Positions 1 to 64,000 of a stretch of 64,000 nucleotides of DNA are shown here, in pieces. Below the pieces are notes generated by a model. That model was not told where the DNA came from and ran no database searches. It worked only from the letters and a program-made list of their open reading frames with translations. The DNA comes from Ischnura elegans (Eukaryota > Arthropoda > Insecta > Odonata > Coenagrionidae). A program made the translations under genes and the position numbers. Location: positions 52,178,968 to 52,242,967 of the forward strand of contig NC_060257.1 of the NCBI RefSeq assembly GCF_921293095.1, read 5' to 3'. Each line of letters opens with the position of its first letter. The first letter of the stretch is position 1.

Positions 1-2011
1 ATAGAATGGAAAAAAAATGTTATGAATATTACTAATGTATCTTGTTCTTAAACTGACAATGCGAGGAAGTCCTTGAGGCCCTGAAATGGGCCCTCGACTA
101 ATAATTTCTACCGACGTGAAGTTTTACAAATACTATATATGTATAAATTTGCCTTATTAAATAGTGATAATGGTAATGCGAAGGGCTTTGCATAAGAGTC
201 ATTCCATGTTGTAAAAGAAATTCTCTACTTTTCGAATTTTACCACGTTAATATTCACCAGAAAGGGCTGTCATTTTATTTTATTAGAGCATGCGGTGGTA
301 GGTTACATGATCATCAGCCCTTCGGTTTTACATCACATTTGTTGTGATGATTATCTTCTGGTGTTTGCCGGAAATAAATTTCCCTCTTAAACTTTATTTC
401 TCTGTCTATAACCTCCGTCGAATGGCAAAAAAGAGAATAAAGAGTCGTATTTTGTTCGCAATACTCTTATTAAATTTAATAGAGAAACTTGATACATACC
501 GCTTATACAGATTATGCATTCACTGCTGATGCTATGGCGTGTTTTGATAATTACATTTGATGTGCCCTCTTTGAGCAACACTCTTCATTATCTTCCTCAT
601 TCAGCTCATCACGATCTAATGAAGGAGTATCTCCCACCGCCATCGTCCGATGCACATTTTACCTGAGCGAAGACGCCATATTTCATGCAATCTCATTTTT
701 TTTAATATTACACAACTTACTTTGCCAAATGCTCTTCATTTTATTGCTTTTAGACCTCAGTTTTAGACACTATCAATCTGTAAAATTCCTTTTCCTCTGT
801 TATTATTTACTTGGTTACCGTGGGTGATGTTTTCAATACTACGTATTTATCTTCAATTTTTTTTCATTTCTACACGACATTCCCATGTGTATCATTAACC
901 AGTGATAAATGCATTACCTATACTTCTCACGTATGTGGAAGAGTACGTTGATTAATTAGATAATCCTATCTATGCACCGTAAATGGTGCCTCATATGGTC
1001 CATACGCGGGACGTTTGTACTAATAATTATAACGTAGTAGTTAAATTAAGATAGGTAACTAAGTTTTAATATAAATATGGCCAGCGCTGATTATATACTA
1101 TTGCTGCATTTATATGATTTCAGTTTAAGGTCCATTGTGGAGGAGACTAGACCGTATGTATGGCAAGGCAGTATGTGAGTAGCCTCGAGAATTGGTGAAG
1201 TGATGGAACCCGAAACGTCGGCTGCCTTAGGTTTTCTTACCCGCGCTGAAACCCAAGGAAAGGTTATTCATTCAATCAATGCCATACACCTGTTACTTTC
1301 TCTCAGCTACTGTCACTAAGAAAAATCGTCAGGAAAGTAACTAATGCATCTGGTTCTAACGCTGACAATATGAAGAAGGCCTTTAGGATCTCCAGTGGGG
1401 CTAACGAAAAATACAGTAAATGTATCTCGGGGGTCTTAAGTATCTTTGGGGCTTTACCGGCGCGAAAGCTGATTTTTAAATATGCCCTGTAAGTGATGAT
1501 TAACTAAACCAATTTATTGAAATGTTCACACGTACGTGAGTCAATAAGGTTATTGTAATGAAATTGGTACTGTTCCATAAAATAAATATGGTAAAATGGG
1601 TGATAGGTGTACTTATAGGCTTTTGAGGTCTCATTCTCATAAATAGCTAATTGCAGAGATATATGCGTTGGTTTTTAATGAATTTTGATAAAGATAGAGG
1701 GCCATAATTTCATCTATTGGATGGATTAAATGTTAATTGTGTATTCCTTCATTCATCTCCCATACCTGAATATGTCTTCTTCATGGCATGTTGTTCCAAA
1801 TTCTTCATTTTTATCTTTAGTCGAATACAAATATTATTAAGTAACCGCTAAGTTAACAGTAGCCGATGGATTTTTATCGTTGAAATAAATACATGAGTTT
1901 TTTGCCCGTAATTAGGATAACCGTGATTTTTTTTACATATTCTGAATACATATATCTATTCTTATGTTAAAGATGTAAGCATAAGAATAACCCTATCATT
2001 TTTACTTGCTC

Positions 2012-2492
2012 GGTATTCTTATAGCTGAAAATACCAGCATAGAAGTAAGGAAACAAGTCATCAGATGCTACATATGGAGTATGTTTCTCTATGGAAGCGA
2101 GGCTTGGACGTTGACAGCAGCAGAGAAGTCAGGAGTGGAAGCATTCGAAATGTGGTGATACCGAAGAATGATGAAGATAAAATGGATTGACCGTGTGAGT
2201 AACCAGGAAGGGCTAAGGAGAGTAGGAGAAAAGAGAAGCCTCCTAAAAACATTTAGCAGAAGAAGGGACAACTTAGTTGGCCACATTTTGAGGCACGATG
2301 GTCTGATGATGACAATCGTTGAAGGACAAGTGGAAGGGAAAAAGGGCAAGGGACGGCCCCGAATGAGTTATATAGGACAGGTTTTAAAGGATGTAAAAGA
2401 GAATAAATATGTAGCTATGAAGAGATTAGCGGATAGGAGAGAGAAATGGAGAGCTGCGGCAAACCAATCTTAGGATTGCTGACTAATGATGA
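2012..2492 (+). mobile_element. LINE ORF2 C-terminal fragment in unit 1
   Basis: Plus-strand sequence encodes the end of a non-LTR retrotransposon protein: a YGSEAWTL-like motif, then FEMW..RRMMKIKWIDRVSNQE, LRRVGEKRS, GHILRHD and KGKGRPR. This pattern follows the reverse transcriptase in RTE-like LINEs. A TGA replaces a cysteine codon after FEMW, so the frame is broken here. The fragment ends in a short gatgat tail. Units 2, 4 and 6 read straight through the site (cttgctc joined to tatatgc), which gives clean empty sites. I see no target duplication. Confidence 0.75.
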
Positions 2493-3247
2493 TATATGCA
2501 TGCAAGGCAAACTGCTTCTACAAGGATGAGCTTATCTGGTCTGAAAAATATTTTCCCTCCCTACGAAGAAGCTGGTACTGAGTTAAAAAGGTAAATGTTT
2601 TAGTGTGAGTGGTTGAAATGAGGTAGGTAAAATATGTATGTTAAGGAATTTTAATGAAGATAGTATATAATTAAATACTGAGAATAGAATTTTTAATTCT
2701 TCAATTCATCAATAAAAGGTTTGCGAAAAGAGGTTTTCCGTGACAACCCCTTCCAATCTTCATTGCGTATGTAATAGGTAATAAACCTCCGTTTCTGCGT
2801 TGTTCTTTTTCAATTTGTTAAGTCTATCAAGTATTAAAATTGTCGCTTTTCATTATTCTTAAAGATAATTAGTTTAACATATGGCATAACAAAGAAGTTG
2901 TCCTTGATATAATAGAACCACTGGTGTAAAAAATGAAAATAGGTACTCACAGCGAGTGGAAAATTCATTTAAGTACATTTGTTTTTTTACTCGAGATTCA
3001 TGAGCCGCTTGGAGGACTTTTTTTCAATTATTTGCCTATATTTTTGCTTTATATTCTAGTATCCCAAAAAATGTATGCCCTAGCTCATTTTTATTCATAT
3101 ATTAAAAGTAATGGAATTACGAAAAGTATAACTCGTATGCCAAATCGATATTTTTATTGGTTAGAAGAACAATATTTTTATCGGGATGGCATCATTACAA
3201 AGAATTTTTTAATAATTTTGATTGCCAAAATAGTAGCATGGATTGCT

Positions 3248-3543
3248 TAATTATCCATTGTCAGCGACTCATCTTAAACTAATTGAGATTGCTTAGAAAT
3301 TTCTATGATGATGGCATTACTTCGTACCTCATACGAATATCCAAAACCACATAAGAAATATATAATTATTGGGATAACAAGGTTTCCGTAAGTAAAGCTG
3401 CCAACCATTGCGGCTAATGTATTGTTCAAATTTTGAAAGTATCTATGTACATGACTGGCGAGTAGATTATCAGGGGAAATAAAAATACCAATATTATTTA
3501 ATAGAGTTTTCATTAGGGCATCATCAATATTCTCTTCATCCAT
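3248..3543 (-). pseudogene. Second array frame, unit 1 copy (early stop)
   Basis: It matches the unit 3 copy closely from MDEENIDDALMK onward. A C-to-A change turns the serine codon before DESLTMDN into TAA, which removes the last nine residues. The remaining 89 codons are open. Confidence 0.3.
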
Positions 3544-3876
3544 TTACATAACTCACTCTGTGCATCAACCCGAAAATCAATTTGAACATAGTATAGTAGA
3601 CCTCACCCTCAGCCACCGACCATAATTACCTTATTTTCAGGGGAAGTTCCTTTCCTTTGACCATTTCTCTCCCTGAGAATTTACATTTTAGTTGCATTAA
3701 AGACTAAGCCGAGATTTCAAAAGGACATTATAGTTATATGCTAACCTTTATACTCCTTACCTTACCTCTCGCCATGCAAGCCATTTAGAGATCAAAGGAA
3801 TCTCTCGAGTGTCATTCATGGGTAAGGAGATTTTTAAAATAATATAAGTGAGACAAAAATTGCAGCAGACAAGAAA

Positions 3877-3921
3877 TTTTGAATGCATGCTAAACTGCAT
3901 GCTTTCAAAAAACGATTTATT
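3877..3921 (-). terminator. 3'-end module of array gene copy 1: AATAAA plus conserved hairpin
   Basis: Read on the minus strand, AATAAA (3,916-3,921) is followed 5 nt later by a 34-nt inverted repeat (3,877-3,910). Two 14-nt arms, TTTTGAAAGCATGC and its near-complement (13 of 14 pair), flank the loop AGTTTA. It lies where cleavage and polyadenylation would be expected. The same 34 nt occur without change in all six units. Confidence 0.55.
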
Positions 3922-4035
3922 TCATTTCAAAACAAAGCGAAATAGCAGAAACATTTAAATTTGAATTTAAACATTTCAAAACAATACGAAATTACACAAA
4001 CGTTGAAATTAGAATTTTGACATCAATGGTTTCAT

Positions 4036-4443
4036 TCAATTCGAGGGAATATATTCCCAGCTTTCTGATATGATGAAACCATCATTCATGATGTGTTGGC
4101 TGGATAGTGGCACACCATTTTCCAAGATGACATTCAGTTCTTCTTGCAATATCACGGGTCGACCCAAATTCTTCCATCTTTGGATGAGTACGTACAACTC
4201 TTCCATCTTGGAAGTCTTCTTTCTCGCTGCCTTTTCAGCTGGTATGACGTTATACATCCCCTCGTCCAGGTTGTATCCTCCCTGCTTCTTAATGGTGAAG
4301 TGTTGCACCTTCTCTGCATGCACGCCGGTGTCCCCTCTTCTCCGGTCGCTGATCAACGTCGTCAGGACCATCATGAGGGCACTGGATGCCAATGCCACTG
4401 CATTAGACGGCTGCAACCACTTCATCGCCTTCCGAATTCCCAT
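4036..4443 (-). CDS. Array gene, copy 1: unrecognised 135-residue protein
   Basis: I do not recognise this family. The protein starts MGIRKAMKWLQPSN, then has a hydrophobic stretch (about residues 15-31) followed by a basic RRR cluster, which suggests a membrane anchor or targeting segment. The rest (residues 40-135) is hydrophilic, rich in K and E, with a likely helix around KMEELYVLIQRWKN and no cysteine. A 5' exon ends at 4,599 with donor GAAG|GTAAG. The intron (4,598-4,466) ends in TTTCTTTACGTCTAG. The ATG lies 22 nt into exon 2 with G at +4. Copy-specific residues are G62 and L113. It is the only copy without an in-frame stop just upstream of the ATG. The 5' exon also carries a 6-codon upstream frame, ATG ACC CGA..TAC TAA. 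Poly(A) signal at 3,916-3,921. Confidence 0.6.
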   Translation of the reverse strand: MGIRKAMKWLQPSNAVALASSALMMVLTTLISDRRRGDTGVHAEKVQHFTIKKQGGYNLDEGMYNVIPAEKAARKKTSKMEELYVLIQRWKNLGRPVILQEELNVILENGVPLSSQHIMNDGFIISESWEYIPSN

Positions 4444-7167
4444 GATGGACTCCCTTGCATACGTCCTAGACGTAAAGAAAATGGAATAGAACGATAATCA
4501 ACCAGTTAAAGCTAATTACGATCTAAAAATGAAGTATTATTTAAATTATCCATCAAAAATTTGGTGACCGTCTGAAATCTGTGTCGGTCTCAACTTACCT
4601 TCCACGTAGGTATTAGAGGAAATGCGTTTCCTGCTGGGAAGAAATGGAATTCTTTCCTTTCGACGTGTTCGGTGTAGTACTCCACACACACACAATGATG
4701 GAAAGTTTCCAACAAGTATTTTGTTAGCACTGATTTACTTTATAATTCGCTTGAAATCGCAATCGACTGTTCTCGCCAATTCGCTTTCAAGTGTATCAAG
4801 TGAAGATTCCAAGAATGTATCTTAGTAACGCCCTCGGGTCATTGTTGTGGAATTAGCATGGGCTTTAAAACTAATGGAGCATATCTGCATTGCATTTCCC
4901 TTTAGGCTTGTATTTTATTTTGAATTTAGTATATTTTTTTAAATAAAAAATTGATACTTTGCGTCGTGTATTTTCGACCTGGATAGAAAATAGCGTTTAG
5001 TTTTCCGTTTTTTTAATTCTTTTTTGTGTAAAACTTTTGCGTTCAAAATTTTTAATTTAAAGTCAGCTTTATAAGTCCCAGTGATTGAATATTTCATGAA
5101 TTAACTTTTTTGTTCACGCCTTTTGTAAGGGAACGAATGTAAAAATTTCCCTTCGGAGTTGAGAAAACCACTTTTGCCTATGATGATGAACATGGCCAAA
5201 GAATAACGATTTACCATTAACGTTAAGGATCTAGAGAAATATATTACCAATAATTTCAATTGCGTACTATCACATTTAAACAATTCGGCTCTTAATTAGC
5301 TCGTTATTGTCCACGGTCAAGGATTGCTCTTGTTTCCAATTTACATGATGGTTTTAGCCGGTATACATTATCATTTTATTTCGTCATTTCTCCCACATTT
5401 CTTTGGGTAAAACATGTATTATAGCAACATATTATTTCGTCGAATTGCAAATATTCTAGCAAAATATTACTTCTTTCCTTGTTTCGGTCAGCATCATCGT
5501 GAGAATTATTAATATTCTGATTTTAAAATCCAATTCCCCCACGGTATGTTTGAGATATGCGAGGGAGCTACTTGGAACTAATTTGTTATGAATAATTTTC
5601 TAATATCTGGAATGTGTTGATCGAGGTGCTCCTGATTCGAATCTTGGATGAAGCTTTCGGACAGTCCCAAAAAAAATCTTAAAAGTGGTAGTGGGCCAGA
5701 GAACCCCCCGTGCCCTCAATGTGCGAAATTAAATCGTCTTTAGCTTAGTTTGGTTAAAACTATTCTCCCTTATGCATGCGAGCCTTAGGGTAGACTTGAA
5801 AAGGAACCGACGACCCGACCTTGTTTGTGAATTCACACGTCTTTGCCATAGTTTGGGTTTATTTCTATCCTCACCAATGCAAACCAACCCTAAGGTTGAC
5901 TCATTGATTGAGTGGTAACCATATATATGAAATAATTGAAATAATAATTATTATTTTGATTCTTTATTGTAATAAAATCGACTTCAAAACACAAACGCAA
6001 GTACAGAACACAAAGCACTTGTAAATATGTAACTTCGAGCTCCTCTGCTATGCTTCGCGTGGTTGTATGTTATCATAAAGTCCATCACGTAATGACAGTT
6101 CCCTCACCAGGTGGAGTGATTCCAGAAAGGAGTACCTTGGTTGCACCTGATTGAAATATAGAATTTACAGAATTATGGAAAGGTATAATTTATCAGATGA
6201 AATTATAGGAATGACCATTTCTTGATTTTATACTAAATCCCTATTCCGCCAAGTTACAATCACAAGTCAATGTTGGTAAGTAATTGAGTAAGAGTAAACG
6301 GATTACGTATAACAATATTCATGAAATGATATTTCTATTTGCAGTTCATTCTTTACGGCGAAAGAGGAATCGTTTCGTTCTTTGTAATCGTTACTTGCTC
6401 CTAATCGACGATTTCTTTACTAATTTCACTGGTTTACCTAGGCTTACAGATAACTTCTCTGAGTAACATAATTTGCCTTTTAAGGATCAGATACTCTTAT
6501 ATAATACAGAAGTGACAAAATATGACACCCCTTGTGTTGTTGCACAAGTCATTTGCATGTATCGAAATTGAAAAGAAAATTTATGATGTATATAGCTCCA
6601 TTTATTCACATCTTTACCTCAATATTAGACACATTACAGGCGTCCTTTAAAGAGGACATCTTACTAGAAGTTATTTTGATTATTACTGCATTTTTAATGA
6701 TTACCTACTTTTTTAAATTAGTAATTTGTATACCTGAGTGATTACTTATTATACCAAGTAACTGAAATTAAGACCAGTTACTTTTAACACTGTCAAAAGT
6801 CAACAAATAAGAATGGCATATGGAAATTGTGCATTTTCCGTCAAGTTGAAACTTTCTTTCTTTTTCTTTCTTTTTTTTTAAACTTTCCCACTTTCCCACG
6901 CCAAACCTCTCACCAGAAAATATCTTTTAATATTTTTCAAAACTTTTGATTTCATCCTATTCAATACATAACTCTAAATAGCACGGTTCCCATCACTTAA
7001 CGTATTAGTGAAAATTCTCTGGAATTTACAAAGTTCTCAGCCCGAGAAATATTTAGAATGCGGTTTTTTCATATTTAATTTCTAAATGGCATCACCAGAT
7101 ATGGGAGATACCACGGATATATTCATTACCTTTAATTCCCAGATACATAGATGGAAAATGTATTGAA

Positions 7168-8795
7168 TTCTCAAAAATTAGCATAATCCAATGTATGCTT
7201 CATATTTGCCACCTTAGATGGTCTATGCATGGCACGGTTATACTACCTTTTATTATAACGAGATGGTTATACTACGATCGTTATTTAAATTTTAGTGTAG
7301 ATAGCCACCTTTAATTATTGACCATTGCTGCAGTTATATGACTTAAATTTTTTCCCATTATGGAGGAGATGTGACAGCATGTATAATCATATAGTTATCA
7401 ACCCTTTTCGGTTTTCCTCCATGCTTACTTTTGTCGGGATTATCTCCTGGTATTGGCCGGAAATGGTTCTTCCTCTTTGCCTTTATTTCTGTGCCTGTAA
7501 GTTTCGTGGCAGGACTAGAAAGAAAATAAAGACACGATAAAAGTATGAAATCCACATAAAATTCTGTTTTCTCTGTTATTATTTACATGGTTGCTATGGG
7601 TAGTGTTTTCGATTCACCGTACTTTAAGTTATGCCTTATCCCTGTTATTTTCTCTAACTGACACATAGAATGGGAAAAAATTAGTTATTAATATTACTAA
7701 TGTACCTTGTTCTTACACAGACAATGTAAGGAAGCCCTTGAGCCCCTCAAATGGGCCCTCCACTAATAATTTCTAACGACGTGAAGTTTTACAAATACTA
7801 TATATGTTTAAATTTGCCTTATTAAATAGTGACTATGGTAATGGGAAGGGCTTGGAATAAGAGTAATTCAATGTTGTAAAAGAAATTCTCTACTTTTCGA
7901 ATTTTACCTCGTTAATATTCACCAGAAAGGGCTGTCATTTTATTTTATTGGAGCATGCGGTGGAAGGTCACATGATCATCAGCCCTTCGGTTTTACATCA
8001 CATTTGTTGTGATGATTATATCCTGGTGTTTACCGGGAATAATTTCCCTCTTAAACTTTATTTCTCTGTCTATAACCTCCGTCCAATGGCAAAAATGAGA
8101 ATAAAGAGTCGTATTGTGTTCGCAATTCACTTATTAAATTTAATAGAGAAACTTGATACTTACCACTTATACAGATTATGCATTCACTGCTGACGCGATA
8201 GCGTATTTTAATAATTTCACTTGATGTGCCCTCAAATTTGAGCAACACTCTTCATTACCTTCCTCATTCAGCTCATCACGATCTAATGAAGGATTATTTC
8301 CCACCGCCATCGTCCGATGCACATTTTACTTGAGCGAAGACGTCATATTTAATGAAATCTCTTGAAAAAAAAAATTACGCAACTTATTTTGCCACATTTT
8401 CTTCAATTCATTGCTGAAAGACTAGGTATAGACTAGGTATATCGTGTAAAATTCCGTTTCCTCTGTTATTATTTACTATGTTACCATGGGTAGTGTTTTC
8501 GATACTACGTATTTAGCTTCAATTTATTTCATTTCTACGCGACATCTCCATGTAAGCATATACCAGTGATTTATACATTATCCAATACCTATTACGTATG
8601 TGGAAAAATACATTGAATTTTCAATGATTAGATAATCCCATCCATGCGCCTAGAATGATGCCTTATATGGTCCATACACAGGAGGGCTATATTAATAATT
8701 ATAGCGTAGTGGTTAAATTAAGAAAGGTAACTATGCTTTTATGTAAATATGGCCAGCGTTGATTATAGACCATTGCTACAGTTATATGATTTCAG
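7168..8795. repeat. Old internal repeats spanning a unit boundary
   Basis: Blocks at the end of unit 1 recur diverged at the start of unit 2: gattatctcctggtattggc (7,438) with gattatatcctggtgttta (8,012); ttattatttacatggttgc (7,577) with a match at 8,464; and ctgcagttatatgac (7,328) with ctacagttatatgat (8,775). The order is A-B-C-D then C-D-A-B, so each 7.7-kb unit itself arose from smaller tandem repeats. The same pattern recurs at each complete unit boundary. Confidence 0.55.
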
Positions 8796-9071
8796 TTTTA
8801 GGTCCATTGTGAAGGAGAATAGACCGCATGAATGACAAGGCAGTATGTGAGTTGCCTCGAGAAGAGGTAACGTGATGGAACCCGAAACGTCGGCTGCCTT
8901 AGATTTTCTTACCCGCGCGGAAACCTGAGAATAGGCTTTGCATTCAACTAATGCCATGTAACCTTATTTTATCTCAGCTGCTGTGTCGAGGAAAAAATTG
9001 TCAGGAAAGTAACTGATGCATCTGGTTAGTACGCTGATAATATGAAGAAGGCTTTTAGGCCATCCAGTTAT

Positions 9072-11694
9072 CATCATCTTGTGGTGTTCTGCCCGTCGGC
9101 AGGTCCCTCGCGCCAATGCAGTCTCCATTTCCTCCTGTCACCGGCCATCACCTTGGAGTCTCCATATCTTCCAATTTTTACGTGGTCAATAAACTTCAGC
9201 CTTCTCCTTCCCCTTATTCTGATCCCTTCCACCGTTCCCTCCAAAGCTACTTTCAAAATTCTATTCCCTCTCATCAAATGTCTCAGCCACTTACCCTTCC
9301 TGTATTATTATTGTCTATCAACGTTACTTTCTCATCTATCCTATTTAACACTTGCTCATTCCTAACTCGATCCGTCCACCGTATTTCCTCTTCCAATCTT
9401 CCTCTAAACCCACATTTCAAACACCCCAATCCTGTCCCTGTCTCTCTTCCCCATTGTCCAAGTCTCACATCCATACATTAACACACTCCACACATAGCAT
9501 TTCACCAATCTCTTCCTCAATTTTAATTCCAGTGCCTTGTTACACAACGCTCTTTTCTCCTTCTTGAAAACTTCTTTCGCCATTTCTATCCTTCTTTTTA
9601 TTTCTCCTATACTTTTCCAGTCTTCATTTATCAAAGTTCCCAAGTAGCTGTAGGTTCTCACATTCTGAATTTCACCTTCTTTTGTCTTCACCCTCATACC
9701 ATCTACAACTTCATTTCTCACTTTATGACTTTAGTCTTCTTAGCATTTATTTTCATTCCATATGTCTCCATTCCTTTTCATTTTCTTCCATTATACTTTT
9801 TAACCTCCGATTTAGCACTCTTAACAGGATTTTAGCAGCATGTGAAATTAAGCTGATCGTTCTACACTCGGTGCATTTTTTGGACCAGCCTTTTTAGGAA
9901 TTGGTACCATCACAATCTTTAAGAAGTCTTCCGGCCATTTCCCAGTATTACATTTATCTTTTGTTGCACAAATCCACTATCTCATTCAATACCTCTTATG
10001 TTAAACATTGAAAACTTCTATTGGAAGCTCATCCACTCCAGTAGCCTTCGTATATTTCATTTCCTGTATTGCCCTCTGCACTTCACTCTTCAGTATTGAT
10101 GACCCTTTATACACATCCTCTGCCTCGCATTCACTTTCTATATCCAATGCTTCAGGTTTTTCATCAGTTGCATATATTTCCTCTACATATTCTTTCCATC
10201 TTTCCCTTACTTCCATTTGTTCGCATATCATTTTACCTTCCTTATCTTCAACCTCTCTAATTCTTGCTCTACCTCTCTTTTCCTCCCATGCAATATCCTT
10301 TACCTTCTTATACTCTAAATCATATTGCCCTTTTCTCTCTAATTCTTCCAAAACTTCACAATCGCTTGATAACCATTTCTCCTTCGCCTTCTGTGTTTCC
10401 CTTTTCAGCTCATTGTTTAATTTCTTGTATATAGCACAAGCATACTCTCCGGACTTATTCTAAGATGTCCTCCTCTCTTTTATTTTAGCTAACATTCCTT
10501 CTGTCACCCATCGTTTCTTTGGTGTCATCGTCTATTGCTGTTTTCAACATACCGTTCTTTATTCTTTCCCATGTCACAGCGCTGTTTTCATCCTGGACTT
10601 TTCATTCTGTTATTGCCTATGAAAACTTACTACCTATAGATTCCTGTATTTCCTTCACCCTTTCCATATTCCACTTCCTAACCGTTTTCGCTTCTCCCAA
10701 TTTCTTTAATCTTACTCTTACTTCCATCATTAGAAGTGCAAGATCGCTGTTAATATCTGCTCCTGATAGGCCTTTTACTTTCTTCACCGTATTCTTACAT
10801 CTTTCTTCCTCTATAATATAGTGAATTTGATAATGCCATTTATTTACTGGCGATATCCATGCGTATCTTCTTCTTTTCGGATTTTCAAAAAAGGTATTTG
10901 CTGTAACTATCTTATCCTCCCTGCAAAACTCTATTAATTTTTCTCCTCTGTCGTTCCTTTTCCCCAATTCAAAGTTTCCAACTACTCCACCTTCTCCAAC
11001 TAGAGCATTCCAATCTCCCATTATTATCTTACAGCAGGTCACCTCATCTTTAAATGCCCTCTCTATTTTCTCATATACCCTTTCAATGTCTTCATCGCTG
11101 TAAGCTGATGTTGGCATATATACTTGGGTTATCATTAAATCTTTTGACAGCATTTTAAATTCTTAACACTATTAATCTATCATCTATAAATGAAACCTTC
11201 TGTACACACTTGGCTATCCTATTCTTCATAATTATTCCTACTCCGTTTCTCCCTAACTGATTCCCTGTAAAAAACAAGGTATTTTTATCACTGGTAATTT
11301 ACCCTTGGCCCTTACATTTCACTTCACTCTATCCTATTAAAGCCATCTTGTTTATGTCCATCTATTTTTTGAGGTTTTCCACTTTGTAACAATGTCCTAA
11401 CATTCCACGTTCATATCCTCAACTTTTGATGTCTTTTCTGATGCATAATCTCTTGATGCTTCCGCCGGAGATCCGAATGGGAAGCTATTTTACCTCCGGA
11501 ATATTTAACATAAGAAATCAGCATCAGAGCGCTATTCAAGGGAAATCCAGACGGATAATTAATGAAGTGGTTTCCCGTTGCCTTCTCCATCCTATGCCAT
11601 TGGCCATCTAGTGGCTCATCTGCCTTTGGGGATGGTTTCCCATCCCTCGGGCAAGAGATTGCCCTATACCTCTAACTGCTCATCCGCTCTCCAG
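9072..11694 (-). mobile_element. RTE-like LINE, internally deleted, inserted in unit 2
   Basis: Read on the minus strand: a 5' part with gagaaggcaacgggaaaccac, then the C-terminal half of an exonuclease/endonuclease/phosphatase-type endonuclease (11,153-10,617; IMGDWNALVGEGG, then RRRYAWISPVNKWHYQIHYI), a linker (about 10,463-10,001), the start of the reverse transcriptase (RTISLISHAAKIL-like, near 9,870), and the C-terminal region (9,721-9,074; YSYLGTLI, CYVWSVLMYGCETWT). The catalytic core of the reverse transcriptase is missing: the sequence jumps near 9,770 from LNRRLKSIMEE to YGMKINAKKTK. Several frame breaks occur. The 3' end is a gatgat-type tail. Unit 1 reads ctccagtggggctaac across the site, and tccag is present at both ends. 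RTE assignment is from family knowledge and is moderate. Confidence 0.8.
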
Positions 11695-13239
11695 TGGAGC
11701 TAACGAAAAATAAAGTAAATGTATCTAGGGGGTCGTAAGTATCTTTGGGGTTTTACCGGCCCATATAATTTTTTATACCAGCTCTGTTAGTGGTGATAAA
11801 CTAACCCATCTTATTGGAATGTTCACACGCGCGCGAGTCAATGAAGTTATTGTGATGAAATTGGTACCGTTCCATAAGATAAATATGGTAAGAAGGGTAA
11901 TAGGTGTACCTATGGGCTTTAGATGTCTCATTATCATAAATTATTCAATGCAGAAAAATATATGTTGGTTTTCTAGTAAATATTGATAAATATACAGGGA
12001 TAAAATGTTATCTGTTGAATGGATTAAATTTTAATTTTTTATTCCTTCATTCATATCACAATACCTGAATACAACGTCTGCTTCATCGCATGTTTTTCTC
12101 AAAAATCTTTTATTTTTATCTAAAGTCGAATATAAAATATTGTTCAGTAACCGTTGAGTTAACGCTAGCTAATGGGTTTAGCACCGTTGAAATAAATATG
12201 TAGGTTATGTTCCCATAGTAAGGATTTCCGTGATTTTTTTACATACTGTGCATAGTTATATGTGGATTCATATCTTAAAGATATATTCATAAGAATAGCG
12301 ATATATTTTTTTTACCTGCTTTACATGTATGAAATGGAAACTGTTATACAATGACGAGCTTTTCTGATCCAAGCGAAATTTTATTGCTCTACGAAGACGA
12401 TGGTGCTGAGTTAAAATGGCAATTTTTTTGGGTCAGTGGGTTGAGGTAGGTAAAACGTGCACATTAAGGAATTTTAATGAATATGGCCTATAATTTAATG
12501 CTCAGGCAAGTATTCTAAATCCTTCGATTCATCGATAAAATGTTTGCGAATTATGTTTTACTTTGTACTCCCCTTCTAATCGTATATGCGGATGTAATAG
12601 GTGATACACCTCCGTTTGTGCGAAGCTCTTTTTCAATTTATTTATTCAAGTATTAAAAGTGTCGCCTTTCATTATTCCTGAGGATGATTAGTTTAACATG
12701 TGACATAATAAAGAAGTTGCCATTAATAGAATACAACCACTGCTGTAAAAAATGAAAAAAATACTCCCTGCCAGTGGACAATTCATTTATATTTGTATTT
12801 TTATTCGAGATTCATTAGCCGGTTGGATGGCTTTTTTCCAATAATTTGCCTTTATTTTGTATTAATTTTTGCTTTATATTCTAGTATCACAAAAAGGTGT
12901 TTGCCCTAGCTCTTTTTTATGTATATATTGAATGTAATGGAAGTGTTTTTTTTTCTTTTTATCTTGACCTCGTTTAATAATGATAAGATAGTTTTTTGTA
13001 GTATAGGTCATTGGAATTACGAAAAGTATAGCTTTTTTTGCCAAATTTACATTTTTATTGAGTGGAAAAACAATATTTTTTATTATGCAAGCACCATTAC
13101 AATGAGTTATTTGATAATTTTGATTTCCAAAATAGTAGAATGGAATGCTTAATTATCTACCGTATGCGACCGATCTGAAACTATATGATATTAATTAGGA
13201 ATTTTCAGTTAGATGGCATTTCCTTCGTACCTCATACGA

Positions 13240-13606
13240 AAGAATTCATCGAATTACGACAGTTATTTTTAGCCGTTCTACTGTATGTGTTGTTTTAACT
13301 TACGACCATTCCTTTTTTATGATCGGAGAACTCAGTGTTTTATATCAATCTTCTTAGTTTTTTTAGTATATTACAAATATGCTATTTAAATCGAGATATT
13401 ATGAGAAAGTGAAAAAAGTTAGTAATTCTATTTGAGGTGGTAGATGCCCTCCTCGGTGGGTGAAAAGAGAAGGACGAACGGACCCGCCATCAACGTCTGT
13501 CGGTCCGATTCAGATTTTTTGTAGGTCCTTTCCTCCCCTCCTTTTGCTCGCGGCTCAGGTACTTCGTGGGCCCGTGCGCCAAATTACAGTATACACACTA
13601 TAGGAT
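13240..13606. other. Unrelated segment replacing part of unit 2
   Basis: Homology to unit 1 stops after cctcatacga and resumes near gtcatcaaca. Some 188 bp of unit sequence, most of the second frame, is replaced by about 367 bp found nowhere else in the array. The insert has a GC-rich part (13,440-13,570, with gggtgaaaagagaaggacg). I see no inverted ends or flanking duplication and no coding frame. Confidence 0.55.
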
Positions 13607-13961
13607 GTCATCAACAGTCTTTCCTTCCATTAACCAATTCACTCCTTATATCAACTCGAATGTCAATTCGGATATTGGATGCTTGACCTCACCCTCATCC
13701 ACCGACGCATAAATAACATATCTTCAGGAGGAAGTTCCTTTCCTTTGACCGTTTCTCTCTATGACTATACATTGTAGTTGCATTAAAGACTAAGCCGAGA
13801 TTTCAAGAGGACATTATTGTTATATGCCAACCTTTATACTCCTTACCTTACCTCTCGCCGTGAAAGCCATTTGGAGATCAATGGAATCTCTTGGGTGCCA
13901 TTCATGGCTATGAGATTTTTAAAATAAAATAAGCAAGACAAAAATTGTAGCAGACAAGAAA

Positions 13962-14007
13962 TTTTGAATGCATGCTAAACTGCATGCTTTCAAAAAAATG
14001 TTTTATT
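13962..14007 (-). terminator. 3'-end module of array gene copy 2
   Basis: Hairpin 13,962-13,995, identical to copy 1. The spacer to the AATAAA (14,002-14,007) is one base longer here, so the hairpin is fixed while its surroundings shift. Confidence 0.55.
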
Positions 14008-14121
14008 TCATTTCAAAACAATGCGAAATAGCTGAAACATTTAAATTTGAATTTAAACATTTCAAAACAATACGAAATTACACAAACGTTGAAATTAGAA
14101 TTTTGACATCAATGGTTTCAT

Positions 14122-14529
14122 TCAATTGGAGGGAATACATTCCCAGCTTTCAGATATAATGAAACCATCATTCATGATGTGTTGGCTGGATATTGGTACA
14201 TCATTTTCCAAGATGACATTTAGTTCTTCTTGCAATATCACGGGTCGCCCCATATTCTTCCATCTTTGGATGAGTACGTACAACTCTTCCATCTTGGAAG
14301 TCTTCCTTTTCACTGCCTTTTCAGCTGGTATGACGTTAAACATCGCCTCGTCCAGGTTGTATCCTCCCTGCTTCTCAATGGTGAAGTGTTGCACCTTCTC
14401 TGCATGCACGTTGGGGTCCCCTCTTCTCCGGTCGCTGATCAACGTCGTCAGGACCATCATGAGGGCACTGGATGCAAAATCCATTGCATTAGATGGCTGC
14501 AACCACTTCATTGCCTTCCGAATTCCCAT
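14122..14529 (-). CDS. Array gene, copy 2: unrecognised 135-residue protein
   Basis: Same architecture as copy 1. The 5' exon ends at 14,699, the intron spans 14,698-14,552, and a TGA lies in frame 19-21 nt before the ATG, which supports this start. Of the six copies this one has the most changes in the hydrophobic N-terminal part (M16, D17, F18, which place an acidic residue in the stretch) and in the following loop (P39, N40, E52, F64, V73). The stop codon and 3' region are intact with AATAAA at 14,002-14,007. It may be evolving more freely or have a different role. Function unknown. Confidence 0.6.
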   Translation of the reverse strand: MGIRKAMKWLQPSNAMDFASSALMMVLTTLISDRRRGDPNVHAEKVQHFTIEKQGGYNLDEAMFNVIPAEKAVKRKTSKMEELYVLIQRWKNMGRPVILQEELNVILENDVPISSQHIMNDGFIISESWECIPSN

Positions 14530-16724
14530 GATGGACTTCCTTGCTCACGCCCTAGATGAAAAGAAAATAGAATTGAACGATAAAAACCCAGTAAGAGCTA
14601 ATATCGCTCTCAAAATGGAGCATTCTTTAAATTAGCAAGATAAAATAGTTGACCGAGGAAAATTATCCGTCTGAAATCTTTGTCGGTCTCAAACTTACCT
14701 TCCACGTAGTTATTAGAGCAAATGCGTTTCTTGTCGGGAGGAAATGGAATTCTTTCCTTTCCACGTGTTCAGTGTAGTACTCCACACACACACAATGATG
14801 GAAAGTTTCCAACAAGTATTTTGTTAGCACTGAATTACTTTATAATTCGCTTGAAATCGCAATCGACTGTTCTCGCCAATTCGCTTTCAAGTGCATCAAG
14901 TGAAGATTCCAAGAATGTATCTTAGTAACGAGCTCGGGTCATTGTTGTGGAATTAGGATGGGCTAAAACCTAATGGAGCATATCTGTATTGTATTGCCCT
15001 TTAGGCTAGTATTTTATTTTGAATTCAGTATATTTTTTTAATAGAATGGATAGTAAATAACGTTTAGTTTTCCATTTTTTTTGCGTAAAAATTTTGCGTT
15101 CAAAATTTTTAAATTAAAGTTAGCTTTTTGAGTCCCATGTGATTTAATATTTGATGAATTTACTTCTTTTGTCACACATTTTCTAAGGGAACGAAAGTAA
15201 AAATTTCCCTTCGGTGTTGAGGAAACCACTGTTGCCTATCCTTGTTGAACATAGGCGAAGAATAACGGTACACCATTGACGTTAAAGATATAGAAAAATA
15301 TATTACCATTTATTTGAATTGTAAAGCATCACATTCGAAGAATTTTGCACCTTATTATCTCGTTGTTTTCCGTGGGCTGTATTTCCTCATGTTTCCAATT
15401 TGCGTGATGGTTTAAACCGGCATTCATTAGCATTAATTGTCATGATTTCTCTCACATTTCTTTGGGTAAAATATGTATTATAGCAACATATTCTAACCTC
15501 GAATTGCATATATTCTAGCAAAATATTACTTATTTCCTTGTTTCGGTCAGCATCATCATGAGAGATATTAAAATTCCGATTTTCAAATCCTATTCCCCCA
15601 CGCTAGCGCCATGTATGAAATATGCGAGGGAGCTACTTGGAACAAATTTGTTATCAATAATTTTCTCATAACTGGAATGTGTTGATCGAGGTGGTCCTGG
15701 TTGGAATCCTAGGTGAAGCTTTCGGACAGTCCCATAAAAAAATCTTCAAAGTGGAGGTCGGCCAGGTAACCCCCCTGCCCTGAATGTGCGAAATTAAATC
15801 ATCTTAAGCTTAGTTTGGTTAAAACTATTCTCCCTTATGCATGCGAGCCCTAGGGTTGACTTGGAAAGGAACCGATGACCCGAACCTGATTGGGAATTCA
15901 CACGCCTTTGCCATTGTTCGGGTTTATTTACATCCTCACCAATGAAAAACCAACCCTAGGGTTGACTCACTGTTTGAGTGGTAACCATATATATGAAATG
16001 ATTGAAATAATTATTATTATTATGATTCTTTATTCTAATAAAATCGACTTCAAAACATTAACGCAAGTACAGAACACAAAGCACTTGTAAATATGTAGTT
16101 TCAAGTTACTCTGCTATGCTTCGCGTGGTTGTAGATCATCAGAGAGTCCTTCAGGTAATTAGAATCCCTCACCAGGTGGAGTGATTCCAGAAAGAAGTGC
16201 CTTGGTTGCACCTGATTGAAATATAGAATTTACAGAATTATGGAAAGGTATAAATTATCAGAAAAAAATATAGGAATGACCATTTCTTGGTTTTATATGA
16301 AATCCCTATTCCAACAAAGTTACAATCACAAGTCAATGTTGGTAAATAATTGAGTAAGAGTTATCGGATTACGTGTAACAATATTCATGAAATGTTATTT
16401 CTATTTGCAGTTCCCTCTTTACGGCGAAAGAGGAATCGTTACGTTCGTTGTAATCGTTACTTGCTCCTAATCGACGATTTCTTTACTAATTTCACTGGTT
16501 TACCTAGGCTTACAGATAACTTCCCTGAGTAACATAATTTGCCTGTTAAGGATCAGATACTCTAATATAATACTGAAGTTACAAAATATGACACCCCTTG
16601 TGTTGTTGCACAAGTCATAATTGCATGTATCGAAATTGAAAAGACAATCTGCGATTTCTATAGCTCCTTTTATTCACATATTTACCTCAATATTCGACAC
16701 ATGCAGGCGGCCTTTGAACAGGAC

Positions 16725-17029
16725 GGGTGAACCGGAGTTTAGCCCCTTGGCGTATTGGCGGCGGTTTCTAGAACTATTTTTTGGTTTGGGTTGGGTTGGT
16801 TTGGGTTGGGTTGCGTTAGTTTGGGTTTAGTTGGTTTGGGTTGGGATGGTTTGGTTTGGGTTGGGTCGGTTTGGGTTGGGTCGGTTTTTGCTTTAATAAC
16901 AAATAATATTTGATAAAATTTATGATTTGTTGATAAAATTTTGTAACCATTGCGCGCGGGAAAAATAGCTCTAGAAACCGCCGCCAATACACCGATTGGC
17001 GAATAAGGGGCTTAAATTCCGGTCGCGCC
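16725..17029. mobile_element. 305-bp MITE with 58-bp inverted ends and 8-bp target duplication
   Basis: Both ends carry aacaggac (16,717-16,724 and 17,030-17,037), an exact 8-bp duplication of a site that is single in unit 1. The terminal inverted repeats share ACCGGA.TTTA, GCCCCTT and GTATTGGCGGCGGTTTCTAG. The middle has about 110 bp of ggtttgggttggg-type repeats followed by AT-rich DNA. An 8-bp duplication fits hAT or P-type elements. There is no coding capacity. It is present only in unit 2, so it is younger than the split from its nearest sister unit. Confidence 0.85.
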
Positions 17030-19980
17030 AACAGGACATCTTACGAGAAGTTATTTTGATTGTTACTGTAATTTTAATGATTTCTACTTTTTTAAATTAG
17101 TAATTTGTATCCCTGATTGATTACTTATTATACCAAGTACGTGAAATTAAGACCAGTTAATTTTAACACTGTCACAAGTCAACAAATAAGAATGGCATAT
17201 GGAAATCGTGCATTTTCCGTCAAGTTGAAACTTTCCCACGCCAAACCTCTCACCAAAAAATATCTTTGATTATCTGTCAAAACTTTCATTTCATCCTATT
17301 CAATACATAACTCTAAATAGCACGGTTCCCATCACTTAACGTATGAGTGAAAATTTTCTGGACTTTACGAAGTTCTCAGCGCGAGAATTATTTACAATGC
17401 TGTTTTTTCATATTTAATTTCTGAATGGCATCACCAGATATGGGAGATACCACGGATATATATTCATTACCTTTAATTCCCAGATACATACATGGAAAAT
17501 GTATTGGATTCTCAAAACTTAGCATAATCCAATGTATGCTTCATATATGCCACCTGAGATGGTCTATGCACGTGACAGTTATACTAACTTTTATTATAAC
17601 AAGGTGGTTATGCTACTATCGTTATTTAAATTTTAAGGTATATAGCTACCTTTAATTATTGACCATTGCTGCAGTTATATGACTTACATTTTTTGCCCAT
17701 TATGGAGGAGATATGACAGCATGTATAATCATATAGTTATCAACCCTTTTCGGGTTCTTCCATGTTTCATTATTGTCGGGATTATCTCCTGGTATTGGCC
17801 GGAAAAGGTTTTTCCTCTTTGCCTTTATTTCTGTGCCTGTAAGTTTCGTGGCAGGACTAGAAAGAAAATAAAGACACGATAAAAGTATGAAATTCACATA
17901 AAATTCTGTTTTCTCTGTTATTATTTACATGGTTGCTATGGGTGGTGTTTTCGATTCACCGTACTTTAATTTATGCCTTATCCCTGTTGTTTTCTATAAC
18001 CGACACAAAGAATGGAAAAAAGTTTGTTCTGAATATTACTAATGTATCTTGTTCTGACACTGACAATGTAAGGAAGCCCTTGAGCCGTGAAGTGAAGTTT
18101 TACAAATACTTTATATGTTTAAATTTGCCTAATTAAATAGTGGTAATGGTAATGCGAAAGGCTTTGCATAAGAGTCATTCCATGATTTAAAAAGAAATTC
18201 TCTACTTTTCGAATTTCACCACGCTAATACTCACCAGAAAGGGCTGTCATTTTATTTTATTGGAGCATGCGGTGGTAGGTTACATGATCATCAGCCCTTC
18301 GGTTTTGCATCACATTTGTCGTGATGATTATCTCCTGCTTTTTGCCGGGAATAATTTTCCTTCTTAAACTTTATTTCTCTGTCTATAACCTCCGTCGAAT
18401 GGCAAAAATGAGAATAAAGAGTCGTATTGAGTTCGCAATTCACTTATTAAATTTAATAGAGAAACTTGATACTAACCACTTATACAGATTATGCATTCAC
18501 TGCTGACGCTATAGCGTGTTTTGATAATTACATTTGATGTGCCCTGTTTGAGCAACACTCTTCATTATCTTCCTCATTCAGCCCATCACGATCTAATGAA
18601 GGAGTATATCCCACCGCCATCGTCCGATGCACATTTTACCTGAGCGAAGACGCCATATTTCATGGAATCTCTTCTTTTTAAATATTACACAACTTACTTT
18701 GGCAAATGCTCTTCATTTTCTTGCTTTTAGACCTCAGTTTTAGACTATATCAATGTGTAAAATTCCTTTTTCTCTGTTATTATTTACTTGGTTACCGTGG
18801 GTGATGTTTTCGATACTACGTAGTTATCTTCAGTCTTTTTTCATTTCTACACGAAATCCCCATGTATATCATTAACCAGTGATACACACATTGCCAATAC
18901 TTCTCACGTATGTGGAAGAGTACGTTGAATAATTAGATAATCCTATCTATACACCGTGAATGGTGCCTTATGTGGTCATTACGCGGGACGTTTGTACTAA
19001 TAATTATAACGTAGTATTTAATTAAGATAGGTAACTAAGTTTTAATATAAATATGGCCAGCGCTGATTATATACTATTGCTGCATTTATATGATTTCAGT
19101 TTGAGGTCCATTGTGGAGGAGACTAGACCGTATGTATGGCAAGGCAGTATGTGAGTAGCCTCGAGAATTGGTGAAGTGATGGAACCCCGTCGGCTGCCTT
19201 AGGTTTTCTTACCCGCGCTGAAACCCAAGGAAAGGTTATTCATTCAATCAATGCCATATACCTGCATCTTTCTCTCAGCTACTGTCACTAAGAAAAATCG
19301 TCAGGAAAGTAACTAATGCATCTGGTTCGTACGCTGACAATATGAAGGTCTTTAGGATCTCAAGTGGGGCTAACGAAAAATACAGTAAATGTATCTCGGG
19401 GGTCTTAAGTATCATTGGGGCTTTACCGGCGCGAAAGCTGTTTTTTAAATATGCCCTGTAAGTGATGATTAACTAACCCATTTTACTGAAATGTTCACAC
19501 GTACGCGAGTCAATAAGGTTATTGTAATGAAATTGGTACTGTTCCATAAAATAAATATGGTAAAATGGGTAATAGGTGTACTTATAGGCTTTTGGAGTCT
19601 CATTCTCATAAATAGCTCATTGCAGAGATATATGCGTTGGTTTTTAGTAAATTTTGATAAAGGTAGAGGGCCATAATTTTATCTATTGGATGGATTAAAT
19701 GTTAATTGTGTATTCCTTCATTCATCTCCCATACCTGAATATGTCTTCTTCATGGCATGTTGTTCCAAATTCTTCATTTTTATCTTTAGTCGAATACAAA
19801 TATTATTAAGTAACCGCTAAGTTAACAGTAGCCGATGTAGTTTTAGCGTTGAAATAAATACATGAGGGTTTTGCCCGTAATTAGGATAACCGTGATTTTT
19901 GTTACATATTCTGAATACATATATCTCTTCTTACGTTAAAGATGTAAGCATAAGAATAACCCTATCATTTTTACTTGCTC

Positions 19981-20462
19981 GGTATTCTTATAGCTGAAAA
20001 TACCAGCATAGAAGTAAGGAAACAAGTCATCAGATGCTACATATGGAGTTTGTTTCTCTATGGAAGCGAGGCTTGGACGTTGACAGCAGCAGAGAAGTCA
20101 AGAGTGGAAGCATTCGAAATGTGGTGCTACCGAAGAATGATGAAGATAAAATGGATTGACCGTGTGAGTAACCAGGAAGTGCTGAGAAGAGTGGGGGAAA
20201 AGATTAGTCTCCTGAAAACCTTAAGTAGAAGAAGGGACAACTTAGTTGGCCACATTTTGAGGCACGATGGTCTGATGAAGACAATCGTTGAAGGACAAGT
20301 GGAAGGGAAAAAGGGCAAGGGACGGCCCCGAATGAGTTATATAGGACAGGTTATAGAGGATGTAAAAGAGAATAAATATGTAGCTATGAAGAGATTAGTG
20401 GATAGGAGAGAGAAATGGAGAGCTGCGTCAAACCAATCTTAGGATTGTTGACTAATGATGAT
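19981..20462 (+). mobile_element. LINE ORF2 C-terminal fragment in unit 3 (frame open)
   Basis: Same insertion at the same site as in unit 1, so both descend from one insertion that was then duplicated. Here the frame is open through the whole fragment (155 codons counting a little flanking DNA) and the TGC cysteine codon is kept. Reverse transcriptase core and endonuclease are absent. It ends QS before TAG and a gatgat tail. Confidence 0.75.
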
Positions 20463-21214
20463 ATATGAATGCAAGGCAGACTGCTTCTACAAGGATGAGC
20501 TTATCTGGTCTGAAAAATATTTTCTTGCCCTACGAAGAAGCTGGTACTGAGTAAAAAAGGTAAATGTTTTAGTGTGAGTGGTTGAAATGAGGTAGGTAAA
20601 ATATGTATGTTAATGAATTTTAATGAATATAGTATATAATTAAATACTGAGGATAGAATTTTTAATCCTTCAATTCATCAATAAAAGGTTTTTGCGAAAA
20701 TAGGTTTTCCGTGACCACCCCTTCCAATCTTCATTGCGTATGTAATAGGTAATAAACCTCCGTTTCTGCGTTGTTCTTTTTCGATTCGTTAAGTCTATCA
20801 AGTGTTAAAACTGTCGCTTTTCATTATTCTTAAAGATAATTAGTTTAACATATGGCATAATAAAGAAGTTGTCATTGATATAATAGAACCACTGGTGTAA
20901 AAAATGAAAATAGGTACTCTCAGCGAGTGGAAAATTCATTTACATTTGTTTTTTTATTCGAGATTCATGAGCCGCTTGGAGGACTTTTTTTTCAATAATT
21001 TGCCTATATTTTTGCTTTATATTCTAGCATCCCAAAAAGGTGTATGCCCTAGCTCATTTTTATTCATATATTAAAAGTAATGGAATTACGAAAAGTATAA
21101 CTGGTTTGCCAAGTCGACATTTTTATTGGTTAGAAAAACAATATTTTCATTGTGATGGCATCATTACAAAGAATTTTTAATAATTTTGATTGCCAAAATA
21201 GTAGCATGGATTGC

Positions 21215-21511
21215 TTAATTATCCATTGTCAGCGACTCATCTGAAACTAATTGAGATTGCTTAGAAATTTCCATGAAGATGGCATTACTTCGTACCTCAT
21301 ACGAATATCCAAAACCACATAATAAATATATAATTATTGGGATAACAAGGTTTCCGTAAGTAAAGCTGCCAACCATTGCGACTAATGTATTGTTCAAATT
21401 TTGAAAGTATCTATGTACATGACTGGCGGGTAGAATATCAGGGGAAATAAACATACCAATATTATAAAATAGAGTTTTCATTAGGGCATCATCAATATTC
21501 TCTACATCCAT
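21215..21511 (-). CDS. Second array frame, most complete copy (98 codons, unit 3)
   Basis: A minus-strand frame lies about 500 bp beyond the 3' end of the 135-codon gene. It begins MDVENIDDALMKTL, has a hydrophobic stretch near GNLVIPIIIYLLCGFGY and ends SDESLTMDN before TAA. Related frames at the same place in units 1, 4 and 6 share most residues but are damaged, and unit 5 is decayed. It could be a small membrane protein, one exon of a larger gene, or the remnant of a gene that the array once carried. I see no clear splice sites and do not recognise the sequence. Confidence 0.3.
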   Translation of the reverse strand: MDVENIDDALMKTLFYNIGMFISPDILPASHVHRYFQNLNNTLVAMVGSFTYGNLVIPIIIYLLCGFGYSYEVRSNAIFMEISKQSQLVSDESLTMDN

Positions 21512-21842
21512 TTACATAACTCACTCCGTGTATAAACTCGAAATTCGATTTAATATTGGATAGTAGACCTCACCCTCAGCCGCCGACCATAATTACCTCA
21601 TTTTCAGGGGAAATTCCTTTCCTTTGACCATTTCTCTCCCTGAGAATTTACATTGTAGTTGCATTAAAGACTAAACTGAGATTAACGGGCACCTTATAGT
21701 TATATGCTAACCTTTATACTTCTTACCTTACCTCTCGCCATCCAAGCCATTTAGACATCAATGGAATCTCTTGGGTGTCATTAATGGGTAAGGGATTTTT
21801 AAAACAAAAATAAGCGAGACAAAAATTGTAGCAGACAAGAAA

Positions 21843-21887
21843 TTTTGAATGCATGCTAAACTGCATGCTTTCAAAAAAAGATTTATT
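21843..21887 (-). terminator. 3'-end module of array gene copy 3
   Basis: Hairpin 21,843-21,876, identical to the other copies, 5 nt beyond AATAAA (21,882-21,887). Confidence 0.55.
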
Positions 21888-22000
21888 TCATTTCAAAACA
21901 AAGCGAAATAGCAGAAACATTTAAATTTGAATTTAAACATTTCAAAAAATACGAAATTACAGAAACCTTGAAATTAGAATTTTGACATCAATGGTTTCAT

Positions 22001-22408
22001 TCAATTGAAGGGAATACATTTCCAGCTTTCAGATATAATGAAACCATCATTCATGATGTGTTGGCTGGATATTGGCACATCATTTTCCAAGATGACATTT
22101 AGTTCTTCCTGCAATATCACGGGTCGCCCCATATTCTTCCATCTTTGGATGAGTGCGAACAACTCTTCCATCTTGGAAGTCTTCCTTTTCGCTGCTTTTT
22201 CAGCTGGTATGACGTTGTACATCGCCTCGTCCAGGTTGTATCCTCCCTGCTTCTTAATGGTGAAGTGCTGCACCTTCTCTGCATGCACGCTGGTGTCCCC
22301 TCTTCTCCGGTCGCTGATCAACGTCGTCAGGACCATCATGAGGGCACTGGATGCCAATGCCACTGCATTAGATGGCTGCAACCACTTCATTGCCTTCCGA
22401 ATTCCCAT
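22001..22408 (-). CDS. Array gene, copy 3: unrecognised 135-residue protein
   Basis: The frame is intact, with the 5' exon ending at 22,579, the intron at 22,578-22,431 and an in-frame TGA just upstream of the ATG. Copy-specific residues are F84, K130 and F134; A85 is shared with copies 4 and 6, and M93 with copy 2. The gene and its 5' exon resemble copy 2 most, although the DNA upstream in the window (its 3' side) resembles unit 1. That mixture points to exchange between copies. AATAAA at 21,882-21,887. Confidence 0.6.
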   Translation of the reverse strand: MGIRKAMKWLQPSNAVALASSALMMVLTTLISDRRRGDTSVHAEKVQHFTIKKQGGYNLDEAMYNVIPAEKAAKRKTSKMEELFALIQRWKNMGRPVILQEELNVILENDVPISSQHIMNDGFIISESWKCIPFN

Positions 22409-23036
22409 GATGGACTTCCTTGCTCACGCCCTAGATTAAAAGGAAAATAGAATAGAACGATAAAAACCCAGTAACAGCTAATAACGCTCTCAAAATGGAG
22501 CATTCTTTAAATTAGCAAGATAAAATAGTTGACCGAGGAAAATTATCCGTCTGAAATCTTTGTCGGTCTCAAACTTACCTTCCACGTAGTTATTAGAGCA
22601 AATGCGTTTCTTGTCGGGAAGAAATGGAATTCTTTCCTTTCTACGTGTTCAATGTAGTACTCCACACACACACAATGATGGAAAGTTTCCAACAAGTATT
22701 TTGTTAGCAATGAATTACTTTATAATTCGCTTGAAATCGCAATCGACTGTTCTCGCCGATTCGCTTTCAAGTGCATCAAGTGAAGATTCCAAGAATGTAT
22801 CTAAGTAACGAGCTCGGGTCATTGTTGTGGATTTAGCATGGGCTTAAAACCTAACGGAGCATTATATCTGCGTTGCATTACCCATCAGGTTTGTCTTTTA
22901 TCTTGAAATTAATATTATTTTAATACAATTTTGATTCATTGCCTCGTTTATGTCCGACCAGGAATTGAAATCACGTTTCATTTTCCAATTTATAAAGTGT
23001 CTATTTAAAGAAAGTATTTGCCTTCAATATTTTATA

Positions 23037-23745
23037 TCATAAAGTTAGCTTTTTGAGCCCCAGCGAATGAATATTTGATGAATGTACTTCTTGATTCACC
23101 CTTCTCTAAGGAAACGAATGTTAAACATTTTCCTTCGGAGTTGAGAAAACAACATTTGCTTGCCATGAAGAACATTTCCGCGGAATAAAGATTTACTAAT
23201 AACGTTAAGGACAACGAGAAATATTTTACTCTTCATTTCAATTGTGCATCATCATATTCGAAGAGTTTATACAACGGTACTGCACTTTGTAAACTCGGTA
23301 TTTTCCACGTGGAGTAATTCATAGTATTTCCAATTTACATATTGATTTTTTTACCGGTACACATTAAAAATTGGCGATTAAAGTTAAACATTATAAAGTT
23401 ACCTTTTTGAATCCTAGCGATTGAATAGTTGATGAATTTAGTTCTTGGTTCACGCCTTCTCTAAGGGAACGAATGTAAAAATTTCGTTTCGGTGTTGAGG
23501 AAACAACTGTTGCCTATCCTTGATGAACATATCCGAAAAGCAACGATTTACCATTGACGTTAAGGATATAGAGAAACATATTACCATTCATATCAATTTT
23601 GTAGTAACACATTCGAAGAATATGGCACTTTAATATCTCGTTATTTTCCACGGGCAGTGATTCCTCGTGTTTCCAATTTACGTGATGGTTTTAACCGGTA
23701 TTAATTAGCATTTAGTGTCCTGATTTCTCTCACTTTTCTTTGCGT
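23037..23745. repeat. Internal tandem duplication (about 355 bp) in unit 3
   Basis: Two diverged copies of one sequence start near 23,037 and 23,391, each with aaagtta.ctttttga, gattga/gaatgaatatt and ggaacgaatgt in the same order. Units 1 and 2 have a single copy at this place. Confidence 0.75.
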
Positions 23746-26700
23746 AAAACATATGTTATAGCTCCATATTAATCCGTCAAAAGTACATATGTTCTGGCAG
23801 CTAATAAAACATCTAACTATTTTTTTGGACTAAATCGTCGTAAGAATAATTAAAATTCTAATTTTCAAATACAATTCCCGTCACGGTAGCCCAAGGTATG
23901 AGACATACCTTGGAGATACTTGACACAAATTTGCTACCAATTCTTTTCTCCTATACATTGAATGTATTGATCGAGGTTCTCCGGGTTCATATCCCCGGTG
24001 AATCTTTCGTACAGTCCCAAAAAAAAAATCTTCGAATCGTGACGTAGGTCAGGGAAAGGAACAACCCCTTCCCTGAATGGGCGTAATTCACACGCATTAC
24101 CGTCCTCACCATTAGAAAACTACCCATGCGTTGACTCAGTGAGTGAGTGATAATCAGATACATGAGATCGTATGAAATGATTGAAATAATAATTATTTTA
24201 ATTCTTTATTCTAAAAAAATCCACTTAAAAACACAAAAAATAGTACAGAACAAGACATTAAGAACTTGTGAATATGTAGCTTCAAGTTTTTCTGTCACGC
24301 GTCGCATTATATTGGGTTACCATTGAGTCCTCCAGTCAATGACAGTTCCCGCAGAAGGTGGAGTGATTCCAGGTAAGAGTGCCTTGGTTGCACCTGATTT
24401 AAATACAGAATGTGTAGAATTATGGAAAGGTATAAATTATCAGATAAAATTATAGAAATGACCACTTCTTGATTTTATATTAAATCCCTATTCCGCCAAG
24501 TTACAATCGCAGGTTAGTGTGGGTAAGTAATCGAGTATCATTAATCGGATTTAGTGTAACAATTTTTTCGAAATGTCATTTTTATTTGTAATTTACTCTT
24601 CACGGCGAAAGAGGAATCGTTTATCTTCGTTGTAATCCTTACTTGCTCCTAATCGATAATTACTTTACTAATTTCACTGGTTTACTTTGGCTAACGGATA
24701 ACTTCGAGCACCTGAGTAACATAATTTGCATGTTTATGTTCAGATACTCTTATATAATACTGAAGGTACGTAATATGACTCCCCGTGTATGTTATACCAG
24801 TCATAACTGCATGTTTCGATATCAAAAAAGCAATAAGTGATTTCTACAGCTCCATTATTTCACATTTTACCTCAATATTCGACACATGCCAGCCGGCCTT
24901 TAGAAAGGACATCCTACGATAAGTTATTGTGATTGAAACTGCAATTTACTGATTACCTACTTTTTTTAAATTAGCAATGTGTATCCCTGATTAATTACTT
25001 ATTATAACAAGTAACTTAAATTAAGATCTGTTACTATTAACTCTGTAACAAGTGACCAAATAAGAAAAGCATATGGAAATTGTGCATTTTCCGTTAGTTT
25101 GAAAATTTTCCACGCTAAACTCTAAACAGAATATAAATTTGATTATTTGTCAAAACTTTTTATTTCATTCTATTCAAAACATAGCTCCAAAGAGCAGGGT
25201 TCCCATCAATAAAAGTATAAGTGAAATCGATCTGTACATCACTAAGTTCTCATTCGGAGAATTATTTAAAATTCTGGTTTTTTTTTAATTAATTTCTACA
25301 TGTTATCCCCATACATGGGAGATACCAGGGATATATAAATAACCATTATTCCAGATATATGGAAAACACATAAATTCTCAAGAATTAGCATAATCCCATG
25401 TAGGCTCTATATTTACCGTCTTAGATGGTCCCTGCACGGGACGTTTACACTAATTATCATTATAACGAGGTGGTTATACTACCATCGTGATTTAAATTTT
25501 AGTATGTATATAGCCACCCTTAATTATTGACCATTCCAGCAGTTATATTACCTAATTTTTTTTGCACATTATGGATGAGACATGACAGCACGTATGGTCA
25601 TATAGTTATGAACCCTTTTATGTTTTCCTGCTTTTCTCTTTTGTCGTGATTATCTCGTGGTATTGGCTGAAGATGCTTTTTCGTCTTTGCTTTTATTTCC
25701 TTGTCTGTAAGTTTCGTGAAAGGTCAAGAATTAGAACGAAGAGACGATTTGAGTATGAAATTCATATAAAAGTCTGTTACCTCTATTATTATTTACATGC
25801 TTGTTACGGTTGGTTTTTCGATTCAGCGGACATATATTTATGCCATATACCTGTTATTTTCAACAACCGACACTCATGATGATAGAAAAAGTTGTAATCA
25901 ATATTAATAAAGTATCTTGTTCTTAATCTGACCATGTAAGAATGCCTTGAGCCCTTCAAATTGGCCCTAAAATAACATTTTCTACCGACGTTAAGTTTTA
26001 CAAATACTATGGACATTTAAATTCACCTTAAAAATAGTGCGAAGGGTTTTTGCATAAGGGTCATTCCATGTTTATAAAAATTCCTCAACTTTTCGAATGG
26101 TAACACGTTGTTACTCACTAGTAAGGGCTGTCATTGTCTTTTATTGGATCATGCGGTATTAGGTTACATGATCACCAGCCTTTCGCTCTTACATTACTTT
26201 TATCGTGATGATTATCTCCTGGTGTTTGCCGAACATGATTTTCCCTCTTAATCTTCATTTCTCTGTCTATAACCTCCGTCGAATGGCAAAAATGAGAATA
26301 AAGAGTCGTATTGTCTTTGCAATTTACCTATAAAATATAATAGAGAACCTTAAATCTTACCGCTTTTAGAGATTGTGCATTCATTGTAGACGTGATACTG
26401 TACTTTGATAAATTCGGTTGGTCTGCCCTCAAATTTATGCAAAACTCTTCATTATCTTCCTCATTCAGTTCAGCACGATCTAATGAAGGAGTATCTCCCA
26501 CCGCCATCGTCCGATGCACATTTTACCAGAGCGAAGAAGCCATATTTCATGAAATCTCATTTTTTTTTAATATTACAAAACTCACATTGCCAAATGCTCT
26601 CCATTCAATTGCTTTTAGACCTCAGTTTTTTACTATATCAATGTGTAAAATTCCTTTTCCTCTGTTATTATTCACTTGGTTACCGTGGGTGATGTTTTCG

Positions 26701-28642
26701 ATACTACGTATTTATCTTCAGTCTTTTTTCATTTCTACATCCCCATGTGTATAATTAACCAGTGATACATACATTGCCAATACTTCTCACGTATGTGGAA
26801 GAATACGTTGAATAATTAGATAATCCTATCTATGCACCGTGAATGGTGCCTTATATGGTCCATACGCAGGACGTTTATACTAATAATTATAACGGAGTAG
26901 TTAAATTAAGATATGTAACTAAGTTTTAATATAAATATGGCCAGCGTTGATTATAGACTATTGCTGCATTTATATGATTTCAGTTTTAGGTCCATTGTGG
27001 AGGAGGCTAGACCGAATGTATGGCAAGGCAGTATGTGAGTAGCCTCGAGAATTGGTGAAGTGATGGAACCCGTTACATCAGCTGCCTTAAATTTTCTTAC
27101 CCGCGCTGAAACCCAAGGAAAGGTTATTCATTCAATTAATGCCATACACCTGTTACTTTCTCTCAGCTACTGTTACGAAGAAAAAAATTGTAAGGAAAGT
27201 AACTAATGCATCTGGTTAGTACGGTGACAATATGAAGAAGGCCTTTGGATCTCCAGTGGGGCTAGCGAAAAATATTGTAATTGTATCTCGGGGATCGTAT
27301 GTATCTGTGGGGCTCTACCGGCGCGAAGCTTTTTTTGTATTACCTCTGTTAGTGGTGATTAACTAACCTTAGTTATTGAAATGTTCACACGTACGCGAGT
27401 CAATGAAGTGAATGTAAAGAAATTGGCCCTGTTGCATAAAATAAATAAGGAAAGAGAGATAATAGGTGCACTTATCGGCTTTTGGAGTCTCATTATCATA
27501 AATAGTTCATTGCAGAGAAATATGCGTTGGTTTTTAGTACATTTTGATAAAGATAGAGGGCCATAATTTTATCTATAGGATGGATTAAATGTTTATTTTG
27601 TATTCCTTCATTCATCTCCCATACCTAAATACAATGTCTTCTTCATCGCATGCTTTTCACCGAGTTCATCGTTTTTATCTTTAGTCGCATATAAATATTT
27701 TTAATTAACCGCTAAGTTAACATTAGCTGATGGATTTTTAACGTTGAAATAATTACATGAGTTTTGTGCCCGTAATTAGGACATCCGTTAATTTTTTTTA
27801 CATATTCTGAATACATATATCTATTCTTATGTTAAAGATGTAAGTATAAGAATAACCCTATCATTTTTACTTGCTCTATATGCATGCAAGGAAAACTGCT
27901 TTTACAAAGATGAGCTTATCTGGTCTGAAAAATATTTTCTTGCCCCACGAAGAAGCTGGTACTGAGTTAAAAGGTAAATGTTTTAGTGTGAGTGGTTGAA
28001 ATGAGGTAGGTAAAATATGTATGTTAAGGAATTTTAATGAAGATAGCATATAATTAAATACTGAGGATGGTATTTTAATCCTTCAATTCATCAATAAAAG
28101 GTTTTTTTCGAAAAGAGGTTTTCCGTGAACACCCATTCCAATCTTCATTGCGGGTATAATAGGTAATAAACCTCCGTTTCTGCGCTGTTCTTTTTCAATT
28201 TGTGAAATCTATCAAGTATTAAAATTGTCGCTTTTCATTATTCTTAAAGATAATTACTTTAACATATAGCTAATATAAAGAAGTTGTCATTAATAGAATA
28301 GAAACACTGGTGTAAAAAATGAAAATAGGTACTCACAGCGAGTGGACAATTCATTTATATTTGTTTTTTTATTCGAGATTCATGAGCCGCTTGGAGGACT
28401 TTTTTTCCAATTATCTGCCTATATTTTGCATATATTTTTGCTTTATATTCTAGTATCCCAAAAAGGTGTATGCCCTAGCTCATTATTATTCATATATTGA
28501 AAGTAATGGAAGAATGAAAAGTATAACTCGTTTGCCAAATCGACATTTTTATTGGTTGGAAAAACAGTTTTTTTTATCGGGATAGCATAATTAAAAATAA
28601 TTCTTTAATAATTTTGATTGCCAAAATAGTAGCCTGGAATGC

Positions 28643-28940
28643 TTAATTATCCATTGTCAGCGACTCATCTGAAACTAATTGGGATTGCTTAGAAATTTCC
28701 ATGAAGATGGCAATTACTTGGTACCTCATAGGAATATCCAAAACCGCGTAATAAATATATAATTATTGGGATAACAAGGTTTCCGTAATTAAAGCTGACA
28801 GCCATTGCGGCTAATGTATTGCTAGATTTTTTAAAGTTTCTATGTACATGACTGGTGGGTAGAATATCAGGGGAAATAAACATACCAATATTATTTAATA
28901 GAGTTTTCATTAAGGCATCATCAATATTCTCTTCATCCAT
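28643..28940 (-). pseudogene. Second array frame, unit 4 copy (frameshifted near its end)
   Basis: The frame is open for about 75 shared codons from MDEENIDDALMK. An inserted base then shifts it, so it ends in an unrelated tail instead of the EISKQSQLV segment. Confidence 0.3.
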
Positions 28941-29270
28941 TTACATAACTCACTCTGTGTATCAACTCGAGAATCGATTTTGACGATGGATAGTAGACCT
29001 CACCCTTATTTACCGACCATAATTACGTTATTTTCAGGGGAAGTTCCTTTCCTTTGACCATTTCTCTCCCTGAGAATTTACATTGTAGTTGCACTAAAGA
29101 CTAAGCCGAGATTAACGGGCACCTTATAGTTATATGCCAACCTTTATACTCCTTACCTTACCTCTCGCCGTGCAAGCCATTTAGAGATCAATAATATCTC
29201 TTGGGTGTCATTCATGGGTAAGAGATTTTAAAAAGAAATAAGTGACGCAAAACTTGTAGTAGACAAAAAA

Positions 29271-29320
29271 TTTTGAATGCATGCTAAACTGCATGCTTTC
29301 AAAAGGAGATTTATTTTATT
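29271..29320 (-). terminator. 3'-end module of array gene copy 4
   Basis: Hairpin 29,271-29,304, identical to the other copies. Two overlapping AATAAA signals precede it, and the spacer differs in sequence (a gga triplet in place of the a-run seen in copies 1-3). Confidence 0.55.
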
Positions 29321-29429
29321 TCAAAACATAACGAAATAATTGAAATATTTAAATTTGAATTTAAACATTTCAAAACAACACGAAATTACAGAAACGTTGA
29401 TATTAGAATTTTGACATCAATGGTTTCAT

Positions 29430-29837
29430 TCAAATGGAGGGAATATATTCCCAGCCTTCAGATATAATGTTACCATCATTCATGATGTGTTGGCTGGATA
29501 TTGGCACATCATTTTCCAAGATGACATTCAGTTCTTCTTGCAATATCACGGGTCGTCCCAAATTCTTCCATCTTTGGATGAGTGCGTATAACTCTTCCAT
29601 CTTGGAAGTCTTCTTTCTCGCTGACTTTTCAGCTGGTATGATGTTATACATCGCCTCGTCCAGGTTGTATCCTCCCTGCTTCTTAATGGTGAAGTGTTGC
29701 ACCTTCTCTGCATGCACGCTGGTGTCCCCTCTTCTCCGGTCGCTGATCAACGTCGTCAGGACCATCATGAAGGCACTGGACGCCAATGCCACTGCATTAG
29801 AGGGCTGCAACCACTTCATCGCCTTCCGAATTCCCAT
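29430..29837 (-). CDS. Array gene, copy 4: unrecognised 135-residue protein
   Basis: The frame is intact. The 5' exon ends at 29,992 with donor AAAG|GTAAGC and the intron spans 29,991-29,860. Changes are F23, I66, S72, N123, G128 and I135, so the otherwise fixed C-terminus (DGFIISESWE.IPSN) is least conserved here. In this copy alone the 5' exon is open in one frame for about 88 codons, because a TAA present in the others reads GAA. That frame has no ATG and I treat it as chance. Two AATAAA signals lie at 29,310-29,320. Confidence 0.6.
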   Translation of the reverse strand: MGIRKAMKWLQPSNAVALASSAFMMVLTTLISDRRRGDTSVHAEKVQHFTIKKQGGYNLDEAMYNIIPAEKSARKKTSKMEELYALIQRWKNLGRPVILQEELNVILENDVPISSQHIMNDGNIISEGWEYIPSI

Positions 29838-30235
29838 GATGGACTTCTTTGCTTACGTCCTAGACGTAAAGAAAATGGAAAGAACGATAAACAACCAGTG
29901 AAAGCTAATTACGCTCTCAAAATGAAGTATTATTTAAATTATCCAGTTAATATTTGGTGACCGTCTGAAATCTGTGTCGGTCTCAGCTTACCTTTCACGT
30001 AGGTATTAGAGGAAATGCGTTTCCTGCTGGGAAAAAATGGAATTCTTTCCTTTCGACGTGGTCGGTGTAGCACTCCACACACACACAATGATGGAAAGTT
30101 TCCAACAAGTATTTGGTTAGCACTGAATTCCTTTATAATTCGCTTGCAATCGCAATCAGCTGTTCTCGCCAATTCGCTTTCAAGTGAATCGAGTGAAGAT
30201 TCCAAGAATGTATCTTAGTAACGCCGTCGGGTCAT

Positions 30236-30637
30236 TGTTGTGGAGTTAGCATTGGCTTATAGCCCATACCTTATGGTGTGTTCCGTTTTAATTGGTTGCG
30301 CTTTATATTGAATTTATTCTACAATAAATATTTTTAATATATTTATGAAGTATATAATTCAGATCCTTTTTCTTTGGTCTTATGGCGAGTAGGATATTCT
30401 GTATGTATAGAAAAACATTTTTTTTTTGTATGAAAAGACGCACCCGAGGAACTTTAAATGCTGCACACTTATTTATTTCAACATGAAGGTTGATTTTAAT
30501 TTGTAGGTATAGAGCTTGCCCTGATATTAAGAACAGGCGTGTGAATTACGCATAATCTCTATCATTTCAAGCTTTTTTCTCTGAGGACACCCTAAATAAG
30601 AGGTTTTCCGTGGAGAATTCCGAAGGTTTTCTTGACA
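30236..30637. repeat. Copy of the right flank of the array, placed after unit 4
   Basis: About 400 bp match 41,745-42,133 with roughly 20 substitutions and a few small length changes. The match starts gcccataccttatggtg and ends at ttttcttgaca. Directly after it the sequence continues as the interior of a unit (cagtatgggagtagc). No gene is visible in it. Confidence 0.8.
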
Positions 30638-31090
30638 GTATGGGAGTAGCTTTGAGATTAGATAACTTGATGGAACCCGATACGTCGATTCCCTTAGATT
30701 TTCTTATCCGCGCGGAAACCCGAGAAAAGGCTGTGCATTCAATTTATGCCATATACCTGTTACTTTCTCGCAGCTAATGTCACGAAGAAAAAAAAGTTTG
30801 TCAGGAATGTGACTGATGCATGTGTTTCTTACGCTTGCAATATGAAGAGGGCCTTGGACTCTCCAGTGGCGCTGACTAAAAAAATAGTAAATGTATCTCG
30901 GGGGTCTTAAGTCTCTTTGGAGCGTTACCGGCGCGAAAGCTATTTTTTTATAATAGCTCTATTAGTGGTTATTAACTAACCCATTATATTGAAATGTTCA
31001 CACGTGATTCAATTAAGTTTCTAACGAATATGGTACTATTCCAAAAACTTAATATGGTAAGAGGGCTAATAAATGTACTTATGGGCTTTT

Positions 31091-31304
31091 GTATAAACTT
31101 TTCTCGGGATACCGCGACGACGTTTCACTACTACGGCTTTTCACTTCTACTACGACGACGGCTACTGTAATTTCATTCTCAGTAGCCGTGAGAATGGGTA
31201 GCGAGTCGGCACCCGAAACATCGGCGCTCTTACAAAATCTTACCCGCGAGTAATCCCGAGAAAGTTTAATAATTCTGTTCGCCAGGAAAATGTAAAATCT
31301 TACA
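31091..31304. mobile_element. 214-bp insert with 12-bp target duplication in unit 5
   Basis: It is flanked by ttatgggctttt on both sides (31,079-31,090 and 31,305-31,316), which is single in the other units. The insert begins near aaacttttctcgggat and ends near atcccgagaaagttta, an imperfect inverted pair. It contains a 9-bp hairpin (cggctactg with cagtagccg). It carries acccgaaacatcggcgct and cttacccgcgag, close to a motif present in every array unit (near 1,208, 8,882 and 30,670). The duplication length suggests retroposition of a SINE-like element. Confidence 0.7.
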
Positions 31305-33078
31305 TTATGGGCTTTTAATGTCTCACTCTCATAAAAAGTTCATTGCAAAGATATATGTGTTGGTTTTTCAATAAATTTTGATGAAGATAGAAGGATATAA
31401 TTTTATGTATTGGATGGATGAAATGTTAATATTTTATTCTTTCATTCACATCTCATACCTGAATACGATGTCTGTTTCATCGCATGTATTTCTCCCAATA
31501 CTTCATTTTCATCTTTAGTCGAATATAAAATATTATCAAGTAACCGCTGAGTTTACACTAGCTAATGGATTTTCACCGTTGAAATAAATACTTGAGTTAT
31601 GTGCCCAATATTTGGATTTCCGTGAATTTTTATTGCATATTTGGAATAGCTATATCTCTTCTTATATTAAGGATATAAAAATTGGAATAGCCCTATCTTA
31701 TTCTTGCTCTAAATGCATGAAAGGCAAACTGTCTTTGCGATCAGGAGCTTATTTGGTGTAAACGAAATTTTCTTGCCCTACGGAGTACCAGGAACTGAGT
31801 TAATATGGCAAATGTTTTAGTGTCATTGGTTGAAATGAGATTGATAAAATGTGCATTTTAAGGAATTTTTGATGAATGGTATAAAATTCACTGCTCAGGC
31901 GAGTATTCGAAACCCTTCAAGTAATCTATAAAATGTTTGCGATAACAGGCTTTCCGTAAACACCCTTTCCAATCGTAATTGCGGATGTAATAATACACCT
32001 CCTTTTGTGCAAAGTTCTTTTTTAATGTGCTTATTGAAGTTTTGCAAGTGTCATTTCTCATTATTCTTTAGGCTAAGTACTTTAAATTATGATCATAATA
32101 ATGAAGTTTTCATTCATAGAAGGCAACCACTAGTGTAAAAAATAAAAAAAAGTATTCACAGCGAGTGGACAATTTAATTATATTTGTATTTTTTTTCATA
32201 CGAGATTCATGAGTTGATTGGAGGTCTTTTACAAAAAATATGACATGATTCCATATTAATATTTACTTTATATTGCTTTTTTCCCAAGAAATCGTATGAA
32301 TAAGCACCTTTCTATGTATATATTGAATGTTATGGAATTACGAAAATTATGACTTTATTGCCAAATCCACATTTTTATTATTTGGAAAAACATATTTGCC
32401 TTTGATTAGGCTAGCATCACTTCTAGGACCTCTTCAATAAATTTGATTTCTAAAATAATAGCATAGACTGCTTGATAATTTCTTCTCAGCGACTGATCAG
32501 ACACCATATGAGATTTTTTAGGAATTTTAATGAAGATCGCAATTCCTTCGTACCTCAGACGAATATCCGAAACCCTATAGTAAATCTATAATTGTTGGCA
32601 AAACAAGGTTTCCGTAAGTAAAGCTGCCTATGATTGCCGGTTATATATTGGTCAACTATGGAAAGTTTCTTAGTAAAAGACTGGCAGGTGAATGTCAGGT
32701 TTCATTTACGTAATCACTCTGGGTATCAAAGCGAAAGTTGATTAGGATAATAGATGCTTGACCTCACCCACAGCCACCTACGTATAAATATATTTTCCGG
32801 TGAAGTTCCTTTCCTTCGACCGTTTCTCTCTTTGAGATTTTACATTTTAGTTGCATGGGCGACCCAGCCGAGTTTGAGACGAATTAAGACTAAGATGATG
32901 AAAGACTAAGTCGAGATTTAACGAGCATGTTATAGTTATATGCCTACATTTATACCCACTACATTTCCTCTCGCCGTACAAGCCATTTAGAGATCAATGG
33001 TATCTCCCGGGTGTCATTAATGGGTAAGAGATTTTTAAAATAAAATAAGCAACACAAAAATTGTAGCAGACAAAAAAA

Positions 33079-33123
33079 TTTTGAATGCATGCTAAACTGC
33101 ATGCTTTCAAAAGGAGATTTATT
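33079..33123 (-). terminator. 3'-end module of array gene copy 5
   Basis: Hairpin 33,079-33,112, identical to the other copies, with AATAAA at 33,118-33,123. The spacer is the gga version, as in copy 4. Confidence 0.55.
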
Positions 33124-33237
33124 TCATTTTAAAACAAAGAGAAATAGCAGAAACATTTAAATTTGAATTTAAACATTTCAAAACAATACGAAATAACACA
33201 AACGTTGAAATTAGAATTTTGACATCAATGGTTTCAT

Positions 33238-33645
33238 TCAATTGGAGGGTATACATTCCCAGCTTTCAGATATAATGAAACCATCTTTCATGATGTGTTG
33301 GCTGGATATTGGCACACCATTTTCCAAGATGACATTCAGTTCTTCTTGCAATATCACGGGTCGCCCCAAATTCTTCCATCTTTGGATGAGTACATACAAC
33401 TCTTCCATCTTGGAAGTCTTCCTTTTCGGTGCTTTTTCAGCTGGTATGACGTTATACATCGCCTCGTCCAGGTCGTATCCTCCCTGCTTCTTAATGGTGA
33501 AGTGTTGCACCTTCTCTGCATGCACGCCGGTGTCCCCTCTTCTCCGGTCGCTGATCAACGTCATCAGGACCATCATGAGGGCACTGGATGCCAATGCCAC
33601 TGCATTAGATGGCTGCAACCACTTCATTGCCTTCCGAATTCCCAT
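33238..33645 (-). CDS. Array gene, copy 5: unrecognised 135-residue protein
   Basis: The frame is intact although it lies in the most diverged unit. The 5' exon ends at 33,801 and the intron spans 33,800-33,668. A TAA lies in frame just upstream of the ATG. Copy-specific residues are M28, P73 and K120, with D58 shared with copy 6. The upstream mini-frame in the 5' exon is cut to ATG ACC TGA here. AATAAA at 33,118-33,123. An undamaged frame in a unit whose flanks are full of length changes is the best single argument that the protein is under selection. Confidence 0.62.
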   Translation of the reverse strand: MGIRKAMKWLQPSNAVALASSALMMVLMTLISDRRRGDTGVHAEKVQHFTIKKQGGYDLDEAMYNVIPAEKAPKRKTSKMEELYVLIQRWKNLGRPVILQEELNVILENGVPISSQHIMKDGFIISESWECIPSN

Positions 33646-34261
33646 GATGGACTCCCTTGCTTACGCCCTAGACGTAAAGAAAATGGAATAGAACAATAAT
33701 CAACCAGTTAAAGCTAATTACGCTCTCAAAATGAAGTATTCTTTAAATTAGCCAGTTAAAATTTGTTGACCGTCTGAAATCTTTGTCGATCTGAACTTAC
33801 CTTCCACGTAGGTATTAGAGCAAACGTGTTCCTTGTAGGGAAGAAATGGAATTCTTTCCTTTCGACGTGTTCGGTGTAGTACTCCACACACACACAATGA
33901 TGGAAAGTTTCCAACAGGTATTTTGTTAGCACTGAATTACTTTATAATTCGCTTGAAATCGCAATCGACTGTTCTCGCCAATTCGCTTTCAAATGCATCA
34001 AGTGAAGATTCCAAGAATGTATCTTAGTAACGCCCTCAGGTCATTGTTGTGGAATTAGAATGGGCTTTAAACCTATAACGGAGCATTACATCTGCGTTGC
34101 ATTACCCTTCAGGTTTGTCTTTTATCTTGAAATTAATATAATTTCAATAAAATTTTGATTCATTGCATCGTTTATGTCCGACCAGGAATTGAAATCACGT
34201 TTCATTTTCCAATTTTTAAAGTGTCTATTTTAAGTAAAGTATTGGCCTTCAATATTTTATA

Positions 34262-34975
34262 TTATAAAGTTAGCTTTTTCAGCCCTAGCGAATGAATATT
34301 TGATGAATGTACTTCCTGATTCACCCTTCTCTAAGGAAACGAATGTGAAAAATTTTCCTTCGGAGTTGAGAAAACAACATTAGCTAGCCATGAAGAACAT
34401 TTCCGCGGAATAAATATTTACTAATAACGTTAAGGACAAAGAGAAATATTTTACTCTTCATTTCATTTGTGCATCATCATATTCAAAGAGTTTATACAAC
34501 GGTACTGCACTTTGTTAACTCGTTATTTTCCACGTGCAGTAATTCATAGTATTTCCAATTAACATATTGATTTTTTTACCGGTACACATTAAAAATTGGC
34601 GTTTAAAGTTAAACATTATAGTGTAACCTTTTTGAATCCTAGCGATTGAATATTTGATGAATTTAGTTCTTGGTTCACGCCTTCTCTAAGGGAACGAATG
34701 TAAACATTTCCCTTCGGTGTTGAGGAAACAACTGTTGCCCATCCTTGATGAACATATCCGCAGAGCAACGATTTACCATTGACGTTAAGGATATAGAGAT
34801 ATATATTACCATTCATTTCAATTTTGTAGTAACACATTCGAAGAATATGGCACTTTATTATCTCGTTATTTTCCACGGGCAGTGATTCCTCGTGTTTCCA
34901 ATTTACGTGATGGTTTTAACCGGTATTAATTAGCATTTAGTGTCCTGATTTCTCTCACATTTCTTTGCGTAAAAC
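34262..34975. repeat. Internal tandem duplication (about 355 bp) in unit 5
   Basis: It starts near 34,262 and 34,617 and is nearly identical to the pair in unit 3. The duplication therefore happened once, before the common ancestor of these two segments was copied. Confidence 0.75.
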
Positions 34976-37239
34976 ATATGTTATAGCTCCATATTAATCC
35001 GTCAAAAGTACATGTGTTCTGACAGCTACTAAAGCTTCTTACCATTTTTTTGGACAATATCGTCGTAAGAATAATTAAAATTCTAATTATCAAATACAAT
35101 TCCCGTCACGGTAGCCCAAGGTATGAGGCATACCTTGGAGATACTTGACACAAATTTGCTAACAATACTTTTCTCCAATACATTGAATGTATTGATCGAG
35201 GTTCTCCAGGTTCATAACCCTGGTGAATCTTTCGTACAGTCCCAAAAACGAAATCTTCGAAGCATGAGGTAGGTCAGGGAAAGGAACCAACCCCTTCCCT
35301 GAATGGGCGTAATTCATACGCATTACCGTCCTCACCATTATAAAACTACCCATGCGTTGACTCAGTGAGTGAGTGATAATCAGATATATGGGATCGTATG
35401 AAATGATTGAAATAATAATTATTTTAATTCTTTATTCTAAAAAAATCCACTTTAAAACACAAAAACAAGTACAGAACAAGACATTAAGAACTTGTAAATA
35501 CGTAGTTTCAAGTTTCTCTGTCACGCGTCGCATTATATTGGGTTACCATTGAGTCCTCCAGTCAATGACAGTTCCCACAGAAGGTGGAGTGATTCCAGGT
35601 AAGAGTGCCTTGGTTGCACCTGATTTAAATACAGAATGTGTAGAATTATGGAAAGGTATAAACTATCAGATAAAATTATAGAAATGACCACTTCTTGATT
35701 TTATATTAAAACCCTATTCCGCCAAGTTACAATCGCAGGTTAGTGTGGATAAGTAATCGAGTAGGATTAATCGGATTTTGTGTAACAATTTTCACGAAAT
35801 GTCATTTTTATTTGTTATTTACTCTTTACGGCGAAAGAGGAATGGTTTATCTTCGTTGTAATCTTTCTTGCTCCTAATCGATAATTACTTTACTAATTTC
35901 ACTGGTTTACTTTGGCTAACGGATAACTTCGAGCACCTGAGTAACATAATTTGCATGTTTATGTTCAGATACTTTTATATAACGCTGAAGGTACGTAATA
36001 TGACTACCCATGTATGTTATACCAGTCATAACTGCATGTGTCTATATTTAATAAGCGATAAGTGATTTCTACAGCTCCATTATTTCACATTTTACCTCAA
36101 TATTCGACACATGCCAGGCGGCCTTTAGAAAGGACATCCTACGATAAGTTATTGTGATTGTAACAGCAATTTACTGATTACCTACTTTTTTTAAATTAGC
36201 TATGTGTATCCCTGATTAATTACTTATTATAACAAGTAACTGATATTAAGATCTGTTACTATTAACTCTGTCACAAGTGAACAAATAAGAAAGGCATATG
36301 GAAATTGTGCATTTTCCGTTAGTTTGAAAAATTTCCACGCTAAACCTTTAATCAGAAAATATCTTTGATTTTTTGTCAAAACTTTTGATTTCATTCTATT
36401 CAACACATAGTTCCAAAGAGCAGGGTTCCCATCAATAAAAGTATAAGTGAAATCGATCTGTACATCACTAAGTTCTCATTCGGAGAATTATTTAAAATTC
36501 TGCTTTTTTTTAAATTAATTTCTACATGTTATCCCCATACATGGGAGATACCAGGGATATATAAATAACCATTATTCCCAGATACATGGAAAACACATAA
36601 ATTCTCAAGAATTAGCATAATCCCATGTATGCTCTATATTTACCGCCTTAGATGGTCCCTGCACGGGACGTTTACACTAATTATCATTATAACGAGGTGG
36701 TTATACTACGATCGTGATTTAAATTTTAGTATGTATATAGCCACCTTTAATTATTGACCATTGCAGCAGTTATATTACCTAATTTTTTTGCACATTATGG
36801 AGGACACATGACAGCATGTATGGTCATATAGTTATGAACCCTTTTATGTTTTCCTGCTATTCTCTTTTGTCGTGATTTTCTTCTGGTATTGGCTGAAGAT
36901 GCTTTTTCCTCTTTGCTTTTATTTCCGTGTTTGTAAGTTTCGTGAAAGGTCGAGAATTAGAACGAAGAGACGATTTGAGTATGAAATTCATATAAAATTC
37001 TGTTACCTCTATTATTTTTTACATGCTTGTTACGGTTGGTTATTCGATTCAGCGGACATATATTTATGCCATATACCTGTTATTTTCAACAACCGACACT
37101 CATGATGATAGAAAAAGTTGTTATGAATATTAATAATATCTTGTTCTTAAACTGACCATGTAAGAATGCCTTGAGCCCTTCAAATGGGCCCTCAAATAAC
37201 ATTTTCTACCGACGTTAAGTTTTACAAATACTATGGACA

Positions 37240-37735
37240 TTTAAATTCACCTTAAAAATAGTGCGAAGGGTTTTTGCATAAGGGTCATTCCATGTTTATA
37301 AAAATTCCTCAACTTTTCGAAAGGTAACACGTTGTTACTCACTAGTAAGGGCTGTCATTGTCTTTTATTGTAGCATGCGGTATTAGGTTACATGATCACC
37401 AGCCTTTCGCTCTTACATCACTTTTGTCGTGATGATTATCTCCTGGTGTTTGCCGAACATGATTTTCCCTTTTCCCATGATTTATATGTTTAAATTTGCC
37501 TTATTATATAGTGATAATGGTAATGCGAAGGACTTTGCATAAGAGTCATTCCATGTTGTAAAATAAATTCTTTACTTTTCGAATTTCAACACGTTAATAC
37601 TCACCAGAAATGGCTGTCATTTTATTTTACTGGGGCATGCGGTGGTAGGTTACATGATCACCAGCCTTTCGCTCTCACATTACTTTTGTCGTGATGATTA
37701 TCTCCTGGTGTTTGCCGAACATGATTTTCCCTCTT
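37240..37735. repeat. Local 245-bp duplication near the start of unit 6
   Basis: The sequence from about 37,240 to 37,480 is repeated in diverged form at about 37,481-37,735. Both copies contain catgcggt..taggttacat, gatcaccagcctttcgctc and gtgtttgccgaacatgat. The second copy resembles unit 1-type sequence at its left end, as expected for an exchange junction between two unit versions. Confidence 0.65.
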
Positions 37736-40130
37736 AATCTTCATTTCTCTTTCTATAACGTTCGTAGAATGGCAAAAATGAGAATAAAGAGTCGTATATG
37801 GTTAGCATTTTACCTATTAAATATAATAGAGAATCTTGAATCTTACCGCTTATAGAGATTATGCATTCATGGCAGACGTGATACTACTTTGATAATTTCA
37901 GTTGATGTGCCCTCAAATATAAGAAAATTCTTCTTTATCTCATCACGTCCTCATTCAGCTCATCACGATCTAATGAAGGAGTACCTCCCACCGCCATCGT
38001 CCGATGCACATTTCACCTGAGCGAAGACGCCATATTTCATGAAATCTCATTTTTTTTAATATTACACAACTTACTTTGCCAAATGCTCTTCATTTTATTG
38101 CTTTTAGACCTCAGTTTTAGACACTATCAATCTGTAAAATTCCTTTTCCTCTGTTATTATTTACTTGGTTACCGTGGGTGATGTTTTCAATACTACGTAT
38201 TTATCTTCAATTTTTTTTCATTTCTACACGACATCCCATGTATATCATTAACCAGTGATACATAACATTACCAATACTTCTCACGTATGTGGAAGGATGC
38301 GTTGAATAATTAGATAATCCTATCTATACACCGTGAATGGCGCCTTATATGGTCCACACGCAGAACGTTTGTACTAATAATTATAACGGAGTAGTTAAAT
38401 TAAGATAGGTAACTAAGTTTTAATATAAATATGGCCAGCGTTGATTATAGACTATTGCTGCAGTTATATGATTTCAGTTTTAGGTCCATTGTGGAGGAGA
38501 CTACACCGCATGTATGGCAAGGCAGTATGTGAGTAGCCTCGAGAATTGGTAAAGCGATGGAACCCGTTACATCGGCTGCCTTAGATTTTCTTACCCGCTC
38601 TGAAACCCAAGGAAAGGATGTTCATTCAATTAATGCCATACACTTGTTACTTTCTCACCGCTACTGTCTCTAAGAAAAAAAATCGTCAGGAAAGTAACCG
38701 ATGCATCTGGTTAGTACGCTGACAATATGAAGAAGGCCTTTAGGATCTCCAGTGGGGCTAACGAAAAATACAGTTAATGTATCTCGGGGGTCCTAAGTAT
38801 CTTTGGGGCTTTACCGGCGCGAAAGCTGTTTTTTATATATTCTCTGTTAGTGGTGATTAACTGACCCATTTTTTTGAAATGTTCACACGTACGCGAGTCA
38901 ATACGGTTATTGTAATGAAATTGGTACTGTTCCATAAAATAAATATGGAAAAATGGGTAATAGGTGTACTTATAGGCTTTTGGAGTCTCATTCTCATAAA
39001 TAGTTCATTGCAGAGATATATGCGTTGGTTTTTAGTAATTTTTGATAAAGATAGAGGGCCATAACTTTATCTATTGGATGGATTAAATGTTAATTGTGTA
39101 TTCCTTCATTCATCTCCCATACCTGAATATGTCTTCTTCATGGCATGTTTTTCCAAAATCTTCATTTTTATCTTTAGTCGAATACAAATATTATTAAGTA
39201 ACCGCTTAGTTAATAGTAGCCGATGGATTTTTAGCGTTGAAATAAATACATGAGTTTTGTGCCCGTAATTAGGATATCCGTGATTTTTTTTACATATTCT
39301 GAATGCATATATCTATTCTTATGTTAAAGATGTAAGAATAAGAATAACCCTATCATTTTTACTTGCTCTATATGCATGCAAGGAAAACTGCTTTAACAAG
39401 GATGAGCTTATTTGGGTCCGAAAAATATTTTCTTGCCCTACGAAGAAGCTGGTACTGAGTTTAAAAGGTTTTAGTGTGAGTGGTTGAAATGAGGTAGGCA
39501 AAATATGTGTGTTAAGGAATTTTAATGAAGATAATATATAATTAAATACTGAGGATAGTATTTTTAATTCTTCAATTCATCAATAAAAGGTTTTTGCGAT
39601 AAGAGGTTTCCCGTGAACACCCCTTCCAATCTTTATTGCGGATGTAATAGGTAATAAACCTCCGTTTCTGCGTTGTTCTTTTTCAAATTTTTAAGTCTAT
39701 CAAGTATTAAAATTGTCGCTTTTCATTATTCTTAAAGATAATTACTTTAACATATAGCTAATATAAAGAAGTTGTCAATAATAGAATAGAACCACTGGTG
39801 TAAATGAAAATAGGTACTCACAGCGAGTGGAAAATTCATTATACATCTGTTTTTTTATTCGAGATTCATGAGCCGCTTTGAGGACTTTGGTTCCAATAAT
39901 TTGCCTATATTTTGCATAAATTTTTGCTTTATATTCTAGTATCCCAAGAAGGTGTATGCCCTAGCTCATTTTTATTCATATATTAAAAGTAATGGAATTA
40001 TGAAAAGTATAACTCGTTTGCCAAATCGACATTTTTATTGGTTGGAAAAACAATTTTTTTTATCGGGATAGCATCATTACAAAGAATTCTTTATTCATTT
40101 TGATTGCCAATATAGTAGCCTGGAATGCTT

Positions 40131-40425
40131 AATTATCCATTGTCAGCGACTCATCTGAAACTAATTGAGATTGCTTAGAAATTTCCATGATGATGGCATT
40201 TCTTCGTACCTCATACGAATATCCAAAACCACATAATATATATATAATTATTGGGATAACAAGGTTTCCGTAAGTAAAGCTACCAACCATTGCGGCTATG
40301 TATTGTTCAAATTTTGAAAGTATCTATGTACAATGACTGGCGGGTAGAATATCAGGGGAAATTAACATACCAATATTATATAATAGAGTTTTCATTAGGG
40401 CATCATCAATATTCTCTTCATCCAT
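40131..40425 (-). pseudogene. Second array frame, unit 6 copy (several small length changes)
   Basis: Recognisable over its whole length, but single-base gains and losses in at least three places break the frame. In unit 5 the same region (about 32,440-32,700) is more decayed, and in unit 2 most of it has been replaced. Confidence 0.3.
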
Positions 40426-40758
40426 TTACATAACTCACTCTGTGTATCAACTCGAAAATCGATTTGAACATTGGATAGTAGACCTCACCCTCAGCGACCG
40501 AAAATAATTACCTTGTTTTCAGGAGAAGTTTCTTTCCTTTGTCGGTTTATATCTCCCTGAGAATTTACATTGTAGTTACATGAGCAACCCAGCCTAGATT
40601 AACGGGCACCTTATAGTTATATGCTAAACTTTATACTCCTTACCTTACCTCTCGCCGTGCAAGCCATTTAGAGATCAATAGAATCTCTTGAGTGTCATTC
40701 ATGGGTAAGAGATTTTTAAAATAAAATAAGTGAGACAAAAATTGCGGCAGACAAGAAA

Positions 40759-40803
40759 TTTTGAATGCATGCTAAACTGCATGCTTTCAAAAAACGATTT
40801 ATT
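40759..40803 (-). terminator. 3'-end module of array gene copy 6
   Basis: Hairpin 40,759-40,792, identical to the other copies, with AATAAA at 40,798-40,803 and the same spacer as copy 1. Confidence 0.55.
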
Positions 40804-40917
40804 TCATTTCAAAACAAAGCGAAATAGCAGAAACATTTAAATTTGAATTTAAACATTTCAAAACAATACGAAATTACACAAACGTTGAAATTAGAATTTC
40901 GACATCAATGGTTTCAT

Positions 40918-41325
40918 TCAATTGGAGGGAATATATTCCCAGCCTTCAGATATAATGAAACCATCATTCATGATGTGTTGGCTGGATATTGGCACATCAT
41001 TTTCCAAGATGACATTCAGTTCTTCTTGCAATATCACGGGTCGCCCCAAATTCTTCCATCTTTGGATGAGTGCGTACAACTCTTCCATCTTGGAAGTCTT
41101 CTTTCTCGCTGACTTTTCAGCTGGTATGACGTTATACATCGCCTCGTCCAGGTCGTATCCTCCCTGCTTCTTAATGGCGAAAAGCTGCACCTTCTCTGCA
41201 TGCACGCTGGTGTCCCCTCTTCTCCGGTCGCTGATCAACGTCGTCAGGACCATCATGAGGGCACTGGATGCCAATGCCACTGCATTAGATGGCTGCAACC
41301 ACTTCATTGCCTTCCGAATTCCCAT
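40918..41325 (-). CDS. Array gene, copy 6: unrecognised 135-residue protein
   Basis: The frame is intact at the right edge of the array. The 5' exon ends at 41,481 and the intron spans 41,480-41,348. Changes are L48, A50, D58, S72, A85 and G128; S72, A85 and G128 are shared with copy 4. A base-by-base comparison with copy 1 gave about ten amino-acid-changing and about seven silent differences. That is fewer changing differences than expected by chance but not strong constraint. AATAAA at 40,798-40,803. Confidence 0.6.
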   Translation of the reverse strand: MGIRKAMKWLQPSNAVALASSALMMVLTTLISDRRRGDTSVHAEKVQLFAIKKQGGYDLDEAMYNVIPAEKSARKKTSKMEELYALIQRWKNLGRPVILQEELNVILENDVPISSQHIMNDGFIISEGWEYIPSN

Positions 41326-41744
41326 GATGGACTTCCTTGCTTACGTCCTAGACGTAAAGAAAATGGAATAAAACGATAATCAATCAGTGAAAGCTAATTA
41401 CGCTCTAAAAATGAAGTATCATTTAAATTAGTCAGTTAAAATTTGGTGACCGTCAGAAATCTGTGTCGGTCTCAACTTACCTTCCACGAAGGGATTAGAG
41501 GAAATTCGTTTCCTGCTGGGCAGAAATGGAATTCTTTCCTTTCGACGTGTTCGGTGTAGTACTCCACACACACACACAATGATGGAAAGTTTCCAACAAG
41601 TATTTTGTTAGAGCTGAATTACTTTATAATTCGCTTGCAATCGCAATCGACTGTTCTCGCCAATTCGCTTTCAAGTGAATCGAGTGACGATTCCAAGAAT
41701 GTATCTTAGTAACGGGCTCGGGTCATTGTTGTGGAATTAGCATG

Positions 41745-42133
41745 TGGTTATAGCCCATACCTTATGGTGCGTTCCGTTTTAATTGATTGCGCTTTATATT
41801 GAATTTATTCTACAATAAATATTTTTAATATATTTATGAGTTGAATCGTATATAATTCGGATTCTTTTTTTTGGTCTTATGGCGACTAGGATATTCTGTA
41901 TGTATAGAAAAACATATTTTTTGTATGAAAAGACAAACCCGAGGAACTTTAAATGCTGCACACTTATTTATTTCAACATGAAGGTTGATTTAAATTTGTA
42001 GGCATAGAGCTTGCCCTGATATTAAGTACAGACGTGTGAATTCCGCATAATCTCTTTCAGTTCAAGCTTTTTTCTCTGAGGATACCCAAAATAAGAGGTT
42101 TTCCGTGGAGAATTCGAAGGGTTTTCTTGGCAT
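41745..42133. other. Right flank of the array (source of the copy at 30,236)
   Basis: This follows unit 6 and continues into DNA not repeated in the window after cttggca. It is the likely original of the segment after unit 4. AT-rich, no gene visible. Confidence 0.7.
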
Positions 42134-43125
42134 TGTAGCTCGGACCCTTCCATCGGAAGCCAAATACTCATCCACTTGGCCACCACGTTCCTCGTTTTCC
42201 ATAACTAGTTTATTTGTACTTCGGTGATATCGTTTTGTTTAGAGCTCCTAAAGTTGTATGCATGGTGAATGTTTATTTTTTAATCCTGGTTTATGCATGG
42301 CGCATCTCAATTCAATTTTTGGTAATTCGACAGTTATCTTATAGAAGTCATGTTATCGCGATATACCTTTACTCATGGTACTCAAGTTAATATCTTCATA
42401 AAAACTTCGTTTCTAATTAATAGCTTTTACGGTGTTTAACTCGATGGCTTCTGCTCATACCCATAACTTTTTACGCTGATTAATGGAGTTCCACGTAGTA
42501 GCATCTGTGCTTGATAGAAATGAAAAATGGATAGTTTTATTATTGTTTATAATTACAAGGTGAAAGATGCTTCTTTTGTTACATAAAAATGAATGCATCC
42601 CTGTTTTCATTCACAAATTTATTACGATAGATGAGCTTTGAATTATTCGTACAATTCCTTTCAAATTGATTAGTATTTTCCACGTTTCCTATAATTATCC
42701 TACGAAACAACTTTGGAGACTCAAATCCAAGTGAGGTCATGGGCAAAACGAGACCTTTTTGCTCCAATGAATGGCCAATCTTGTTTCGTGCTCCCATGAC
42801 AGTGGCCGTACAAATATTTCTAAGGATACAAAACCATTTGCATTAAAATTATTTCGTACATTAAATAACGAATTTTTAAAAGCAATTTCCGTAAAACTAA
42901 CTAGGAAACTATTTCAAATTGGCAGTTAGTAAGGTAGAATTTGAAGAGGGTATTTTTGGGGACAAAATACGGCTCCAGTATAAAGTCTCTATTGAAGGAT
43001 TGTTCTGAGGCTAGATAATCCTTAGTCAACGAATGTGACCCGTAATTCCTTTGCTCACAGTCATTTATTATCCAGCCGTGTGATTCATCCACTGGATTTT
43101 TCCCCGATCGTAAGTATTGATGAGG

Positions 43126-43423
43126 CATGGGCGCAGCCAAAAATTAAGGCTAGGGGGTTTTTAGGCGCAACAAATACTTTGCGGTGTTGGGTATTGCATA
43201 CCCGCCAGGGTAAGTGGGAGTTGCGGGGACCCTCCTCCAGAAAATTTTTAAGAATAATGGTTCCGAATGGCGAGTTTTACGGCTTTCTGAGGGATATTTG
43301 ATTAATCCTAAGACTTTTATATAAGTAATACTAAGCCATTAAGTAAAATGTATTAAATTTAAAAATTTCTCTGAGCTCTGGGGGGGTTTCAACCCCCAAC
43401 CCCTCCCCCTCGCTGCGCCACTG
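43126..43423. mobile_element. hAT-like MITE, copy 1 (298 bp)
   Basis: The ends are catgggcgcagc and the inverse of cagtggcgcagcgagg. It is flanked by tgatgagg (43,118-43,125) and tgataagg (43,424-43,431), an 8-bp duplication with one change. The interior is rich in runs of g and c and has no coding capacity. CA-G-GG starts with 8-bp duplications are typical of the hAT superfamily. Confidence 0.75.
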
Positions 43424-44125
43424 TGATAAGGAGTAACGTCTTTTGGTTATTGGGTCGTATGTCACTACTTACAGCACTTTAGGGAATGTGCAAGAAAGTA
43501 CCACGCGATCGCATTACACATCCTCGTAGTACGTCGCTGCATCGGTTGTTCGCTGAAAGTAATAATCTTTTTAGTTCGCGGAAGGTCTTAGATGGCGTCC
43601 AAAACAAGGGAATTCATCTTGTCTACTTTTCCGGGACTCTTTTGTCCTCGCAGGAGTTCTGCTATACATCACCTTGCTTCCTACGTCTCCCCCTTTCTTC
43701 CTGCACTAGGAATATCTTTTGACCTTGGCGTAAAGAATTGTTGCTCGGCCGGGAAATGCCATTGCTCAAAAAACATTGGCAGAACCTATGCATCAGCAAG
43801 CTAAAACGTCGTACTTGCTTCTTCGAGACGATTTGCAAGACGCTCTTGCCCAAAGCAAAGTCTCGAGTCAATCTGAACGGTTGAGGGAAATTGAATACGC
43901 GATTTTATTCTTCCCTGTCTCCGTTTGTGATTTTATTGTTTACTACTCGCCGCTGACGAAGAACGGCGCATCTCCGGAGGACTACCTTGCCTCTGGGCGG
44001 TGCAACGGTCCCCAATAACAAGTATGGGGAAGGCGCGGCGCAGCCGCGGTTGGCGACTCTCGCCTCCGATCGACATCGACTGGCAACGGCGAAGCCGTTC
44101 GGTGGGTCCTGTATGGACTTTTGTT

Positions 44126-44200
44126 AACCCATTTAAATGCGCGGTGAGTGACAACACGTTTAGAGTCCGACTTGAGGGTCCTCTTTAATAATATTCGTGC
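44126..44200. repeat. 75-bp repeat, empty-site relative of 49,497-49,945
   Basis: It shares acccatttaaatgcgcggtg, then gtgacaacac.tttagag, then cttgag and gatcctctt-like sequence with the locus near 49,497, where a MITE interrupts it. The repeat itself is of unknown origin. Confidence 0.5.
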
Positions 44201-44559
44201 ACAAGAGGATAATACATGATCCGGAGGCTTAGCAGAGAAGCGGTGGCCCTCTCGGATGGAGCTCTTGACGTCATTAAATTATCTGTGAAAGAGTTATGGC
44301 TGAAGTTTCAGATTTTTCACTGCGATTATCTAAAGAAGTAAGTCTCGAATCGAACACGGAAACATGCGGGTCCCTTTATTTTTCGAGCGTTACCACTAGA
44401 AAGCTCATTTTAAATTTTGAACGAGGGGAATTCTCTCACAAAGCCAAAGCATGTGACCTTCACCACCGTTCACGCGGAATGTTCGAAATTTATCACCGGC
44501 AAATACCAGACAAGCTAGGGCAAACAGGAGTGAATTTTAACTACTTTTAGATAGTAACA

Positions 44560-45314
44560 TCATTTATTTTTCACATCTACCATAGAATTACCCTTGTTTG
44601 CAACAATTGCGAGGCTCCTAGGCGAGAGACTCCGGTCGAAAACCCTGACCAGAGAAGCTTCGATAGTCGGTCCACCTCGTTCTAGGAGGAATGCCAGTCT
44701 ATCTGCGATAACGAGACCCTCCGCGATGGCCTGAATACACGCCTGCATCGCGTAGAGTGCGGTGGTGAGTCGAACTGTCTCTGGAGTACACTGTTCGTCC
44801 ATTAAAGCTTTGAGTTTAGCACGGTGCACTTCTAAAGGTGTCTGGTCCAGGCAAACGGGATCGGTTTGCGGACTTGCCACGTCACCAACAGGAGCAGCAC
44901 CAGCGTTGATAGGTGAACATGGCCCAGGATCGTCATCTGGTGAGACCACAGTTTCCCGCGACCCTTCACAGTCGTCTTCGTCAATGAAAGGAATATCATG
45001 GGAGGGTGAACAGGGATTAGTGTGCCTTCTGGAAAAGGATTTTGAACGCCGGGAACATGTAGCCTTGGACCGAAGAGTTGTGGGACTGCTCGCAAAAGGT
45101 CTGGAACTGTCTTCTTCGGAGATGCGGTGGTCTTCAGACGTCGGACTCCGTCCCCGGGAGTTGAAATTGCTGCAGCCCGGAGACAAACACGTCGGTTGCG
45201 TGCACAGGGGAACAAACTTGAAACGGTGCAGAGCGTCTTCCAAGTAGCCTTCGAAGTTTGACCGCTTGGTCTTCCTAGCCCCGCGTCGTCGCACTTTCTT
45301 CAGCTTGTAGTGCT
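44560..45314 (-). CDS. METTL25B-like: METTL25-type methyltransferase, last coding exon
   Basis: The acceptor TTTTTTCTTCCACAG precedes position 45,314. The exon enters in phase 1, which completes a glutamate codon begun in the exon at 54,663 and reads GMKEHYKLKKVRRRGARKTK. It then has SNFEGYLEDALHRF, a serine-rich, probably disordered stretch of about 110 residues, and a conserved-looking end with TPLEVHRAKLKALMDEQ and ASLVRVFDRSLSPRSLAIVA. The last motif resembles the C-terminal FDP..SPRN.A.VA motif of METTL25 and METTL25B, and the first fits the segment preceding it. The stop is TGA at 44,560-44,562. An AATAAA overlaps the last codons; another lies at 44,375-44,380. The assignment by motif is mine and moderate; the splice phase agreement is direct. 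Confidence 0.75.
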
Positions 45315-48300
45315 CTGTGGAAGAAAAAATAGATCAGTACTCACAGCAGTGAGTGACATACAGATCATTTTATCATGCATTTATCAGTTTATTTTATTGC
45401 GATTAGTATATTAAACTGCAATTAGTATAGCAAACTACGATTTGTTTACTACACTGCGATAGGGAAAATACTAACATAAATCAAAAAAAGTGAATTGCGA
45501 AGTAAGCTCTAAATCCGTTTTTTTTCAGCAATCAGTAGATGATACTGCTGAAAGTTAAGAAAACAATAAATAATATTTTCAAATGCAATTATTTCAAAGG
45601 AATCAAGTTTTTCGCGATATTTTAAAATTGATGGATTGTTTGCGTCTAAAATACCCATCTATCTAAACTTAATCAAAAAACCAAATTCGTGAAAATCGCA
45701 AAAAAATTCCTAATGTCTAATCAAACGTCGATCTAAGGTCGTGGTTTCGAGACATCATCATAGGTTTTTGGAAATGGCATCCCATACCGAACCTGGAACC
45801 ACCATAGAAATCATGTTATATAACATGTTGTTCCTTAAATTGACGTGAAAGTGAGGACAGATATATACACAGACAAACCGAATACAATAGCACCTTTTTC
45901 CCATATATAAGAAAATGCGCTAAAAATGAGAGACACGGAGACGTTTAAAACTGGCGGATTAGCAGCAGATAATAGGCGTATATTGGAAGAATAAGCAAAT
46001 AATTCGCAATCTGTCCAGAGCTCAGCCTGCACAATTAAGGGTATCCGACGGAAAATCAGGGTAGGCTTGCATTGGCCGAGGTTTGGGGAAATGCACTTTT
46101 GACTTTGGTGTTTAACCTGAATGTAATAAAAGTGAGAATCTCCACTTTGGTTGGCAACCATTCAAGAAATAATTTTAGAATGTTTCTGGAAAACCATCTT
46201 GCAGGGAGTTTGAACTATTTTAAATATACAATGCCTATCTTCTTCCTTGATTTTAACTTCCGTTCAGCAAACATAAATAGCTGATTTTTGTAGTTTACAA
46301 TAAGACAGGCATTTCTCCAAACATCTGTAACCTATTTGCCGTATTTCCTTCGGGTTTTGGCGCCGTTGATTCATTTTGGGAGACAACAGTTTAGCCTACC
46401 TTTTCGCCACATCAGGACCTGACAACGCCAGCAGAACGCGGCAAAAACTCGAAAAAAATACCGTTCCTACATCAACATAGTATTAAAAATTATGTCAACA
46501 ATTTTTATGGATCATGAATCTTTGTGGAATTTATGTGGACGAAGCGAACGAACAATAGAATTTAGCTTTAGCTTAGTAGATCAGAATAAGCTATTCTTTT
46601 TCCACATCGTTTTAATCAACCATAGCAACTCTTTTAAAGAGATAAAATTAACATAGGAATAAACAACACCCAACATTGGGCGAATGTAGTACTCGAACAG
46701 GATAAAAGACGGCATCACTTGCGCCGTCAAAGACGGGAAAACTGGCATTGACCGCTAAAACCTAATATTTACACATTTTTTCATAGAAATCTTAACACGC
46801 AGAAGAACCAGTACAGGTAACCAGCAAATCTGCTCCGAGGCAAATTTCTAGCTTAGTTCTTTCGCAGTGGTCAAGAAAGATTGGGAGGAAAGCGTTGATA
46901 CGAGCTTTACTGAGTGGACTACGGTCATGACCTTTCCTCCGACCCCCCTAAGCTTCCCTCACTTCCGTCGAAGTGGTTTGGTAGAACGCGGGGGTGGATA
47001 TTAGCGGGAGATGGGGGTGTTGGAATCGGCTCAGCGAATTAAATGGCCCCAACCCTATTCAACGAGGCGTAACCTTCGATCGGAGAGGTAAAAAGGCTAA
47101 GGACCCCCTTTTAGGGGAAAAGTCGTTAGTCGGAGGAATCGAGAGAAAAACCGTTGTAATCACCATTGGCCGTTTTTTTGAAGACGGAAATAGAAATTAA
47201 AGGGATTTACAATTAAACCGACCCGAGTCACAAAAGGTTAAAGCGGTGTCCCAATTCGCCAATTGGGTACCTAATAAATCCCAGGATTCGGACAGGACGC
47301 CATCTTGGAATGGTGCGAATTTACTTATTACTTATTTTTACCCTTTAACCTACTTATTACCAACTTTTAAGTTATTTACTTATATCTAAATACGCTATAA
47401 CTGACTTCCTAATCTTCGTACGCTAGGCAGCATAAGACAGCGAATTTAGGTACCTTTCTTGGCCGCAAGATTTGGATATCGACGAGTGCATCTTTTTCCC
47501 ATGAATCAAAGCGTGGGAAGCGTTTTCGGGAAGAAGTCAGAGAAAGTGCAACATGGCTGCCAGCGAGGGAAAGTATTTTGCTCATAAGTAGTGTCCATAT
47601 TTTTAGACTTTCTTGGGTGCTTGGTAATTTTTGTTTCGTTTATAGCAACGAAATATCATTCACAGGAAGTGTTGACATGCCGGAGAAATTCATTATGATT
47701 AGAAAATAGAAGAAAGAAAACAGACCTTAAAATATCAAACTAGAAAGTAAATTGCTAAAAAAAACGACGCACTTCAAAAAGAGTGTTTAGTAAAGAGAAC
47801 GATTGGAATACTATCAACTACATAAAAAGGAATATACGCAAACCTTTTGCAACAAAATGCGTTATTAACTACAATAGGAACGCGAAAAACTAAATTTTGA
47901 CCTAAAGCTACAAGAAAAAATACCCCAACTATATCTTTGACAAAAACACAAGGGTTGCATAGTTTACTTAAAGGATGGGAAAATTCTTTTCTCCGACCAT
48001 CAAAACTCAAAATCCACACAACTGCACGAGAATGTTAACAATATGGAATGTGAAGGCTTTCGTTCATGACTTGTTCAATTCATTCCAAATTCCTCCTGTT
48101 GTTCATTGGTTTCCGAAGCCGTTGTGAGCCGAAAAGCGTCGGACGTATTAAATAATTATTGAAAAGAGCAACAACCTTTTATTTCAACACATCGAGCTTC
48201 CACTATATAAAGCCTGGATCGGTTGAATTGCCGTAGTGTTTAGTGACGCCGTCCAGGGATGTAGCCAGGGTAGGGCTTTGGGGTCTTCAGCCCCCTTCCC

Positions 48301-49548
48301 CCCCTGAAATTTGTTGGCCCCTTGTAGCCATTTCCCACAATACACATGCTTAAGGGATACTCAGGGTCACCTATTCTCTAACACTCCGTTTTTTTTATAC
48401 AATTGCAAATCACCATGAAGGTACGAGCGATTTTTCTGCAGAATGCAAACCGGTTGCCGGAACGGCTAGCGTGCAAATATGGGCACACCCCCTCAAGCAG
48501 GAACGAGTCAACAGAATTTTAAAACTACGTGTATATCTGAATGCTTGGGCAGTAATTAAGTAGTTTTACGGTTAATATCTGGCACTTAATCACTTAGAAG
48601 AAGCATATCGATAATTATAAATCAAGAGTTAAAAATACTAGCAAAATCCGGCGGATTTCGGGAAAGAACGCCTAAGGAGATTAGTCCGTAATGAAATAAA
48701 TACTTGCGATTTTCCACTATCATAAAATTTATGACTTAGTAACTATATTAATGTACAGCTAATTTAAATAACGCTTTGATTGACCAGTAGTAAATTTTAT
48801 AATCGTGGAAAATTGCAAGTATTGATTTCAATATGCAAAAATTCCACTCCACCAAGCTTGAATCTTTGAATTTTGTTTAATCCATCAAGACTTCGTCCGC
48901 ATCGGTAAAAACCAACGATGACCATAAACTTAAGCGCTATACGAACGAAATTTGTAGTTAATGTTATGATATTAATGCTTTGATTAACCATTAATTAAGC
49001 TTTAATTAAACCATTTATGCGAAACATTTTCTAGATAAATTTTGTTGCTAACTTTTCTGAGGAGAATTTATGCAATGCCTTCTGTTGCTACTGCGCAGCT
49101 GGAGGGGAGTCGGCCGGCGGGACCTCTCCCTAGCGGTCAGCTGATTGATATGGTGAGAATCTGAGTCGCTCTATGTTTCAGTGCTATGCTCAAGGGGACT
49201 GCATACAGGAGGCCAAATTCCACCCCATAGCAATCCGATTTCTGTTGCCACTTCGGTCGCATTTTATTTGGTTTTCAAACATGTCTCCGGGGCTGTGATG
49301 AGTGCAATACGATCCACTTTTTTGCTATATTTTTCAGTATAATATTTGTATTTTTGAGGAATAGGATTAAAAAGTCATGAATTTGATAGATTACATCGTC
49401 ATGAATATAAAATTTGGTTAACACACCAACTTATACCTCATTTCCCCGTGAGACACAGATCTTTTTGCCCGTCAGCGACGCAAGTGGTGGCTTTTTTAAC
49501 CCATTTAAATGCGCGGTGGGTGACAACACATTTAGAGGCCATCTTGAG

Positions 49549-49907
49549 CAGGGGCGCAGCTAAGAATTAATGCTAGGGGCGGTTTTAGGCGCAGCTAATA
49601 CTTTGGGGTGTGGGGGTATTGCATACCCGCAAGGGTAAGTGGGAGTTGCGGGGGTCCTCCTCCAGAAAAATTTTAAGATTAATGGTTCAAAATGGCGAGT
49701 TTTACGGCTATCTGAGGGATATTTGATTAATCCTAACACTATTCCATAAGTAATACTAATCCATTAAATTAATTTGCCATTCCAAAAATCCATTAATTAA
49801 AAATTAATTTCTAAGTTTAATCCATTAAAAATGGATTTAATTTAGAAATTTCTCTGAGCTCTGGGGGGGGGGTTTATCCCCCAAAACCCCCCCTCGCTGC
49901 GCCACTG
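49549..49907. mobile_element. hAT-like MITE, copy 2 (359 bp)
   Basis: The ends are caggggcgcagc and the inverse of cagtggcgcagcgagg, flanked by atcttgag (49,541-49,548) and atcttgat (49,908-49,915). It shares its interior order with copy 1 (ttgcatacccgc, ggcgagttttacgg, gagggatatttgattaat, tttctctgagctctggggg) but has an extra, partly repetitive stretch of aattaatttctaag type. It sits inside the repeat that is uninterrupted at 44,126. Confidence 0.8.
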
Positions 49908-50729
49908 ATCTTGATGATCCTCTTGCAATATTCTTGCTCCTTTTCCTCGCTGTCAGCTGATTGAGCTAGTGTGCACCTGGGTTGCTGTCTCTCTGTTTCA
50001 GTTCTCTGCTGTTCTCGAGTCGGATTCGATGTTATTTTTTACACGGTTTTCCCGAACTAGTTTCGTCTGTTTCATCGATAGAATTCGTAATTGATTTTGA
50101 CCCACTTCCCACGGTCGGATCGTCTAGAAATTTTCAGTGCACATCAGAACCAGATGACAATGCATTCTTACACTATTCTTAGGCCTTCAGAGGCGGTATT
50201 AGCCACCTTTTTCGACATTTAATGAGGGCCCAAGGGGGGCGCTTTGAAGGATACAACACACCGGGGCCGGGACCCAACAATTCAATTAACCCTCTCCCTA
50301 TTGAAGTTTAAATGCCTCATTCTCCGCTCCGTCCTAACCCGGCCGAAACCGGCCGCCGCCATTTAAGTCGCTCCTTCATAAACCGGCCGAATCCGCCCGG
50401 CCAGCCCTGCTCTGTTTGGGGCAGCCTTTTGAGCTTCATAGGCATCTGTTTTATCTTGAGAGTGTTTATCTTTGCTAGCACAAGCATCCTTCCTATCTCT
50501 CGTTTCATTAAGAAGAAGCAGAACGTCGCCACCATGAGCTAAAATCCCGAGACAATAAGGTGCTTTGTTCCAGCGTGGCACATTAACTGAGAAGTAGTGA
50601 GTGAAGATTTTTAAGCTATTACGATGGGATTTTTACGAGGGCCAGTTTTAAAATGGTGTGATACGAAAACCCTAGGCCTGCCCTGTGTTATTTAGAGTGA
50701 CTGTCACATCTAATGGCGATATTTCTTTC

Positions 50730-50927
50730 TGTGTGGTCACACACAAGCTCACGCTTTTCCTATCTCACATGGCAAGGAGGCGAAGCTCAGCTCAAATGAA
50801 AAGAAAATTAATTCCCCTCAGTTCTGTTTGTGGGTGGTCACACGCACTCTCACACTTTTCCTATCTCATATGGCAAGGAGGCGAAGCTCTGCTCAAATGA
50901 AAAGAAACCTAATGCTCCTCAGTCCTG
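50730..50927. repeat. Two tandem copies of a 99-bp sequence inside the piggyBac-like element
   Basis: The halves 50,730-50,828 and 50,829-50,927 both contain gtggtcacac, cttttcctatctca.atggc, aaggaggcgaagctc and ctcaaatgaaaagaaa. They lie directly before the transposase start codon, within its likely leader. Confidence 0.7.
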
Positions 50928-50930
50928 ACC

Positions 50931-52301
50931 ATGGCTTCTTTAAGTGAGGTTGCTATTGCAGAAGAAGTGAACAGAAGTGAATTTTCGAGTGATTCAGATA
51001 GTTCTAGTTGTTTGAATGGAGAAGAAGGATACAGTGATAGTGACAAATCAAGTGAAGTAGAACTAAAGGATGACGTAACCCCAGTGCGAGTGATTTAAAA
51101 GGTGATATTCAAGAGCATAACTCTTGGAGGGACACCCTGATTTTTGAAGAACCGTCGGAGTTCAAAGAAGAGAGAGAGGGCCTATTCATAATTTGGCGAT
51201 AGGTGATAATGAATTTTCCTTCCTGAAATATATGCTAGGAGGCAAAGATTTTTTTTACAACATTGTCAATAACACAAACAAATATGCAGAACATCTTCAA
51301 CATTACTCAGGAAACGCTGACAAACACTGGGTAGATGTTACGTGCGATGAAATGGTGGAATACATTGGAGTGCTTGTATACATGGGAATATTCCATTTGC
51401 CTGAAAGCAGGGATTACTGGCATAGCCAAGATATTGACATCTCAATTGTTCGTGGCTGTATGACCTTTGGAAGATACTCAAAAATTTCAAAATATTTCCA
51501 TATTAGTGATATAACTCAGGAAAAAACAGGGAGAGGAGGGTTTTGATGTATTGCATAAAATTAGGCCGGTTCTTGATGTAATGGAAACTTTTCATCAAAA
51601 GTATAAACCAGGTAGGGAATTAAGTGTTGACGCAGCGATGGTTGCTTTTAAAGGACATCATTACATAAAACAATACATTCAAGGAAAGCCAACGAAGTGG
51701 GGATTTTAAGTTTGGGTTTTAGCAAGCTCCCATGGCTACGTTCTGCAGGGAAATGTGTACCTAGGAAAAAAGATATAAGAAATCCTGAAATGTTTTTTGG
51801 GACGCAAGTTGTAATGAATTTAATGAAAAACTATTTAGGGAAAAATCATCACGTTTACTTTGATAGCTTTTTTTCAAGTGTGACGCTCATGACATTACTA
51901 CTTACGATTAACACATACGCATGTGCTACTAAAAGATTATCTTGTAAAGAATGGCCTGAGGAATTAAAATATCCAAAAAACTTAGCCTTCAAAGAGGAGA
52001 GAGTATAAATTTCCACTTAGCACTTTACAGGCAGATGATAGGGAAATTCTCCTCCCTTAAAGTAGTAGGACGTAAAAGAATCCTTCCGATGGGCACATTT
52101 TCCTAGAGACAGCAACACTCTCTTGCAAAGTTCGTGGGGAGAAAAAAAGTGTGTGCTTATTGCAGCTCCAAGAAAAGAATAACTCCTACTGGTCGGAGCA
52201 TAGAAACGTCATGGAAATGCATAGGATGCGATTTACCTCTTTGCAAATTAGGATGTTATCATCAATATCACCAAGGAAATGGAGTTGAAGGAGGGAATTA
52301 A
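50931..52301 (+). pseudogene. Broken piggyBac-type transposase
   Basis: An acidic, serine-rich N-terminus starts MASLSEVAIAEEVN and stops after 55 codons by a frame change. In the next frame follow FFYNIVNNTNKYAE and YIGVLVYMGIFHLPESRDYW (the DDE_Tnp_1_7 type core). After another shift come LSVDAAMVAFKGHH, with the first catalytic Asp, and VYFDSFFSS, with the second. The segment that should hold the third Asp and the GGVD motif is absent: the sequence goes from KYPKNLAFKEER to the cysteine-rich tail (CAYCSSKKR, then CIGCDLPLCKLGCYHQYH) in a few hundred bases. There are at least three frame breaks and one internal deletion. Confidence 0.85.
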
Positions 52302-52762
52302 ATTCAATATTAGGTAAGGCAAACTTTTTTCAATAAGTCAATATATTCTTAAAACGTATACAAATTTTAAAATAAAACACTTAAATATCTTTCAAGTTAT
52401 TGTAAGTTAATTGAAGTAACCTGTGTCAGTTCCTCATCGCGGAGAAAAATAGGTCTACCAGTGGGGCAAATGGGTATTTAAACTTCGTGCATGATGGGGA
52501 AATGTTTACGGCCGGTTTCAGGCGGTTTAGGAAGGAGAGGGTTAATACACCCTATCACCCGGGGAGGGGATGGGATGAGGCGCTGCCGCGATAGGAGCCC
52601 GTCGAAGGACCTTTTTTCAACAATTAACATTTTCATTAATCTCACAGATTCAGAGTAAGTATCTACGATTTCATTCTTCACCTCAACCCCAGGTGTCAAC
52701 GGTAAACTCGTCTACTCAGTGACCAAAATATTACAGGTACGAATCCTGGATAAGGCAATTGA

Positions 52763-53006
52763 GTGGGTTGGAAGCTAAGGGGTAAAAGTGATTTCTCTTT
52801 TCTGTACAGAGTTAGGTTCAGATATTAGGTAAAGAAAACAAACAAGATCAACTAAATATTAGTAGTGCATTTGATTTTTCCACCCGATGTCAGCATAGAA
52901 CAGAGTCACTTGGCAAGCAAGATTTTTTATATTTCTTCTAAAAATTAACTGTACCTAACTCTGTTTAGGAAAAAAAAACAATTGTACTCCTTGGCTTCCC
53001 ACCCCC
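52763..53006. mobile_element. Hairpin MITE-like element (about 245 bp)
   Basis: The two ends are diverged inverse copies over about 65 bp: gggttggaagctaaggggta on the left pairs with tactccttggcttcccaccc on the right, and further in acagagttaggttcag pairs with ctgtacctaactctgt. I see no clear target duplication. No coding capacity. Confidence 0.5.
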
Positions 53007-53782
53007 TAAATTGTTTTCCTGATATTTTTAAATGTTTTTTCCAAGTCTTCCATCATTTTAGACTTTGCTATTTTGAACTTAACGCAAGGAAGTTTATGAT
53101 AGCCTCATAATCCTCACTTTTATACAATAAAGTTATGAAAACAATTTAAAATGGAATAAAAATTAATTTAAAATTCAAATCTATATTCTAACTAATAAGA
53201 AGAAAATAAAAATAAAATTAAGAGATTAAAAAAACACCCTTTTCTCAAAAACAGTAAAATAGTCACTTAAAAGTAGAATAATAAGCTTTTTATCACCCAG
53301 AAAATTAAGCGTGGGTGTCAATCCTGACCGAACTATCATGTTCTTCTATACTCATTTCTAAAAGCCGTTTTATACAGGGCATGTAGCTGTGCATGTTATA
53401 ATTGCATTTCTTTCTCAATGTGGCATACACTTGTGCAAATGAATGAACACAATTAGAACAGGGACTGTTTTGCCATCTCACGTGCATGCATTCTTGCATT
53501 CATTCTAGAAATTCACCGCTTTACACAACAAAATATTGACCGTGCCTTCATACAATTATATGCTATTATGTGCCCTGTGTAATACAGCCTTTATAAACCT
53601 AATCAACACCTACGCTTTATTCCCAAGTGATGAAAAGCTAATTTTTTTTAACACTTTATAGAGCATTTTATACTGTTTTTAGAAAAAGCATGTTTTTTTT
53701 TAACTTCTTTATTCTACTTTTTAAGATAGTCATGCTCATCGACAAAGTGTGCTGCCTTGTACTGTGTTTTCACTCTACATTT

Positions 53783-53860
53783 CAGTGATTTGAAGAAGCC
53801 AGCTGACATGCCGGCAAAACTGTAGTCTACCGAGATGGACACATGCAGTGCATATCCCAT
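53783..53860 (+). mobile_element. Fragment related to the Penelope-like 3' end
   Basis: cagtgatttgaagaagcc, then gccggcaaaactgtagtc and gcatatccc, follow the same order as cactgacctgaagaagcc, gccggcgaaactgtcgtc and gtattaccc in the palindrome at 56,104, with many differences. It is an old, short copy. Confidence 0.5.
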
Positions 53861-54662
53861 AAACCTATCTGCTGGACAATTATCACACACATTTGCCATC
53901 AGTGATTGCAACTCCCCAATAACAGCTTCTTGATTGCATCAAAGCCCTATGAATCCACTCATTTTCTTAAAACATATTTATGGATGGAAATCTCAACAAT
54001 CCATAGCAAGATTCTGTCATTTGAGTTTGAAGACTAATAATTCAAAGACTGCTCATTAGATTTCAAAAGAAAATACACCAAATCAAAGGTTGTTAATTTC
54101 TCCGTACTATGATATAAGCAAATTTTTTGCTGTATACTTAATAATTTCACTTTACACTACATATAAAACTTTTATTCAGTGCATTTTCCTAGTTGCCGAA
54201 TGGATGCATAGCATTTGCAGCTTTGCAGCGTATGGAAAAAGAATGTAGGTATCTACGTGTGCTTTGTCGCTAAAAAGCCATAATTGTAATGTATTTCACT
54301 TAAAGGCTCTTTAATGGGCTCAAATTTTGTTTTCAAGTATTATAACATAATTATTTAATAAATAAAAACATTTTCACGCCATAAGTAAACACAGAAATAA
54401 GTAAGCTCAATTGATGTAATTCATTTTAAATCGATTGAGAAGGCTTTGACTTCGAACTCAGATGACAGAATTTTGCAACTGAAAATATCCACCACATTTG
54501 AACTATAGGTGGGGGGGATTGTAAAAAAAAATGCTTGAATAGGGGCTGATGCATGGATATCCCCAAGTAGAATCAACCCAAATATGAAAGTTTCACCATG
54601 AGCAGTCTGTGCTCCCTTCACCACCTAATGATGCCATTGTCAGCATATAATACTGGACAAAC

Positions 54663-55380
54663 CTTTCATGCCATACAACTCGAACACAGCACGCCCCAGC
54701 ACGTAGAGTGAGTGTTCACACCGCTGACTTTCCGTCATGAGGCGCCACATCTCAATTGTCAACTCGGATGCCAAGCGCAGCAGTGGCCGGCGAAGGAAGC
54801 TACGTCGAGAACCAACCACACGCTTCAGCTCCGAGCTCATTGGAAAGTCCGGAAAGACTTCATCATCAACATCAACATCTGCCTCACCATCTCCAGCCTC
54901 ATCTTCCACAGTGGTTGTACCCTGTTCAGCTCGAGAACCACCAGGCAGCGCTGTTTTCATCTTGTGGAAGCAGCAAGACATCACAACAAGACGGGTGGCC
55001 TGGGGTAACTCAAGAAATAGCCTCAGAGCTGTCGGACTGAGGTCTCCACATGAGTGAAGACTAACCATGCAAACAGGCTCAGCAAAATCTTGCTCTGATT
55101 GGCTTACAGATTCTGTGGCTTCCGATTCCGGAGGTACACTACCACAAGAACATTTCCCCTGCCAATTCCCAAGGTCCTCAAGGACACTTGTGACCTGATC
55201 GACGGTTGTCCTCCACTCCTCCTCACTATGCGCCGGTCTAAGAGTGAGCGCCACATGCTTCACGCCAGATGAGCAGATTGGCTGCTGCATGCTGGCAGCC
55301 TTCCCAACACAGCCAATGTTGGCCTCAAGTCCTAGGACACGGTAACCACTCCGATGATGTAGCAGCTTACCCAAGTAACC
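54663..55380 (-). CDS. METTL25B-like: METTL25-type methyltransferase, third coding exon (catalytic domain)
   Basis: The exon begins GYLGKLLHHRSGY, which completes the SAM-binding motif DLGSGLGYLGKLL started in the exon at 56,801. It carries VLGLEANIG, then PVCMVSLHSCGDLSPTALR (about residue 250), VVMSCCFHKM (about 277) and FPDFPMSSELKR (about 317). These match the Methyltransf_32-type domain of METTL25/METTL25B, including the conserved CGDL and CC[FY]HK motifs. Between FHKM and FPDF lies an acidic insert (EDEAGDGEADVDVDDEV). It ends HSLYVLGRAVFELYGMK in phase 1 at donor AAAG|GTTTGT. The acceptor AAG before 55,380 has only a weak pyrimidine tract. The exact target of this family in insects is not certain. 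Confidence 0.85.
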
Positions 55381-56800
55381 CTTCAATGATAAGGTTATGC
55401 ATAATTATTCACTCATAGCATGATCATTCAACCATAATTTCCTAGATTTTTTCCAATTTCAATTGTTATAAAAGATTAGATAGATTGCATGGTTGGAGAG
55501 GCCTTTGCCACGTACCATGTTAAAGAGAATTATCTGAAGCCAACCCCCTGTTTCATATTTAAGGTATGAATATTCACCTTTCCAACTTAAGTCCAGGCCC
55601 ATTTTTGCTCAACATTTTCTTAGCAAAAATGAGCCTGGTGATTTTAATGGAATTGGTGAGTCAATGTGACTAGTCCCTTGCCCTTTATTGTCACAATACC
55701 CTTAAAGTTGAAAACTAGGCAAATGATTGGTACAAAAATAGACTATATTTCTGCAGCCTTATAAAATTCTTGAAACTTTCTTATTTCCTCCTCCGGTGGT
55801 TCATGAACCAAAATAGAAAGGGGCAGAATGTACACCTTACTGAATGCATTAACCCGTCAGTGCCCAAAGTTTTTTTAAATTCACACATATTTCACATTTA
55901 AAAAACATGATACATATGAGCTCAACACAATGAACACAATTCAAACTGACTGAATAATGAAGGAAACCTTCTACTAAGTATGTGTACCGAAATGTACACT
56001 AAAATCCACATATTTAATGCATTGCAGGAGTATTGGCTCGGCACTGCACTGGGTGCCATATGGCACCCGTGGGCGTTGATGGGTTAAAATAACACATAAA
56101 AATCCTTATGCAGGCTTCCGCGGGTCGATGAGTATGAAGATACGTCTCTTTCGGGTAATACACCGCGTGGGTCCATTGTTCTCGGACGACAGTTTCGCCG
56201 GCGTTACAGTCGGCTTCTTCAGGTCAGTGAAGTAATGATGCAGTGAATTGGCCGCCTTATATATTTGTCCGTAGAGGCTAGGTCATCTGTGATTGGCTGT
56301 CGCTGCTGTGTCTTTTTCCACGCAAAACTCGTTTCCAGGCATGCGGAAGGGGATAGCCGTCTTCCCTATTGAAATTATCTTGAGTCTTGCTTATTTCGAT
56401 GGCTTCCCGTATCAGGCGTGGAAAGATATTTAGAAAAAGGAGATATTTTCCACGCCTGATACGGGAAGCCATCGAAATAAGCAAGACTCAAGATAATTTC
56501 AATAGGGTAGACGGCTATCCCCTTCCGCATGCCTGGAAACGAGTTTTGCGTGGAAAAAGACACAGCAGCGACAGCCAATCACAGATGACCTAGCCTCTAC
56601 GGACAAATATATAAGGCGGCCAATTCACTGCATCATTACTTCACTGACCTGAAGAAGCCGACTGTAACGCCGGCGAAACTGTCGTCCGAGAACAATGGAC
56701 CCACGCGGTGTATTACCCGAAAGAGACGTATCTTCAACACATAAAAATTATGGTTCATAACTAATGTGGAGAAAAAATTTTTCACCAAAATTCTACTCAC
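55381..56800 (-). other. Intron of the METTL25-type gene holding the palindrome
   Basis: Runs from donor TTTG|GTGAGT at 56,800 to the acceptor at 55,381. Apart from the palindromic element (56,104-56,735) it is AT-rich with no repeat I recognise. A small inverted sequence, gtgccatatggcac, lies at 56,052-56,066. Confidence 0.65.
56104..56735. mobile_element. Near-perfect palindrome made of two inverted Penelope-like 3' ends
   Basis: Two 294-bp arms (56,136-56,429 and 56,442-56,735) are inverse copies with only a few mismatches, separated by 12 bp. Each arm encodes outward IREAIEISKTQDNFNR.DGY and LPHAWKRVL, the C-terminal pattern of Penelope-like elements (GIY-YIG end), then non-coding sequence ending in gaagaagccgactgtaacgc. 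The whole is flanked by aacacataaaaat on both sides (56,091-56,103 and 56,736-56,748), a 13-bp target duplication. On the left, 32 unpaired bases precede the arm. It is a fragment without reverse transcriptase. The high identity of the arms suggests a young age or later conversion. Confidence 0.8.
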
Positions 56801-57034
56801 CAAACCTGATCCCAGATCAAGTATTCTAGAAAGATTGCCCTCACAACACTGATGGTATATGAACGATGTCAGATGAAGAACTTCGTGCTGTTTCTTGGGT
56901 GACATTCCTTTTCTTATTTCAGCAGGGATGTAATCCCACCCTTTGTTTTGAGAAAAACTCTCCATACCTGCTTGAGGAAGCATCAACTCATTGCAGCGGT
57001 AGGCAAATTCAGCGAGGCATTTGGGCCAACTATC
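56801..57034 (-). CDS. METTL25B-like: METTL25-type methyltransferase, second coding exon
   Basis: The acceptor TTTAAATTTGTAG precedes 57,034; the exon is 234 bp and begins and ends in phase 0. It reads DSWPKCLAEFAYRCNELML, then GWDYIPAEIRKGMSPKKQHEV, and ends RILDLGSGL at donor GTGAGT. The MSPKK.HEV segment followed by a DLGSG motif is the signature start of the methyltransferase domain in METTL25 and METTL25B. The WP..L segment joins the conserved N-terminal region of the previous exon. Confidence 0.85.
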
Positions 57035-57893
57035 CTACAAATTTAAAAAATCAACATCAGCTAAGGCTACATGAAAATTGACATTTTAAAGCTTAACAAC
57101 ATTAATTAACAATTTCAATTTAATATTACTAAAAAGATAGTAAAGATAACAAATGAAGATCATAGGAAATACTGACTATAAAATACTTGAATTCTAAAAT
57201 ACTTAGTGCTAGAGGAGGGCACTAAAGATCTAACATTATTGCAACACCCTAACATAGATATATAATATCAATTTATGGCCCTAACTACTTGATTCTGTTG
57301 CAGATGGAGACTGAATTCCATTGCTTCAGTAATCAAATGACTCTATCGGTAACCTTTTTTTATTTTATACATATTGTGTCAAATATGAACAGAAATCAAA
57401 TAAAATATATAATCTGAGAGTAAGCTTGTATCCATGGATAAAAAAATTCGTCACTCAATGGATCTTTGCATAAAAAGTGAGTGTACTTTTAACGATGAAT
57501 AACGTACACCAAAATGTTTAGGCAAAGTTTGGGGGAGATAAAAATGCATTTGATACACGGAAAATTACAATTACTTTATTTATTTTAGCCATGAAAACAG
57601 GCAATTGACAAAATTGTAAAATGGGAGAGGGAGCTTGGTGGTCTTATGAGTAAAGGATTTTTCTGGAGAGCAAAGTTTACAATGTTCCAGATGAGATCCA
57701 AAAACAAACCATCTTGTTGCAAAGTCGCCCAGGGCAAAGGAATCGGCCTCCCAACCCCATAAGTGTGAAATCCACTGGTCTAAATTTAAGTATATATACC
57801 GGGACTAGCCATGGTGATAAATTTCTGGATGGTGATAACTTTCTTTCTGCAATGCACATATTGAGCGAAAATTCCACAGAGAAAAAAATCATT

Positions 57894-57967
57894 TGCCTTG
57901 ACCGGGATTTGAACCTGGATCCATTGATTTCTGACCAAGTGCTTCAGCCAGCAAAGCTACCGAGGCA
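57894..57967 (-). repeat. tRNA-derived SINE head or tRNA pseudogene
   Basis: The minus strand folds as a cloverleaf: acceptor 6 of 7 pairs, D arm GCTT/AAGC perfect, anticodon arm 4 of 5, T arm 4 of 5 with B box GGTTCAAATCC. The anticodon loop TCAGAAA would give AGA, but a serine tRNA should have a long variable arm, which is missing. Mismatches in three stems, no CCA context and a related copy at 58,335 with the same trailing sequence (AAGGCAAAT.ATT) argue for a SINE. Confidence 0.55.
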
Positions 57968-58334
57968 TCATTCTCCCCTGTCGAAATTTGTGGACCATAC
58001 CAGACAAGGTGGTATGGACTGCTGCAGGGATGCCGACTTACAAAAAATATTGGGGGGGCCCAAACTGGGGACCTTGCCCTGGGAAATTTTATCAGTAGTG
58101 AGTGTTAAGTTTTTTAAGCATTTCAGAAGAGTCTTATGATGAACATTAGAACCCTGATAACTCGAATCTCGATATCTGAACACTCCGGAGAAAATCGACA
58201 AGCCTGACACATTTTTTCCTCACATCCATAACGAATTTTTGACGGAGCTCGGGCCTCCACAGGCCCCATGGAGTTAGCATCACCGGACTGCTGAGCATAT
58301 TATATGACTAGCGACTAGCAGTTCAAATCGTGTG

Positions 58335-58400
58335 CACAGAAATCGAAGGATCTGGGTTCAAATCCCAGTCAAGGCAAATCATTGTTTTCCTCTGAGGATT
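58335..58400 (+). repeat. tRNA-derived SINE head, second copy (partial)
   Basis: Shares cagaaatc, ggatc, ggttcaaatccc and gtcaaggcaaat with the copy at 57,894 but on the opposite strand. The T arm CTGGG/CCCAG pairs fully. The 5' part (58,265-58,334) is too diverged to fold as a tRNA. Confidence 0.5.
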
Positions 58401-58694
58401 TTTTGCACAGCCTAAATTTAGTTTAGAGTATGCTTTAACCTCATTTATCCAAAAAAAAATTCTGGTTGAAGCAATGAGAAGGTGAAACATAAGCTAATGT
58501 TAGTTCTCCTCCACTTTCAAATGACACCGAGCCTTCTTAGTTTCTCAATTCATTCATTCCTATAGAGGAGAGCGGTTACATCAACTGATTATAAATATTG
58601 AGAACAATGACAGACTTTATATTGTATAAATTTAAAATATCATACTTTAAACTAACTCCTCCTAATCTCCATAGATATTTAGGTAGTTATAATA

Positions 58695-59312
58695 CAGTAG
58701 ATTCCGTTTAATGGGTCCACCAGTTATTTGAGGCAGCCGCTTAATTGGGGCAGATCTTGAAGAACAGAACCCAATAGAGGAATATCCCAGTGTATTCTCC
58801 GCTTAATTGGGACAGCATGCCGCTTTATTGGGCCATGAGTCGGCGACATAGACTCTATACTTGCAACTAAATTAAATTTTTTTGTTTTCAGAATACTATT
58901 TTTTTATATTTTCCTCCTTTGATTTACTCTTATTTTTCACATATGTTCCTATTCTTGCCCTATTTTGAAAGCTTTTGTTGTTATACTATCCGCAAGAGGA
59001 TAGGACGTTTCTTTAATAGGACTTAGTAAAAGACATTCATTCAGCGTCGCCCGAGGCTGTGAAAAAAATATTTTTAACTAAATTGTTATAATTCTGAAAA
59101 AATTATAATAAATTAACTAAACTCGCTGATCTACTAATCAAATTAATAGTTTAATAAACTTCTGTTGCATTATAAACATTCTTTAGTCTTATTTCTATCA
59201 TTTCAACATTTTTTTATGCCCATATACAGGATAGTTCGCCTAATTGGGGCAGCCGCTTAATTGGGGCAAAGTGCACAAGTCCCGATACGTCCCAATTAAC
59301 CGGAATCTACTG
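58695..59312. mobile_element. pogo/Tigger-like non-autonomous element (618 bp) flanked by TA
   Basis: The ends are cagtagattccgtttaat on the left and attaaccggaatctactg on the right, inverse copies over about 22 bp, with TA at both outer sides (58,693-58,694 and 59,313-59,314). Blocks of cgcttaattggggcag recur several times near both ends. There is no transposase frame. End sequence and TA duplication fit the Tc1/mariner order, pogo/Tigger branch. Confidence 0.7.
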
Positions 59313-60333
59313 TACCTAAAAAATAATAATGAGAAGTGCACTTTTTATCCTACGATTGACGCAATTCTCAGCACATATGTGTAGTGCACGATGGCGTGTT
59401 TCAAGGCGCCTAACATAACTTTTTATATATGTCCATTTTATTGTTTTTTATCTTTATCATCCTGAAAACAGCACATTTTCAGGTATTTACTTCGAGATAG
59501 TGTTCAAAAAATAAAAATGGACGATTGCAAACATTCATTCCCTTGTTAGGAGCTTCCCATCCAGTTGGGACTTAAACCTGAAACCTTCGGTTTGACAGGT
59601 GAGGACTACACCCTAGGAGGTTGTAAATATAGTGCATGAAATATTCAGTCTAGAATCATATTTTACACTATTTCTTGGGGAAAAGTAATAATGTGATACT
59701 TGCCAGGACCCCCTCTCTCTCCCTCGTGAGATTGGGTGGGAATCGACCCCCCCTAAATGCCTCACTTAATTAATGGATGCCTCCTTACTGCTCCTAACTC
59801 ATGGAAACCTTTCCTTTCTCACCGCAATTCAGTGGTTACCTTTTAAAGCAGCCACTTTTCTTTTACCCAGTTATTGGTCACTTTTTAATCCAGATTCTAT
59901 TTTTATAATTTTCAGCAAGTTTAAGTGACATCATTACCTGTCGTCCTAACTTCATCACAAAATGCTAAAATTTCAGTGTAAACATTGAAACATAAATGGG
60001 ACAGCCAAAACCCTAGACTCCAAGCATACAATGAACTACCAACCCAGATTGTCAGTCTAAACAGCTCATTCCATTTGAGCCAAAGACAAATTTTGAAATA
60101 GTTCCCTCTGACCTAATCCTAATAAAAAATACTTCATAGGAGTAGTTAATTATGCATGTTATGTCATAAATTAAACAATTTACGAGGACAATATATAAAA
60201 AATCAAGGTTTTACAAATTCTGAACTTGGATCGCACAATATTATCAAATACAACATAGAAAACACTCTATACCATAATTTCACCCAACAACATTTAAAAT
60301 TATAACAGAGGAAAACTTATAAAAAGTACCAAC

Positions 60334-60522
60334 CTTAACAATGCCGTTGGTAAGAAGGGTAAGATCATCATCCGACAGACCCAAAAATGCTTGGATCCAG
60401 ACTTCCGGGATATGAGAAAGAATATTGTTGACTAAAATATGAGTGGCCCGGAAGTTGTAAACCCACTCATAGTCATATAAAATGTCAGCTGCTTTTCTTA
60501 AGTATGTGGACAATTCAGTCAT
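60334..60522 (-). CDS. METTL25B-like: METTL25-type methyltransferase, first coding exon
   Basis: The start ATG at 60,522 reads MTELSTYLRKAADILYDYEW; a TAG lies in the same frame 33 nt upstream, which fixes this start. The exon itself begins at 60,556 after acceptor TTTTTCATTATATTTCAG, so at least one non-coding exon lies further upstream. The sequence YNFRATHILVNNILSHIP, then LGLSDDDLTLLTNGIVK, matches the N-terminal region of METTL25-type proteins (Y.W.Y.F....V.N....IP..W). It ends in phase 0 at AAG|GTTGGT. Total protein over four coding exons is about 631 residues, somewhat longer than typical family members because of two low-complexity inserts. Confidence 0.8.
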
Positions 60523-60775
60523 CTGGCCTTCTTTTCTTAAAGACTATTTTCAAGTCCTGAAATATAATGAAAAATATTACCAAACATATAAAGGGAATGC
60601 ACCATGAACCTGGAATACTCATATATTACCACACCAGCAAAAGCAGCACTACTGTATTGGCCTTTACATACAGGTTTATAATAACCTAATAATATTACGT
60701 ACTCAAAAATCCATGACCTGGATAAGGTGATACTAGACCCCACAGCCTATATTTTGGCAGGAGAGTACTTTACCC

Positions 60776-61023
60776 CACTGGCACCAAGGCCAGGAGGTCT
60801 GAACCCCCCCAAAATATTTAAAAAAAAAATACTTTGCTTCATAAAAGAAAACAAAATATTTGAAAAATCCTGAATTTACAAAAGATTTCTTCAAAAAATT
60901 AAGTTTTTTTCGATTATGAAAAGTGTTAAAATTAGTTTAAAACACTCTACTTAGTACCCTGTTTTTTTATTTCCCCCCTTATATTGGACTCCCCCCGAAC
61001 GAAATTCCTGGCTACATCATTGC
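60776..61023. mobile_element. MITE-like element with GCCAGG ends (about 248 bp)
   Basis: The left end is ggccaggaggtctgaacccc and the right end, inverse, is gatgtagccaggaatttcg followed by ggggggagtcc. The c-runs near both ends and the AT-rich centre with a-runs resemble a family seen once more as a fragment at 48,255. The inverted ends are imperfect and I see no clear duplication. Confidence 0.4.
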
Positions 61024-62169
61024 ATGGTAGAGGTAGAATTGAAGTACAATAGATCTCATTGATATCAATTCATTTCAGAAGATTTATCTCAAAGCAGAAT
61101 AAATAAATTAATAAATTGAATTGACAATATTTCCTAACAATGAATAAGGTTAAGGAGTATCAGCAAATTTAAATATTACAATTCTATAAAATGTAAATAA
61201 TATTCAGTAATAAATTCAGTAATAAGAATAAGGTGTATATTTGCATCATTGATGATACTGGACAAGTAGAAACTAAGTCTGGGAGATTTGAAACTACAAT
61301 AAGTGCAAGCAAATTCGTATAAGAATGTATGTTGAATCCATCACAAGTCTCACCCATCATAAAGTGGGTGTCTTCTATTTTAAACTATAAAATTAATTTC
61401 CTCAATTCAAGCTTCATCCCACTTTTTAAGGTTTTGGTCAAGAAAAAAAATCAATGCACAAATTTGAAACGCACACTGTTTAGTGCATCCTGTGAGAGTA
61501 TAAAAAGCAACTAAAAGATGGCATAGGAGAGCCTCGTCTCATGCTGCATCACTGAAAATATTTTCACCCATTGAGATCAAGCCATCCTAGACATACAACA
61601 CATTATTATCCCTTCCATTCCCCTGAGTCGCCACTATGTACCATTAATGTCAACCCTATAAATGGAAGTCTCAATTCACAAATAATTTATGAATTTACAC
61701 TGCCTCAAGTTTGCTATTAAGTCCGCCAAAGGCTACAAATGCATGCAATTGTATAAATGAAGATTTGATCTGTTTTACAGGCTTGAATATCTGGCACTGC
61801 AGATTGCTTTGTCATTATCATTTAATAGACATGCATTGAACACTGATCTAACCTTTTTCAGCATTATTTCTTACTTTTCCTGAGGCTTAGGAGAGTTAAG
61901 CTGCCATCCTCGAGAATCCAAAGGGCTGGCTGGATCAAAACTGTCATTTTTATGATTTTTTTTAAAGGAAGTCTTTGAATAACATCCTGATTTTAGGGTC
62001 CCATAAGCAGGACTAAATGTGCAGCTCATATTCAGAGAAATATGTTAGATGCATGATTTAAAAATGGGCTAGAGTTCTATCCATAAGTTGATGCTACTAG
62101 CTTCACGGATTGATTGATTCACTTGCTTCACCACTGACTATAAATAAACTTCATCTTCGGGGGTTTCCA

Positions 62170-62432
62170 CATATCGATGGCTAAGTTCTAACAACAAGCA
62201 TCTCAAATTCGGCCGGTTTGAGAGGGGTATCTCAAACAAAGAGTAATAACATTTAAAAAATAATATAAAAGCAAAAAACAACTTTTTGTTTGCAAATGAA
62301 TGCTTCTTTTCCAGTTTTATGAACCTTTGCTTTTCATTTCAGTGTACAAGTAAAAAAATTAATCTTTTTTTTGCTCTCCTGAAAAGCTGCTATTTTTGAG
62401 ATACATGTTGCTAGAACTTAGCAATCGATATG
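62170..62432. mobile_element. MITE with 36-bp inverted ends (263 bp)
   Basis: The left end catatcgatggctaagttc pairs with gaacttagcaatcgatatg on the right; the match continues through ctaacaacaagcatctcaaa with few mismatches. The centre is AT-rich. No coding capacity. Confidence 0.65.
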
Positions 62433-62529
62433 TTTGTATCACTTCCCTTGACATTAACCATGGTGTATTAGTCTTCTTCAAGATTCTTTAACTAGCTTCA
62501 CCTTATGCTACTTCCTTGTCATATAATAC

Positions 62530-62797
62530 AATTCTGTGTTGCTTGTGCATAATGCGTTAAGTCACTCAATCATAGTTTTGAGATAATTGCATTTGAAAAT
62601 TCACTCGCCCATCATAAACCCAAGCGTATGAATTATTGTGAGATAAATAGCTCATAAGCGACCTCCTCATGTGCTGTTACTATTATAATAATAATTTAGG
62701 AAACGATTCTATATGATTCATTTGATGGTTAGGTGAGATAGTCCCATTTTTGGGGTCTTTGGACTTAACACATTATGCACAAGCAACACAGAATTTT
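62530..62797. mobile_element. MITE with 35-bp inverted ends (about 268 bp)
   Basis: The left end aattctgtgttgcttgtgca, followed by taatgcgttaagtc, is matched inversely on the right by gacttaacacattatgcac, then aagcaacacagaatt, with one mismatch. The target duplication is not resolved. It lies only about 100 bp from the MITE at 62,170, whose ends are different. Confidence 0.65.
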
Positions 62798-63082
62798 ATG
62801 TTGGACTCAAATTACCCTTCATCATCAATCAACAAACCTATGATTGGCTTGGTGCAGCTCTCCATTCTGCTCTCTTATCCACTGTCCTATTCGTAGAGAC
62901 GTATTTCTTCTCTTTCATATCCTTTGTAATAAGTCCTATGTAATTCATTTAGGGCCGTCTTTTGCCTTTCTTTGCTTCCAGCTGTCTTTGAGACAACTGT
63001 CCACAATACATCTAATGAGGAGGCCACTACTCTAGGGGTAACTATCAAATTACATTCCATTTTACGACATACATTTCCATAA

Positions 63083-63128
63083 GTCTGGGGGGGTTTATCC
63101 TCAAAAACCCCCCCTCGCTGCACCACTG
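63083..63128. mobile_element. Solo end of the hAT-like MITE family
   Basis: About 45 bp match only the right end of the two MITEs above (ctgggggggtttatc, then ccccccctcgctgcaccactg). The left end is not visible nearby, so this is a truncated copy. Confidence 0.5.
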
Positions 63129-64000
63129 GTGCCTAGCACCATAAACCTTAGTAAAATTGCCATGGGAATATATGAAACTGGATACTGTCGTGGTCTGCAT
63201 AGAAAGCCAAACAAAAGTTCAATTCCTGGTCAAGAGGAACTTTTTCAAGGCAATTAATATCAATTACAAAAGAGATAAGTGGCAACATAAAGTAATAAAA
63301 TATGAAGTTTAATAGGTAGTTTTATACTGGAGTTTTACCATGAGTAATTCAAAATTATGCTTTGCTAGTCACCATATGTTCTGATGGAAACATGACTTGT
63401 ATCAAAGGGAAGAAATATGTAAGCCTCAATTCCAAATGCAAAGATATTTTAATCAAACAATTTCTATAAAGTTCACTGCTATTGACTTGATACAGTGAAT
63501 TACATTGAATTCAATGTTAATAAGCATGCATAGTACATGACAACAGCAATATTGGCCTATCTTGAGACTCGGAATCCTTACAGAAAACATGTGAGTTAAG
63601 CATGAGTGCTATGTCAATATCTTTGTTACTTTCCACTCAAAATGTTTCAAAGCTTTGGCAGTGGGGAACATACCAGTGTGTGTGCAATTACTTACTTCCC
63701 TTCCTTTTATGACCTTAATTCTATCTTTCTACAGAGGGATGAACATGAATTCCTCACTCTAATTCAAGCCAATATTTCTCTTCCTTAATAGTGAGTTAAA
63801 GTGTTTTTTTTAGATGCAGAGGGCTTGAGATTTTATTACTGTGTGTTCTGCAGGGTGAAGAGGCCTGGAATCAACTTGTGCATAGGATTTTTGTCCAAAG
63901 TTCAAAAACACAATAGTTCTTTATGAATAAAATATAAACGTGAAATTGAGCAAGAATGCAGGCAACAGCCATCAAGCTATATTATACATTATTCTCATAA

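What the first reader, a model, noticed from the sequence alone, without database searches (positions are those of the whole stretch)
1..42133. Six-copy tandem gene array encoding an unrecognised 135-residue protein
Seen directly: six minus-strand frames of identical length (4036, 14122, 22001, 29430, 33238, 40918), none broken, inside units whose other sequence has many length changes. Each has the same 5' non-coding exon, intron, stop and AATAAA. The protein has a hydrophobic segment at residues 15-31 between basic residues and no cysteine, and I cannot place it in any family. A tandem family kept intact this way may serve dosage or diversification.
Basis: partly seen in the sequence, partly recalled or inferred. 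Interest (0 to 1): 0.75.

Follow-up and report, generated by a model that had tools for sequence, protein, structure and literature searches.

The report
Damselfly gene family with shared promoter
Six similar small genes in a row on a damselfly chromosome look like real, selectively kept genes belonging to a much larger family of small, probably membrane-anchored proteins that share one unusual on-switch across most of the chromosomes.

Summary
Six intact 135-codon minus-strand frames lie exactly where stated, each with a non-coding first exon, GT-AG intron, TGA and AATAAA. The genome is Ischnura elegans ioIscEleg1.1, chromosome 12. The array is a small part of the family: at least 26 loci, 23 intact, on chromosomes 12 and 3 and a small scaffold, plus a chromosome-5 remnant. 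Omega over the 23 intact copies is 0.42; neutrality is rejected.

The new point is regulatory. A 35-bp block lies 358-446 bp before every intact copy. In 1.72 Gb, 55 sites match it with up to 3 mismatches; the reversed control finds 0. Of these, 48 lie 358-854 bp upstream, same strand, of a member of this family or of a dissimilar family mainly on chromosome 4. Four more protein types carry the block, two with a one-base deletion. Representatives of all six types have an N-terminal hydrophobic segment and no Pfam match above cut-off. Best reading: a superfamily of small N-anchored proteins under one conserved promoter. Expression and role are untested; male germ line is my leading guess.

The parts
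4806..4847 (-). shared promoter block, copy 1
4738..4746 (-). TATA-like ATTATAAAG, copy 1
   Evidence: motif recalled
4466..4598 (-). 5'UTR intron GT..AG, copy 1
4036..4443 (-). CDS 135 aa, copy 1
3916..3921 (-). AATAAA, copy 1
14906..14947 (-). shared promoter block, copy 2
14838..14846 (-). TATA-like, copy 2
14552..14698 (-). 5'UTR intron, copy 2
14122..14529 (-). CDS 135 aa, copy 2
14002..14007 (-). AATAAA, copy 2
22786..22827 (-). shared promoter block, copy 3
22718..22726 (-). TATA-like, copy 3
22431..22578 (-). 5'UTR intron, copy 3
22001..22408 (-). CDS 135 aa, copy 3
21882..21887 (-). AATAAA, copy 3
30199..30240 (-). shared promoter block, copy 4
30131..30139 (-). TATA-like, copy 4
29860..29991 (-). 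5'UTR intron, copy 4
29430..29837 (-). CDS 135 aa, copy 4
29315..29320 (-). AATAAA, copy 4
34008..34049 (-). shared promoter block, copy 5
33940..33948 (-). TATA-like, copy 5
33668..33800 (-). 5'UTR intron, copy 5
33238..33645 (-). CDS 135 aa, copy 5
33118..33123 (-). AATAAA, copy 5
41690..41731 (-). shared promoter block, copy 6
41622..41630 (-). TATA-like, copy 6
41348..41480 (-). 5'UTR intron, copy 6
40918..41325 (-). CDS 135 aa, copy 6
40798..40803 (-). AATAAA, copy 6

Best explanation
Each copy is a functional gene of a damselfly superfamily of small proteins. Layout (read from sequence): a 35-42 bp proximal block CAACAATGACC-N5-CCGTTACTA-N3-TACATTC-TTGGAAT; about 60 bp on, a TATA-like site; a non-coding exon 1; a GTAAG..AG intron; an intronless CDS; AATAAA. 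Inferred: a sequence-specific factor (unknown) binds the block and drives the members in the same cells; the spliced mRNA encodes a protein held in a membrane (ER or mitochondrial outer membrane) by its one N-terminal hydrophobic segment, residues 15-31, flanked by basic residues, with a soluble tail of about 100 residues; copy number rises by tandem and segmental duplication while purifying selection keeps frames, splice sites and promoter. Leading guess for where: male germ line (about 0.4 on its own).
For: Omega 0.417 over 23 intact copies, 2*deltalnL 52.8 against omega=1. Mean pairwise identity over the 23: CDS 0.895, TATA region plus exon 1 0.866, 3'UTR 0.868, intron 0.755; donor GTAAG in 23 of 23, acceptor AG in 22 of 23. 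Block: 6 of 6 in the window, 0 in 100 shuffles; 55 genome sites at up to 3 mismatches, reversed control 0; 48 of 55 lie 358-854 bp upstream of a same-strand family-A or family-C match, and 24 of 26 family-A loci, all 23 intact ones included, have it. Two distant members found by protein similarity alone, D (E 7e-4) and F (E 0.2), then proved to carry the block with a one-base deletion and a downstream GTAAG. Families B and C repeat the layout with different tails. Hydrophobic segment near the N terminus in 7 of 7 representatives of six types.
Against: No transcript evidence could be obtained. Block and gene duplicate together, so the 48 of 55 are not independent. D and F miss the fixed-spacing pattern (7 and 9 mismatches) and match only when a one-base deletion is allowed. 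Only 20-33 N-terminal columns link A or D to C (hhalign E 0.0017 and 4.6e-4, probability 16 and 33) and nothing convincing links A to B (E 0.027). Type E shows no GTAAG donor in the stretch fetched. The AlphaFold model is unusable (pLDDT 38). Three of 26 A loci are broken, one intact copy (L026) has lost its acceptor AG, many family-C matches are broken. The germ-line guess rests on analogy; the MYB-like core is exact in 39 of 55 sites but 1 of 6 window copies.
Confidence: 0.72

Rival explanations
1. The array is a mobile or repeat element whose ORF is carried along; the shared block is part of the element, not a promoter.
For: Members lie on many chromosomes; a LINE-like and a piggyBac-type fragment lie in the window.
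Against: No Pfam domain, so no transposase or RT, in the six window proteins. Homology between copies starts at many different points (from about -450 to beyond -5 kb relative to the ATG), not at fixed ends. The intron is retained at dispersed sites, so they are not retrocopies. Omega 0.42. Terminal repeats and target-site duplications were not searched.
Confidence: 0.08
2. The genes are real but secreted: the hydrophobic segment is a cleaved signal peptide and the tails are secreted effectors (immune, seminal or cuticular).
For: Short proteins, N-terminal hydrophobic segment with basic residues before it in A, multigene array.
Against: Arg/Lys runs follow the segment closely in families A, B and C (SDRRR, GQRRQSK, WQKRNKR), which argues against cleavage and translocation (established knowledge); cysteines are scarce (0-1 in the six window proteins).
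Confidence: 0.17
3. The family lost its function recently: the array is a set of decaying duplicates, and the low omega reflects past constraint.
For: Window-only omega 0.52 with 2*deltalnL 5.3; 3 of 26 A loci broken, one intact copy without acceptor AG; family C has many broken matches.
Against: 23 of 26 frames intact with mean dS 0.23 among the intact; only whole-codon indels in them; promoter, splice sites and AATAAA kept in step.
Confidence: 0.07

Closest known systems
Testis-expressed amplified gene families of insects (e.g. Drosophila Stellate, Mst(3)CGP; recalled)
   Same: Short intact ORFs in tandem clusters and dispersed copies, a shared regulatory sequence
   Different: Not compared by sequence here; expression unknown; no listed hit on the X, which proves nothing as chromosome 6 has none either; a long block common to dissimilar proteins
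Mitochondrial outer-membrane signal-anchored proteins such as TOM20 (recalled)
   Same: N-terminal Ala/Gly-rich hydrophobic segment followed by Arg/Lys, soluble tail
   Different: No MAS20 (TOM20) Pfam hit for any of the six types
Single-copy paralogue D, C3:133283270-133283722 (this genome)
   Same: MKW-x-x-P-[AS]-N-A-V-A motif, block (one base shorter), GTAAG donor, AG acceptor, intronless CDS; hhalign E 1.7e-8
   Different: 151 aa, 28% identity over 102 columns, N-terminal extension, single copy in this assembly

Membership tests
MAS20/TOM20 | MAS20 profile match | tested here: not met
   hmmscan against Pfam at E<=10: no MAS20 hit for types A-F
Transposable element | transposase, RT or integrase domain in the ORF | tested here: not met
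   0 Pfam families for 6 of 6 window ORFs
Transposable element | fixed element ends shared by dispersed copies | tested here: not met
   homology ends vary from copy to copy
Transposable element | terminal repeats and target-site duplications | not tested
   not searched
Testis-expressed amplified family | many similar intact ORFs in clusters | tested here: met
   23 intact of 26 loci
Testis-expressed amplified family | testis-restricted expression | not testable with these tools
   no RNA data available
Testis-expressed amplified family | sex-chromosome bias | tested here: inconclusive
   listed hits fall on C1-C5, C7-C12 and C103 only, so none on what I infer to be chromosome 6 or the X (sizes); the X's contig number was not seen
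N-anchored membrane protein | one hydrophobic segment near the N terminus | tested here: met
   7 of 7 representatives, Kyte-Doolittle mean 1.66-2.12 over 17 residues, next best stretch at most 0.67; membrane location itself untested
Superfamily with shared block | block CAACAATGACC-N5-CCGTTACTA-N3-TACATTC upstream on the same strand | tested here: met
   24 of 26 A loci, all 23 intact ones included

The most novel reading that the evidence does not exclude
An odonate gene superfamily (at least six protein types, roughly 60 or more loci on eleven chromosomes) is defined less by its proteins, which have diverged almost beyond recognition, than by one long, highly conserved composite promoter block. 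It would be a dedicated germ-line or tissue-specific regulon that recruits and diversifies small membrane-anchored proteins.
Probability: 0.4. Interest if true: 0.72.

Novelty: new variant of a known kind. Interest (0 to 1): 0.56.

Why it matters
Promoters usually turn over faster than the proteins they drive (general knowledge). Here a 35-bp block stays within 3 of 27 mismatches in families A and C, and recognisable in four more types, while the proteins diverge to 26-28% identity or beyond detection. That makes the block a handle: it found members that protein search missed, and it should lead to one transcription factor and one tissue. It gives a concrete case for studying how small-protein families grow in Odonata.

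Tried and rejected
Family placement by sequence: Pfam at E<=10 gave nothing for the six window ORFs, L026, L056 and type E. Sub-threshold hits for other members (Phage_holin_10, bPH_1, RAC_head, AGH, DUF308, DUF7394, Curto_V2; E 0.005-0.34) lie below their cut-offs and were not used. PHROGs, 5 proteins: family C two hits of unknown function (E 3.6e-4, 0.0034) over the hydrophobic and acidic stretch, family B one at 0.051, A, D and F none at 0.1; read as composition. PDB: nothing for A, E and F; lowest E 0.58 for B, C and D. Viral contigs: 17 pattern hits, none confirmed by tblastn. AlphaFold on the six window proteins: pLDDT 38, so no fold search was made.

Antisense frames of 133-158 aa overlap all six CDSs. 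I rejected them as genes: their lengths vary, and the homology to D, the splice sites and AATAAA belong to the minus strand.

MYB/SOX idea: CCGTTA is the reverse complement of TAACGG, which fits the MYB consensus YAAC[G/T]G (passage in PMC2797782); AACAATG fits a recalled SOX consensus (47 of 55 sites). CCGTTA is exact in 39 of 55 sites but in 1 of 6 window copies; kept as a weak lead only. A search of PMC11840104 for a SOX30 motif gave no motif.

X depletion as support for germ-line expression: rejected as uninformative, since chromosome 6 has no listed hit either.

L065, L066 and L067 carry the block; L065 and L067 have a GTAAG donor and L066 a GTGAG; no clear CDS was found in the 1.3 kb fetched. 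L052 (C12:48552135) has the block and some downstream similarity but no CDS match.
Full report
What is there. The six ORFs are at the stated coordinates, minus strand, 135 codons, TGA. Each gene has, from 5' to 3': a 42-bp block; a TATA-like ATTATAAAG about 60 bp on; a non-coding exon 1; an intron of 132-148 nt with GTAAG and CTAG; 22 nt of 5'UTR; the CDS; AATAAA 109-114 nt past the stop. The remark 'no cysteine' is true of 3 of 6 copies. The spacing is irregular, and repeated stretches between units are rearranged and 74-93% alike. Start site and splicing are read from sequence only.

Which genome. The window is C12:52178968-52242967 of a 1,722,721,009-base assembly in 110 contigs. So C12 is chromosome 12, C3 chromosome 3, and so on; other contig numbers are inferred by order.

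How large the family is. tblastn of the genome with copy 22001 gives 28 matches, which I resolve to 26 loci: 17 on C12 (49.2-54.5 Mb), 5 on C3 (9.5-13.1 Mb), 3 on C103, 1 on C5. In the window and the fetched DNA 23 have an intact frame of 134-136 codons; C103:9101, C12:52691225 and C5:100746 are broken or partial. The tool states that its counts are lower bounds. A second query, family member L024, gave the same loci plus one distant one.

Is it kept by selection? Over the 23 intact copies (the 3 broken ones dropped) NG86 dN/dS is 0.40 (253 pairs; 7 pairs above 1) and 0.48 for the 15 window pairs, one above 1. The codon model gives omega 0.417; fixing omega at 1 costs 26.4 log units. For the window alone omega is 0.52 and the cost is 2.7 units at the same kappa, so the case rests on the wider family. 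By segment dN/dS is 0.26 (codons 1-36), 0.39 (37-75), 0.27 (76-100) and 0.55 (101-133). Mean pairwise identity ranks CDS 0.895, 3'UTR 0.868, TATA region plus exon 1 0.866, intron 0.755; gap fraction is 0.003 in the CDS and 0.124 in the intron; GTAAG is kept in 23 of 23 and the acceptor AG in 22 of 23.

A relative outside the array. A divergent member used as query found C3:133283312 (E 7e-4, 26% identity) with an open 156-codon frame. Its 151-aa product D matches the family profile at E 1.7e-8 over 102 columns, probability 95, and shares MKW-x-x-P-[AS]-N-A-V-A. It has no close copy.

The promoter block. DNA search with the 442 bases upstream of the ATG found short matches at C5:129582684 and C7:112621920 confined to the distal block. 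Searching with the C5 stretch found six sites of a second family, B, on C2, C5, C7 and C12. Three fetched copies (C2, C7, C12) have intact 112-aa frames with the same exon layout and AATAAA. The C5 copy has no in-frame ATG ahead of its exon-2 frame; the fetched C7:112591783 copy diverges past exon 1, its coding match lying just beyond the fetch; C7:112621906 shows none. An exact pattern gave 37 sites with 0 in the reversed control and exposed a third group, C, on chromosomes 4 and 8. C encodes a 122-aa protein beginning MKWPSGTTAIALVTGAMLIAGGAIGAICYWQKRNKRS; 3 of 4 stretches fetched hold an intact frame, the fourth (C8) has its match 5.8 kb from the block. tblastn with C gives 46 matches on many contigs, a good part broken or partial.

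With up to 3 mismatches the fixed-spacing pattern has 55 sites in 1.72 Gb and none in the reversed control. 24 lie 358-446 bp upstream of a family-A match and 24 lie 470-854 bp upstream of a family-C match, same strand; 7 have neither within range. Of those 7, one precedes a new 71-aa frame E (C3:133266952), one is the family-A-like block without CDS (C12:48552149), one is the C8 site with its match 5.8 kb on, three were fetched and show no clear CDS (L065-L067), and one (C9:86826439) was not fetched. Not every family-C match has a block: 12 of 39 C matches entered have none within 1.3 kb. In the window the block occurs six times, once per gene, 0 expected. Copies share descent, so these are not 48 independent events. 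The independent check is D and F: both were found by protein similarity alone, and both carry the block once a one-base deletion and variable gaps are allowed (scores 24 and 23 of 27 against a maximum of 19 in 30 shuffles each) and a GTAAG donor. With the fixed spacing they have 7 and 9 mismatches.

What the proteins look like. Each of seven representatives (six types, two of C) has its best hydrophobic stretch within residues 5-41 (17-residue mean 1.66-2.12), and no other stretch above 0.67. Basic residues follow it closely in A, B and C. Between types mostly N-terminal resemblance is left: A-C E 0.0017 (20 columns), D-C 4.6e-4 (33 columns); F-B E 1e-4 over 100 columns, probability 57; A-B 0.027, not convincing (each E is for one comparison). 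I therefore claim a shared block for all six, the shared exon layout for A, B, C, D and F (E shows no GTAAG donor in the stretch fetched), protein homology for A-D, probably F-B, and only likely homology for the rest.

Mechanism. Shown in sequence: conserved block, spacing to the CDS, exon layout, selection. Inferred: the block is bound by one factor and sets a shared expression pattern; the proteins are N-anchored in a membrane. Guessed: male germ line, by analogy with other amplified small-protein families (recalled). The rows listed by my searches of the paper library (6-10 rows each) show nothing on this family; beyond PMC9975421 and passages of PMC2797782 and PMC11840104 I saw only listings, so I do not claim that it is absent from print or from the species' gene annotation, which I could not see.

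Verdict. The finding is right about real, constrained genes and too small in scope. The most useful result is the shared block, which can be tested directly against RNA-seq.

Noticed in passing
window 56135-56736: A 602-bp stretch matches its own reverse complement at 97.5% (long near-perfect palindrome, fold-back element-like).
   Followed up: no
window 54640-55290 and 56636-56983, minus strand: The first frame matches Methyltransf_32 (E 2.3e-10), the second has no Pfam match: possibly exons of a METTL25-like gene (name recalled) beside the array.
   Followed up: no
window 51232-51546: Transposase fragment (DDE_Tnp_1_7, E 4e-17), piggyBac-type by recall.
   Followed up: no
window 10617-11153, 2168-2473, 20119-20442: A weak endonuclease/RT match below cut-off (E 0.0024) and two copies of a frame that looks like a LINE C-terminal piece (recalled resemblance) in the spacers.
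   Followed up: no
window 16781-16881: Imperfect (TTGGG)20 tract, a variant-telomere-like pentamer.
   Followed up: no
L055, L056, L057 (C2, C7, C12): Family B: 112-aa protein MACT[LF]FGA[LI]KL..., same promoter block and exon layout as the window genes; five protein matches of 83-100% in the genome.
   Followed up: partly
L059, L060, L062, L068 (C4, C9): Family C: 118-122-aa protein, amplified mainly on chromosome 4 (110-127 Mb), with many broken matches.
   Followed up: partly
L064 (C3:133266103-133266315) and L063+L049 (C3:133283270): Two different block-bearing genes (E, 71 aa, and D, 151 aa) lie 17 kb apart on opposite strands, possibly an old cluster.
   Followed up: partly
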